Shown piece by piece: positions 1-64,000 of a stretch of 64,000 nt of DNA. Under the pieces are notes generated by a model. It was not told where the DNA came from. It saw only the letters and a list, made by a program, of their open reading frames with translations, and ran no database searches. The stretch is taken from NCBI GenBank assembly GCA_017506865.1, contig JAFCMP010000096.1, positions 1 through 64,000 on the forward strand, read 5' to 3'. Position numbers and translations under genes: made by a program. Origin of the DNA: Tribonema minus (taxonomy: Eukaryota; Sar; Xanthophyceae; Tribonematales; Tribonemataceae). Numbering within the stretch: the first letter of the stretch is position 1; each line of letters starts with the position of its first letter.

Positions 1-960
1 CCTCTCTCGAAGGTTGAAGTTGAAGTGTGTCATTGGGGCGCGCGTGCGGCGGCGCCTGCTCGACCTCGGCTTCTCGCGCCACATGCAGGTGAGCTCTCTC
101 ACGTCGCAGCAGGATTGCGTGTGGCGAAGTCCCGCAGAGCGCGTTCGAATGAGTGGAAGTTGGGGCACGCGCACGCGGCAGGCGGCGCCTGCTTGACCTC
201 GGCTTCTCGCGCCACATGCAGGTGAGCTCTTGCACGTCGCAGCAGCTGCGTGCATGGTATGGTGCGCATGGTGCGCGTGAGCGCGCGCGCAGTGAATTTG
301 AACAATTTAAAGTTGGGGCGCCTGCGTCGACCTCGGGTTCTCGCGCTGCATGCAGGTGAGCTGTATTTTCAGCTGCTCACGCGCAAGGTGCGCGTGGTTC
401 CAGAAAGCGTAGAGTGTATTGGGTGAGTTGAAGCTGAGGCGCTTGCGTTGACCTGGACGCCCCGCGCCACATGGAGGTGCGCTCTCTTGCGTCGCAGCAA
501 ATGCGCGCGCCATGCGGTGAAGTTCCGCGAAGCGCGTGCGTTTGTATGAGCTGAAGTTGGGGCGCGGCGCGGCTGCGCCTGCTCGACGTCGATTTCTCGC
601 GCCACAGGCAAGTTTCGGCGCGTTCCTCTCTCAAGTTTTCAAGTTGAATTTTGAACTGCAGGCAGCGGCACGCGCTTGACCTCAGCTTTTCCCGCCACAT
701 GCAGGTGTGCGTATGCGCTCCTGCCATCGTGCGCCTCTCGAAGCCTGAAAGCACTGGCTTTTTAGTGCGCGTGGCTGGCTGACCTTGACTCCTCGCTCCA
801 CATCTACAAGTGATGCTGTTGCAAGCGGCGCACTTCAGGTGCTGAAGTTGAAGTTGATGTACCAAGGCGGCGGCGTCTGCTTCAAGTTGGTCTCGCGCCA
901 CATGCATGTGGGCGCTTTTTAGCAGCGTGCGCGCGCCTTCCTGAACTTGCAGGAGTTAAA
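1..960 (+). repeat. Array of about eight degenerate exon-edge/donor copies
   Basis: A diverged tandem array with units of roughly 100-150 bp. Each unit carries a short coding-like block (reading RRLLDLGFSRHMQ in the best copies) ending in a splice donor. Donors of the form CATGCAG/GTGAGCT lie near 89, 222 and 356. Variants lie near 477, 606 (GCAAGT), 704, 809 and 897. Units are joined by GAAGTTGAAG-type sequence. Reading through the donor in phase 0 joins the terminal exon at 1283. The authentic exon is probably just left of the window and these are copies of its 3' edge inside the following intron. An ordinary minisatellite is the alternative, but it would not explain the preserved donor. 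Confidence 0.65.
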
Positions 961-1282
961 GTTGAAGGTGTTTTCGTGACCCATGCGCGCTGGCTGGACT
1001 CGCAAGAGCTGAATGCAGACGGGTGTTATGCCTGCCACGGCGGCTGCCGCATATGCCGCTGCTGTGCCGGCTTAGCCCTTTTTATTAGAGCAAAACAATG
1101 TACTTCGAAGTACTTCAAGTATCAGGTGCGAAGCGTGCGCCAACGACGCGCGCTCTGCCGCTGCTCAACCCGTGCAGAAACCGCCCACCACAACCCCCCC
1201 CCGCACGCAAAAGTCCCTGTCACACTCATTCACTAAATCCTTCTGCCCCTGTCACTGCCCCCCCCCCCCCCCCCCTCCTTCA

Positions 1283-1410
1283 GGCACTGGGCAGTGTCGG
1301 CGGCTCGTGCCTGCTCCTCCTGGCCATCTTTGCGGGCCTCCTCGCGTGGACGTACGTGCTGCCGAGCATGGCGGAGCCCGGCCGCGCCGCGCACGGCATC
1401 CTCACGTAGC
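1283..1410 (+). CDS. Terminal exon of a membrane protein (5' part outside window)
   Basis: A C-run followed by CTCCTTCAG gives a strong acceptor. The exon opens in phase 0 with ALGSVGGSCLLLLAIFAG and stops at TAG after about 42 residues. It contains one hydrophobic segment of about 20 residues, followed by a short tail ending in GILT. Joined to the donor copies upstream, it would extend the basic stretch RRLLDLGFSRHMQ directly into this membrane segment. That is typical of the last helix of a multi-pass transporter, but I do not recognise the family. The rest of the gene lies left of position 1. Confidence 0.5.
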
Positions 1411-2030
1411 GGCGCTCCGCGCACGCGCGCCGCCGCTGCAGCGACGTGTCGCTCTCCTCGCTCCGCAGAGGCGCCGCGCGCTGCCGCCGCCCGCGCCTGT
1501 GGCAGCAGCGCCCAGCACGCTGCTGCTGCCGCTGCTGCTGCTGTGTCAGCGTTCGGGCACTGGCGGCAGCGCTGCCGCCGCGCCGCCGCAGCGGCGCGCG
1601 CAGCCGGCCGGTGCATGCGGCAGCGCTCATTGGAGCGGGCTGGCCGGCGGTGCGCGGCGGTACCTGTGCCCTTGAGCGCATTGGATCTGGTTGGCGCCTG
1701 TAGCTGTTCGATGTCAGTGTCCATGTCGTGGGAACGGCGGTGGTGCGACAGCAGGGTTTACCGTAAACATGCGAGGCGCCGCGGCAAAACCGCGCTTACG
1801 CCGGATTCCCCATGAAACTCGGGAGCTTGGCGCATGAGGTGGGGGGTTCTTGGGGAGAGGAATGGGCTATCAGTGCCCATTGGGCGTCAGCTGACGTTGG
1901 GGGCACGCTCCCCTTCTGTTAATAAGGTATTAATGGCGGCGGCAACTGCTGCTGCGTGTCGGTGCACTGTCTGGTGATCGTTGCGAATGAGCACCGTCCC
2001 GTGTGCAGTTTAGGTTACAGACAAGGGGTG

Positions 2031-2046
2031 TTTGTTGGGGGGGGGG

Positions 2047-2082
<36 letters not shown>

Positions 2083-2083
2083 C
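2031..2083. repeat. Long G homopolymer tract
   Basis: About 50 nt of nearly pure G (one C near the start). It is read as poly-C on the minus strand, like the tracts before splice acceptors elsewhere in the window. No acceptor AG follows closely, so it is recorded only as a mononucleotide repeat. Confidence 0.9.
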
Positions 2084-3084
2084 GCTTCAATATTATTGCA
2101 CATGCGTGACTTGCAAGTTTGGTTCTTGAGGGTGGGGGGGGGTGGGGGGCGCACTCAACTGCAGTGCCGCACTGGTCATCTCGGCGCTGAACCAGTGAAG
2201 TGCCGTCACATTGGGACTGCCGCCTCTGTGCCGCGCTTACGTCTGTCTACACCTCTGCGCGGCAGACTTGCTGCTGTCGGCACTAGATCGTCCTACTACA
2301 TTTACGCGCGGAGCTTAGAATGCAAGCAGTCACTGCGCACACACACACACCACCATGTGTTTTGGCGTCGCGTCGCTTCTGTCGCGGTGCTGCCATGTTG
2401 GCTCACGCGTACACTCTGCCTATACGCACATGACGAGAGGGTGGCTCTACGTATGGCATTGCCACAGGCGCAGACATCGCCCCAGCGGTTGGAACAGGCA
2501 GGCCACACAACAGTCAACTGAATTGCTTCGTCGCGTTGACTCGTGAGAGCCCGCTAGGCATGAGCAGGACACTTCTCAGTGGTTGGTAGTGTTGGGCACG
2601 GCATGCCGCTGCACGTCGTCATTGCTGAGCACTGACACGCGGCGCAATCTCCCACATCCCAACTTCAACATGACCACTGCATCATTGAGTTGCTGATCAT
2701 TGAATATGGTACTACTGACTCATCGGAAGCTCAGTGCTACGCTAGGCCACTGGGCCGACACGCACCAGCTTGAACTTCAACAATAATTACTAACTGCCAA
2801 CTGGTAAAGCACCAGAGACCATAATGACCTACTTCTTTATGGTGATGATCCCCTGACTGACGAGTGCGACACCTCCAACTTAAAGTTGAACATTGAACGT
2901 GTTGCATAAGGCTACTACATACTACTAGTAGTACTACAAGTAGTAGGAAGGCTCAAATCCATGTCACCGCGGTGCATTGCCAGTTGTACATTTACTGAAC
3001 GTTCCTGGATTACGGTAACTTTAAAACACGTGTACACAGCCTCGGCCTGACGTTGCCACGACGATTTACCATATGGTCACGGTA

Positions 3085-3159
3085 GTAGTGCCATGTGACA
3101 ATTAAAAATTCAAACATCATGCGATGGCATGATGGCATTCAATTGTCACACGGTACTAC
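3085..3159. repeat. Imperfect inverted repeat (hairpin)
   Basis: An arm at 3085-3103 (GTAGTGCCATGTGACAATT) pairs with 3141-3159, with two mismatches over 19 bp and a loop of about 37 nt. It could be a relic of a small inverted-repeat element. I saw no target duplication. Confidence 0.5.
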
Positions 3160-4409
3160 AGTGTAGTGCCAAGTGACTTCACCTTCAAGTTGATGTTGCG
3201 CTGATTGCAACTTGTTGAACTTGAAGACGAGGTGACCCGGTCCGTCATGATGCGCCATCCAATCATGGTGCGTCGCATGCAACAGGTCCGCCACGTCTCA
3301 CTAACTCAGGCTGATGCGCCGGGCGCTGGCGGGTACCAGCCGGCCTGGCACTTCGTCTGGCGGCTCTAACTTTTGAAACCGAGTGTGACAGTCAGATGAG
3401 ACAAGGAGACTATAGTTATTTCAAGTTGACGCAGCCGAGCACGCTGCTGCTGCGAGCCTCGGAGGCATCCATCATGACATCAACTTGAAGACGTCACGTG
3501 CCATAATCAATGAGTAAATTTCTGGGACAAACTTTAAGTACGAAAATGACTGCAACGGTTCTGCACAATCCAATGCGACCGATGGCCTGCATCAACATTT
3601 CAAAATGATGTCACTGATGGCATCATTGCATTATGGCATGATGCACATTCATTTCAGTAGTAAGTGCTAGGTCTTGTCGATTCCGCAGCCTCTTGGAGCA
3701 ACACTGTGACAACATGGAATTTCAAGTTGTGATGGCGCACGTACCACTAGGCGAAGCCTGGTGATGATGCATTAAACTTTGATCATGGCCTGGGGTGCTG
3801 TGCATCTGCTGCCAGACTGAGCGTTACTGAGCAAACAAATGGAAAAAATTTGATAGACAGGCAGCACAAACCATTTTTGAAGCTGTCACTCATGAAAACG
3901 TTATTACTGTGCAGTGATCATTGACACCTGAGGCATGCTACTACTATGTGTGTGTGCTGCTGCATCGCGCCGTGAAGCTGCCTGATGCCGCGATAATACC
4001 GCAGCGCAACAGCCAGACTGAGTTACTGCTGCACGACTACTGTGACTCTCGCACTACTTACTGACAAACACATGTTGCTTGCTGAGCAGTCTCCTGCCCT
4101 GCCCCTAGACACCGACCAGCCGCTGTGCTCAGGTCTCCAATGTTAGGCTCTGCCCCATTTGCTGCTGGCTGCTTGCTTGGTGACACACTGTGCTCAAAAG
4201 ATACTAATGGCCCTACTGTACAGAGGCTAACGTGCGCCACATTTCCCCGCCTGCCGGTCCGGTTCCACAAGCATGACAAGGCATTGCCAGCTTGGTACCG
4301 GCTATGATGCACGAAGTTTTGCCAGGCCGGGCATGGGCTGTACTCTTACTGGGGCAGCCCTGTTACTGTTACAGTATTGGACTACACACGAAACTACACA
4401 AAACTCCCG

Positions 4410-5111
4410 CTAGTCTGTTACCGCGGTGAGGCGCCTTCTTCGTTTCCTGGCCCCGGCGACGTCCACCGGACCGGGTGCCCTGTGCTTGCGGCGACGCTCA
4501 CGCCTGCTGTCTGATGATGTTCCCGCTGACTCGGCGACGCCAGCCTGTGTCGGCTGCACTGCTGAAGCTGGAGGATGTAGAGCTGTCAGGATCTCAGCAG
4601 GCACATCGTGCAACTCAAAGTGCGCCGTGAGCGAGCCGAGCAGCTTCTTGAGAAGCTGGGTGCGCCGTAATGCGCTGGTTGCCGCCTCCGTGTGTATCAG
4701 CACCGCAGCCCTCGCTCCAAAATGGCGAATGAAGGCGGAGCGCAGATGTAAGCACCCGGGTGTTTCTGGACTGATGGTGGAGGGCAGCAGCATCGACAGC
4801 AACCGTTGCTCTTTGAGGCAGAATGCAGCCAGGCTGACCCTGTGGTTGGTGTGACGCCATATTTGCGCCTCCAGTGCAGCGTGCCAGGGGCACGACATAT
4901 CCTGACGTTTGGCGGGCAAAGCGACCTGAGCCCCGTCTGCTTGGATGCACTCTGCTGGTGCCCTTAGGTGCTCCATATGTGATGACTGCCAGCGAAGGCC
5001 TGTGTAGAAGCCAAGCCAGAGCAACAGCTGTGTCTGTGCGAGCGAGCGAGCGAGCGAGCGAGCCGGAATGATGGTTTTCGGTTTTGACCCGTCAAAAGCC
5101 GTACAGTACAT
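4410..5111 (-). CDS. Orphan ORF, 233 aa, faint tyrosine-recombinase-like look
   Basis: An uninterrupted ATG-to-stop frame in gene-poor sequence. Its N-terminal part crosses a GAGC microsatellite (about 5038-5061), giving a Ser-Leu-Ala-Arg repeat. The middle reads LLLWLGFYTGLRWQSSHMEHL and is followed by a helix-rich stretch with LHLRSAFIRHF. The C-terminus is strongly basic with RKRRRR and RRERRRKH, which look like nuclear-targeting signals. The TGLR and HLR blocks faintly recall tyrosine recombinases, but spacing and surroundings are not convincing. No splice signals or partner genes are evident. It may be a remnant of a mobile element or a chance frame. Confidence 0.3.
   Translation of the reverse strand: MYCTAFDGSKPKTIIPARSLARSLAQTQLLLWLGFYTGLRWQSSHMEHLRAPAECIQADGAQVALPAKRQDMSCPWHAALEAQIWRHTNHRVSLAAFCLKEQRLLSMLLPSTISPETPGCLHLRSAFIRHFGARAAVLIHTEAATSALRRTQLLKKLLGSLTAHFELHDVPAEILTALHPPASAVQPTQAGVAESAGTSSDSRRERRRKHRAPGPVDVAGARKRRRRLTAVTD
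5038..5061. repeat. (GAGC)n microsatellite
   Basis: About six GAGC units in a row, inside the orphan ORF of the opposite strand. Confidence 0.9.
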
Positions 5112-5549
5112 TCGTGCGGGAGATTGAAGGAGATGATGTGCGACACGCGCTCACCCACAGCCACTTGCCTACGAGGAGAAGGGGTGTGCAGCCACTACCA
5201 GGGAGGATGAGGGAGCAGCACAGCAAGAAAGAACATGTTTCACCGCACCGGCCGCGCGCTGTCTGTGTGCGCAGACAGCACCGTGACAGCTAAGGTAACG
5301 TGTAGACGCCCGTGCTGTCTCGCACTCCGAGAGAGAGAGGGAGCATGATACACGCACACACACAAACCACGCCACGCCGCCGCCCCTTTCCGTGTGAATG
5401 GCAGTGACCGTCACGTCACCGTCACCGCCGCGCCTGCCGTAACGGTTCTAGTAGTACTAGGCTAGCACGCCTCTTGCTGAACGTGGTGGTTATTTTAACG
5501 TGAATGGCAGCTGCGATCACACTCGTTCGTGTGCGCCGCTGCGAGGTCC

Positions 5550-5785
5550 TAGGCTGGACGAAGCCTTCCTTCTGCTGCGCTGTTGTCCTGACGAAGCCGG
5601 ACGAAGCCTCCTCTCGCCATGCTGTTTAACCCTGACGAAGCCTACTAGTAGTTTGCCATGCGCGCTGTTGACTGGACCGAAGCCTTCTGCAACAAAACTT
5701 AGACCTGACGATCCTTATTTTCGCCTGCCGCGGCTTAGATAGTGGACGAAGCCTGATCTGCCACAGTCTGACGAAGCTCTACCTG
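5550..5785 (+). repeat. Irregular repeat of a GACGAAGCC core
   Basis: The core (C)TGACGAAGCC or TGGACGAAGCC occurs about seven times at uneven spacing of roughly 15-70 nt, with unrelated sequence between copies. The spacing is neither codon-locked nor CRISPR-like. No function is evident. Confidence 0.55.
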
Positions 5786-5789
5786 TTAT

Positions 5790-6565
5790 GCGTTGTGAAC
5801 AACGATGCCTTAATCGGCTATGGCTCGTGGTGAAAGACTGATTTTTGAGTTGTGTACTGCAAGGCGACTCGGTCGGACGGTCGGCAGAGACGAGGGAGGG
5901 GCAAGGTTTCAGATAGGTTAAGCAAAGCGTGACTAACTGATCGTCGGGCCTGGACGAGAGCCAGCCCTGCCTGCTTGCAAGTTAAGCTCGCGAGCGGCCG
6001 AAGGGGCCAGAGTGTCGATTATCGGGTCATAAATGGCCTTCCACAGCTTTTGACCGATAAAAAGCCGATAATCCCTAGTGTCGCTCTGGCCACAGGCGAT
6101 GGCGCGAGGTCGCCAGTCTCGTATCTTAGTTCTGTCCTCATTCAGGCCTTTTCTGAAGAGGGCGTCGCCTATCGCTGCCTGGTTCGTCCCATCAGGGGTA
6201 GTTGCGAAAGTCATACATTCTGCTGTTTTACGCCCCAGCGGCTAAGACCTAGGCTTTTCAAGCCTAGGAATAAGCTCAGCTACTCAAGCTACCCTGCCCA
6301 AAACGCCCTGCATCATCACGGATGGACTAGTATAGGATGTGAAATTTGTCCAGTACGTTCGCGCGCCTCTTTCAACACACCGACAGACGGCAGTTCACTG
6401 TGTTAGCGGCAGCGGTGACAATCTACTAGCCAGGGCCGTTCGTCCGTTAACCGGCCGTTCGCGAATGCGTCTGGTACTACGGTCATGATCAATGACATGA
6501 TGGTGATTGTGATGTTCGATCGTGATGGTTCAACTTGAAGTTGGTGTACCAGGTACTCTACTTTT
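5790..6565. other. Intergenic, no gene recognised
   Basis: No exon-like signal. A short partial inverted repeat around CGATTATCGG occurs near 6015-6080. Confidence 0.4.
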
Positions 6566-6710
6566 TATTAATTCTCGCTCAGGGCGCGAAAAAGCCCAGA
6601 TGATTGGCATCTAGCTGTAAGGAATCTACATGTCGTATGACAGCCTGAAAGTGTCGCAACGACAACCACTCAAACGCCGCCGCCGCCAAATGGCATCTCG
6701 GGGTCCTCCC
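6566..6710 (-). mobile_element. LINE family B, 5'-truncated 3' end (inverted copy)
   Basis: About 145 bp nearly identical to the reverse complement of 7762-7904. It contains the last few codons of the family B ORF and the full 3' tail ending in TTAATAAAAA. Together with the copy at 7474-7904 it forms a long inverted repeat that imitates a DNA transposon with terminal repeats. I found no convincing target-site duplication for this copy. Confidence 0.7.
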
Positions 6711-7460
6711 CTCTATTGGTATTGATTGTCAATGACATCTTGAATCTTCTGAACATGTTTGCACTGCAGCTGCTGCAGTGACCTGAAGTTCGTTGAGCGC
6801 TTTATTCAAGGATGCCGTCTGATGCAGTCACTGTGCCATGGTGTCGCCTGACTGATCACTGACAGTCACTGTGGGTCAGACGCGGATTGACTTATTCAGT
6901 TTTGGTAACGTTGAATGTTCAACTTGAAGTTGACCGTCATCATGAGTGACTGCATACAATAATACGTACGGTAAGTGCACTGCAGTGCAGTGGCAGCCGA
7001 GTCTGCCAGCGTCCGAGTCAGACGTGCGCTTCAAGGCTTGCAACTTCATCATCTACTTCGTACTACTAGCTTGTCAATGAGTTTCTCTGCGAGGCTCACT
7101 GGCAGGCTGAAGGCGCATTGTGTGCGCCCAGAGTGTTACTGTAACAAACTTTAAGTTTTAAATATATTAAATCAAGTTTATTTTCTCTTGGTTCTGGCCC
7201 TGAGCAAGAGAGATATCTTGCTGGGAGACAGCAAGCCTTTCTGGACTCGGATCTGAGCCATCTGATACAGCAAAACGGCCTGGCTTCCATGCTGCCAAAG
7301 GCAGATGGGCTGTAGTGACAAGTCCTGGCCAGCACTTGAGGACAAGGCCCTTTTGCCTTGCATCCATGCAGAGGTTATCTTATTCAGTGTGACAGATGTC
7401 AACAGCTACTGTTGCCGATGCAACGCATATGATATCTCGGTCACCCGTACTCAGTGACTA

Positions 7461-7917
7461 GTACAGTAGCACTATTCTGGTCATTATGATCAGAATTGCT
7501 ACAAACTTGCCACTTTGGCAATAGGGTCATTTGGCAGCATCGGGGAGCAGGGGCGGAAGCTGCTGGAGGCTGTGGCGACGGAGTATGCCAGCAGGATGTC
7601 AGTGCCCGGAGGAGCGCGCCCTAAAGCTCTCAAGGGCATCGCCCTGGCGCGCTTACGCTCGGCACTGTCGGCAGCGCTCCACATGGCGTACTCTGGCCGT
7701 GTCATGACACACATGGCAGAATCCAGGGGGGGGGGGCACATGGAGGAGGACGTAGGGGAGGACCCCGAGATGCCATTTGGCGGCGGCGGCGTTTGAGTGG
7801 TTGTCGTTGCGACACTTTCAGACTGTCATACGATATGTAGATTCCTTACAGCTAGATGCCAATCATCTGGGCTTTTTCGCGCCCTGAGCGAGAATTAATA
7901 AATAGTACAGTAGCACT
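7461..7917 (+). mobile_element. LINE family B, 5'-truncated copy with GTAC target duplication
   Basis: The insert is 7474-7904, flanked by 13-bp direct repeats GTACAGTAGCACT at 7461-7473 and 7905-7917. The open frame runs from the left edge to a stop at about 7794. It encodes the C-terminal end of a LINE protein, with GSFGSIGEQGRKLLE and ALSAALHMAYSGRVM. This aligns with the C-terminus of the family A protein (GRLGKQTSLF and IELSISLARELAERVM). A 3' tail of about 110 bp ends in TTAATAAATA directly before GTAC. The copy is 5'-truncated, as usual for target-primed insertion. Confidence 0.82.
7474..7796 (+). pseudogene. C-terminal fragment of LINE family B protein
   Basis: About 107 codons are open from the element's left edge to the stop. 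They correspond to the region after the endonuclease motifs in R2/NeSL/Utopia-type proteins. The core FGSIGEQG...LLEAVATEYASR and the helix with RLRSALSAALHMAY match the family A C-terminus in order and spacing. The start is lost by 5' truncation, so no functional protein is expected. The C-terminus is Gly-rich (PFGGGGV) and its codons reappear in the inverted copy at about 6690-6710. Confidence 0.7.
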
Positions 7918-8256
7918 CAGTCTGTATGATGATTACCATATCAGACTCTGAGTAATCAATTGTTCTATCAGTAAATCTGATTCAGTTGCTTAATTGAAGT
8001 TCAATTTTTGAAGTTCAAACTTCATACTATTAGCTACAGTAACTGAGTGTCAGCATTCTGATGATCCAATCTGCCAGACTGAGCGGGCTACTCATGCTCA
8101 GTGAGACATATGCCATATTGATTGGTATACATGATGTCCAAACTGGACTCAGGGTCGGACATGCTTGGCCCACTCGGTGCGGCAGGCTGCAGTGGCATCG
8201 ATGACTCATCGGATCATGCAGTGCATGCAGCCTGTCAGTGCTAATCAGTGAGTGCT
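7918..8256. other. Intergenic, nothing recognised
   Basis: AT-richer spacer between the family B copy and the family A element. It holds several diffuse TTGAAGTT motifs and no exon-like signal. Confidence 0.4.
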
Positions 8257-11200
8257 GGCCTGTTACAGTACGTATGGACTTGTATTTATAAAGGCCCAAG
8301 GGAGGCCGGGTTGCCTATGCAATCGAAAAGCTTGCGTCAACGCAGCAGCCTAGTCTGCGCTGTGCCCTAGGAGCTTGGATACCGGCGCCGCAACACAGCC
8401 CAGCATTCGCGCTCCACGTGTGTACGCCATAACGCGCTCCGCCAACTCCCGCGCCAGCGATATGCTCAGCTCAATGAGGATCTGACGCTTAGCTAACCCG
8501 GCCTTGCGTAACACATCTGCCTTCCCCCCCCCTGAGCACAGTGCTGAGTGCATTGCCAACTCCTTAACAAAAAGGCTTGTCTGCTTGCCCAGCCGTCCGT
8601 ACGACTCCTGCACGAATGGCACAAAAGCCCAAGATGACGTCAAGGTGCCGGTGTGGTGCTTGACCTTCGCGTCCTCCCCCACCCCAGCAGCATAGCCGTC
8701 CGTGTTCGAGGCATTTGTTCTGCCTGTCAGGTTCGAGCTCGCTGTGGGCGCGCGCACACTTGTGTCTAGCACTATTCCCTTGTTACGGTATGCACTGCTA
8801 AAGTGCAGACACCCTGGGTCAATGACTGTGTCCGCCCGATACCCCGGTACCTTGAAGACGCTAGCGTCCTCATTGCGGACAATAGAGACATGGTGCTGTC
8901 TCAAGATGCGCTGCAGGCACCGCTTTTGGGCAGTGTGTGTCGCGTTGTGCCCCCGTATGTGCTGGCTGGGGCAGCTGATCGCATGCGTGGAGGTGGGGCT
9001 CACATCACTGCACCGCCATGGGCACACCTCGCCCTGTATGCCCCACCCGTCTATGAAGATCGCAATCAAAATCATCGTGGCTGCTGCCATACTGGACATG
9101 GGCGCCGCACCCGGGCGGTCATTGGCAGTGGGTGGCACGCTCATCCACGCCATTGCCCCGGACGCACGCTGGCTGCGCAGCTGCGCCAGGACCCGTGCGC
9201 TAGCCTGTTGGCGGCGGCGGCTGGTGTCGCGCGAGTCACCAATAGGTGCAGCCTGCGTCGGCTTGCCCACGGCACCAGCCGAGGCAGCCTCTAGGTCCTC
9301 CACCAGGCAATCCTCGTATTGACGTCGAAGAACATTTGAAAGGCCGGCTTGTAGTCCGTGCGTGAAGTGACCGCGCCGGCGGCGGGGCACTACCTTCCTG
9401 CAGATCTCATCAGCATAGGCCTCCCAGTCGTCGTCGTCGTCCTCCTGCCCGCCGCTGCAGCTGCTTTCTTCCGCGCTAGTTTGTGTTTTAGCGGGCGTGG
9501 AAGGGGCAGCCGCGGCAGCGGCTTGAGGGCCAGGTACGGTCGCCGCCGCAGCGGCCGCCTCGGCGCCAGGCACAATGCCGTGGGTGTGTGGGGCTGGCTC
9601 AGTGGTCACTGTCTCCGTGACGGCAGTTGCGGCGTAGATCGCTTGCACCGCAGTGGGGAGCGTCGACGCTGCGGCCGTCGTATCTGCTGCCCACCGTAGC
9701 AACGATGCTGGGAGCTGCTCGGCCACAGCTGTGCGTGATTTTTCGCCGCCATCAGCTGTCAGCGCTCGCGTAGAGCGTCGCACGGCCTCGATGATTGGCG
9801 GCAGTCCCTGGTCCTCGCGTATTGCGCATGAGTGCTGCGCGAACCAGGTGACTGCGCCGTGTTCGTCAGTGCCGAGCCTCAGGGCCCCTGCTGCCACAGT
9901 GGCATGAATTATTGCCGGCCTCAGTGTTGTGCATGCCTGGGCCGTGTATGCGGCTGGTGCCAGTAGCCCCAAAAGCGGCATGCCCAGACCGCCTCGTCGC
10001 TCCGGCAACCGTGACGCCCGCAGTGGCACTGCGATGTCCGTGAGTTCTGGCGGGCCCAAGCGCGGCAATACCAGCACGCTGCCACTGCTGGCTTCCTCAT
10101 TGTCACCAGCAGTGCAGGCGGCCAGCAGGTGTGACTTCATGGCTGCCGCGGTAGAGCAGCCGTGCAGATGCAGCATGCGTTCGAGCGTCCATGCACAGAA
10201 CCCGTCAAACGCGTGCAACCATGTCTCACTCAAAGCCGTGTCAACGACCCGAGCTAAGAAGCCCATGCGCTTCGTCAGTGACCTGCGTAGAATGAACTGT
10301 GCTGCCTGTAGGTGATGCCGCGCCATTCCAGCTAGCTGCCACGACAATCGCCATGTCCCTGCGTCGACAAGATGCTTGCTCATGGCAGCGTGCACATAGG
10401 CTGGGTGCCCTACCGGTACCCCGACCGATGTAAAGCCCTGACTGGATTCTGGCATGGTGGTGTCCACAAACGGTATGTCAAGGGCGCGCAGGCGTGCTCT
10501 GGCCGCTTCATCAAACACTGTGCCGCGCATGGCGATGGCCAGCGACTTGTCTGGTCGAACGCGTAGGCCCCCTGCCGCCAGCCGGCGGATCACCTCTGCC
10601 ACCCCAGCGGCCGCTGCATCGTCGAAGTAGGCAGCTTGCAGCACGTTGAGGTCATCCAGGAAAGCGCAGTGCGGGGCTGGCGGTTCCGCTGTGCTGTGGC
10701 CGTAGGCCGGCATACTGCCGGGCGTCGCATTCACTCCATCAGGGTAGAAGAGTAGGAAGGCCGCTGCCACTGCAAAGTACAGCGGCCCTAGAGGGTCCCC
10801 TTGCTGGCACCCTAGGTGGGAGCAGATAATGCGAGCTTCACCGTTCACCTCCACCCGCATCTCTGGGGCAGTGTCACCACAGTATACGGACTCAAAGTGC
10901 GGGAGCAGCTCCGGACAGAAGAGCATAAGCCCCCGCACAATGGCGGCGCGATCCACACTGTTAAATGCGTTCTCACAGTCCAGTTGGATAGTGGTGCCAT
11001 ACAGCTCGTGCCACACGCGCGCGCGCGCTGCCACATGCTCGACGCCAGACCGGTATCCTACGCCAAACTGCGACATGGAGGCCAGCAGCCCCGATATCTT
11101 GCCCTTGACACTCCGTGCCGCTGTGGACCCGAGGAGTCTGCGCCAGACACTGGAGCAGGCGATCGGACGCCGCTTCTGTCCTATGCCTGAGAGGGCCGCG

Positions 11201-13582
11201 GCGCGGAGAAGCCGTTGCGATTGCTCCGGCAGCAGTTCGGGCTCAACAAGCAGCGTCGTGAACACCTTGGCCAGGTGATGAGCGAATGCCGGTTCCATCA
11301 CATCTGATTCTGAATCACCAGCTAGTCCTGGCGAGGCACTGCTCACGGGGCGGGTGGCTGCTTTCACTGGTGCACCAGGCCCAGCGGCCATCAAGAGGTG
11401 TTCATAGCGTAGGCCGTCCAGCCCTCCTGCCTTCCCCGCCCCTGCTGCGGACAAGGTCGACAGTATGTCTGCCGCCTCCACCTCGAGGCGCCGTCCGGCT
11501 GCGCTGGCAGCATCCTCAGGCCTATCGCTGTGATCATGTGCCTGACCCGATTCGAAGACAGGACTGCCGCTGCCAGCTGGCCCGGTGGTCGTTGCCACCC
11601 CTGCGCTGTGTAAGCAGTGCCGCCGGGCGTCGCGTACCAGGCCGCGCACTTGCTCCATTGGCGTATCGACTACCCCCGGCCGGGTGCCAGTTTCAGGGTG
11701 CTTTGCTGCCAGCACCTGTGCCGTGACCTCGTCTGCTGGGGCGCATGCTTCACGCGCCTCTAGTCGTGCGGCAGCCAAGCCTACCCCCCGTCGCTTGCCT
11801 GAGAGGGCAGCGCATGCTGTTTGCTGCCTGGAGTCAGCCTCCGTCCAGTCGGCATCGAAGTTCGTTTGTGCCGACGCCATAGCTGCGTTGTTTGGTTTGG
11901 GGGCCCGCAGCGCCGCTGCTGCTGACAGCGTCTTTCTCAGTAGCTCCGCGAAGTCGCCAGACAGCAACGCTGCCAGCCGGGCCGCAGGCGGCATACCGGT
12001 TCCCTCCGGTTGCCTACCAAAGGCCATCGCTGCTAGCAGGTGCAGCAGCCTGTAGCCGCGCTGCACTAGAGTCTGAGAAACCTGATGAGCAAACGCCCCG
12101 GCACCATGGTGGAGGCGCACCCGTGCCGCCTCACGTGCACTGTCTGTGGCGTCCGCCAGTAGTCGTGTGGCGTGCTCCACTAGCCGTGCCCACTGGGTGC
12201 ACTGCAGCTGAGTGCGGAAGGGGTTGGCAGTCGTGGTGAACCGCAGCAGCAGTAGATCCGCCTCATTGGTCTGGTCAAGTGCGTGGACGACCGAGGGCGT
12301 CGAGAGGTCCCAAGCCAGGGATGCTCGTGCCTGGGGCTTTGAGGGCCTGCCACTGGTGGTGGTGGTCGGGGGGGGCGGTGACGCGGCATCGTCCGGCGGG
12401 TCCACGTCCATGTCCGCCCATCCCACGGCCGTCCCGCGGGGGGGGCTGCTGTCCTGCAGCCTCAGGCTGTCAGACTGAGTGCGGCTGCCGGCGCTGCTAG
12501 GCGGTGCCGCAGCAGCTGCCGTTCGGCGCCGGCGTTGCGCGCCGGTTGCCGTGGCCGCCGGGCGTTTCTTGCTAGACTTTGAGTTGGCAGCGCCACTAGC
12601 CGGCACCGCCGGTAGTTTTGGAGGTGTCGCTGCGGCAGCCCCCGCCGCCGCGGCCGCGCCGTCGCTACCCGCACCCCCGCCCTCGGACTGGCCCGGGGGT
12701 ACTGCCGGGCGTGCGCGCGTGGGGGCGCTTCCATTCCGTCGACACGTGTGGCATGGCGAGGTCAGCGCGCATTGCCTCTGCCCCGCGCTGGCTGACATAT
12801 GGACCAGGCCGCAGGCACCTGTGCATGCACTCAGCTTCCTTACCGCCCGTAGGAAGTCTTCTGCCGTGCAACCATACATGGTGCTCATCTCCTGCACATG
12901 CTTGGCATGGTGTGCCCCAGTGCTGCAGGTACTGCTGCCTGAAGGGGCACGGTCACCGGATGGGTCGTGATCAACCTGCTGCCGGATGCCCTTGGCGTAT
13001 GCTGCCGCCGGATTTTGCTGACAGTGTGATGTGCTCGCCTCAGGGTTCAGCATCGACCTCGTGCAGCTACCACCGTTGAAGTGGGCCACTACCGGTGCCA
13101 TGCGGCTCGCAGCTGACAGTTTGCCTCGCTGTTTGCTGTCCTCTTTCTGACCAAGCTGCCAAAATGCCAGTGTGCATAGTGGACACCTCAGTGGCTCAGG
13201 CTGCTGTGGCAACTGCAGCGCAGTACGGGGCTGTGTCCGACTCGGAGCCGTGATGTGGGTGCTGTCAGCTTGAGTGGTCGCCGACGCTGTCATAGTGGTT
13301 GGCAAGGGCGGAGCTGCCGCAGGGGCGACAAGCAGTTCAAAGTGTCCCACATTTGTATATAGCCCAGGCGGCGTCCACAGCACATCCAGATGGCAGTCAG
13401 GCTGAGCTGGAGTCGCCGGTGCGAATACCGCTGGCAGCCCCATCAGTTGTGCCAGCACCAGCCCTGTTGATTTTTGCGTGCTGCCAGTGGCCTGAGGCTT
13501 GGCCTGCCACACCGTCACCGAGACCGCGTAGACCGCTGCAACAATGGCCCACACAGACAAACCGAGGGGCCTGTTACAGTAC
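8257..13582 (-). mobile_element. LINE family A, near full-length, RLE-type non-LTR retrotransposon
   Basis: The insert spans 8272-13567 (5,296 bp) and is read on the minus strand. It is flanked by 15-bp direct repeats (minus strand GTACTGTAACAGGCC) at 8257-8271 and 13568-13582. One long ORF fills almost the whole element. The 3' UTR is only about 78 bp and ends TTTATAAATACAAGTCCATAC immediately before the target GTAC. There is no poly-A tail. The 5' end coincides with the ORF, so the element is either truncated at its extreme 5' end or has almost no 5' UTR. The two short family A copies differ from it at one base each over 149 and 104 bp, so the family moved recently. Confidence 0.92.
8350..13443 (-). 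CDS. LINE ORF: zinc fingers, reverse transcriptase, restriction-like endonuclease
   Basis: The frame is open from upstream of the element's 5' boundary. The first in-frame ATG (13441-13443) gives about 1,697 aa. The numbering below uses the longer frame starting at 13560. Cys/His-rich patches lie near residues 126 (CPLC) and 270 (CHTCRRNG). A Pro/Ala-rich linker follows. The RT has motif A at about 858 (LDCENAFNSVDR), motif B at about 920 (GCQQGDPLGPLYFA) and motif C at about 968 (AFLDDLNVL, FLDD instead of FADD). A CCHC-like knuckle lies at about 1510-1535 (CPWRC...CPSQH). The endonuclease core (YRADTVID, then KGIVLDTSVRAP) lies at about 1573-1605. This order is that of R2, NeSL and Utopia-type single-ORF LINEs, in which the protein nicks DNA and primes reverse transcription at the cut. 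No stop interrupts it, so it could be active. Confidence 0.9.
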   Translation of the reverse strand: MGLPAVFAPATPAQPDCHLDVLWTPPGLYTNVGHFELLVAPAAAPPLPTTMTASATTQADSTHITAPSRTQPRTALQLPQQPEPLRCPLCTLAFWQLGQKEDSKQRGKLSAASRMAPVVAHFNGGSCTRSMLNPEASTSHCQQNPAAAYAKGIRQQVDHDPSGDRAPSGSSTCSTGAHHAKHVQEMSTMYGCTAEDFLRAVRKLSACTGACGLVHMSASAGQRQCALTSPCHTCRRNGSAPTRARPAVPPGQSEGGGAGSDGAAAAAGAAAATPPKLPAVPASGAANSKSSKKRPAATATGAQRRRRTAAAAAPPSSAGSRTQSDSLRLQDSSPPRGTAVGWADMDVDPPDDAASPPPPTTTTSGRPSKPQARASLAWDLSTPSVVHALDQTNEADLLLLRFTTTANPFRTQLQCTQWARLVEHATRLLADATDSAREAARVRLHHGAGAFAHQVSQTLVQRGYRLLHLLAAMAFGRQPEGTGMPPAARLAALLSGDFAELLRKTLSAAAALRAPKPNNAAMASAQTNFDADWTEADSRQQTACAALSGKRRGVGLAAARLEAREACAPADEVTAQVLAAKHPETGTRPGVVDTPMEQVRGLVRDARRHCLHSAGVATTTGPAGSGSPVFESGQAHDHSDRPEDAASAAGRRLEVEAADILSTLSAAGAGKAGGLDGLRYEHLLMAAGPGAPVKAATRPVSSASPGLAGDSESDVMEPAFAHHLAKVFTTLLVEPELLPEQSQRLLRAAALSGIGQKRRPIACSSVWRRLLGSTAARSVKGKISGLLASMSQFGVGYRSGVEHVAARARVWHELYGTTIQLDCENAFNSVDRAAIVRGLMLFCPELLPHFESVYCGDTAPEMRVEVNGEARIICSHLGCQQGDPLGPLYFAVAAAFLLFYPDGVNATPGSMPAYGHSTAEPPAPHCAFLDDLNVLQAAYFDDAAAAGVAEVIRRLAAGGLRVRPDKSLAIAMRGTVFDEAARARLRALDIPFVDTTMPESSQGFTSVGVPVGHPAYVHAAMSKHLVDAGTWRLSWQLAGMARHHLQAAQFILRRSLTKRMGFLARVVDTALSETWLHAFDGFCAWTLERMLHLHGCSTAAAMKSHLLAACTAGDNEEASSGSVLVLPRLGPPELTDIAVPLRASRLPERRGGLGMPLLGLLAPAAYTAQACTTLRPAIIHATVAAGALRLGTDEHGAVTWFAQHSCAIREDQGLPPIIEAVRRSTRALTADGGEKSRTAVAEQLPASLLRWAADTTAAASTLPTAVQAIYAATAVTETVTTEPAPHTHGIVPGAEAAAAAATVPGPQAAAAAAPSTPAKTQTSAEESSCSGGQEDDDDDWEAYADEICRKVVPRRRRGHFTHGLQAGLSNVLRRQYEDCLVEDLEAASAGAVGKPTQAAPIGDSRDTSRRRQQASARVLAQLRSQRASGAMAWMSVPPTANDRPGAAPMSSMAAATMILIAIFIDGWGIQGEVCPWRCSDVSPTSTHAISCPSQHIRGHNATHTAQKRCLQRILRQHHVSIVRNEDASVFKVPGYRADTVIDPGCLHFSSAYRNKGIVLDTSVRAPTASSNLTGRTNASNTDGYAAGVGEDAKVKHHTGTLTSSWAFVPFVQESYGRLGKQTSLFVKELAMHSALCSGGGKADVLRKAGLAKRQILIELSISLARELAERVMAYTRGARMLGCVAAPVSKLLGHSAD

Positions 13583-16182
13583 TAGTAGGGGTCACCGTGC
13601 ATGATTTCATGGCATTGCATGCAACAACTGTTTCAACAATTCAAAGTTTGACCATGATGATCATGGCAGCGGCTGCAGCCTGAGCAGCTGATTTAGTTTA
13701 TGAAATCCCTAAGTTGGACGAGCCAGGCGGAGTCACTGACGGTCACTGTGACACAGTCACTGTGACTGTCCGATAAATTTGTTACATTTAACTTGAAGTT
13801 TGACTAAGTTTCACCCTAAAGTTCAAAAAAAGGTAATAGAACTTCCTGCAGTAGTATGAGTCCTTGATTTACTGTTACTAAGCCTATTGGCTAGCTTTAG
13901 GGCGCAGGGCACCGTCATGGTGTCACTCAGTCACAGTCTCAAGCTGGCAGCAATCTGCAGCAGCTAATCATATTATCATGCTACAGCGGCTGCCGCTGCG
14001 GCTGCAAGCGTCAAACGATCGTACGCACGCCTCTCAGTGCCTGACTAAGTCTTCAAGAATTCCTCTCCGCCCGGCCAGGGACCAATCAGTGAAGTGACAC
14101 CTTGAATTTACACATCATGTGATACTAGATTATGAAACTATGCTACTAGACATGGCAAGTTAGATTTTGAAGTACGACTCACTCCGAGTCAGTCTGGCAG
14201 TTCAACTTGATTCTTGTTCAGAATCATTAACAGATGCTGCTTGCACCAGCGGCCAGCCTCATGGACCATCATTTCATATGAATATTGATTTGAGGATGAT
14301 CATCAGACAACACATTTGTAACATTAAACTTATTGAACCTCGATTGAATGAGCATCATTCCCTTCGAGACTCATGGCAAGCCTACGACGGTCACCGCAAT
14401 CCACCTTAGGGCTGCCAAATGTCAGATATGATGTTGTTAACTACGGCTTATTCACAGCCGCAGGTACATGCTATATGAGTCAGTGCTGTCAAACACACTT
14501 CCTAGGGGGAACTTGATTTTGAATGCATGCCTGAATTTTGAGTTGCTAGAACTTCCATCTGTTGGGATTGCGCTTAATGATAACGCATTCAATTTGTCAT
14601 CCTGTGTTTCAGCATCACATTCAGTTTTGACGCCTTGAAGTTGACTTTAAAAACTTTAAGGTAGAGATACTTCAAAAATACAAGTTGTCTGAATGACATT
14701 GTGTAGGTGTGAGCTCACTGAGTGCCCAGAGATCTCTATGGTTCGACCCGATGACAGATGCTTCAAGTTTTAAATTCCGAGTTGAGGCTTGACACGTATA
14801 CATTGTCAAATTGAATGTGCCGGATGTCATTGACATATTATTTCAATCTGAGCCAAGCTGTTCCTGTATCAGACTCGCACTCTGTGGCACCAGCAGGTGG
14901 CCACGCCGCTGTGTGATGTACTATATGTACTACTTGAAAAGTAGACATGGTGGTACTTCGGACCCCGCCGGGAACCTGCAGCCTGAGGTGCGCCACAGCA
15001 GACAGCGGCGTACAATGTTTGACCATCACACGACTTTGCGGGTGCAGTATTCTAATAGTATTAAGTTTATCAGTATATTGGTGTAGCACATGCCTGACAG
15101 TGTGCAGCCATGTGCGTGGGCGGTGCACTATCGGCAGGCACATGGCGAACATTTAGACATGACACTGTGCTGCCAACTCGTGTGAACGCCATGACTCTCC
15201 GAGGCTCCACACCTTCCGGCTGCTGATCATCGATTCTTGACGATTCGGACCCCCGGGCCCCTGCAGGCGATTCAGATGCGGCACTGAGCGCTGCCACGCG
15301 GGACACTGGGGGGTGTACCAGCTCCAACTTGAATACGTGTGTGCCAGCGGGTGTGGTGCAGACTTCCAGGTCAGGCGCATAGCGCCTGGGCTGAGCTCAT
15401 TGCTGGACCAGCTGAACGGCCCAGCACGACACCGTTGTAGCTGCAGCAACAGCGGCGCACAGCGTCGGCGCGCCAGTGCGGCGCTGGCACGCGCTGCGGC
15501 TCAGGGATTGGCGCGCACAGCGGTCGTCCTGAAAGCGATACGTGCCACGCAGCGCACGAGTGCGCTCCCATGCAGTGCACAGGCTGGCCAGCGCTGCAGG
15601 TCGAGCGCTGCGACGTGTTTTTTCCGCTGATGGCGGGGGCTTCGCTACTGCGTCCAACACAGTGACGTGGCGTGACTCCATGGCGCGCTGCGCTGCCGAG
15701 GGCATACGCCAAGCCACTGGGTCCGGCTGACGATGCTAAGGCGGCTGTGAACAGCGCATGGTGACGGCTGGTGGCCCAGGGCAATACTTCCTGCAGTTGC
15801 GAGCAGCGCATGCCCCCGGTTTCACCCCCACCATGTCCCAGCACCTGCATGCATTGCCTGTGCGTGGTGTGCCGCGGTGCTGGCAACAGTGCGTGGTGGT
15901 CGCCGCCCTAGTGACCTGAGCCGGTGCGTCAAGGTGCATCCTGCAGGGCGGAGCTGTGCAGCACCGGCACGCGCGGCAACGTCCACCGCCTCGCACCAAA
16001 CCGCACGCCTCTTAAAATCTTGACGCCCCCTCCCCCCCAGATTGCAGGGCGCTGCCTTAAAGCAGCAGCGCAGCATCTCCGCATGATCGAAAAGATACGG
16101 CAGGCGAGCGCGGGGCGCGGCGGCACTCACACACAGTGCTCCGCCGCCGCAGCCACTGCCGCGCGCGCTCTCCACGCCGCCG
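13583..16182. other. Intergenic, no gene recognised
   Basis: AT-richer to about 15.1 kb with scattered TTCAAGTTGAA motifs, then GC-rich. Open frames on both strands at 15.1-15.9 kb overlap each other and lack splice context or family resemblance. I see no RNA gene. Confidence 0.45.
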
Positions 16183-19169
16183 TCACGTCCCCCCGTCCCC
16201 CTCGCCGCTCCCCGCCGCCGCCGCCGCCGCCGCCGCCGCCTCCGCCTCCGCTGCGCAGTGCGCCATCAGGTACTGCAGCGCGACCAGCAGCGCGCCGCCG
16301 CCGCCGCCGCAGTCCTTGGCGCGCGCGGGGTGCGCGAGGCCGCGCGCCGCCAGCAGCTGCTCGACGTCGCGCGACAGCAGCGCGACGCCGCGCTCGAAGC
16401 GCTCCGTCTCGGCGCCGCGGCGGAAGAGCGGGTACGCGGGCGTGCCGAGCACGGCGTCGCGCACGGCGGAGCGGCTCGCGCCGCAGAAGAGCTGGTAGCG
16501 GAGCGTCACATTGAGGTACTGGTGCGGGGGGGTGTGGGTGCGGGGGGCAGGGGGGGGGAGGGTGAGGCGTGGCGCGAACAGTGGTGTCGGACGTGCGCCT
16601 AGCGGTGCGCAGGGCGGCGAGGCGTGTGGGGCAGATTAGGTGGCGCGGTTCAACTTGCGGCTGCAGTGACGCGCTGCACATGGTAAGGAACGTAGGCGAA
16701 TCCGTGCGTACAGCACAAGGCATGCCTGTGTCCTCATGCTTTTTAAAAAATAAATCAATACTTCAAGTACAATGCTGCGGCGGCGCGTCACCTCCCGCCT
16801 TGAGCTTGGCGACGGCACTCATGCCCGCCTCTGTCCCCTCCTGCCGCTGCGCAGTGCGCTGAAGCTGCCATGGTAACGGGAGCCTCTGCCCCGTGTGCTG
16901 CATTGTGCCACCTCCCCTATTAATTGAGTCACAGCAGCAGCCGTGCTGCCGGCATGCATCAGAATCAAGAAGATGCTTCCCGAGTTATTCATCAAGTTGG
17001 TACTTCCATCTGCAAATGACAGCTGCTTCGACCATTTTGACCGGCCGTGTGCTTGTTGCTGCAACGAATGTACTGTAGCGTCAGGGACACTTGGTGGGCT
17101 TCCAGCTATACCAGCTGCATGTGACACCAGAGCCTACTTGCAATAAAGCTGCATGCAATGGGTGTCTTGGCGCTCTCGGCGAAAACTTTTGACTGTGAGA
17201 CCCCATTCTCAAACAGCACAAGTCGCAATGCACCCCATGGTTCTACGCCTCTTTGACCACTTGAACAGCGCGCAAAATCCAATAGCTTCAACTGCGAACA
17301 GTGCGCAGAAAGCGCTCATTGCTCAAATGTCGCCCACGCTTCAGTACGGCACAGGCGCACTTCGTGCACAGGCGTCAGCAGCCCGCAAGCCAGTGTCACC
17401 AGAATTGAGGAGCGTGCAATGCCCAGCGCCCACACTTGCGCTGCTGCCTGTTGAGCGCGACACGTGCCGGCAAACATTGCGCGCCTGCCAACATTTGAGA
17501 TTCACACGACCATGAATGCAAGGCTGCATCTGCAAGAGCGGTGCCCGGCGGCAGCATTCCCAAACGTGCATGAGTACGCCATTTCACTACAGCCTTGAGT
17601 CAGTATGGCCAAACAAGTGGTGCTCTCGGCAATCGCGTTGCAACCCTATCTCAGCGAAAATCACCAATGTATCTCAACTGCTACTGCATTGATTAACAGA
17701 AGCCGTTCAGCAGCAACTGCTGCAATAGCAGCAGCAGCAGCGGCGGCAGCGGCAGCAGCAAATCCTTAATGAGTGCACGCTCAGAAGGCACGAGGGCGGG
17801 GACTTTTGATAGGCCAGCATTCAACTGCTTACTTGACTCAGATACAGCAAGTTGAACCACACTCTGAGCAGCAGCAGCAGCAGCAGCGGATGCTCGCTCA
17901 CAGCCTCGGTTGCCAACTCGGGGCGGTCACCATGTGAACCGCGCAGCTCACCTTTGCTAGCAAGCTCGTCAGGTGCGTCGCATACGCCAGCGCCGCCGCG
18001 ACCACCTCCTCCTCCCTCGACCCCAGGTCCAGCACCAGCCCGCGTATGGCGTACCCCCCCGCCGCAGTGTCATACCGTATCGGGTACACTTCCTTGAGCG
18101 ATCCCGCGAGCTCCAACCCCCGCCGCGCCACCAGCTTCGCCGACCGCGCCTGCCGTGCACGCTCCCCCTCTGCCTCCGCCTGAGCCGCTGCACGCACCGC
18201 CTCCGCGCCCGCAGCCGCCTCCACCGCCGCCGCCGCCGCCGCCGCCGCCTCCGCCGCCAGCGCCGCGCGCTCCGCCGCCGCCGCGGCCTCCTCTTCCGCC
18301 AGGCAGCGGCGCTCGTGCGCGAGGGCGGCGCGGGCGCGCGCGCACGAGTGCTCGCGGGCTGCGGCGGCCGCGGCGGCGCTCTGCGCGGGGCACGCGGCCT
18401 GCGCGGCCGCCTCCAGCCGCGCGCGCAGCGCCGCGGCGCGCGCCTCCTCCGGGCGCACGCGGGCGCGCAGCGCGTCCAGCGCCTCCTGCTCTTCCGCGTC
18501 GTAGAGCGGCCCCGGCGCGCTGCCGAGGGGGAAGGTGAAGGCGGGTGACTGCAGCGACGACGCACTGTGGTGGTGGGCGCCCTGCCACCCCCCGCCCCCC
18601 TGCCTGCTGCCCGCGATGGCGTCCACGATCCAGGGCTGCGCGAACAGGTGCCCCGTCGCGAGCTCCAGCAGGATGGCGTTGAGGGGGAGGCGCGGTATGT
18701 CGGAGAGGGGCGCGGGCAGCGGCTGGAGCTCCGACAGCTGCAGGCAGGCGGACAGCAGCGGGTGGTCCACGCCGGCTTCGAACACGTGCACGGCGGCGCA
18801 GGAGTAGCCTTCCAGGTCCTCGCCGTCTGCTACGTCCAGCCAGGCCGTCTCCGACACGGGCCACGTAGGATTGAGGGTGGGACAAGATGGCGCGCTGGTG
18901 AAGAGGATGGTGCTGGCGCTCCCATCGCCGACTGCGCTGAGCTGCACGACCAAGCTGGGAAGAGCCTGCAGGCCGGGAGCGAAGGACTCCCGAGGATCCC
19001 TCTCCCTGTGCCTCTGCGGGTGCAGTAGGTTGTTCGAGGGCTTGTAAGCCACGTTCCTAGCAATAACAGACTTCAAAGAGGCCAGCAACTCCTTGAGATT
19101 GTGCGGAGGCTGCAGTGATGCTGCAAGGCCCCCCTTCCCAACGCCGTTGGTGAGTGTGGAGGAGGCCAT
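16183..19169 (-). CDS. UVRAG: UVRAG/VPS38-like subunit of class III PI3-kinase complex II
   Basis: Two exons: 17952-19169 (ATG at 19169) and 16183-16518, total 517 aa. The donor is AGCAAAG/GTGAGC, the acceptor GCACCAG/TACCTC, phase 0. Residues 1-200 form an N-terminal region with low similarity. About 215-345 is an Ala/Glu/Arg-rich coiled coil with polyalanine runs. Then comes the family's signature block: SLKEVYPIRYD, GYAIRGLVLDLG, LAYATHLTSLLAK. Across the splice this continues with YLNVTLRYQLFCGASRS and FERGVALLSRDVEQLL, matching the BARA2-like part of UVRAG, Vps38 and Atg14. Such proteins pair with Beclin-1/Vps30 and direct Vps34 to endosomes or autophagosomes. Atg14 is the alternative, but no membrane-curvature tail is evident. 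The 3' end assumes the TGA at 16183-16185; a further exon cannot be excluded. It is divergent from the AP2 gene. Confidence 0.82.
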
Positions 19170-19446
19170 GCTTCACGTCCAGCCCAACCTCGGCGTAGCC
19201 ACTGATGTGGTCACCTCAACCGCACTGACAACATCAGTAGGCTGGCATGCCTTTTTGACGCCATCCCCTACAAATACGCTCGTTCTTCTTTTTTTCAAGA
19301 ACACGCTGTTGAAGTTGACGCTTGAAGTTGCTGGCGCGCTGGTAGTTCATCTGCTCATTGGCAAGCAGTAGATGCGTTCGAAGAGAGAGAGCCCTCATTC
19401 TCACCAACTCACTGCAGCCGACACTTCGAGATAGGAGCAAGGTGTG
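19170..19446. promoter_or_regulatory. Probable bidirectional promoter, UVRAG/AP2-PDZ
   Basis: There are 277 bp between two divergent ATG codons. The gap must hold both 5' leaders and both promoters unless a leader intron exists. It contains a T-run at about 19289-19297 and a GAAGTTGACGCTTGAAGTT motif. No TATA box could be assigned with confidence. Confidence 0.45.
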
Positions 19447-21074
19447 ATGGAATACCCTGGTCACCTCCGCCCTGAACAGCAGCAGACTATGCAGCAGTAT
19501 CAGCAACAGCAACAACAGCAGCAACAACAGCACCACCATCACCAGCAGCAGCAACAGCAGCTTCAGCAACAGCGGCAGTTGCAGCAACAGCAGCAGCTTC
19601 AGCAGCATTCGCACCATCAGCAGCCTCAGCAGTTTGAGCCACCGCTGTCCCAGCATCTGCGCCAGCAGCACCAGCAAGATTTCCAACCGCCTCAATCTCA
19701 GCAATATCAGCAGCAGCACCAGCAGCAGCAACAGCAGAATCAACAGGTGCAAGCTGATCACCTCATGCAACAGGACCGCAATCGCCAGGATCTTCACCAA
19801 CAGCAGTTTCAGCATAACAGCTACCAGTACCAGCAGCAGCAGCAGCAGCAGCAGCATGCACCTGGTCTATCACTGGACCAGCAGCTGCAGCAACAGAATA
19901 ACGAGGAGAAGCATAGGCTGATGCAACAAGCCCTGCAACAGAAACAACAGCAGCAAGCTCTGCAGCAGCAGCAGCAGCAGCTCATGCAGCAGCATCAACG
20001 CCAGCAGCAGCAGGCGCAAGAGCAGCACCACCGCCAACAATCGCCTCGTCAACAGGAGGCACTGCAGCAACAAGCCTTGCTGCATCCTCTGCAACCCTTG
20101 GAGCAATTCAGTGAAACGCCGCATGCGCAGCAATTTCGAGGCAGCGGTACGCCTAGCCAGCGGCAGAGCCCTGCTGCTGACCAGATGCAGCAGCAGCAGC
20201 AGTTTTCGCAGCAACAGCAGCTCATGCAGCAACAGCAGGTCACACAGGATCAGCAGCTGGCGCAGGAGCAGCAGATTGCACAGCAGCAGCAGATTGCTCA
20301 GCAGCAGCAGCTTGCGCAGCAGCGCGCACAGCAGCAGGTGGCGCAGCAGCAGCAGCAGCAGCAGCAGGAGCTGGCACAGCAGCAGCAGCAACAGCAGCTT
20401 GCACAACAACAGCAACAGCAGCAGCTCACGCATCAGCATCAACAGCAGCTTGCGCTGCAGCAACAGCAGCAGCAGTATGCAGTGCAGCACAACATGCAGC
20501 AGCAGCATGACGCGCGAAGCACCTCCAGCCCCCAGTCAGCGCTGGAAATGCAGCAGCAGCAACAGGGCATGCAGCACGCACACCAACAGCTGCAGCAGCA
20601 GCGGAACTCCCCTCAAATGCTCCCGCAGCAGCAGCAGCAGAAGCACCTGCCTTCCATGTCACCGCAGCAGCGTCTGTCACCACCACTGCAGCAGCTGCAG
20701 CTGCAGCAGCTCCCAGCTTCCGCGGCCGCACCCCCGCCACGCAGCGACAGCGCTAGCAGCGGCGGCAGGGCGCACGCCGCGTCCCCCGGCGCCAACCCCC
20801 CCTTCCCCCTGCAGTCGGTGCCCCCCATCGTGCCGCACCCCAACAAGGCGCCGCTGCAGTGGCGCTCGCTGCAGCGGCGCGACGCGCGCGGCGGCTACAG
20901 GGGGGTCTCGCCGGAGGAGGGGGGGGGGGGCTGGCGCAGCCGCATCGCGCTCGACGGCGCCGTGCGCGACCTCGGCGTGTACGGCAGCGAGGTCGAGGCG
21001 GCCAAGAGGTGAGCGCTGCTGCCGACGAGCGCCGCTGCCGCTGCTGCTGCCGCCGCTGCTGCTAGTGTTGCCGC

Positions 21075-21121
<47 letters not shown>

Positions 21122-24100
21122 ATTGCCGGGCCGCGCATGCCGCTGAGCGTGCTGGACTGACTCGCCGCTGCGCAGCTGGCTCCGCGTCAGCGGCCGCTCG
21201 CGCTTCAGCAGGCAGGGCGCGTTGCGCGGCGGCGCGCCGGCGCGCGTGCCGCAGGCCCCGCAGCAGTGCTGCCTGATCATGCTCACCTGGTTCACTGTGC
21301 GGCCTCAGCTTTGGTTGCAAGAACACGGCGCGCCATCTTCCGCTCAAGGTACCCTTGTGACAGGTGCCGCCACGTGCGGCAGGACGCAGACAGTTTTGGC
21401 CGCCCCATTAACCTCCTGAGTGTACGTACATGGGAGCTTGGAGTGCGCTGCTGACCATCGCTGCTGCTGCTGCCGCCGCCACCGCAGCTACGACGCGCAC
21501 TCCATCGCGCTGCTCGGCACCGCCGCCATCGTCAACTTCCCGCACGACGTGCTGCTGGACCCGGGGTGCCAGCAGATACGGCGCGCGCGCGACACGACCA
21601 CCGGCGCCGAGTACATCGTCCCGCTGCCGTCGGCGCGCCGCGAGACGCCCATCCCCGGCGGCGCGCAGCGCTCAGCGGCGCCTGATGAGCATCATCACCA
21701 CCAGCTGCAGCAGCAGCAGCTGCTGCTGCAACAGCAGCAGCTGCAGCTGCAAGAGCTGCAGCAGCAGCGCTCGCCGCCTCTGCAGCAGCAGGGGGGCCAG
21801 CAGGCAGGGGTGCCCTCCGGGGGCGCGGCGACTGCTACGGAGTCCGGGCAGGCGCAGCGTGGGGGAGTGAACAGGGGGGATGGGGGGGTGGAGCGTGGGG
21901 GGATGGCCGGCGCAGACAGCGGCGGCGCTGCGGGGGGTCAGTTTGTCCAGGGGCAAGGGGCGGGGGGCGACGCAGGAGGGCGGCAGCAGCAGCAGCAGCA
22001 GCAAAGCGCTGCTGCGGAGGCGGCGACAGGTGCGGGTGGTTGGCACGGTGACTGTCGATGCACGCGGTGGGGGGGGCAGGGAGACTGTCAGCGTATTCGC
22101 GCTGCCGTTTGACAGGCGAAGAACGGCGAGGAGGCACGAAACTCTGCGGCAGCGGCAGCGCTGGCGTCATGGAGCCTCGCATGGTCTGCGCCGTAACGGT
22201 GCGCTGCGGTCCGAGGCACGTCGCCTGTTGCGCGCGCTGATCGTGACTACGATCGTCTTCAAACTCACAACCGCCACCGCTGCTGCATGCATGACCTGCG
22301 GTCGCCGCTGAGCGCTGCGACGGGCGTAGACAGCGTCTCGACATCGTCCCAAGGTTGCGATCAAGTCCACGCGACGCGGCCGCCTGTGGCAGCCGACGCC
22401 TTTCCTGCTGCCCCCTGGCGCCGGTGCCGACACACCCCGCCCCGGCCAGCGCCGCCACGCAGCGCTGCTGCACGCCATGCTCACAACGCGCGGCACCTCG
22501 TCGGAGATGCACTTGCTTTCCCTCAGAAAACTCAAGCGCAAGTCCTGCTCACCGCGCACTTACCCCCCCCCCCCCCCCCTCTCCTCTTTCTGCCAGGCGC
22601 GCCGCTGCGCCACGCGAACCGCGCCGTCTTCACCGCCGCCAACGAGGGCGCGCTCGCGTGCGCGATGGCCCACTGCCCCACGTGCATCTACGAGGTGACG
22701 TTCCCCGGCGCGGGGACGCTCGGCCTCAATCTGCGGCCCGTGCTGCTGCTGCGCGGCGCGCGCGCGGGGCCGCTCGCGGCGCCGCGCATCTGCGTCGAGG
22801 TCAAGGACGTGCAGCAGCAGGTGCGGCGCTGCTTTCGCATAAACCAAGTACCTAGTATGCGTCGAAGTGTACTTCGAGTTTGAGTGTGCGTGACAAGGCA
22901 CTGAGAACTGCTGCGCCCATGGCGCACGCGGAGAGTTTGAGGGGCAGGGTTGGGGGGGTTGGGTGGGGAGGGGTAGGAGGGGTTCGTCATTGGGGAAGTA
23001 CATGGCCTCTGCTGCGTGGCATGTGCTTTGAGAAGTTCATTGCCGCTCGTGACCTCTGTTGTGCGCAGGTCTCCCCCCCCCTCCTCTCCCCCAATTTATC
23101 ACGTCCATCATACATGCACGTAATCATCGCAGTGGTCAATGACACGGTCATTATCCCCCCCCCCCCCCTTTTTTCACCATCGTCATGCAGCTGTGCGACC
23201 TCATCCATGGCGAGTCACTCATTAACTCACTTACTCGCTCTCTCCATGCCTTCCCCCCCCCCACCCTTCACCCCCTTCTCCCCCCCCCCAGTTCCTCACC
23301 ACCGTCATACAGCCGCGCGACCTCATCAATGGCAAGTCACTCATTAACTCACTCACTCACTCTCTGCATGCCTTCTGCCCCCCTCCCGGGTCCTCACCAC
23401 CGCCATACAGCCGCGCGACCTCATCACTCATTCACTCACGTTCTCACTCTCTTCATGCCTTCTGCCCCCCCCCCCATGCCTGCGCCGCCCCCCCCCCAAT
23501 GCCTTCTGCCCCCCCCCCCCGCACCACCCCCTCCCCCCCCCCCCCACCAGTTCCTCACCACCGTCATACAGCCGCGCGACCTCATTGTGGCCGTCAACGG
23601 CAGGGTCCTCGGCGGCGCCGCGTTCACGTTCGAGAAGGCCATCGCCATGCTGAGCACCGCGCCGCCGCCGCGCACGCTGCGCTTCGCGCGCATCCCCGCG
23701 CTCGACCCGCTCGAGGTGGAGCTGTCGACGCGCGTGACGCCGTGCGCGACGTTCGACATACAGGTGCGTCACACAGCGCTGCAGTAACAGTTGAAGTTGC
23801 AATAGTTGAAGTTGCAATTTCTGGGGGGTTCTGCGCGCGGGACGGGGACCGCACAAAGCACCTGCATCGCCGCCATTGCCACCGCCACACGCTGCCTCTC
23901 TGTGTGCATCATGTCGTCTGATCTGCTGGAAGCGGAGCGCGTCGCCGTGCGCAATAAAAATCAACGTGATGTTGAGGTTGTGAGGGGAAGGCGGCTCGGT
24001 GGCGACTCCTTGTCTGGGTGCGGAGCCTCACTTTGAAGTTGAATTGACTCACAGGTGCGGCCCGTCACTGAGCGCTGCAGCACTTGTGATTGTGGCTGGG

Positions 24101-24507
24101 CTCAACTGCCCCCCCCCTGCGCATGCTACTGATGAAGCGATCGGTGATGCGCTTCGCAGCGCGAGCACGCGCCTGAAATACCCCTCCCCTCCCCCGCAGG
24201 GCGATGCAACAAGCGGCAAAAGTCAAGCCGCGACTGTTAAGCACGACTGCCCAATGAGCGCTCCCTCGGACATGCCACTCACTCGCGCTAATAATTCAGC
24301 ATGTGGTAAGCAACAGGCACGACACTGCCATCTGAACTGCCCCCCCCCCTCCTTCCCCCCGCGCAGCTGCCGCCGTCGCCGAGCGACATGCCGCGCCTCG
24401 TCACGGCGCAGATAGACCCGGGGGCGCCCGCCTTCTTCATCCTGAACCCGCCCACGCGCGGGCTTGTGCCGCTGCCCAAGCGCGCGCGCCGCGCCGCCAG
24501 AGCGTAG
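19447..24507 (+). CDS. PolyQ protein with AP2 DNA-binding domain fused to a PDZ domain
   Basis: Five exons: 19447-21008, 21488-22029, 22597-22820, 23551-23763 and 24367-24507. Splice phases are 2, 1, 0 and 0, all consistent, giving 893 aa. Residues 1-430 are dominated by Gln runs (CAG/CAA). The AP2 domain starts near residue 485 (GGYRGVSPEEGGGGWRSRIA, then DLGVYGSEVEAA). It is completed across intron 1 by SYDAHSIALLG and AIVNFP, the classical YRG...AYD...NFP pattern. A second Gln/Gly-rich stretch follows. Exons 3-4 form a PDZ-like domain: YEVTFPGAGTLGLNL, then VIQPRDLIVAVNG and FEKAIAMLS...LRFAR. The tail is basic (PKRARRAARA). AP2 proteins are sequence-specific transcription factors; PDZ domains bind C-terminal peptides. 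The join between exons 2 and 3 rests on phase and splice consensus only. If it is wrong, these are two adjacent genes. Confidence 0.75.
21068..21120. repeat. (CTG)n microsatellite in intron 1
   Basis: About 17 CTG units inside the first intron of the AP2-PDZ gene. It has the same trinucleotide composition, on the other strand, as the polyQ-coding exon upstream. Confidence 0.85.
23169..23590 (+). repeat. Acceptor-edge copies before PDZ exon 4
   Basis: The first ~40 nt of exon 4 (TCCTCACCACCGTCATACAG and following GCCGCGCGACCTCAT) plus preceding C-tract are repeated upstream in the intron. Copies start near 23171, 23290 and 23389; the real exon starts at 23551. The copy at 23290 keeps an intact C-tract/CAG acceptor. 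After about 40-45 nt each copy runs into CACTCATT-rich sequence instead of coding sequence. Confidence 0.88.
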
Positions 24508-25842
24508 CGCAATGTTGCCGACGCATCAGCGGCATCGCTCGCAGGCGGGAGACGTTGGAGCAGCGCTCGGCGCGGCGGCGGCCACGAGTGGACCTGCGCG
24601 GCTCGAGCGGGCAAGTGAGCCGAGGCACGCGCGTCGACTCATGGCCGTCCGAGACTGCGGCAGCGACCAGCGGAGCGAGCCTCCGCACACCAGTGCCCGA
24701 TTCAGAGGCAGCAGCGTGAAATTCCGGGGGGCAGCGGCGCGCCTCTGCTGCTGCGCCGTGAGCGCACGCCGTCGAGCAGGGACGGCTGCCGCAAACGGTG
24801 ACTCTCCCAGCTTACCTACTTCCAATCTGCACTCTTCACCGGCGCAGAGAGTGGTTGTCATGCGCGGCGATCGCGGGCTCGCTCGCGCCTGCTGGCGTGC
24901 CCTCAGGGTTGGCGTTGCCCTAATCGTAACCCTGAGCGCACACGCAGCGACAGGACTGCGCGAGGATCTGCAGGTAGTATTCTCAGGGTTGACAAGGGTT
25001 AACAGCTTTAACCCTAACTTCAAGCGGTGTGCAGGCAGCTTGGCGCTGCTGTCCAGGCTCTTGGTCGTGTTTTCATCCCTTCCCACTCCCCCCCCCTGCC
25101 CCCTCCCCACTCCCCCGCTGGCAGCAGCAGCGCATGTCTGTAGCGTCCATGTAGGTGTCGCACGCGGCATGACAGCATACACATTAGGCTGCCTGGTCTG
25201 GCAGGATATCAATCACGATGCACCGCTCGGCGGGCTTGGTGCTGATCACGCGGTCACTTTGAGCAGAGCAGCAATGATGACATTGTCCTTGAGATCAATT
25301 ATATGGGCCAGCAGTCGTGCCATTCTAGCACTTCTCTGTCAGCTCCGTTTTTGCGCGCTTTGTTTTTGTTGTTGTTGTCACCACTGCGTTAAGGTTTGCT
25401 GCAATGACTGTCAAGCCCCTCATTACGATCGACACGCGCAGCGAACATACCCGCATTTGCGACTAGCGCGCCCTTCACAGCCTGGCAGTCACCGAGCACC
25501 TCGCTGTTCACATAGTCGGCCCAGGCATCAGCAGGCGGTGCGTTCACATTCTACGCAACTGCCTGATGCTGCTTGTTGATTGTGCATCATTGTCGTCCTT
25601 CATCACGAATACGTCAAAGCATATGATGATGCTTGCAGCAGTTTCGTGCGTTCACATTGCAGCAGGCGACCCAGCTGCGCATTGACGAGAGCGATGCTGC
25701 TTTAACTCTCATGGAGTAATAGTGCTGCCAGTTGATTTCATAAATGTACATCTACTAGGCCCAGTCACCATTGGATACTACCAAACGTGACGCCGGCGCG
25801 TCACATGCGACAAGCGTACGCAAAACCGAAGCACGGTGTGCG
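24508..25842. other. Intergenic between convergent AP2-PDZ and CFAP57
   Basis: Holds both 3' ends. Long frames on either strand are composition-driven and show no family resemblance. A CCCTAA-like cluster lies near 24920-25020. No RNA gene or element was recognised. Confidence 0.45.
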
Positions 25843-28800
25843 TCACAACGGCTTGGGCGCCGCCGAAGCGGCCAACAACGACGGCTTGAATGCAAAATCC
25901 AGATCCAATCCCCGCATCCCCCCCTCCCGCGTCACCGGTTTGCTCCCCAAGCCCATGCCCAGTGGCGTCGACAGCCCGCTCCTCAGGCCGCCGCCCGCCG
26001 TGAGCGGCGACGGCGGCGCCTGCGCCACCGCCGTGTCGCCGCTGCCGCCGCCGCTGCCGCCATCGTCGCCGCCGCGGCCGCGCTCCGCCAGCAGCGCGCG
26101 CAGCCTGCTGACCTCCGCGCGCTGCATGCTGATCTCGCGGTCCTTGGCGTCGAGTGCCGCAGAGAGGCGCAGCGTCGCGCCGGCGTCCGCGGCACGCGCG
26201 GCGAGCGCGCGCGTGTTGCCGCGCGCCAGCCCGCCGCACCTGCCGCCGCCGCCGCCGCGCAGCGGCAGCCCCGCCACCGCCGCCGCCGCCGCCGCGTCGG
26301 TGCCGACGCTGACGAACGCGCCGCCGCCGCCGCCGTGGGTCGGCGGCAGCAGCACAGGGACGCTGCTGGACCCGCGAAGGCCGCCGCTGCCGCCGCCGCC
26401 GCCACCGCCGCCGCCGCTGCTGTTCTTCAGTGGCGCTCGCCGAGGTTTGCGACGTGCAATGACATGGCCGCCGCCGCCGCTGCCCTCGCTGGGTGTGATG
26501 CCCGAGACATCGTCATCGCCGCTGCCGCCGCAGCCGCCGCCGCCGACAGCGCCGCCGGCGTGCGCGGCTGCCGCCGCCGCCGCCGCGCGCCGCAGCAGCA
26601 GGCACTCGCGGCGCAGCGCGTTGCACTCCGCCAGTAGCGCGGCGTTCTCGTCGAGCTTGAGGCGCTCGCGTCGCGCCGCCGCGCGCTCCACGCCTGCCAG
26701 CTTCTCCTCCAGGTCGCCCTGGCGCCGCTCCAGGAACTGGCGCTGGCGCTGCGCGTCCAGCGCGCGCTCGGACGCCTCCGCCGCGTCCGCGCCGCCGCCG
26801 CCACCCGCCGCGTGCTGCTGCTGCTGCCGGGCGCCTCCCTTCACCCCGCCGCCGCCGCCCGCGCGCCGCGCCCTTTTGGCGGCGGCGCCGCCGCCGCCGC
26901 CGTCGCCTTCGGAGCTGGACGCGCTGTCCTCCTCACGCGCCGCCGCCGCCGCCGCCGCGTCTGCGCCGTCGCCGCCGCCACCGGCACCGCTAGCGGCGCG
27001 GCTCAGCTTCCAGGCGGCCTTGTCGCCGCCGTCCGTCGCGCCGGCGGCGCCGCCGTGCTGGCGCGTGAGGCGGCGGTACAGCGCGCGTACGGCGATCTCG
27101 AGGTCCTTGGGCGCGGTGATGTGCGCGAGCGCCGTGATGTCGCGGCGGAGCGCCGCCACGGCGCGGTCGCGCGCGCGCAGCGCCGCGCGCAGCGCCGCGA
27201 TCTCGTGCCCGAGGCCGCCCGTCTTGAGCTCGCGCTGCTCGAGGATGCGCGCCACTTCCTGAGGGGGCGGGGGGGGGGAGGGGTTGAAGTTGAAGTAACA
27301 ACAGAGAGATGAAGGTGGGGTATCAGGACGTAGGTGAAGTTGGAGCATCAACGTGGAGTTGAAGTATGGGTTGATGGGACGGGCTCGGCGCAGATCTCTT
27401 GCAAGTCAGCCCCGCACGGCTGTGTCAAGGTGCGTTGCGTTCGCCACGAGTGCCACGCACTTCTGCAGGTGGGCATGAGCGGACTGAGACCTGCGCCTTT
27501 TCTCCTTAAACTCCCCCACGAGCTCCTTGTACATGGCGCGGATGTGCGTCCCCCGTGGAGTCAACTACTTCAAGCCGGCATCACAACTTGAAGTTGAGGA
27601 ATGGGGAACCGAACCGCCTCACCTTCTTCTCCTTGAACTCCCCCACGAGCTCCTCGTACATTGCGCGGATGTGTGTCTCGAGCCCCTCGATGTGGCGCGT
27701 AATGGGGCCGCGCTCCTCCATAAGCTGCTGCAGCCGGTGATCCAGGACAAACCTGTGGCCAGAATGCGGCGAACATCATGGTGCTGTCATCAGTGACTGC
27801 AGCGGAGGCTCATCAAACCCTAGCGCTGCAAGGCCCGACCCTAATGACCCTCCCTAACCCTAGACCTATATCGGGCCGCGCTCCTCCAAGAGCTGCTGCA
27901 GTCGGTGATCCAGGACAAACCTGTGGCCAGAATTCGGCACAGGCGGTGGTGATGTCATCACTTGCTGCAGCAGAGGTTCATCAAGCAGGCTCATCCAAAC
28001 GTTAAACCCTGCAAGGCCCGGCCCTAAACCTCCCTAACCCTAGACCTATATCGGGCCGCGCTCCTCGATGAGCTGCTGCAGCCGGTGGTCCAGGACAAAT
28101 CTGCAGCCAGCATGCAGCAGAGGTCATGGTTACGTTGTCAGTTACTGCAGCGGGGGCTCCGCCAAACTTTAACCTAAACCCTAACCCTACCCCCCAACCC
28201 TACGGGGCTTTCTCCTAACCCTCGCCCTGCCGTCAAATCTTTGCTCCATCATCAACTGCTGCGGACAATGGTACAGGACAAACCTGCCGCCAGCATGCGG
28301 CGGACATCATGGCTGTAGCAGAGGCTAATCAAGCCATAACCCTAGGCCAAACCCTCATCCTCCCTAACCCTAGGCCTACATCGGGCCATATTCCTCCATG
28401 AGCTGCTGAAGCCGGTGATCCAGGACGAATCTGCAGCCGTAACGTGGCAGAGGCCGTGGTGACGCCATCAGTTGCTGCAATGAAGGCTGAGCCAAACCCT
28501 GATCCTACGCCCAACCGCTTGACAATTTCAACTTGAAGTGCATGGCGGCGCGTCACACCTGAAGTTATCCAGCGTGAGGTTGTTGGAGCGCAGCTCGAGG
28601 ATCGTCTTCTCCTTCTCGGCGAGCGTCACCTCGCGCTCTTGACAACTTTAACTTGCGGCACGTCTCACCTGAAGTTGTCCAGCGTGAGGTTGTTGGAGCA
28701 CAGCTCGAGGACCGTCTTTTCCTTCTCCGCGAGCGTCACCTCGCGCTCTTGAAAACTTCAACTTGCAGCACGTCTCACCTGAAGTTGTCCAGCGTGAGGT

Positions 28801-31800
28801 TGTTGGAGCGCAGCTCGAGGATCGTCTTCTCCTTCTCGGCGAGCGTCACCTCGCGCTCGTGCCAACTTCAACTTGCGGCACGTCTCACCTGAAGTTTTCC
28901 AGCGTGAGGTTGTTGGAGCGCGCAGCTCCTTTCTCCTTGACAGCTTCAACTTGAAGCGCGCAGCGGCACGTCTCACCTGAAATTGTCCAGCGTGAGGTTG
29001 TTGGAGCGCAGCTCGAGGATTGTCTTCTCCTTCTCCGCAAGCGTGACCTCGCGCTCGTGCATGTGCGCCTCCAGGTGGTGCATGGTCGCCTCGAGCTTCT
29101 CGCGCTTGCCGCGCTCGAGCGCGTACAGCATGTCGCGCGCCGCGCCGGAGCGCTGCACCTCCGTCACGCGCTTGCGCAGCTGCCCCTCGTTGGCGCGGCG
29201 CGCCTCGAGCACCTGTCGCGTTGCGGCAGCAGCGACAAGACATCAGTAAACGCGACAGAGAGGTTGCTCCGCTCTAACTACTTGACACGCATACCGTGTC
29301 ACATGCACGGTCAACAGCGTGATGAGTGCACCGCCGTCACGCGCTACGCAGCTGCCCCTCATTGGCACGGCGCGCCTCGAGGACCTGTTTGCGAGGAGGC
29401 AGCGACGGCCTATGACGTCAGTTGCTCGTGAGAAGGGATGGATCTCTGCGACCTCTATGCAGTACTCGACATGCAAGTTCAACAATGTAATGCCGGAGCG
29501 CTGCACGCGCTTGCGCAGCTGCCCCTTGTTGGCGCGGCGTGCCTCGAGCACCTGTCGCGTTGCGGCGGCGGCAGCTGCGGCACATGAGTCATCGCCACAG
29601 AGGGTCTCTCCACATTAATACAGTACTCGACATGCAAGTTTGATGATGTAATGCCGGAGCGCTGCACCTCCGTCACGCGCTTGCGCAGGTGCCCCTCGTT
29701 GGCGCGGCGCGCCTCGAGCACCTGTTTGCACGGAAGCGGCGGCGGCATGGTCACCCGGGAGAAGGGAGGGTCTGTCTACATTCCCTGCAGTACTTTATTT
29801 TCTTCCGCTTGAGGGGGAAACCCCTGCAGGACTTCAACATGCGACTTCAACAGTGTAACGCCGGGAGCGCTGCACCTCCATCAAGCGCGTTGCGCAGCTG
29901 CCCCTCGTTGGCGCGCCGCGCCTCCAGGGCCCTAGTAAGGAGGCGGCGGCGGCGGCGACCAATGACAATGCTCATTCACAAGAGGAGCGTCGCACTCCTG
30001 CAAGTACTTGACGTGCAAGGTCAGCAGCGTGATGCGCACGTGCGTCCCCCGCGCGCTCCCCCTTGCCTGCTGCAGCTTGTTGGTGTTCTGCCGCTGCGTG
30101 TGAAGCCCCCTTTCCGCGGCCCGATGCGATCAGTACTTCACATACTCTATCGCTCGCCCTGTCGCGCTGGCCATCAGCGAGCGTGCCCCACCTCACCTGC
30201 TGCAGCTTGTTGGTGTTCTCGCGCTCCCCGTTGAGCTCCCTTTCCGCGGCGAGCATGAGCTGCTGCAGTTCCTTCTCGTACTCCTCCTCCTGCTGGTCGA
30301 GGACAGTCTTGTACACCTGGCGCGTGCAAGGGGGAAGGGGGGGGGGGGGGGGGGGTCACAGAGAAGGTTGTGTCAGCGTCACTGCGTCGGAGTGAGCGCG
30401 ATGCGGCTCTAGACTCACGAGTCAGACTCACTCAGGCTCATCTTCAAGTCGCTCCGGTATTGTGCGTTACTGTAGCGGTCGCCTGTTGCCATGATAATAA
30501 GCGCATTGGTAATAGCATACCAGCAACCCCGTAGGACTGTCAGCACGAGCTATAGTCATAGCAACGATGAATTTGTAACCCTCGCCCTAACCCTCAGCCT
30601 AACCTGACCCCCCTAACCTCCCCAACCCTAAGCGCAAGTGTCGAGTCAGGGTGGGCAACGGTATGTTTGGCGCTGCACTTTGGAGCGCCGCACAAGGCGC
30701 CGCCCGGGCGCGGCGCGCGCACGCAAGCGCGTGCAACGCAAAACAGACCAAGCCACGGCGGTCGCCTGCTGACGGCGTGCCACTGAGCGCCGCCGACGAC
30801 GCTGCTGCTCGCACTTCACATCGCGCTCCGCGCACGGCGCGCGCAGACTGCTGCCTCTCCAGCGCAGCAGTGCCTTCGATCGCGCACGGCAACAGCACTG
30901 CTGCAGCCACGCCCCGGCGCGACGCGGCACATACATATCTTGTTGAAGACGCGGCGGGCTGCCGCTGAGTGCTGCGCATCAGCGCCTCAGCGCTCGATAG
31001 CGCCGTGTGCGCAGTGCGCCCACATTCGCCAGCGTGGCAGCTGCGCGCGTCAACACACGTATACAATGGTGACGACGCTGTCGCGGCCACATCCCTGGTG
31101 CCACTGTCTCACGCACGCACACATACACATTGACAACACTGTCATAGTCACGTTGCTGGTGGCAGTGCGGCGGTCGAAAGAGGGCACGAGGGTAGGTAGC
31201 TACCTGATCATTGCGCATCAGTGCCTCACAGGTAGCAGTAGAGGTAGCTGTAGTCGAGTGGGAGCGGGATGCGCTTGGGCGCACCCTGTGTGCGCTGGGA
31301 GCCAGTCGCCAATGGCATGGTGCCTATATTGCACATATTCTATACGATACAGGTTGTGTTGCCCCTCAAGCAAAAGTAGATCAAAGTACCTGATCGATAT
31401 TTATAAAAAGTACCTGATCGTTGTACTTCTTGTCCTCCTGCAGGCGCTCTATCTGCAGGCGCAGCTCGCGCTCCACGTGGCGCGCCGCCTGCTCACGGTC
31501 GCGCACGTCACGCTCGTGCTGCGCTGCCTGCGCGACGCATACATACGGGGGGCAGAGGTAAGTCAGCCAAACCTACCGTCATTCAGCTCGGAACCTGACA
31601 CAACTCGTTAGTGTTTGCGCTTGCAGCGGCACACTCGTGCTGTGCCGCCTGCGCGATGTGCGCGCGCAAGGGGGGGGGCAGGGGGGGGGCACGGCTCTGT
31701 CAGTGAAAGCTCTGGCAGTACAAAATTCGCCAGTACGGGTGACTTAGGAATAGGGGTAGGATTAGGTGTTGTGCAGAGCTCGACCTCACCGCGAACCTTG

Positions 31801-34800
31801 CTCAACACAGCGCGCCGCCGCGCACCACGTGCACATGGGAGATACATTTCTGTCTGTTCAAGGTCCAGCGTGGCAGTGGAACGTCTGTCCTATTCCTAAC
31901 CCTAACCCTAAATCTAAGAGTTCCTGTCGTCCAGGAACCGAATTAATTCAGCTGCGCTCAGCAACCCTCACCCTGACCCCTGTTCAAATTCTAAGAGGCG
32001 TGCACGCGCGCCCCCATCAAAACCTCACCCTCACCCTGGCTCAATCCCTACATAACGCGCACGCGTGCCCCCGATCTCTGGCGCTGCGCCGGTGCTGCGC
32101 CCCGCTAGTGCGAGCACGGAACAGCAGTGAACTGCGTGCGCGCAGAAAGACCCTGTCAAAACTTAAGCGCACCTGCAGCCTGCCATTTCATTTCACAGTC
32201 TTGCGCTGCTGTCGCGCTGCCGACACAGAGGCGCTCTCGGCTGTCAGCATTGAGTAGTACCGTACCCGTGTCTTGGAACATTAGCGCTCAGCGCCATTGA
32301 CTCTACTTGTGCACGCACTGTGGAATGAGTCGTTGCGGCACTGCTGTCCGCCTCCTCGCTCAGCGCGTCGTACACGTGACCGCTATGCCAGCTCGTTGCT
32401 CAGCGCCGACTCTACTCATCTACTCACTTGCGCCTCCAACAAGACATTGCAACGCGCCGCTTGGCGCGTCATGCCTGTGACCCGTTGCTCAGCGGTGACT
32501 CTACAACTCTACTCGTGCACTCATACGCTCACCAGCGCGCCTCCGGCAAGCCATCACACTGCTGCTGCGCAGGCTCCACCTCCTCGCTAAGCTCTTCACG
32601 ACTCCATGACTCATGACTCAGCAGTGACTCTATTACTCTACTCATGACTCTACAACTCTACTCGTGCACTCATGCACTCGCCTGCGCCTCCAGCAAGCCG
32701 TTGCAGCGCTGCTGCACCGCCTCCACCTCCTCGCTCAGCTTGTCATAGCGATCCAGCTCCACTGCGAGACGGTGCTCGTACTGGTTCTCCAGCTCTTGCA
32801 TCATCTGCACCAGCGGAAGAGAGCAGGGGACACCCACAATGTGACCTTCCACAAGCCACGACCCTGACCGCCACGCAAAACCTCAACGTCAACCTGACCA
32901 ATGCGAAGCGCGCCGTCGCCAAACAGACTCGCTGCGCGCCAGTCGGGACGCGCAGTGCGGCGCAGACAGGCGAGTCCAAGTGTGCATCGCCGACCGCTTC
33001 CGCGCGCCGATGCGCAAGCGTTCGCCGCTGAGCGCGCAAGAGTCGTGCGCACGCGCTGTCCCCCATCAAGCCCCGCTACGCGCCAGGCGTGCACGGCCAG
33101 GGTATGTAGGTATCAGTGTGGACCTCGACGTACCGCGTGTCTTGCCTGCCGGAACCGTTTCTTGTTCATTCTCGCGGCCAAATGAGTCATACCCAAGCCC
33201 TCCTGTGCAGAAAACGTGTGTGTTGGCATACATGCGCACACTGGGCGTGCCGCACGTCCTGCATGCCGCCTTATCATTACAACAGTTGTGGGGGACAGGA
33301 CGGGCATGTATGTAGGTATTCGCCCCCTCACCTGCACGTGGCGCATGTCCTTCCTGTCGAGCTCCTCCGCGTGCTCGCGCACCGCCGTCTCGTGCTTGAG
33401 GTGGAGCTCCTCGTACCGCACGTCCTTCGCCTGCGCGATGGCGCCGAGCGACGCGGTGAGTGACAAAGTTCGAGGTGCGTTGCAGAAGTGTCATGCGCGC
33501 GTGTACAGTCACCCGCTACAGTCACCCGCGACGCGCCGTCAACTGAAGTGAAGGCGTCTGCGCGATCGCGCCGAGCGAATGCGGCGAGTCACAAAGTTCA
33601 CGGTGCGTTGCGGAAGTGCCATGCGCGCCGGGTGAGAGGGCCGGTGGGGCGTTGCAGAAGCGTTGTGCACATTCGGTCACCCGCAACGCGCCGTCAGCTT
33701 GAGTGAAGGCATCTGCGCGATCGCGTTGCGGCGACGACGTTCGCGGCGTGGAGCAGAAGTGCCTTGCGCGCTCAGCGACAGGGCTGGCTTTGTGCTAGAG
33801 AAGTGTCATGCGTGCTTGTACGGTCACCCGCAACGCGCCACCGGTGTGAGTGAAGGCGTCTGTATCACATAGCCACCAGGACACCGTCACCTGCGACGCG
33901 CCGTTGACTGGGGCGAGGGGAGCTGCGCCGCGGCCACGCTCAAATGAATCTGCATGACAGCGGTGTTCATGAACCGGCAGCTGCACATGTCCGTCTCCTT
34001 CGCTGCGGCGTGGGGCCTGGCAGATCCGCTGCGGTTGCGCCGCCGCACGACATCTACAGTACCCAGCAATCAGACCACTTTCCAGCGATACTAGTTTAAG
34101 CATGTGGCAGGTCAACTTCAACTTCCTTCCGCTTCCGGCAGTAGTGACTTTCCAGCAAGTACTAGTTGGAGCGTGTGAGACCTCACATCCTGTTCCAGCA
34201 GTAGGTGCTCAAGCAGGTGGCTCTGTGACCTCAGCACGTGGCAGCGCTGTAGACCTCAAGATGGTACAAGTCGTACGTAAGCCAATGTGTAACTTCAACA
34301 AGTGGCAGGGTCACTTCAGCTTCAACAAGGCAACATACCCCGAACAAACGCCGCGCGCCGACGCGCGCGAGTGCAGCTGTATCTCCTTCTCCTCCGCCGC
34401 GGCCGCGTGCGTCCTTCACCCACTTCCCCACCGCGACATGCAGCGATGCAACTTCAAGTTCAACATGCGGCACACCAAGCACAAAAGCCGCGCGCCGCCG
34501 CGTTGAATAGTTGTCACACTACAACAGACAGCGCCAGCGGGCATCTGTGCGTACCACAAGACTACATACAAGACTGTGCACCTGCAGCTGCATCTCCTTC
34601 TCGTCCGCCGTTGCGCGCACGTCCTCCGCCCACTCCACCGCCGCAACATGCCAGTGCAACATCAACTTCAACAGTGACACACCCAACACGAAGCCGTGCG
34701 CCGCCGCTTTTGAGACAATATTTATACTTCAGAAGTACACTATATAGCATCTGTGCCCACCACATGAATATGTGCAAGACTGCGCACCTGCAGCTGCATC

Positions 34801-35781
34801 TCCTTTTCCTCTGCGGCCACGCGCGCATCCTCTGCCCTGTTCGCCGCGGGGACGCAGTGCAATTTCAACTTCAACATGCATCCGCCACTCCGCCACCACA
34901 ACATGCAGTGTAACTGTAACTGAAACTTCAACATGCAACACACCCAAGCGCGATGCGCACCTGCAGCTGCATCTCCTTCTCCTCTGCGGCCGCGCGCGCG
35001 TCCTCCGCCCACTCCGCCGCGCGGCGGTGCGTGGCGTACTCGTGCTCGCTGCGCATGTCTTCGAGCGCCTTTTTGAGGTCCGAGACGAGCGCCGACTGCT
35101 CTTCCACCTCCTCCTGGCTGACAAGCACTGCCTGCGGCGTGTGCACGTGTAGGGTTTGAAGTAGGGAGTGAAGTGGGTGTTGAAGTTGGGTTTGTGCATG
35201 CCGTCGAGCGCTGCCTGCGGCGCGTGCACGTGTAGGGTTTGAAGCAGGGCTTGAAGTGCGGGGGGGCGTAGTCGTGTGCGCTCTTCTTTTTGGAGGGTAG
35301 GAGGGTCTGGCTCACTACTGTACCACAGTTGAACAACGGAAGGAGTTAAGCACATGCGTTGCTTACTGTGATCTATGACAACCTGCGTCTAAGACCTGAA
35401 TCAAAATGTGCATCAGTGCTCAGCAAGGCCTCAACGGTCCTGAGCCATGCGCTGTCAGTACATGGTGAAGCGCGAAAGGGGTTTGAGTGTCTGTGAGCAC
35501 CCCTCTCCTTGGAGTCAGACGCGTCCGTCCATGTTCTCCAGTGTGACAAAGCAGCAGGCGCGCCACAGTGAACATGTGTGCACCACGCTTTCTTTCATCT
35601 GGCGATGCCACAGATCATGTGCGTGCACAAAGAGGTGCGCCACCGTCGCCTAGCCTTAGCAGTCCCGAGGGCAGCGTCTGCAACGAAATCTGACCATCTG
35701 AGCATCAGCATCATCAGCAGCAGCGTCCCACCTCAAGGTTGAAGGCAGTCGGGTCCGCGTCCCACGTCGCCGCCGCCGCCG

Positions 35782-35812
<31 letters not shown>

Positions 35813-36729
35813 GCCGCCGTCCCTCCCCGTCACGTCCACGCCCCTCTCCATCTGCCGCACCGCGAGCGCGAACACGGCGCCGTCCTCGCCGCAGCTGAAC
35901 AGAAAGCGGTCGTCGGGCGACAGCCGCAGCTCGGTGACGGCGCCGCTGTGGACGCGCACCTCGTAGTACGGGCGCGCCGCGGCGGCGGCGGCGGCGGCGG
36001 CGGCGCTGCTGCCGGCGGCGGCGGCGGCGGCGGGCGGCAGCGGCCACGCGTACGCGCGCACGGCGCCCGCGCTAGTCCCGCAGAACAGCCCCGTGCGCGA
36101 GTGCGCGAGGGCGAGCGCCGTGATGCTCTCCACCTCCTCGCCCGCGGCGGCGGCGCCTGCTGCGGCAGTAGGGGTTACACAGTGCTCAGCAGCAGCAGCA
36201 GCGCCAGTGCTGCTCGTAGCGAGCTGCGGCGGCGCCGAGCGCGCGGACCGCGGCCGCTGTGCACGTCGTATCAGGCTCAGCAAGCGAGCACACGGCCTGC
36301 GAGTGACTCGCGCACGCAGCACACATCTGATGCTCGGCACGCGCAGCTGCGTCTGGCGCTAGCTGCAGCCGTCCACGTCGCACCGCTGCTCGCGCGCGCG
36401 CACAGCCCGCGTCTGCTCTGCGCACCTGTCCAGACGTCATCGCGCAGGCACACATGAACACCCAGCGGGCGCTACGACTGAGTTGAGGCAGACAATCAAA
36501 ACCATGATAACTGCAGCAGCATCGCCGCCACCGCCACGTACCGCCGCGCCCCCCGGCAGCAGCATCTCCCCCGCCGCCGCCTCCACCCCCACCCCCCCCC
36601 TCATGCAGCATGACATCCCGCAGCCCAGGCCTCCTGTCATCCCCTCCGGCAGCGCGGCTGTGCCGGTGGTGCAGCACGACGGCCGAGCCGCTGGCGGGCG
36701 CCGCCGCCGCCGCCGCTGCCGCCCCGCCA

Positions 36730-36761
<32 letters not shown>

Positions 36762-39700
36762 CGCTGCGGCGGAGTCCGTCGGGCGCCAGACGAGCTCGCG
36801 CAGGTAGCCGTCGCCGGGGCCGCTGACGATGGCGGTGGCGAGCGCGTCCTTGTGCGCGGCGGGCGCGAGCGCGAGCGCGCAGTACGGGTGGCTGCGGTTG
36901 AGCGGCGCGCAGTCGTCGATGCGGCCGCTGCCGCCTGCGCGCGTCGCGGCGCAGCACGGAGCGGCGCGAGGCAATGAGCTGCGGCTTTGTACGTACGTGT
37001 GTGTGTGTGCATGCGTGCGCGCACGTGTCTTTGGTTGAGGACAGTGTCGATGCGGCCGCTGCCGCCTGCGCGTCGCGTTGCGTCGCGGCGGAGCGGAGCA
37101 GCGCGCGTCGGTGAACTTCGCTTTTGAACGCGTGTGTGTGTTTGTCTGTGTGTGTGTGTGTGTGTGCGCGCGTCTGTGTGTGGGCGAGCACTGGAAAGTG
37201 TTGATACGGTCGCTGCCGCCTGCGCGTAGGGGAGAACTGGTAAACTTGAAGTTAAAGGCGCATACTGGTATGCTTTGGCTCGGAGGGCGCGCAGGTTGGC
37301 AAGTGTGTGAACACGCACACACAATCAGTGCCGATGCTGCCTCCCGCCCATCGTGCTGCGAGGCGCCACTTGGCCGCACTGCGGGGGCCACGCGACCCCG
37401 CAGCAGCGCGCAGTCGCCGCCATGCGCTGCTGCCCTACACACACACAGCACTCCATGCACGCGCTCACCGCCGCCCGTGCCGCACCCCGCCTTGAGCTCC
37501 CACCCGTACACGTTGCCGTCGGAGCCCGTGCTGTACAGCTGTGCGTCGCCGGCGCCCCACGCGAGCACGCGCACGGGCGCGATGTGCCCCGCGAACGTGT
37601 GCAGCAGCGCGCCGCCGTGAGCCGCGAAGACGCACACGGAGAAGCCCGCGGCGGCGGCGAGGAGGTGGCCGCCGCGCGAGAAGCGCAGCGCGCGCACGTT
37701 CTTGGCGGAGAGCTCTCTGTCCGGCCGCAGCCCCGCCGCCAGCACGTGGTACAGGCGGATGCGCTCCTGCGGCGGCGGCGGCGGCGGCGGCGGCAGCGGG
37801 GAGGGAGCGTGTGACTTGAGAGTGTCCCGCGCACTTGAGAAAGAGGACGCAGGTTGCTGCTCGTGTGCGTATTGGTCAAGCACATGGCAGAGAAAAAAAA
37901 TGAGACTGACACTTCCGCGGGCGTATGCGTTTCCTCAGTGTGGTCGCGGCAGAGGAGGTAGCGCAGGGCGGGCGGGGCATGCGCCGCGCGCATGGGCACA
38001 CGCAGCGCAGATGAGGAAGCGGGTGCAGAATCGCCGCTCGTGCGGGACAGAAGCGCGCCACCAATACATGAGTCCGAGAGACGAAACAGATGCGACGGCA
38101 CACATTCCGGCTCACCAGACGCGGCTTCCCCTGCTGCCGCTACACGACCGAGAGCAGTCACATCGGCAGTTGTCACTGCTGCCGCTACTCGACCGACGCC
38201 TGTCACAGCGGTGGCTGCAACTGCCGTCGCCCCCCCATGCGGGGAGCAGTTACACCGGTAACCGGCGGCGGCGCGCGTCGTCACTCGCCTTGAAGCCGAC
38301 CGCGACCAGGTACCCCGACGGGTGCAGCGCGACGCACGCGGGGTCCTCCACGCGCAGCTCGTGCACGATATCGCAGCGCCAGCGCAGGTAGTTCCACACG
38401 CGCAGGCGCCGGTCCGCGCCGACCGTCGCGAGCAGCGGCTTGTGGACGGCGACGTCCGCCGCGACGACGGCGCCGCAGTGCGTGCCGCCGGGCAGCAGGC
38501 TGACGAAGTGGTCCGCGCTCTCGTCGAGCGCGTCGACGGAGGCGAGCGGCAGCGCGAGCAGGCGCCCCGCACGCGCGTACGCGACGGCCGTCTCGCCGCC
38601 GCGCGACACGGCGAGCGCCGTGAGCGCGCCGGCGCGCGTCGGCAGCGCGCGCACCAGCGCGTACGGCGCGCGGCGGTCCGCGGTCGCCTCGTACACGCTG
38701 AGGAAGCCGCTCGCGACGCCGCCGCCCGCGGCGAGGAAGCCCTTGGCGCACGGCACGACCGTCTCGAGGCGCGACGACCCCGGGAGGTGCGCCTGGATCA
38801 TCTGCCGCAGCTCCAGGAACGGGTGCGCCGCGATCGCGTCGAAGACGAGGATGCTCGCGCCGCGCGTGTCGCGCACGCCCTCGCCGTCCGTCGCCGCCAC
38901 CATGCGCGCCGCAGTGCCTCCGCCGCCGCCGCCGCCGCCGCTGCCGCCAGGCGCTGCCGTGTTATCACCGCCGCCGCCGCCGCCGCCGCCGGTGCCGCCG
39001 CCGCTGCTGCCGCTGCTGCTGCGCAGCCACGTGTGGTCCGCGAGCGCGTCGAACTCGCGCCCCGAGGGCAGCAGCGAGTGCACCTTCTGCGCGCCGTCCG
39101 GCATGGTGTACCAGATGCGCAGGTGCTGCGGGCCGCTGGTCGTGAGGCGCGCGTCGTCGTCGGGCGAGAAGTGGAGGCGCGTCACGCGCGGGCCGTGGTG
39201 CGCGCCGCCGCCCGCGCCCCCCGCGCGCACGACCTTCCCCTTCTCCCACGCCCACACGACGAGCTGCGCCTCGGCCTCGCCGCCGACGGCCGCGAGCAGC
39301 TTGCTGGACGTGTTGAAGGCGCACGATGTGAACTCGCCGCGCAGGGCGTGCGTCAGCGTGCGCACGCGCTTGGCGGTCGCGACGCTGTAGATGCTGACCT
39401 GCGCGGCGGCGGCGTCGTCGGTGCGTTCGCACACCGCCACCGCGCGCTTGTTGGGGGAGATGGCGAGCGCCACGATCTCCTTTACGTTCTTGGCGCGGCC
39501 TGTGAAGAACTGCATAGAGCCATCGTCCATCCTGTACATGGCCAGCTGTTGGCCGACAGGATGCACCAGATACTCGGCGCCATGGTCCTCTCCCTCCAGG
39601 CTGGAGTCCTCTGCCAGGACGAAGCCAACGTTGTCACGGACTGGGCCTGACACGCCGAATGCGTAGCGCACCACCAATGTCGTGCCTTCGGTGGCGACAA

Positions 39701-39809
39701 CAGAGGCTTTGCGAGAGCCGCGGCCCACCGTGGGACCATCTGTTGTGTAAGCGTCGCTCTCCTCTTCCTTGTCTAGGCTCATAGATCTACTCTTCGTCAT
39801 GCTTGGCAT
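25843..39809 (-). CDS. CFAP57: CFAP57 (WDR65) cilia/flagella WD40 and coiled-coil protein
   Basis: Twelve exons on the minus strand: 38289-39809, 37469-37766, 36542-36934, 35732-36159, 34961-35131, 33332-33430, 32682-32804, 31414-31527, 30197-30316, 28977-29212, 27623-27752, 25843-27258. All phases agree, giving about 1,681 aa. The first ~880 residues are WD40 repeats with family-specific blocks: YAFGVSGPVRDNV, HTWLRS, HKPLLATVGADRRLRVWNY, CVALHPSGYLVAVGF, STGSDGNVYGWEL. The rest is coiled coil: AEKEKTILELRSNNLTL, FVLDHRLQQLMEERGP, VARILEQRELKT, then PKDLEIAVRALYRRL. CFAP57 belongs to the axoneme inner-dynein region and supports ciliary beating. The protein is longer than animal CFAP57 (about 1,250 aa) because of Gly and Ala runs and a 400-residue low-complexity tail. 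Intron 1 and intron 7 use GC donors. I chose ATG 39809; a second ATG lies at 39800. Confidence 0.93.
27478..27560 (-). repeat. Copy of CFAP57 exon 11 3' edge
   Basis: Downstream of exon 11 in the following intron, an 80-nt block repeats the exon's end (read as ACGCACATCCGCGCCATGTA, continuing to the GAGTTTAAGGAGAA end). The copy's donor has decayed to GGCGCAG. Confidence 0.75.
27860..28500 (-). repeat. Four acceptor-edge copies of CFAP57 exon 11
   Basis: Units of about 150-170 bp near 27882, 28050, 28240 and 28380 repeat the acceptor and first ~45 nt of exon 11 (minus-strand TTTGTCCTGGATCACCGGCT and onward). CCCTAACCC-rich sequence separates them. Identity falls with distance from the real exon. 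Confidence 0.88.
28551..28935 (-). repeat. Four donor-edge copies of CFAP57 exon 10
   Basis: Units of about 105-110 bp repeat the last ~70 nt of exon 10 and its donor. Plus-strand signatures are CTCACCTGAAGTTGTCCAGC and GAGCGTCACCTCGCGCTC. Each unit is bounded by an ACTTCAACTTG motif. The copy at 28771-28861 is nearly perfect and keeps the donor. Confidence 0.9.
29326..29940 (-). repeat. Four acceptor-edge copies of CFAP57 exon 10
   Basis: Copies near 29326, 29493, 29656 and 29866 repeat the exon start (plus-strand GCGCAGCTGCCCCTCGTTGG, then CGCGCCTCGAGCACCTG). The copies at 29493 and 29656 keep a usable CAG/GTGCTCGAG acceptor. Confidence 0.88.
30065..30121 (-). repeat. Donor-edge copy of CFAP57 exon 9
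   Basis: Repeats TGCTGCAGCTTGTTGGTGTT and a degraded continuation ending in CCCTTTCCGCGGC. It lies about 125 bp downstream of the real exon end (30197-30250). Confidence 0.8.
30335..30356 (-). promoter_or_regulatory. Poly-C polypyrimidine tract before CFAP57 exon 9 acceptor
   Basis: A G-run on the plus strand, hence a C-only tract on the coding strand. It lies about 18-40 nt before the acceptor at 30317. Confidence 0.6.
31386..31420 (-). repeat. Duplicated splice donor of CFAP57 exon 8 made by a GTAC-type micro-insertion
   Basis: An 11-bp direct repeat GTACCTGATCG (31386-31396, 31410-31420) flanks a 13-nt insert ATATTTATAAAAA. On the coding strand each repeat provides CGATCAG/GTAC, a donor. 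Use of the outer donor would add 24 nt in frame, without a stop (VLFINIDQ). Confidence 0.8.
31622..31670 (-). repeat. Acceptor-edge copy of CFAP57 exon 8
   Basis: CACTCGTGCTGTGCCGCCTG and CGCGATG repeat the exon start region at 31505-31540, followed by a poly-G (coding-strand poly-C) tract as at other acceptors. Confidence 0.72.
32305..32600 (-). repeat. Three donor-edge copies of CFAP57 exon 7
   Basis: Degenerate copies near 32312, 32405 and 32520 of the exon 7 end (plus-strand GCGCCTCCAGCAAGCC, then GCACCGCCTCCACCTCCTCG). The copy at 32405 has a canonical GTGAGT donor while the real exon uses GCGAGT. ACTCTACTCGTGCACTC sequence links the copies. Confidence 0.78.
33097..33145 (-). repeat. 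Donor-edge copy of CFAP57 exon 6
   Basis: GTATGTAGGTATCAGTGTGG, continuing to GACGTACCGCGTG, repeats the exon-end region at 33306-33352 at moderate identity. Confidence 0.55.
33450..33890 (-). repeat. Tandem ~160-bp units before CFAP57 exon 6 acceptor
   Basis: Two to three units carry the acceptor region (GTCTGCGCGATCGCGCCGAG), GTGCGTTGCAGAAGTGTCAT and ACCCGCAACGCGCC. They start near 33550, 33710 and 33856 and weaken with distance from the exon. Confidence 0.78.
34365..34850 (-). repeat. Three donor-edge copies of CFAP57 exon 5
   Basis: Units near 34366, 34578 and 34787 repeat CTGCAGCTGCATCTCCTTCT and the following CGCG-rich exon end, then AACTTCAACATGC-like linker. The 34578 and 34787 copies keep CACCTGCAG, an intact donor on the coding strand. 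Confidence 0.88.
35205..35255 (-). repeat. Acceptor-edge copy of CFAP57 exon 5
   Basis: GCTGCCTGCGGCG and GTGCACGTGTAGGGTTTGAA repeat 35127-35165, giving a second acceptor about 85 nt upstream of the first. Confidence 0.82.
36920..37235 (-). repeat. Acceptor-edge copies of CFAP57 exon 3 with TG repeats
   Basis: GATGCGGCCGCTGCCGCCTG, followed by CGCG, occurs at the real exon start (about 36918), at about 37050 and, as GATACGGTCGCTGCCGCCTG, at about 37202. Each unit ends in a (TG)n stretch, the longest at 37131-37166. Confidence 0.85.
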
Positions 39810-39995
39810 GATTGCTTGTAGAAAACGTACCGTGTGCAAAGGCTACTGCCGAATACGATTCATATAGACGGCCGATATTGCTATTGCTGGCACACACCTG
39901 TGCTGATATGGTGTGATATTGCAAGCCGTTTTTCGAGACCCTGGTTCAACTGTTCTTTTCGATGATGAAGATGCACTCTCGAGGTACAGGCTGCA
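39810..39995. promoter_or_regulatory. Probable bidirectional promoter, CFAP57/ankyrin A
   Basis: There are 186 bp between divergent start codons. It includes AT-richer sequence (ATATAGACGGCCGATATTGC and GGTGTGATATTGC). No specific motif was assigned. Confidence 0.45.
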
Positions 39996-42098
39996 ATGGC
40001 AGGCATAGGCATAACGCCTTTGCACTTTGCAGTGTACCGTAGGAAGATTGATGCCGTCGCCGACATCCTGAAACGGTGAGAACTCGAACTTTGCACAGGT
40101 CCGAACTACTGCATGACAAGGCAACATTTCCCGGAATGTGAAGTGCTTTCAGCACTGGGCTGCATCTAGCATGTTGCTTCATATACGAACGCGTGCTTTG
40201 AACAAGCATTATGTGGGACTTTTGGTCACGCTTGTCCCCAGGATGACTTGCGCAGTGTCCCAAGTATATCCCTCCAAGTTCCTGCTTGAACAAGCCCTAT
40301 TCCTGTTTCTTGCTGCTGCTGTTGCTGCTGCTGCTGCCCCTTTCTATCTCCCTTCACGGCCACGGCCAGCAACTCCGAGAGCAACCCTGCCATCGTCAAT
40401 GCCCAAGATCAGCATGGCAACACGCCTCTTTCCATGGCCGTCGGCCTCGGCTTCAAGGAGATGATAGACATGCTCTGCGATGCCGGCGCCGACGTGTTCG
40501 CCGTGGATGCAAACCAGAACACCCTGCTGCACGTCAGCGCCAGAACCGGCGCAACTGAAGCCGCACAGGGCCTGCTGGACAGGGGGCTCAGGGTGGCTGC
40601 CAAGAATGCGGAGGGGAAAACGGCGCTGGACGTGTGCGTCGAGACCGTTGGGGTGACGAATAAGATGGCCATGCTATCGCTGCTCAGGCGCGCTCTGGAG
40701 CAGCAGGCCGAACTTGCAGGTACAGCTGTTTTTGCGCAGCATGATCATCTCGTTGCACACCGCAATGCTAATCGGGGCGAGTTTTGTAGGGTGCCGTGCC
40801 GTTGCCGCCTTGAAGCAGGCAGAGCGCTGCCACAATGTCCATCACTGCATGCGAGCAACAACGCTGTCAGATCCCACTCGCTGTGTGAGCAGGGTGGCGA
40901 TGCTGTTGCTGATGCGGCGTGCCTTGCGCAGGCGTACTGAATTGTCGATCATGAGCATGCGCCTGTGTGAGCATGCCGATTGCGGCCTGCACTCAGATGC
41001 CGATGCTAGCCGAGCAGCTCTGCTTTTTCGTTCACGCTCAATGCATGGACTCGCTTTGCCGTTCGCTTTGCCGGCCCCGCGCCTTTGCCAGAGTTGCAGT
41101 GCGCTATAGAGAATGCAGCTAGTCAGTGCACGCATGCCAGACCAGTGTCAATCCGCCATGACACCCAGCCCTTGCATGATCAGTCACACCCAATGCAGAG
41201 CTGCAACCATGCAAGGCTGCAGCGCACAGCGCTGCAGCGCACCATCGTTAACACTGCGTCACAACTGCCCATGCTATTGCCCGCAGATGCTCGTCAGCCA
41301 GCAGCGCAGCCAGCTGTGGGTCCCGCGCCGCAGGCAGGAAGCGCAGAAGAAGGCGAGCACACGGCGGGCAGTGCAGCTGCAGAAACTGGTGCAGCAGTGC
41401 ACAACCACGTGGCAGCAGGGCAGCAGGAGTCGGCGGCAGCAGCAGCAGCAGCAGCAGGTGCGGCAGCAGCTCCAGCATCATCCGCTGCAGAAGCGCCGTC
41501 GCTGCCACCACAGTGTGCGTCTGCACCACCACAGTTGCGGGCTCAACCTCAATCAGCTGCAAAGCCGCAGGGAGCTGCAGCACCGGCATCGGCGCCGGCG
41601 GCAGCACAGCAGCCGCTCTCACCACCAAATGGCTCAGCAGAAGCAGCGGCACGTGCGGCGGCAGCGGCGGCGGTCACGGCGGCACAGCAGTTGGAAACCG
41701 CAACAGCCGCCCATGCATCCGCTGCAGCGGCTGCTGCAGCAGCCCAGGCGGCAGCGTCAGCGGCGGCAGCGCATGCGGCGACTGCAGCCGCGGCAGCGGC
41801 GCACGCAGCAGCGGTGGCAGCAGCATCACAGGCAGCAGCAGCGGCAGCAGCAGCGTCCCAAACAGCGGCGACAGCGCCAGCTGCGCAGCCAGATGGCAGT
41901 GCTCTGTTGCCAGATGTGCTGGCAGCGGTGCAGCAGTGCGCTGCTGCACTTGAAAATCAAGGGGCAAACCTGGCGCAGCTCAATGCTCATGTGTCACGGC
42001 TGGAGGCGACGGTCATGCTCGCAGTGCAGGGCCGTGCCCGCACCCCAGCAGTGGTTGAAGCGCCAGGTGAATGTGCGGCAGGCGGCTCGCTTGAATAG
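39996..42098 (+). CDS. Ankyrin-repeat protein A with Ala-rich C-terminal half
   Basis: Exons 39996-40075, 40370-40719 and 41287-42098, phases 2 and 1, give 413 aa. Residues 5-140 hold about four ankyrin repeats: GITPLHFAVYRRKIDAVADI, QHGNTPLSMAVGLGFKEMID, NQNTLLHVSARTGATEAAQG, AEGKTALDVCVETVG. These scaffolds bind other proteins. Residues 150-350 are Ala/Gln/Pro-rich. The C-terminus carries a short predicted coiled coil: LAAVQQCAAALENQGANLAQ, then NAHVSRLEATVMLAV. The same end is conserved in paralog B (49123-52474), although the Ala-rich part has diverged. Compared with B it lacks the intron between the second and third ankyrin segments. The specific role is unknown. Confidence 0.82.
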
Positions 42099-42949
42099 GA
42101 AGGTGTATTGCGCCAACTAGAGCTGCTGACTGACGGGCCCCGGCCCTGTACGAAGGTGCAGCCTCTGCGTCACTGGGACACCACGAAATCAAAATGATGC
42201 TTGGGGTTGAGGGGTGCCATGCAAGCATCGTGTGACAGCGGAATTGCAGTGTGCCACCCCTTCATTCTACCCATCTGTTGTACATGTTGTCCCCCGGCAC
42301 CCCCCTCTACATAGCCTCCAGGGGAAAAAAAGGGGAAGGGGAGGGGCACGGGGGACAACTGTATATGAGGCCTGGACGCACCGCAACGTGCTGCGCACTG
42401 CAATTGCAGGGCAGCGATGACACGCGTCAACATCAGCTCAGCAACTTTACACCTCTTGAGCTTCAATCAAGTGCGCGTTGACCAACATAACCATGTGTGG
42501 CGCGTCACCCTTTCTTTCCTTGAATATGTCCTGCCTGTCTCCCGGCTGCCGCTGTCTTTCTTCGGTCAGTTTGCTGGATGTAAGCAACACAGCATGAAAG
42601 GAGGTAGGTGAACAGCGAACAGCAGCCGCAGCTTGCAGTCGTCAATGATCTAGTAGTGTCACCGTGGTCTTACTTATACATGTGTACTTACATTGCCGAT
42701 GTCCTGCAAGACTCTTTTCAAGCGCACACAATGCTGCCTCCTTGACCACCTCTGGCTGCAGCATAGCTATCCCTGCAGTCGCTGACACGGCGCAAGCGTC
42801 CGATGATTGTCCATGCGCACTCCGCCTACCCCCATGCAACGAACAACGCTGTGCAGCCCACACATGAAGTTGGGCGTTTCAATATGGCATGCACGTCTCC
42901 CTGCTCCTTCTTCAAGTTGAGCGTTTCCCGTTAGACATCTCGTGGGGTT
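42099..42949. other. 3' flank of ankyrin A, homologous to 48590-48830
   Basis: No exon recognised. TGCGCGTTGACCAAC (about 42474) and CTTGCAGTCGTCAAT (about 42632) reappear in the same order downstream of the decayed third copy. The duplication therefore covered more than the gene. Confidence 0.5.
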
Positions 42950-45900
42950 CTTCCCTGGAGAACCTTTTCTCCGCGCAAGCGCCAGTTGCCGCCGCTGGGA
43001 GTAAGGACCAGCAAACCAAGACGGCACGCCAGCTCTTGGCAGGCCTCTGGGAATGTCTTCCCTGCAAGAACTGTGTATATGGGCAGCGTAGGCGTCGGCT
43101 TGCCTTCCAGCTCGCAGTAGAGCAGGAACAGCGCGCGCTTGTCTGCTGCAGCATTTGAGTCCTCCCCTGCGTGATCACAGTTCAGAGAGCAGGCCGCGAT
43201 CGGAAAGATCACAAAGTGGGAATTTTTTCATCATTGGCACCCCCTAACGCTGAACTCAGGTGTTTGTCATGCGCTCCTGCAAAGAGCAATGAAACAAACA
43301 TTGCGCTGTACGCCACTGAAATGCTTTGTGGGCCTGTACTTGTGTGTGCGCCTTGAACCGGTGCAATGTTGGCATTGCAGGCACTTGGTGGCTGCACAGA
43401 TGGCAGGTCGAGGAGCTGCAAGGTCAAACTTTGACACACGGATGAACACGAAACAGTAGGAATGCGCAAAGTGCACGCTATGTATTGCGGCACTGCATGT
43501 TTTGTTTTCCCTCATGTCCAGCGCATTACTTAGTCATGGGTGTACAATGCAAACGTGCTCTGATGAAAGGGTTTGTTGGAGTCGTCGTACTCTTGCTGGG
43601 CACGAGTACACTTCAACAACAAGCTCCTAGGGCACAGCGCAGACTAGGCTGCTGCGTTGACGCAAGCTTTTCGATTGCATAGGCAACCCGGCCTCCCTTG
43701 GGCCTTTGTAAATACAAGTCCATACGTACACTTCAACAACAGCAGGAAACAATGCAGTCGAGACACCCACACATAACACAGCTGCCGGCGCTGTGCCATG
43801 TGCTTATCGGGGCTACTGCTCTTGTTGCTCTTGGAGCAAGACAATGACAATGATCTTGCAACTGCCATCTGAAACAGGTGACACTCTAACATCCTCAAAA
43901 AGAAAGACAATGAAAATGATCTTGCAACTGCCATCTGAAACACGTGACACTCCAACATCCTCAAAAAGAACGAATACGCTGCTGCTGGTGCTGCAGCTAC
44001 TGCTGGCACATCAGCGCTACACAGTTTATGCAGGCATCACTGTCCACCGTGAAGCAAGCTCAACGTCGTTGCTGCAGGTGCATTTTCAGGGGCATTTTCG
44101 CGCCTTGAGGCCGTTGCGCGTTGCAAACAAGTAAATTTACTGAAAATAATTTTTTTGCAACTAACAAAACCATGCTATGTTGTATCATGATTGGTTTGTC
44201 AAACTCCAATCATTACATACCGTCACATGAGATGTTGCCTTGTTCACGACGATGGCCTTGTTGCCATAGATGATCCCATCGAGCTCGCCAACCACGTACG
44301 TCCGCTCAGCGCGATCGCCCCTTTGTCGCAGATCCCATGCACGTTGCAGTTCTGGGAAGTCCTTAGCGTACTTTGCAATGAGCTCCGGCTGGTCGTCCTG
44401 TCCAACCGTGGTGAGCACCAGCGATTCAATTGAACATGTATATATATTTTTTCTCAGATGGTGCACCACAAATTGGTCACATGAAGACCGGATGCGCCAA
44501 GATGCTGCGCAACACCATGTCCATGTGACCGCATGACGCAACATTACCTGTGCCTCCAAAAAAATCAGCGCACGCTGCAGCAGGAGCTCGTATGACCTGA
44601 ACATGAGCACGCCTGACCGCATGCGCAGCCACAGCAATGGCGTGAGATTGGTCACGCGGCCAGGTATACATGCTGCTGCTGCAGGGGCTGCGCCGGAGTG
44701 CAGAATGGAGCAGGCACAATCACTGCGCATCACCGTGTTGCGTACGTCGCGCTGACAACAGCTAAATCATCGTAGCGAACATGAATCCTGATGTGCCGTC
44801 ACTCCCAGCAATGATGCGGATGTACAAGCTTCAGCCATGCTCACCAGATCCACGACGACCTTCTCTCGAGCCGACACTGAGTTCACCGTGCTTTTGCAGG
44901 AGTCTGGTGATGTGCGACTGCACTGCCAGATTGACCTGCAGCACACCACATCAACGGCAGCGCACACACAGCAAGTGTGTCAGCGGCGCATACCCGCTGC
45001 AGTATGCTCCGAGTCACCGCTACAAGTTACATGGCAACTATTGAGCAACAACATCGGATCCGCAGCTCACGAGCACTGCACCTGGTAAGCAAACAAAAGC
45101 TCAGCATTTGGCAGTTACATCTAGAAAGTGCGTACGTGTTGCACTGACAGTGCTTTCAGTACTTTTTATTACACGTGGAGCGCGAATGCTGGGCTGTGTT
45201 GCGGCGCCGGTATCCAAACTCCTAGGGCACAGCGCAGACTAGGCTGCTGCGTTGACGCAAGCTTTTCGATTGCATAGGCAACCCGGCCTCCCTTGGGCCT
45301 TTATAAATACAAGTCCATACGTACTTTTTATTAATTCTCGCTCAGGGCGCGAAAAAGCCCCTTTCAGTACTTCCTCCGTTAGTTTTTGCAATCTTATCCA
45401 ACGCATCAAGCCCACCTTGGGGCTGCTATAAATACAAGATCATAGGTACTTCCTCCGTCTCGATTTATTTGACAGTTCGCTTTTGAAACGCACGTCTGGG
45501 AGTGTATCTAGAAGGCACCACACTGATACAAACTTGAGTTATCCAAATGAGATAGAAGTAGAATTTTAGGCCCTTTCACATGCACTACTTGACTATAGAA
45601 CCGCATCTCGAGATGCTACAACTATGTGAACTCAGGGATTGGGCTCAAGGAAGAAAAGAAAGGAAGATACTGCAATTTGATTTGAAGTCATTTGGCTTGC
45701 GCGTAGAAGCGCAAGCGCCAGTTGCTGTTACTCAGACTGGAAGCGAGGGCTTGTGGACCAGCCGTTCTTTCTTCACGTTGTCTCACAAGCCAAAGTAAAG
45801 ATGGTACCGAGTCATGTACCGGCCACTTTGACGTTTTCAAGCGCATGACCACAACTTCTACCCACAGGTGTGCATGCCATCTCTGCCAATCAGGTACTAC

Positions 45901-46886
45901 AGGGCCGCCACCTTGCGGTGCGGCAACAAGCCACAAACAACGTGATATCTCTCAGAGGTGAAGAAGCGGTGCTGGTGTGAAGTAACGAGACTGTCAGCGG
46001 CGTGTGCGCTGGCAAAGATATGGCTTATCTCAACAAAGCGTTACCCACCTCATTCTTGACGACTTCATCTACTTCGTCTTGATGTTTCAGTTGCTCCCTC
46101 AGGCTGCGACCTCTGGTTTGCGTGCTTTTAGCGCAATAGGTGGCCCCGTCAGTGATTAACTGCCAATCCAGAACGAGTTCGCCTGCCTAGGAGCCGTCAG
46201 CGTTCCGACGCTCCAGCCCCCACACGCTTCTCGTCCGCAGCACTTGTATGAATGATTTCTCCGTGCTGAGCTTGTAGGTGCTTGGAGGTTCATCTGTGTC
46301 ATCCCAGATGATGGTGAAGACTTTGGTGGCGGTCGCTGAGCCTGTTGCAGTTACAGAGGAGTTGATGATGAGTGTCAAGGCTTTGGTGTCATTGCAACCT
46401 ACCACTGAAGAACGTTACACCGGCTACAAGAGTGTCTGCTATGGTTTACTGTCATGAATCAGGCGGGGTGTGAGTGGTGCGACCATTCATACACCATGCC
46501 CGCAGACCAAGTGCATTGCAACAAGCCGAAGTGAGGACCCAAATTACTACCGATAGCTGTAAGAAACCACCACTCCAATTCAACAGCCTCCTACATGGCC
46601 ACGCTTCTTGCGGGTGGTAAGCACACTGAGCTACACAGTGAGACACAAGAACTGGTCCAGGGTATGGTATGATGTCGCTTGAAGTTTGTAATTGATTAGA
46701 TACGACGTTTGGGCGTACCGTGGTGCAGCAAGTTGTAGAAGGCTTTAATGAGCGTGTTCTCCGTGCGGGAATCGTCAAAAAGCCTGCCCAGGGTTCCCTT
46801 GTCCATGGCGAAGATGACTTCGTCTCCCACACCCTCAAACTTCTGGAACACCCATTGCCATTCTGGGTTGTTCCTGAGCGCTTGCA
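42950..46886 (-). CDS. Poorly resolved multi-exon gene with Crinkler-like C-terminal features
   Basis: Exon-like blocks with splice signals on the minus strand: 46719-46886 (NNPEWQWVFQKFEGVGDEV), 44845-44935 (SHITRLLQKHGELSVGSREK), about 44555-44610 (SYELLLQRALIFLEAQ), 44221 to about 44412 (FPELQRAWDLRQRGD, VGELDGIIYGNKAIVV) and about 42950-43165 (LFLLYCELEGKPTPTLPIYT, FPEACQELACRLGLLV). The ELDG block and the last block recall the nuclease-like C-terminal part of Crinkler-type proteins that are common in stramenopiles. Whether it is one gene and whether it is intact could not be decided; it looks at least partly degraded. LINE ends lie within its span at 43.6 and 45.2 kb. Confidence 0.35.
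43606..43741 (+). mobile_element. LINE family A, 104-bp 3' end with 16-bp GTAC duplication
   Basis: The insert 43622-43725 equals the last 104 bp of the family A element with one difference. Direct repeats GTACACTTCAACAACA lie at 43606-43621 and 43726-43741. It is extremely 5'-truncated. Confidence 0.92.
43838..43970. repeat. Two tandem copies of a ~65-bp unit
   Basis: AATGATCTTGCAACTGCCAT and the following ~45 nt occur twice in a row with few differences, within the span of the Crinkler-like gene. Confidence 0.85.
45153..45370 (-). mobile_element. LINE family B 3' end, ~37 bp, split by a family A insertion
   Basis: Direct repeats CTTTCAGTAC (45153-45162, 45361-45370; read GTACTGAAAG on the element strand) flank the last ~37 bp of family B. 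That tail is itself interrupted at 45172-45320 by a family A copy. The order of insertion is B, then A. Confidence 0.82.
45159..45333 (+). mobile_element. LINE family A, 149-bp 3' end with 13-bp GTAC duplication
   Basis: The insert 45172-45320 matches the family A 3' end (last ~70 bp of ORF plus the 3' UTR) with one difference. Direct repeats GTACTTTTTATTA lie at 45159-45171 and 45321-45333. The target was the older family B tail. Confidence 0.92.
45367..45458 (+). mobile_element. LINE family A-related (A2), 66-bp 3' end with 13-bp GTAC duplication
   Basis: The insert 45380-45445 ends GCTATAAATACAAGATCATAG, a diverged version of the family A 3' end. It is flanked by GTACTTCCTCCGT at 45367-45379 and 45446-45458. 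Its left duplication shares the GTAC already used by the family B insertion on the opposite strand. Confidence 0.82.
45459..46718. other. No confident exon
   Basis: Some open blocks occur, for example minus 46187-46405 (TKVFTIIWDDTDEPPSTYKL) and plus 45580-45798. Neither has clear splice boundaries or a recognised family. The first may be another exon of the Crinkler-like gene. Confidence 0.3.
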
Positions 46887-48179
46887 CTGTAATAGCGGGC
46901 AGCAACAGCAGCAAGGGCCCAGAATCGCCGGATCAATCAGTAAATTCCACAAAAACTTCTTCGCGCCACACCCAACTTCAAGCTGAGAGTAAATCACAGT
47001 GATTATACGTTCACAAGGTGACTAATCGTTCACAAAGGCTGCTGCTAGTTAGTTCGTTTCGAGCCGCGCCCTACCTTGACTGATGCTTCCGCCGAGAGCT
47101 GTCAAGTGGCAAGTGGCTCGAGTTGGTCGCCATATCAGAGGCGCCACCAGCCCATCAGCCAGGAACGCAGAATCGATCACTAAAGTTGCGAGCTTGAGCA
47201 GCCGCATCTCACAATGTTTTACGTCGGAGCAGCTTCAGCTCATGAGCTCACTTAGCTTGGGGACAAGATCTCCAGCAGGATGGTACCTCGGGAATAAATC
47301 ACAAATGTAACTTGAACTTTACTTGACAGAGACCCACGCAAAGCTACTGGCATCAGGCTCGGGCACTAGTACTGGTAGACCAGTCATCAATCGAAAGTTC
47401 TGCTCTCGTGTGCACAAACTGGCAGCGTGGAACTCCGGGCCTGAATTAAGGCAAGCTTCTCGATCATATCTGCAGCAGCACCTTGGCCCACGAATACAGA
47501 CAACGACATGACTACATCAGTCAGTCCTAGGCCGGCAGGAATCTGTATCCAACATGAGCGTCGGTACCTGAGCCGTGGAATTCTCATACATGGCCTGTGA
47601 CGGCAGGTAATAAGGTACCTGGCAGCAGGAAAGCGGGTGCTATCATGCCAGACATGGAGCGGGCATGGCGGGCGCCTCGCCTTTATTACGCCAGCATTGC
47701 TCGTGAGCTCAGCTTTTTTTTTAAACTGACAATGCTGACCAAGCTGAGCACACCGCACCGCCGCTGCCGCTGCCGCCGCGGGAACAGCCTGGCGGCAGAC
47801 AGTGCGCGTACTTGCGCAGGTCGCCCAGCAGCTCCCACTTTGTGCGAGCGCCGCCGCCGTCAGCCGCGCCAACTTGAAGGAACGCCTCCGCCACTACCAT
47901 GGCAGCGCAACACCGCGCTGCAGGCTGTCAACGGCGGCGCCGTTCTGGCCCTCGGTCGCGCGCACGAGTACCGCCTGCGCGAGCGCCGCCTGCGTGTTGC
48001 GAGCGCCAGCGCACGGTGCAACGCCTCTGCGGCCTCGTCCCCCTGGCCGATCTCGTGCTGCGCGCGGCCCGCACCGGCGCGGATGCGCACCGCCGCTGCG
48101 GCATGCGCCGCGCTGCCGCCGAGAGGAGTAGTGTTCGCATTCTCCTGCAGCGGCGCAGGGGTGGCACATGCGGAGGTGC
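46887..48179. other. Mostly unassigned sequence
   Basis: A minus-strand block near 47440-47530 reads MSLSVFVGQGAAADMIEKLA and could be a 5' exon of the gene at 42950-46886. The rest shows no recognisable gene. From about 47760 the composition becomes GC-rich, approaching the decayed ankyrin copy. Confidence 0.3.
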
Positions 48180-48580
48180 ATGGCGCGTAAGACGGCGGCG
48201 GCGGCACAGCAGCTGGGACCCGCAACTTGTGCTACAGCCACCCACGCATCTGCTGTGGCGGCAGCTGCAGCAGCCCAGGCGGCAGCGGCAGCGGCAGCAG
48301 CGTATGCAGCGGCAGTGGCAGCAGCGCACGCAGCGGCGGTGGCAGCAGCGCCATCACTCACAGGCAGCAGTGGCGGCAGCAGCAGCGTCTCACAAAGCGG
48401 CAGCAGCACCAGATGTGCGGCCAGATATGCTGGTGGCGTGCACGGGTGCGCAGCTGCTCAGTTGCCAGGTGTGCTGGCGGTACTGCAGTGTAGTGCGAAG
48501 CTGCACTTGAAGTTCAAGGGACATTAAATCGATCGCATGTGACAAGGCTGGAGGAGAAGGTCATGCTGTATTTCAATGTC
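48180..48580 (+). pseudogene. Decayed copy of the ankyrin-gene last exon
   Basis: Matches the Ala-rich part and C-terminal end of ankyrin A exon 3 (41685-42020) at the DNA level: CGGCACAGCAG, GCTGCAGCAGCCCAGGCGGC, then CCAGGTGTGCTGGCGGT and CACTTGAAGTTCAAGG, then GGCTGGAGGAGAAGGTCATG. The reading frame is shifted and stops appear (for example after AAGTTCAAGGGACAT). The ankyrin exons are not recognisable upstream. Sequence downstream (48590-48830) also matches the 3' flank of ankyrin A. Confidence 0.72.
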
Positions 48581-49122
48581 AGCACACCAGCTTTACACTT
48601 CTTGCTGCTTCCATGCAGTGCGCCTTGACCAAACGTGCGAGGAAGCATATGGGCGCTCCAAGCGGAAGGGTCAGCTTTCCTTGGATTTTCGCGTCCTGGC
48701 TTCGTTTTGTTCGGCCACTCTGCAGGAAAAAGGGAGCACGGCACTACAAGGCGGTGCGCGAACAGCGCACACAGGGCGCAAGCAACCTTGCAGTCGTCAA
48801 TTACTATTGTCACTGTGGTCCTTTCAGCCGGTGGGGTCATTTTTGGGACCTTTCCAACGTCAACCAACCGCATAGTGCACCGCGTCCCTGCTGGGGTGAT
48901 GCAGTGTGCCGGATGAGCGCTGTCACAGCGAGTCGATAGGCTGTCATACGAGCTGATGGTGACAGGCCTCTGGTTTTACGGGTCGAAAGCACTGAACAAA
49001 GTGTCTCTTGCAAAAACTTCGGGAAAGCAAGGTGAGACACACTCGGCGGCGGCGGCGGGAACTACACACACCGGCACTCTAGTAGCGCGCGTCTAGGAAG
49101 CGCGGATTGGTGTGCTGCCACT
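48581..49122. other. Intergenic before ankyrin B
   Basis: The left part is a duplicated 3' flank (see 42099-42949). The right part is the presumed promoter of ankyrin B. No motif was assigned. Confidence 0.4.
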
Positions 49123-52100
49123 ATGTTTACCGGAATTACACCTTTGCAGTATGCGGTGTACAGGGGCAAGGTCGACACGATTCCAGACATCCTGGAGCGG
49201 TAAGTGCGCGTTGTTGTTGATTGCGGGTGCGTGGCGTTTATGCATCGAAGCCTCGAAGAGCGGCTCGAGCGACGGTTCTATGAACCAAGCCTGCCGGGTG
49301 GGCTGCACGCCTTCGGCCTTGCATCGGCATATTTAATCTGCAGCGGCAGCAGGTGTTTGCGGTGATTTCATCCGCTGTCTGGGTTGCGTGACATGGGCCC
49401 TGTGAGCAGATTGGACACCACAGCTCCGTCCTGCTGAATGTAGCAGTCAGAAGCAAGAATGCCTTGTGAGCTGCATCAACATGTGCACACAGGCATCACT
49501 GCTCGCTTCTCGCACAGTGTCGTTAGCCCAAATTTCCCGCATGCAAGCTACCCTCAGGCTGCAGTCCTGGCTCAGTGAGCACGACCAGGTTTAGCACCAC
49601 CATGGTTTACCTGCTGTAGAACCATCAAAATCCTTCATCACTTTCACCAGCACAAACTTCATCGGCAAGCATCTGACAAGCACCTGAACAAATCGAACAG
49701 GCCCATACGCAGCCACCACTAGTAGCACTTTGCACACAACCCCACTACGCGACGCGCGCCCACATCACTCCGAGTCAGACTCTGAGTCCCCCCTCCCCCC
49801 TTCTCCCATCAAACACACCGTGCAGCTACCCCAATGACATCAACACCACGGACCAATACGGCAACACAGCGCTGCACATGGCCGCCTACCGCGGCGCGTG
49901 CAGAACCATCGACCTCCTGCGCGAAGCCGGCGCAGACATGCAGGCGCGCGACGCCCAGGGCAACACGGCGCTGCACGCCGTCGCCGGCACCGGCGCCGCC
50001 GACGCCGCGCAGGTGCACATTGTGTCTTACTGTGTTGAGGTTGCCAGTCGAGGTTTGCAGAGTGGTCAGAGATGCTGTGAAGGCCGCGTGTTGAGGTTCG
50101 TAGTGTCAAGGCACTCATGAAGTGCGTGAGCCATGCACGCGTCACTGGTGCGGTGCCGGCGCCGTCACTCTTGCAAGGACGCGCACGCCGCGGCGCGCAT
50201 GACGCCAGGACCGTGCGATCGCCTCAGTCCTGGCCAAATGGCCACGCACTCGCTGACGGCGGCAGTGGCGCTGCGCATGCTGCGAATGCCATGCACGAGT
50301 CCGCATGTACGGACTGTGAGGTCTGGACAAAGTCTGGCAGTATTCACGTGCTGTGATTGCCACATCACCGCAAGTCTTGTGCCATTCAAGCCCACTCAGC
50401 GGCCCACACTCACACTGCAACGTTAGGGTACAGTTATCTGTCTGCCGTCGCCATTGCTGCCGCCGCTGCCACCGCCGCCAACTGCCGCCGCCGCTGCTGC
50501 TGCCGCAGCGGCAGCTGCAGCGTTGCTGCATGTACCAGGTGCGCGGTTCCGCTGCACGGTCGTACATGCCAACACGAATTCTGCGTCGCCATTTGCTGTG
50601 CCCGCGCACTTCGGCACAGCCATGGCGACCCATCCACCATGTACTTTCCGTTCATGCTCGCTCAGGGCGCAGGAAAGCCCAGATGATTGATATCAAAGCT
50701 CGCAATCTACGCGTCACGTGACAATCTGAGAGCGTCTCAGTGACCACTGTGTACCTACCTACCCCGCACAGGCGCTGGTCGACTACGGGTTGAGCGCTGG
50801 CGACCGCAACAGCGATGGCAAGACCCCTCTGCAGCTGTGCATGGAGTTCTGCGCACCTGCCAAGAAGGGCGCCATGCTGGCGCTGCTGCGCGTGGCGCTG
50901 GACGCGGAGGCCAGCGCGCCCAGGGGTGAGACGGGTACGTATGCATCCCCATTTTCAGGTATCTTTGCATGTACGTACTTCCCCATAGCTGCTGCGCGTG
51001 GCGCTGGACGCGGAGGCCAACGCGCCAGGGATCAGGCGGGTACGTATGTATCCTCACTTCAGGTATCTATGCATGTACGTACTTCCCTAGAAGTATGCTG
51101 GTGCTGCTGCATGCAGCGCTGGAGGCGGAGGCCGGCGCCACCAGGGTTGAGACGGGTACGTATGTATTGCTTCTCACATTGGGGGCTATGCATGCATGTA
51201 TGCGCAAGTGCTGATATAGCAGTGCTCAGATCATATGGGTATGCATGTATGCATGTTTGCTGACATGGCAGTGCTCCATATGAGATGAGCATGCATGAAT
51301 ATGCATGATTGCCGATGCAGCGCAGCTCAGAGAGCACGAGGTGCGTGTGGACAAGTAGGTAACGCAGCCGCTCACATGAGGTGCCATGATACGTATGACT
51401 GCACACCGCAGCAGCACCAGATGAAACGCCAGCACAGCACCGCTAGGGCGAGACTGCTGTGCGCGACGGCCGATGCAATGCTGCTGCAGGGGTGCACGCA
51501 GATGCAGCCTGCTCCCTAATGCTAATGCTAACCCTACCCATAGCGCTAGCCATTACCGGCAACTATCCTACATGGTGCTGATTTCAGTCTGATTTGCCCA
51601 GCGCTTCAAGGGCTGACCATACACATCGTCCATGCCTGTCACCTCAGGCGATCACGCGCGGCGTTCCACAGAGCTGCCGCCGGGGCAGCCCGTGGAAGCC
51701 ACAGCGCCAGAAGTGCCGCCACCACCGGCGCAGCACGCAGCCGCGGCGGAAACAGCAGCGGCAGCGGGCGCGGCACCTGAGCAGCTGCAGCGAGAAGCGT
51801 CAGCAGTAGAGCCATCTCTGCAGCATGAGCCGGCAGCGGCAGCGGTGACATCGCCGCCGCCCTCGCCGCGGCAGCCGCCGGCGGCACGCCAGGCGGCAGC
51901 ATGCGCAGCAGCAGCGGCAGCAGCAGCAGCGCCACCAGGACCAGAAGCGGCGACAGCAACGGCAGCGCAGGCTACAGCAGCTGAGGCTCCCACGCGGCGG
52001 AGAGAGTCGCTCCACCGGCTGCCGCATTCTGCGCCGCCAGCTCTCGATGTCGCCGCAGCGACGACGCAGGAGGCGGACGCGCAGCGGCACGCCGCGCTGA

Positions 52101-52474
52101 CGCCAGCGGCGGCCATGTCGGTGCGGTTCGCAACGGAGCCCTTCGCACCGCCGCTGCTGCTGCCAAGCGCAGTTGCAGCGCAAGAGCAGGCACAGTCACC
52201 ACCGGCGGCGGCGCCACCAGCTGTAGAAGCAGCAGCAGCAGCAGCAGCAGCAGCTGCGCCGTCAGGGGCGGGGGGCGGCGCCGCCTGCGGCACGGCTCAG
52301 GTGCCAGTGGCGGCGGTGCTGGCAGCCGTGCAGCGCTGCGCTGCGCTGCTGGAGCTGCAGGGCGAGGACCTGGCAGCGCTCAGCGCGCAGGTGTCGCGGC
52401 TCGAGATCACCGTGAACCGCGTCGCGCGTGCGCAGAAGCGCGCGGACATGTCCGCGCACGCGCCCAGCGGCTGA
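49123..52474 (+). CDS. Ankyrin-repeat protein B with Ala-rich C-terminal half
   Basis: Exons 49123-49199, 49826-50012, 50772-50925 and 51648-52474, phases 2, 0 and 1, give 414 aa. The ankyrin segments are GITPLQYAVYRGKVDTIPDI, QYGNTALHMAAYRGACRTID, AQGNTALHAVAGTGAADAAQ and SDGKTPLQLCMEFCAPAKK. They are followed by an Ala/Pro-rich region of about 230 residues and the conserved end VLAAVQRCAALLELQGEDLA with SAQVSRLEITVNRVA. Closest relative in the window is ankyrin A, 7 kb away, same strand. The B copy has an extra intron after AADAAQ. The exon 3 donor CAGGG/GTGAGAC is chosen on phase; GAGACGG/GTACGT a few bases on is an alternative. Its role is unknown beyond protein binding. Confidence 0.82.
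50634..50754 (-). mobile_element. Old LINE family B 3' end in ankyrin B intron 2
   Basis: 50645 to about 50743 resembles the family B tail in inverse orientation (GCTCGCTCAGGGCGC, GAAAGCCCAGATGATTG) at reduced identity. Flanks CCACCATGTAC (50634-50644) and CCACTGTGTAC (50744-50754) look like a decayed GTAC-type duplication. Confidence 0.65.
50985..51170 (+). repeat. Two donor-edge copies of ankyrin B exon 3
   Basis: GCTGCGCGTGGCGCTGGACG, continuing to GCGGAGGCC, then a donor of the GAGACGGGTACGTATG type, is repeated near 50990 and 51095 downstream of the real exon end. The copies are spaced about 100 bp and separated by CATGTACGTACTTCCC. Confidence 0.86.
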
Positions 52475-53160
52475 GGGGGAAGTTCAACTTGAAGTTTGTG
52501 GTTGAAGCTGCAGATGTGTGGATGTTGCCGGTGGTTCTGGTGGTGCCGAGGCGCAGAGGCCTGCGCTGCGACGCTCTCCATCTCTTGGCTGCATGCGCCG
52601 CACTGGCAGCAGCGATTTGGCGCTCTGCGTTGGCAGCGCTCACCATCCTGCAGCAGCGCTCAATCTGCATGTGTGCCGTGGATATCGATCACTACGACTT
52701 GAGTTGCCAGCGCGTACATGATAGCAAGATGGCACTCGCATGGATGAGGAAACGGGAATGCTGGGCAGCTTATATTTGGCTGCATGTATATACCACCAAA
52801 TTTTTCCTCCAAGACCACCTGATGGGATGATGTGCTTCGGCTTCACGTTTTTCTCTGCCACCACTTGTTTTAAGTTGTCACAATGCCTCATTGCGCATCC
52901 TGTCAAACCATCCAGTGATGATAGCCATAGAAAGTGGCAGGCCCTCGACCGTCAGCGGTTTCCTGAAAAGTGTAACTGTCACTTCGCTGCGCCTCAACTC
53001 AGTCAAACCAGAGTTGCTGGTCAGTCAAAATTTCGGCGAAAGCGGGCGGAGCTGCTGCTTCCTACAGCGCCAACCAGTGTAATGTACAGCATACTTGACG
53101 GCGGAGGTCGCGCCATCTATGATTCACTGAAGCGCTAGACACGCGCCTCGGAGAACAACC
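52475..53160. other. Intergenic, no gene recognised
   Basis: An open frame at 52740-53138 (132 codons) has no recognised family and ends just before the start of the next gene. It could be chance or a small uncharacterised gene. Confidence 0.35.
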
Positions 53161-56100
53161 ATGGCGGGGGAGAACTGTGTGTATTCATGCTCGCATCCCG
53201 TGTATGGAGGCGTAGGTACCTGCGTGAGCTACGGCGACGGCTCCATGTCCGCGCCACTGCTGTATTATTGTGTCTGTGCTGCTCCAGGCTACCTGACCAC
53301 TAATATCCTGGGCTACCCATCATGGTGAGTGATATGAGCAAAATGGCAAGTGCGCAGCTGGTTCTCCTTTGAATTTGATCTCGAGGGTTTCGTGATCGTA
53401 GGGTACTATCAGTGGTTGGATCTTGCAGATGTTGCCGCAGTTTACAGTGCAAGGAGGGTCGCACTCGCCAGTGCGCGAGGACACACAAGTGATGGCACAT
53501 CAGGAGGCAAGAAGGCAGGTCGATCTTTGAGAGTGCTCTTCAATGGCGTAAAACGCATTGGAAGGAGTTGTCACTAGGCGCAGCATCACCAGTAGCAATG
53601 CTGATTTTTCACTTGCTAGTGCCACGTAGTGCAGTCAGCTTCGAGAGTTCGCCAACACTCCAGAGTCCAATACCAACCACACCGAACACTGAGTTTGGAC
53701 TGGCCTTCCAGGCACAGTTAATTCTGTCCATGTGTGGTGGGGGCAGCTTGATGCTCAGCATCTCAAAATCAACAAAATCATAATGCCAACAACTGCCTGT
53801 ATAGCCACTCTGACGGAACTTTCACGCCAACGCCATCATGTACCGACTACACTTCAAAACCCTCAGCAAAGGCAGGGGGGCACCGAGATCCACGCTCACA
53901 GCAAGCTCCCCCTCCCCCCCGCCCCCCCCCCCCCAACGCCCCCGCAGCGTCAACGCCGGCGCGCACTACGCCGTGCATGCCTTCATCCTGCTCCTCTCGG
54001 TCGCGTGCATCGCGCACGGCTGCTGGCACTTCCTGCGCCAGCGCGACCTCGTGAGCCAGGCGGGCGCGGCGGTGACGTGCCACCAGCGCGTGCCCATGAT
54101 GGACGCGCTGCGCTTCCGCCTCGCGGCGCTGGAGGCGGCGTGGGGCGTGGTCACGGCGGCGTACTTCGCCGCGGAGATGGTCCCGGGCGTGCGCTTCGCG
54201 GCGCTGTTCCCGGCGTTCGCGCTGGTGCAGGTGCGCGCGCGCGACGCGAGGGACCGCGGTCGAGATGGTGGTGGTGGTGGTGGTGGTGGTGGTGGTGGTG
54301 GTAGTGGTGGTGGTAGTGGTGGTAGTGGTGGTGGCGGTGGCGGTGATGGTGGTGGTGGATGTGGTGGTGGTGGTGGTGGTCATGCCAGCGTACTTCGAAG
54401 CACTTGTTTGCCTATCAGCGCTGTGAATCAGCGTCACTGTGTAGACCGGCGGAGCAGCTCTATGCATGCCTCCTTTGAGATTCCTGATTTCCAAAACCAA
54501 TTGGCGTAGGCAATCAGACGGGCAGTGCAGCGCGGTTTCAAATTTTCTATCGTTTCCTCTGAGGCAGCCACAAAACGCGCCACTTTGCTGCCTTGCCAAC
54601 CCTGAAAGCACCAACGACAGCTGCAGCCGCCCTGAGCCCAAGATTCGCCCCCCCGCCACCCCCCGCGCACCCCCCCCCAGGTGCTCTTCGTCACCAGCAG
54701 CATCACCGCGGCGCACCTCTGGGTCTGCGCGCTGCCGCGCGCGCTGCTGCGACGCGGCTCCGTGGCAGCGTTGCTCGCCGAGAACTGCGCCACCGACGCG
54801 TCCAACCGCGAGCTCGGCGCGGCGGCGGCGGTGCTCTGCGCCGGCGCCGCGGCGGCGTGCGCGGCGGGCGCGTGGGCGTCGCCCGCGGAGACGGGGCTGC
54901 TGAGCGCCGGGAGCCTCGTGACGGTGCTGCGCGGCGTGGCGCTCGTGGTGGCGGCGCTCGACGCGTTCCTCATCAATGTCGCCTTGGGTTCGCTGCTCGC
55001 GATGGTGACGGCGGCGCGCGACAAGAGCCACCCGGGGAGCCGCCAGCGCGTGGAGTACAGCGACAGCATGCAGCGCATCGTGGTGCGTGCGGCGGCGTGC
55101 GTGCTCATCTGCACATCTGCACATGAGATGCCGGGGATGGTGCATGTTCGGCTGAATGGCGCGTGTGTGATGTCCGCTTGTGCAGCGGCGGCGGCGCGCG
55201 GCGGCAGCGGGGCTGGCACCGCTTGTGCGCGCACCGTTATTGCATCAGTTCTGTGTGTGTTGCGGATGACACATGCCGTGCCTGCCGCTGCCGCTGCGCT
55301 CTTGCATCAGTACTGCGTGTGTTGCGCGTGACAAATGCCGTGGCCTGCCGCAGCGCATGAAGCTGAAGCGTTTCCGCGTCTGTCGAATCTGTGCGCAGGT
55401 GCTGATGATGGGCGCGGACGCGATACTCATCGTCTTTGCGGCCATGCTGCTGTTCGGCGCGTGCACGGAGCGCGGGCGCAGCACGCCGCTCGTGTACTTT
55501 GCGCTCGTGTACGGGTTCCTGCCGGGGCTGTGGGTAATGTACAACATGCAGGCAAGCAACGACGCCGCTTCCGCTGCACGCCCTGTGCGTATGCTGTGTA
55601 TGGCTTTGAGTGCGCGCACTGCAATCATGTGACTCAAAAGCTACGTTGCCAGTGCGCAAGCAACCGACTGCAGTGGTCGACATTAGCTGCCGCTGACTTC
55701 TGGCTGAACTCGTGATCATATATATACCAATCCTCAACCAACATCACCATCGCGTACTCGGTGTGCTACTAGCGCTCTCTGAGCGGTAAGTCTCAAGACG
55801 GAAATGGGCGCCATGATGATGAAACCCGGGCCGCAACATCTCAGGCGCCCTCACCATTTCAGCACAACAAAGTCCTATCCTACATTAGCGCCACTTGACA
55901 GTTGCCAAGCTGAACATGACCACTGCTCATGGCCGACAGCACCACTTTCCGCCCGCCCGTAAATCCGCGCAGTGTCTGGCGAGGAAACTCGCGCCGGAGG
56001 CTCAGGACGCGAAGTCAGCGGCGGCGGCAGCGGCGGGGGGCCTCGGCGGAACGCTTCAGTTGCGGGGAACGCTGCAGCACCACCACACCAGGCAGGTCAC

Positions 56101-56887
56101 CAAGCTCAACCTGCCGCCGCTCGCCGCCAATGCCAATGCGCTGGAACTCGCATCGGAGCTGCTGACGCCTAGGACCGCGCCGTTGGGGAGCGCGCCGTCG
56201 AGCCCTGCTGCTGCCGCCGCCGCCGCTGCCGCCGCCGCGCGTGGCGACGACGACGGCGGCGATCTTCCGCGGGTTGCGGCGGCGACCACGGACGTAACGG
56301 ACGACACTCAGGGTGTGTTTCACGGCCAGAACCCGAGCTTCGCCGGGCAGCACGGGCGCGAGATGCTGCGCGCTGCGACGGCGGAAGCGGCGGTGAGCGC
56401 GCCGCCGTCGCCGTTGCTGTCGCTGCGGGGCGCAGCGGCACCGGCGGTGGTAGCGGCGGCGGTTGAGGCGGCGGCGGGCACTGGCGCCGCTGCCGCTGAC
56501 GACAGGGGGCTCGACACGCAATCATCGATGCCGCCGTGGAGTGCGGCGGGCAGCGACGAGCTGGCGCTGCCGCTGCCGCAGCACCAGTCGCCGCGGTCAC
56601 GGCTCGGCAGCCCACGCAGCAGCAGCGCTCAGTCTCCGGGCAGCCCCAATCGGCGGCCAGCGGCAGAAGATGGTGACAGCACGACTGACGGTGGCTCTGC
56701 GTCACCGCCGCTGTCGCCGCCGTTGCCGTCGGCGCAGCAGCAGCAGCAGCAGCGCGGTCCGCCCAGGGTCGTCGTCAGCAGCCCGCGCAGCGGCGTCGCC
56801 ACCGCGCTCGCGTCGCCGCTGCAGTCGCCGCGGGCGTCTGCGGCGGCTGCCGCGTCCGCCTCCGATGGCGGCGCAGGGGCACCGTGA
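53161..56887 (+). CDS. Cys-rich ectodomain plus about seven-TM membrane protein
   Basis: Exons 53161-53324, 53948-54230, 54681-55082, 55399-55551 and 55973-56887, phases 2, 0, 0 and 0, give 638 aa. The N-terminus reads MAGENCVYSCSHPVYGGV with further cysteines (CVCAAPGY, YPSC across the first splice), like an EGF-type module. No classical signal peptide is visible. Hydrophobic stretches follow at AVHAFILLLSVACIAHG, LEAAWGVVTAAYFAA, FPAFALVQVLFVTSSI, GAAAAVLCAGAAAACAAG, LRGVALVVAALDAFLINVA, ADAILIVFAAMLLFGA and LVYFALVYGFLPGLW. A 300-residue low-complexity tail rich in Ala, Ser and Pro is probably cytoplasmic. The topology resembles a receptor but I do not recognise a family. The exon 4 donor is either CAG/GCAAGC (used here) or GTGG/GTAATG. 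Confidence 0.72.
54263..54385 (+). repeat. (GGT)n microsatellite
   Basis: About 40 imperfect GGT units in intron 2 of the 7TM gene, directly after the donor. Confidence 0.92.
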
Positions 56888-57613
56888 GAGAACCGTGACA
56901 GCCGCCGGCGGCCTTTGGGCGTTGGCGCGCTCCTGCATGAATTGTTGTTCAGATTTGTCGTTCCCATCCGCGCTCGCTGTGCCAGCAAGTAAGCCAACTC
57001 TGTCCATTCTCTGTGCTCAGATGCTGGCTCCGCTGAATGCTGTCTGGTCTGTATGTGTGCAATGGACAAGCGCATGGGTGCAGTGCCAGTCTCTGCAGCA
57101 GCACGTCCGTCGGTCATTGCCTGTCGACTGCTGCACCAGTGATTGTGGACCCTGTACCAGACCTCTGGCATGGACACAAGATGTTGCCGGTAAGAAGGGA
57201 AACTTAGACGATTCGACTGCATGCGCGCAGAGCGCAAACAACACATGTGTAAAGTGGCAGTACCCTGCAGAAGTGCAGTGCTCAAAGGCAGTGGTGTAGG
57301 AAGCAATTTGCGCTTGATGTGCATCGGCATTGCTCCGGTGCACCGCCGGTGCGCGCGACGACAGCATAGGCAGCGCGCAGCACCACGCCTCAACCCGCGC
57401 AAGCGCACAGCAAGTAGGATTACGCTGTGTCTGTATTACTGCATCACCGTCAACAAACCCGCGCACGCGTTGTGTGTTCGCCCGGCCGCCGCACGACACC
57501 CCCCTCCCCCTGCCTCGCCGCAACGCAAGGCAGCTTTGCCAGACGCGGCAAAAGCGCCAGCAGCGCGCGCGATTTCCTCTTCTCCGCAGTGCGCTGCACT
57601 AGCGCCGCAAACT
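56888..57613. other. Convergent 3' ends, no gene recognised
   Basis: Lies between the 7TM gene (plus) and VPS35 (minus). No exon or RNA gene seen. Confidence 0.45.
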
Positions 57614-60600
57614 TCAAAGAGCGACGGCCGCGAACTTCAACCGCAGCTCCTCCGGGACGTCGGGGTGTGAGCGCTTGGCGACGATGCTGGCGACCGTGTT
57701 GCGGAAGAACACCTCCGCCTGCATGGGCGCCAAGGGGAAGGGGGGGGGGGGGGGGACGATGAGTTGGACTGCAGTGGAAGTTGCAGTCTGGTGCAAGAGA
57801 GGCCATTTGAACTTCAACTTTAGAGTTTGCGGTGCTCCTGCCGCGCACCATGCCCCTGTCATTCGCCCGTCTCGAATCATATAGCTGGGTGACAGAGCGC
57901 GGCAAGCGCGATGCGGCGCGACGTTGATCTCTTTCATACTTCTACATGACACATTATAGCGTGCGTCATCGGCCAGGCTTGGAGGGACAGCAGCAGCGCT
58001 CCGGGGGCCGCCCCCAGCGTGAGCACGGCATGTGCACAAGCGCGCGCGCTCGCCTCAGTCTGCGGAAAGCCGGGGGTGTGCTTGATCAACAAGGAGCTGC
58101 TCGCATGAGGTGTACTTTTTCAGCGCTAGGTTAGGGTTAGGGGAGCGTAGTGCTTGATCGACGCAGATCCTGCGCTGGCGCTGTGGAGACACTGTTTGCG
58201 GCACGGCATTTTGTGTAACAGTAGCGCACTGCAGAGAAAGCAGCTGTGCTCTGCCTCGGCAAGGAGATGCTCGCCTTTGAGAGGTTGCGGCAACGGAATG
58301 CAAGTCGCAAGCGCATGCGCAGTCGGTAGACGTTGTGGTGGAGGTCTGCTATGCAGCAGGATGGCATCTGGTGTGTAGGCATCCACGAATCTCAGGTCAG
58401 GGTTAGGGTTGGCAGAGCGACGCTGCATCGCATCAAATTTGCATGGCTGCTTCCATGTGACATTCGCATGGCTACTTCCATGTGACATGCTCAAGAACAC
58501 TGCCTGCGACTTGCAGCATGCGCGCCGACAAGAGTGGCGGGCCACAAGCAACGCGATCAAGATTGAGGGCTGCCACTTCAGAACACAATTGCCCACCAAT
58601 GCACTGTACCTTTGAGCCGCGCCAGTCATTTGGTACCGCCTGCACTTCGCCCTGACGCTTGCCACCAGATACAGGTAACAGAGGACACACCTGCGCATTG
58701 GCCAACTTCATCTGGTGACGCACTTGCGCATGGGCTAGCTTCACAAGGTGACACAAATCTGCACCGTGACCGCGTGGCTAAGTTCATGGCGTGACGCACC
58801 TGTGTCTTGGCTGGCGATGGCTCCATGGATTGAAGTTGGTCCCGGACCAGCTGCACCAGCCTGAGGTGTCAACGCAACCGACGCATCAAGCACCTCGTTT
58901 GGAAAACAATCTGCACTTTGTACGCTAACGCTCAGCAACAGTGACGCTTGGCAGGTGATCAGCAATCGCTGCCTGCGCGACGCGCAACATCAAATCAACC
59001 AATCTCCTGGGAAGCGCGCCGGGACATACTCGAAGCATCGGCAGGTTGACCAGTAGGCAAGTAGACGTGCGTACTGCCAGTTTTGCACAAGCTCAGCAGC
59101 GCAGCGGCCGCCGCACTCAGGGTATGCATGTAGCAATGGCCAGTGGGGCAGCAGCAAGCGAACGGCAATGCGGCACGACGCTGGCCAAGTAGGCAGAACC
59201 ATGCAAATGGCACAATGGCACAGCGGCGCACGACTGCGCAGGGCCTGAGCGCTGCCGCTCACGCGACGAGCGGACGCTCGCCTGACGCTACAGTAGGCGG
59301 GCTAAAGCAAACAAGCTAGTAGCCCTGATCCTATTATCTCGCCCTCGCCCTAACATCTCGCCCTGTGTAGAACCAAGCCCCATTCCGGACGAGCTGAACT
59401 GCGCTGTGCAAGCAGCAGTGCACCTCGCACTACCAGTTTCAAGAGCGATTCATCGTTCAAGTGCAGGCAAGGCAGGTGACGCTCCCACCTGTCACTGCTC
59501 AGCAAGCCCTAAGCATGGGGCACGCAATGCTACCACACCTCATCATAAACCTCAAGTAATGGCTCACCTAACCCTAACCCTAGCCCTAACCCTAACCCTC
59601 ACCTGGAGATGTACTTCTCCGCCACGTCCGCGTTGCCATGCTCAAAGTAGTACACGTACAGGTTCAGCACCTGGCGGGGCGCGACAGCGGTTTGGGGGCG
59701 GTGTGAGCTGCATTGACCGCGCTTGGAACGCAAGCGTACCAGAGTGAGCGCAAGCAGGCGGTGTGAGCTGTATGGAGCGCATCAGGACACTCATGTACAT
59801 ACCAAGTAAATGATGATGAACAAGGGCAACAGAACAGCAATCATGGTTACGCCCACGGCTGCAGTTGACGCACATGCGTGCAAGCGCAAGCAGAAAAATT
59901 GTGACTGAAGCTACAGAACATGCATGTGGCTGGACCCGCAGGCACATGTAGAGAATAGCAAATACACGACCGGGTGGGCGACAGTGCTACAAGCGCCACC
60001 TACTCCTGAAGTCATTTGTGATGGCGACTGCACAATTCCAGCCTCACCTGCTCGAGTTGGTTGTGGACTACAAGTGTACTGTACGTGTACTCCGTGTGCA
60101 CACGTCTGGGTCCGCAGTGCGCTCCTCAACATGATGATTGAGTGCTCATCATGGCAGATAGTCGTGCCACCCAGTCCTAACCCTAACCCTAGCCCTAACC
60201 ACCTGGGCTGCCGGCCCCTTTCTTCATGCAGCGAGCACCACGAACTACCCCCAGTATCTATTTGTGTGATGGGAGCCATACCCACCATCTCCCCCTTACT
60301 CGCACTGCCGATTGGAGCTGAGCCTGCATATTGACTTCAAGTATTGATGGCGCACTTCACCATTGACGTGCTCCCATGCTCACATCCGTGCCTCCCACAA
60401 GGGCTAGCGCGTGAACTGACTTCACGTAGCCGGAACGCATCATCCCATGTAGCCCAAATAATAGACCCTGGTGGAAACCTGACCCTAACCCTTATTCATG
60501 GCCCCCGGCGCTGATGGCAAACCCTAGCCCCAGCAATGAGCGACGCTCACCTCCACGAAGAGCACGACGTTGGTCCCTCCAGCCATGCACCCGTCTGTGG

Positions 60601-63600
60601 CGCCAGCGCATGAGAACCATAGAGTGAGACTATATCAGAGCTCGAATGAGAGAAAAACAGAGCAAAATGCTGCAATCAGCGCTGTTGAAAAACAACCACA
60701 AACCTTGCGCTGTGATGTACGCGCGCTTGGCTGGCCGACTGCCATTGCATCAACTGGCAACGCGAAGAGCATGTGGGAGGCGCCCATGCCCGCAGCAAAT
60801 GTTCACCGCAAGGGGTGAGCTGGAGGCACTCAAGGACACGGTGCCGCGCGCCCCCTGAACACTCAAGGACACGGTGCCGCGCGCACCCTGAACAGTTGAA
60901 GTACACTCTTGAAGTAGATATAGGCCGCGAGGTGACGCAGCGCACCTGAGCATTGCAGCGCGCCGAGAGGACGTTGGAGGCCCCCCCGTACCCTCGCTTG
61001 GAAGCACTTGAACTAGAGATAACTTCATGAGGTGACGCGCCGCACCTGCGCTCTTGAGCGCGCGGTGGAAGAACTCGACGACGCGGCGCGCGCACACCCT
61101 GAACAGTTGAACTACATTCTTGAAGACAGATAGGTCGCAAGGTGACGCGCCGCACCTGCAATTTTGAGCGCGCGCTGGAGGCACACCAGGACACGGCGTG
61201 CGCGTCCCCTTGACAATTGAAGTACATTCTTGAAGTAAAAATAGGTTGCGAGGTGACGCGCTGCACCTGCAATCTTGAGCGCGCGCTGGAGGCACTCGAG
61301 GACGCGGCGCGCGTCCCTCTTGAAGTGCGCGCCGGCGTCGTCCTCCGCCGCCCAGAAGAGGTGGCTGCACATCGCCACCGCCCTGTTCAGGTTGGAGTTG
61401 CGGACGTGAATGAGTCGGTGAGAGACTGATCATGTCAGCTCACAGTGCTGTAGAATATGCAACTGCCAGGCCCGCATGGATCGTGAGCGGTTGATCATGT
61501 CAGCTGTACTGCTTTAGCCTGTCATGACAGGTGGCTGCACATTGCAGCCACCGTGACCTAGTTCAACTTGCGGGCACAATCATTGTCAGCTGACGTTGCC
61601 ACACTCCTGGCGATAACACTTGTCAACGCGCATGTGTTGCCACAGACCCTGCTGCAGTCGTAGTCCTGACCTTAACTTGTACCGTAGCCCTAAGCTGTCA
61701 CAAAAGTTCATGCTGGGTGACTAGGGTCAGCACACTCGACTGGAACTGGCACCACGGGCAGAAAGGCCTCGTAGTCCTTTGTAGCCCTTGCAGCCCCCCC
61801 CTTTGCGCACGTACACACTGCAACATACTTGCTTAAAGTACATACTTCACGTGTACTCTCCCTCTGCATGCCGTGGCCGGCCATCGTCGGCCGCACCGCC
61901 TCACTCGAGCGCCAACTCGACACAGTGGCTCAAGACTTGAGGCTCATCCCTGCGGTCTGAAGTACTTGTATTACTTACCTGGACTGATCAGGCTTCCGCA
62001 GCAGGCGCACGCCGTACTGCGCCGTCTTCGCCGCCAGGGCCTCCCAGTCCGCCGCGTTGAAGCCGGAGCACGATGTCAGCGCACCGACGAGCGCTGTAAC
62101 CGCCGACACCTGCGTTACAGTTACGGGATTTGAGTACATAAGGGTGCATCAGGGTTGGGGTGTGAGCAACACGCCTGGGCGAACGTGGCAGCAACTCCGC
62201 CATAGGAGAACACAGCGCAGCATGCCTCAGCTGGTTAGCTGGGCCAACGCTGGGAGCACGGCACTGGCGCAGCGTTGGCGCAGCGCAGGCGAGCATCATG
62301 GCGTAGCACGCAGCTGCGCCGCAGGCGCTGCCGACGTGCAGTGAGCGCAATTAGAACTTTAAAATGTGACATGCCTGCACTCACGGGCTCTACAGTACCC
62401 TGATCTGGTCTCTGCGAAGAGGACATGCACAGTCTCATGTGACATCCTTTTTTGCCATAAAGTAGTCCTCCTTTGGGACATTAGTCAACTCAACTCAATT
62501 TAACTCAAGCGCAGTCAAGGTAAGTACATAAACCCAGTCTCGGCTTGCCTTGCTCGCGCGCAAAAACATCAAAGCTCTGAACTGCAGCGCGTGACTCTCC
62601 TGCGCGCGCACAACTTCAATACTGCCAAGTTCAGCGTGTGACTTGCCTGTGCGCGCGCCTCCGTGAGCTCGTCCTCGTAGAGTATGCACGCCTGGCTGAC
62701 GAACTCGTAGGCAATCGCGGGGAAGCCCGCCCTGTCCGCAGCTGCGGAGCAGAGAGCGGCGCGCGGAAGGACAGGCACGTCACATGCTGACAGCATTCAG
62801 GATTGTTGAAGTGGGAGTTGCAGGCGCGCCCGGAGGTGCGCGGCGGGCCAGCGTCATAATCTCGAACGATGTTCATGAGGCATCGGGCTACAGTTCAAGG
62901 CGAACCTCAAGTGTGCGCGCTGATGCGTCTGCCGCACCAGCGTGCAATTGCGATGAGGCACATGCAGTTTAAGGGCGACTCTCCCTTTGCCCTGCAGGAC
63001 GACGGCAAAATGAGTTGAGCAACGGCAGCAGAACAAGACACGTGCATCAAACGCATATAGGGTTAGGGTTGGGCGCCACATCGCGGTGGACCAAGGGCTC
63101 TGCGCGGCGGCAGCGGTTGACGTGCCGCTGAGCGTCACCACGAGCGCTGCAAACTGCAACTTCGAAGTTGCAAGCGGCAGCGCTCACCTATGGCGCACTG
63201 CAGGAACAGCCGCAGCGACGCGGCGGGGAACATGGGCGCCATCGCCGTCACCGTCTCGTGCACAAACTGGAACATCTTGCGGCTGCCGTACTTGAGCGGC
63301 GACACCGCGGGTGCCGCCGCCGCCGCCGCCGCCTCTGCTGCCGCGGCGCCGTCTTCATCTGCACCTGGCGACGCTGCCGCCACCGTTGCCGCTTTTGCCG
63401 CCGCCACTGCCAGCACAGCCGCCGCCTGCGGGCTGCTCGCCGCCGCCGCTGCCGCAGGCGGCGTTGCCGGCGCAGGCGCTGCCGCCGCTGCTGCTTGCGC
63501 AGCCGGCGGCACAGCGGGAGATTCGAGCGCAGCTGCCGCCGCGCCGCCGCCGTCCGCCGCTTCCCCGTCCGCCGGCTGAGCCGCCTCCTCTGATGCAACT

Positions 63601-63837
63601 TCAACCATTGAAGTTGCAGGCGACGCCGTTTCTTGCTCCGCCTCTGCTGCGGCAGCGGCAGCGGCGCTGTGCGGGGAGCCGTGCGCATTTGCCGCAGTGA
63701 GCTCTGCAACGGCGGCGCCTTGCGTGCCGTCGCCATTGTCGTCGGCGGCGGCGGCCGCGGCGGGGGAGCGCGGCGGCGATGGGATGGGCGACGGTATGGT
63801 CTTGGGCTGCGGCGCCGCGGGCGTGCTGACGCCTGTC
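57614..63837 (-). CDS. VPS35: VPS35 retromer subunit, C-terminal part (5' end outside window)
   Basis: Exons on the minus strand: about 63188-63837, 62647-62741, 61979-62109, 61267-61382, 60551-60594, 59603-59670, 58800-58860, 57614-57718, with consistent phases. Diagnostic VPS35 blocks in order: YGSRKMFQFVHETV, LRLFLQCAIAADRAGFPAIA, YEFVSQACILYEDELTEA, TALVGALTSCSGF, AKTAQYGVRLLRKPDQ, VAMCSHLFWAAEDDAG, RRVLECLQRALKIA, GGTNVVLFVEVLNLYVYYFE and the end VFFRNTVASIVAKR. These form the alpha-solenoid that binds VPS29 in the retromer, which recycles receptors from endosomes. A polyalanine insertion of about 190 residues precedes KYGSRK and is not known in the family. Intron 62108-62648 side uses a GC donor (CAG/GCAAGT at 62647). 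The first exon boundary near 63837 is uncertain. Confidence 0.92.
57740..57757 (-). promoter_or_regulatory. Poly-C tract before the last VPS35 acceptor
   Basis: An 18-nt G-run on the plus strand, i.e. a C-only polypyrimidine tract about 20 nt upstream of the acceptor GCATGCAG/GCGGAG. Confidence 0.6.
58685..58800 (-). repeat. Three donor-edge copies after VPS35 penultimate exon
   Basis: On the coding strand CAAGACACAG/GTGCGTCAC (real, 58800) is followed by similar GCGCAA/GTGCGTCAC and GCGCAG/GTGTGTCC about every 35 nt. GCCATGAACTTAGCC-like linker sequence separates them. Confidence 0.72.
60800..61230 (-). repeat. Four to five donor-edge copies of a VPS35 exon
   Basis: Copies of the exon end at 61267-61320 (plus-strand GAGGTGACGCGCCGCACCTG, GAGCGCGCGCTGGAGGCAC, GACGCGGCGCGCG) lie near 60810, 60860, 60930, 61035 and 61140. 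They are spaced about 105-110 bp and linked by CCTGAACAGTTGAAGTACA and ATTCTTGAAG. Several keep an intact donor. Confidence 0.9.
62530..62640 (-). repeat. Donor-edge copies of VPS35 exon 62647-62741
   Basis: GCGTGACTCTCCTGCGCGCG (about 62588) and a weaker GCTTGCCTTGCTCGCGCGC (about 62542) repeat the exon end GTGACTTGCCTGTGCGCGCG. Confidence 0.68.
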
Positions 63838-64000
63838 GTGTGAAACGGCAATGTCATTGGTGCTGGGCATTAGTGATAGCGTGTGCCCATGTGCAGGCCC
63901 TAGATGGTATGCGCTTGCTGGCAGCTGTCGACTGCGGCGACTTTGTTGGTATCAACTGGTGTACTTCAAGAACTTGTACTTTGCAGCACAAGTCATTTTG

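Follow-up and report, generated by a model that had tools for sequence, protein, structure and literature searches.

Introns of Tribonema minus frequently contain, beside an exon, direct tandem copies of that exon's own edge together with its splice site. On balance, we slightly favor intron growth by local tandem duplication that is tolerated across splice sites and places its units at random as the source of these arrays.

Exon-edge arrays in the window

We analyzed a window of 64,000 nt from Tribonema minus contig JAFCMP010000096.1, in which self-comparison and TRF revealed many direct repeats spaced 60-700 nt apart. They are densest in CFAP57, a gene whose best matches are solved CFAP57 chains. 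Its exons were taken from a spliced alignment, using 7 of 10 segments and omitting the initial one along with two very short ones (12 and 3 nt); in this model, the acceptor of the exon at 31512 is weak. Exon-edge copies occupy the adjoining intron at 6 of the 12 junctions of six introns, namely at four of six donors (34961, 32682, 30197 and 28977) and two of six acceptors (29212 and 27752), so that donor-side and acceptor-side arrays both occur, as originally predicted.

All CFAP57 features lie on the minus strand. The last ~60 nt of exon 34961..35127 are copied into the following intron, where copies of the exon end with its donor fall within 34372..34851 (34372-34424 and 34575-34641 repeat 34954-35020, as identified by self-comparison). 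The end of exon 32682..32804, which has a GC donor in the model, recurs at 32496..32593 as ~58 exon nt plus ~37 intron nt (pairing with 32645-32740), and that of exon 30197..30316 at 30051..30120 as 54 exon nt plus 16 intron nt (pairing with 30181-30250). By spliced alignment and direct reading, exon 28977..29212 of CFAP57 carries arrays on both sides, as expected. On its acceptor side, the first ~63-69 nt are repeated four times at 29327..29953 with a period of ~173 nt (self-comparison and direct reading), forming blocks of 63-73 nt at 85-99% identity; on its donor side, the last 38-84 nt and the donor are repeated four times at 28518..28928 with a period of 110 nt (TRF and self-comparison). 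The acceptor side of exon 27623..27752 likewise carries an array at 27870..28500, with four copies of the first 39-51 nt and the end of the preceding intron (TRF and self-comparison). Self-comparison also pairs 27496-27550, a copy of the last 55 nt of this exon, with 27622-27677; the corresponding donor after 27623 is outside the 12 tested junctions.

On the plus strand, the gene at the left edge contains five repeat copies at 33..917 with strong donor-like sites after 88, 221, 355, 476 and 704 (self-comparison). Downstream of ORF 49677-50117, which encodes ankyrin repeats, a donor-side array of three copies at 50884..51167 carries GTACGTATG donors after 50934, 51039 and 51155 (TRF and self-comparison). 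A separate array, at 60860..61323, has GTGACGC sites after 60931, 61031, 61141 and 61252 (TRF and self-comparison). For the left-edge and ankyrin genes, the original prediction stands as regards the repeat copies with donor-like sites, which were read in the repeats themselves; the origin of these copies from exon ends is putative.

Exon-edge copies are prevalent in kinesin introns

The main sample comprised 101 introns of kinesin loci, all on contigs other than that of the window, retained from 154 modelled introns by a filter (donor score >3, acceptor score >1, flanking exons of at least 30 nt). A second set contained 19 further introns, and the whole sample consists of kinesins and CFAP57 only; because the sampled genes were selected by several exon matches, it is intron-rich. 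Exon-edge copies were present at 26 donors and 31 acceptors of the 101 kinesin introns, and at 5 donors and 2 acceptors in the second set. No junction arrays appeared when the introns were reversed, and swapping exon flanks between genes produced 0, 1, 2, 2 and 0 in five trials of 101 introns, compared with 54 in the real data. The proposed presence of tandem exon-edge copies in adjoining introns is thus confirmed both in CFAP57 and on other contigs.

The repeats are overwhelmingly direct (217 direct versus 3 inverted pairs in the 101 introns and their flanks), which argues for local tandem duplication, as does the finding that local direct repeats account for 26% of intron bases. Introns with arrays have a median length of 793 nt (n=59), compared with 512.5 nt (n=42) for those without, although longer introns also offer more room for arrays. 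Array-free introns are not short at present, which counts against growth by local duplication. The median period was 133 nt in junction arrays and 113.5 nt in internal arrays (p=0.045), and coverage profiles around junctions were nearly flat.

Under the favored explanation, introns would have lengthened largely via local head-to-tail duplications, each about 60-300 bp long and falling more or less randomly in and around introns. Duplications wholly within exons would be lost because they damage the protein, and those inside introns or across junctions would survive because a splice site beside the intact exon is still usable, the outer site presumably remaining in use. A unit spanning a donor or acceptor would strand a duplicate of the exon edge, splice site included, within the intron; this copy would then decay and might be amplified as part of an array. 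Since introns were probably shorter when most duplication occurred, a large share of units would necessarily have crossed junctions.

Junction arrays and random placement

In the 101 introns, 54 of 78 arrays touch a splice junction. Simulated uniform placement at a constant rate, a per-site process, gave junction shares of 0.24-0.33 when intron lengths were close to those of today (three settings) and 0.48 when introns were shorter (one setting); an earlier variant, in which event numbers were drawn by intron length, gave 0.21-0.33. Of the 34 arrays that include a repeat pair at 85% identity or more, 22 reach a junction, a share above that of every simulation at this cut-off (0.21-0.48). Both excesses would be expected of a mechanism that copies exon edges specifically, for example through breakage or template switching where transcribed exons end, and thereby duplicates junctions above other sites. 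We consider such a mechanism unlikely. The corresponding idea that exon borders are hot spots, with the exon acting as master template and short blocks that stop at the splice site being written repeatedly into the adjacent intron or over older copies, would make intron lengthening splice-junction-linked, and appears possible but rather doubtful.

A growth model of random duplications starting from 20-30% of present intron length reached junction shares of 0.57-0.87 at the lowest identity cut-off, and so accounts for the observed share there without exon-edge specificity. The same model yields too few junction arrays at identities of at least 85% and overproduces arrays in general (128-143 versus 78 observed), which argues against growth by local duplication. 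When exons were hidden, 28 of 68, 22 of 60, 14 of 47, 8 of 21 and 4 of 11 arrays touched a junction at identities of at least 65, 75, 80, 85 and 90%, respectively. These shares are somewhat higher than those simulated at present lengths (0.20-0.25); against analytic expectations of 21.3, 20.8, 16.8, 8.2 and 4.4, the 65% cut-off alone shows an excess (p=0.04). When the repeat had to span 70% of its period, junction shares were 1/3 at identities of at least 88% and 4/11 at no less than 80%, both consistent with random placement, and 11/19 at 75% or above, which counts against it.

Because the excess shrinks with exons hidden and 4 of 11 well-preserved whole-unit duplications lie at a junction, the data can be explained without a process that seeks junctions, although one may exist. 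In addition, copies within one array often have, by eye, a common inner boundary and common following sequence, indicating that they spread as units, which counts against a mechanism specific to exon edges. Hence, of the systematic junction duplication and intron lengthening originally envisaged, the frequent duplication of junctions and the greater length of array introns hold, and the search for junctions does not follow. Similarly, the kinesin introns support an overlap with junctions beyond random placement when judged at present intron lengths, but not, at the lowest identity cut-off, when growth from short introns is allowed.

State of the copies

The copies show signs of neutral decay. 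Among copies whose alignment extends 6 nt or more past the junction on the intron side, drawn from 43 donor and 64 acceptor repeat pairs, 24 of 32 donor copies retain GT and 42 of 52 acceptor copies retain AG; the expected retention of splice sites thus applies to many copies, but not to every one. Selection maintaining the copies as decoy or alternative splice sites could produce such retention, and three donors in the left-edge array share an equally high score. However, we estimate that drift at the observed divergence would leave about as many GT and AG dinucleotides, and the copies carry stops, frameshifts and changes at codon positions 1 and 2, making this explanation very improbable. 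Across 84 exon-copy pairs, differences amount to 0.097, 0.081 and 0.190 at codon positions 1, 2 and 3, with 184 silent, 215 replacement and 8 stop changes, and frameshift gaps occur in 16 pairs. We read this pattern as a copy that drifts freely while the neighboring exon changes silently, and the copies look like neutral leftovers. Tandem alternative exons were rejected, as neither reading frame nor coding constraint is kept. In one clearly recent case (locus L056, donor 2325), the first copy is identical over 54 nt of exon and the 40 nt that open the intron.

Preservation within the units is uneven. Between intron copies, the exon block is more similar than the flank (0.82 versus 0.67 at 23 junctions, p=2e-6), with the proviso that blocks, unlike flanks, were found by similarity. 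The exon part exceeds the flank in 100 of 105 exon-copy pairs and 67 of 78 copy-copy pairs, and the unit is evenly preserved in few arrays (3 at identities of at least 88%, 11 at 80% or more). Copies with an exon identity of at least 93% have a median flank identity of 0.65 (20 pairs), compared with 0.85-0.88 in constant-rate simulations and 0.68-0.80 in the growth model; this shortfall, like the contrast between intron copies, counts against growth by local duplication. From the splice site into the intron, ungapped similarity drops steeply within ~20 nt, and exon identity and flank identity of copies show no link; both observations favor copying specific to exon edges. Together, the better-preserved exon blocks hint at either conversion by the exon or exon-specific copying.

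In the former case, the exon would repeatedly overwrite intronic exon-edge blocks through gene conversion or template switching, so that junction arrays stay visible and others fade. Such concerted evolution would predict the contrast between block and flank, and agrees with two L050 copies in which identity reaches 100% and 97% over a 66-nt block, next to flanks at 0.72 and 0.62; by our reading, the differences at the first two codon positions point to ~0.09 changes per site after the last common state. Yet we saw no direct sign of conversion tracts, similarity-based copy finding may inflate the contrast, and at 20-90 nt the blocks are short by the standard of classical conversion. As the main cause it seems decidedly unlikely, but it could add to local tandem duplication, where occasional re-copying from the exon would explain why the exon block is better kept than its flank.

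Relation to known systems

Intronic minisatellites are head-to-tail repeats in introns. The arrays described here are likewise head-to-tail, but their units comprise the edge of a coding exon plus its splice site, and the arrays themselves reach into the exon.

Small tandem duplications at staggered DNA breaks, formed by CST/Pol alpha-primase fill-in and subsequent end joining, are described for mouse and human cells (PMC8355091). They are similarly direct and local, involve tens of bases and add DNA beside its source; as presented there, they reflect a single-event mechanism, whereas Tribonema minus has decayed arrays in introns.

Tandem duplication that includes splice signals is also the basis of the AGGT model of intron gain, as outlined in two papers (PMC4974935, PMC2891723), the potato paper adding an 83-bp duplication within an existing intron. 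The model concerns intron birth, whereas existing introns appear to lengthen here. That the copies record intron birth through duplication of exon sequence around AGGT would fit the many exons that, by eye, start with GT after AG, and intron L043 5139, which contains a piece resembling the joined exons. Among 86 introns retained from 114 by an earlier filter, however, a joined-exon copy was present in 1 and a donor copy paired with an acceptor copy in 0. These counts largely refute intron birth as a general cause, and we regard it as extremely improbable.

Introners (PMC9860276) likewise entail rapid genome-wide intron change, but insert their own copies into many genes, whereas every array here stems from its own exon. 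Dispersed elements were rejected: in a comparison among the 101 kinesin introns, only 7 had 60 nt or more in common with an intron from a different locus, and 16 had any match at E<1e-4. No description of exon-edge arrays was found among the literature matches listed, which comprised titles and abstract openings and lay outside most subscription papers, so that absence from print is not implied.

The arrays represent one concrete route by which introns may lengthen: in the main kinesin sample, roughly one donor in four and almost one acceptor in three have a self-copy nearby. They also line up true and decoy splice sites in natural series with near-identical exon context, in which the rules of splice choice would become testable with RNA. 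Exon-edge copies may also mislead gene finders and distort exon counts.

Finally, the word AACTTCAACTT and its variants are frequent in introns (31 of 101). As a mark of copy boundaries the word was rejected: it lies within 25 nt of 6 of 105 inner boundaries, and the corresponding counts are 4 of 105 for the opposite side and 100 of 6420 for randomly chosen intron positions; its rate at inner boundaries is above random (p=0.007).

Exon-edge arrays in the window

Self-comparison of the window, which belongs to an assembly of 158 Mb in 554 contigs, revealed numerous local direct repeats, some of which were also detected by TRF. CFAP57 lies on the minus strand, and chains bearing its name were among the top matches to solved structures. 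Its exons were placed by spliced alignment using splice-site weights trained on the same genome (7 of 10 segments used). As the original prediction proposed for this gene, exon-edge copies were present in the adjoining intron at 6 of the 12 junctions tested (4 donors and 2 acceptors; 6 introns). The exon at 29212-28977 is the clearest case and bears out the claim of arrays on both sides of one exon: its first 63-69 nt are present as four copies upstream, and its end with the donor as four copies downstream. For the ankyrin gene and the gene at the left edge the claim stands in part, the evidence being repeated donor-like sites that resemble the CFAP57 pattern. Neither VPS35 nor an AP2-PDZ gene was found. 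A domain search placed ankyrin repeats at 49677-50117 (plus strand).

The same search matched a reverse-transcriptase domain in a 1743-aa open reading frame at 8353-13581 (minus strand). The adjoining segment 8267-8421 has inverted copies at 45171-45325 and 43620-43729 (99% identity), and these are perhaps retrotransposon ends. Local direct repeats are scarce at 2-14 kb and 40-49 kb, away from the intron-rich genes (those present are 43835-43973, and 43620-43729 paired with 45215-45324). Sampled introns carry about 1 array per kb compared with few repeats in these regions, which form a small sample, are transposon in part and have their genes unmapped.

Arrays in kinesin genes

Exon-edge arrays also occur beyond the window. 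Kinesin motor genes were found by family search, and 22 loci on other contigs were retrieved and aligned to a profile of the genome's own kinesins. Among the 101 of 154 modelled introns that met quality limits, an exon-edge copy lay in the adjoining intron at 26 donors and 31 acceptors (19 of 21 loci); 19 further introns, drawn from loci also used to build the profile, yielded copies at 5 donors and 2 acceptors (4 of 12 loci). Reversing the 101 introns left copies at 0 donors and 0 acceptors, while swapping flanks left 0-2 junction arrays per 101 introns (five trials) and 0 + 0 in the 19. In the 101 introns with their flanks, direct repeats outnumbered inverted ones by 217 to 3, and 26% of intron bases fall within local direct repeats. 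The sample comprises kinesins and CFAP57 only, and the evidence is the genome sequence of one organism.

The copies are not coding exons, an option left open by the original prediction: exon-copy comparison (84 pairs) counted codon changes as silent (184), replacement (215) or stop (8), with frameshift gaps in 16 pairs. Difference rates at codon positions 1, 2 and 3 were 0.097, 0.081 and 0.190; on our reading, copies drift freely and the exons alongside change silently. Judged by sequence, GT is retained in 24/32 donor copies and AG in 42/52 acceptor copies; such sites may be usable, as the original prediction claimed for many copies. At donor 2325 of kinesin locus L056, a recent tandem duplication spans the donor, and its first copy matches 54 exon nt and the initial 40 intron nt exactly.

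Junction preference and random placement

The original prediction held that junctions are duplicated systematically and set this against random placement. On the kinesin sample, 54/78 arrays touch a junction at ≥65% identity, above the share from a constant-rate simulation with uniform unit placement, exon-internal units removed and exons conserved (0.24-0.33 near present intron length; 0.48 for introns averaging 520 nt). A growth model starting from 20-30% of present length (four settings) gave 0.57-0.87, with 128-143 arrays in total versus 78 observed. At ≥75, 80, 85 and 90% the observed shares were 45/70, 31/51, 22/34 and 9/18; the value at ≥85% was reached by none of the simulations run (growth model, 0.21-0.47), all of which depend on assumed rates (12% as many indels as substitutions; unit lengths drawn from the data).

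With exon sequence hidden, junction-abutting arrays numbered 28/68, 22/60, 14/47, 8/21 and 4/11 at ≥65, 75, 80, 85 and 90%. The simulated share was 0.20-0.25 near present lengths, but an analytic expectation is higher, and against it an excess remains solely at the lowest cut-off. Whole-unit duplications, in which the repeat covers at least 70% of its period, are few but allow the fairest comparison at high identity. Of these, 1/3 (≥88%), 4/11 (≥80%) and 11/19 (≥75%) touch a junction, the simulated share being 0.26-0.51, and this class therefore shows no clear junction preference. The raw excess leans on exon blocks remaining recognisable.

These blocks are better kept than their surroundings. 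In copies with ≥93% exon-edge identity, the flank 10-50 nt past the splice site was 0.65 identical (median, 20 pairs), compared with 0.85-0.88 simulated at constant rate, 0.68-0.80 under the growth model and 0.57 for random pieces of the same intron. Between copies within an intron, identity was 0.82 in the block and 0.67 in the flank (23 junctions; Wilcoxon p=2e-6), a contrast inflated to some extent, since similarity defined the blocks and not the flanks. Two readings remain: the exon may convert the exon-edge block in its intron copies, or exon-specific copying may produce the better-kept block.

Origin of the arrays

Most likely, random local tandem duplication lengthened the introns, with units that crossed a splice site being tolerated since the one beside the intact exon kept serving. 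Break fill-in with end joining, as outlined in PMC8355091, is a possible source of such duplications. Introns with arrays are longer (median 793 versus 512.5 nt), but this alone does not show growth, because long introns also give arrays more room. Only 3 intact young duplications (≥88%) were observed against 20-24 predicted at constant rate, and most growth therefore seems old.

Intron birth by AGGT duplication, as presented in PMC4974935 and PMC2891723, is a related process; as a general cause it was rejected, its mark being found in 1/86 introns only. Introners, in the account of PMC9860276, insert copies of themselves at numerous sites, whereas here just 7/101 introns share at least 60 nt with an intron of another locus.

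Splice consensus and sequence words

In kinesin loci L036-L055 the donor consensus is AG|GTGAG(T), with GC donors possible in some introns, and acceptors follow GCAG|G, the G at -4 being present in 63% of 96 introns. The window (59567-59603) and the introns of L036-L057 contain scattered telomere-like runs of CCCTAA/TTAGGG. CCTAACCCTA or its complement occurs 85 times in the 22 loci and the window versus 0.07 expected, 34 of them within the 76 kb of intron sequence. Also in strong excess are near-palindromic words, among them AACTTCAACTT, TACTTCAAGTA and ACTTCGAAGT, which occur in 31/101 introns (for example near 4133 in kinesin locus L044), with 47 matches in 75.8 kb of intron versus 1 in 11.6 kb of exon.
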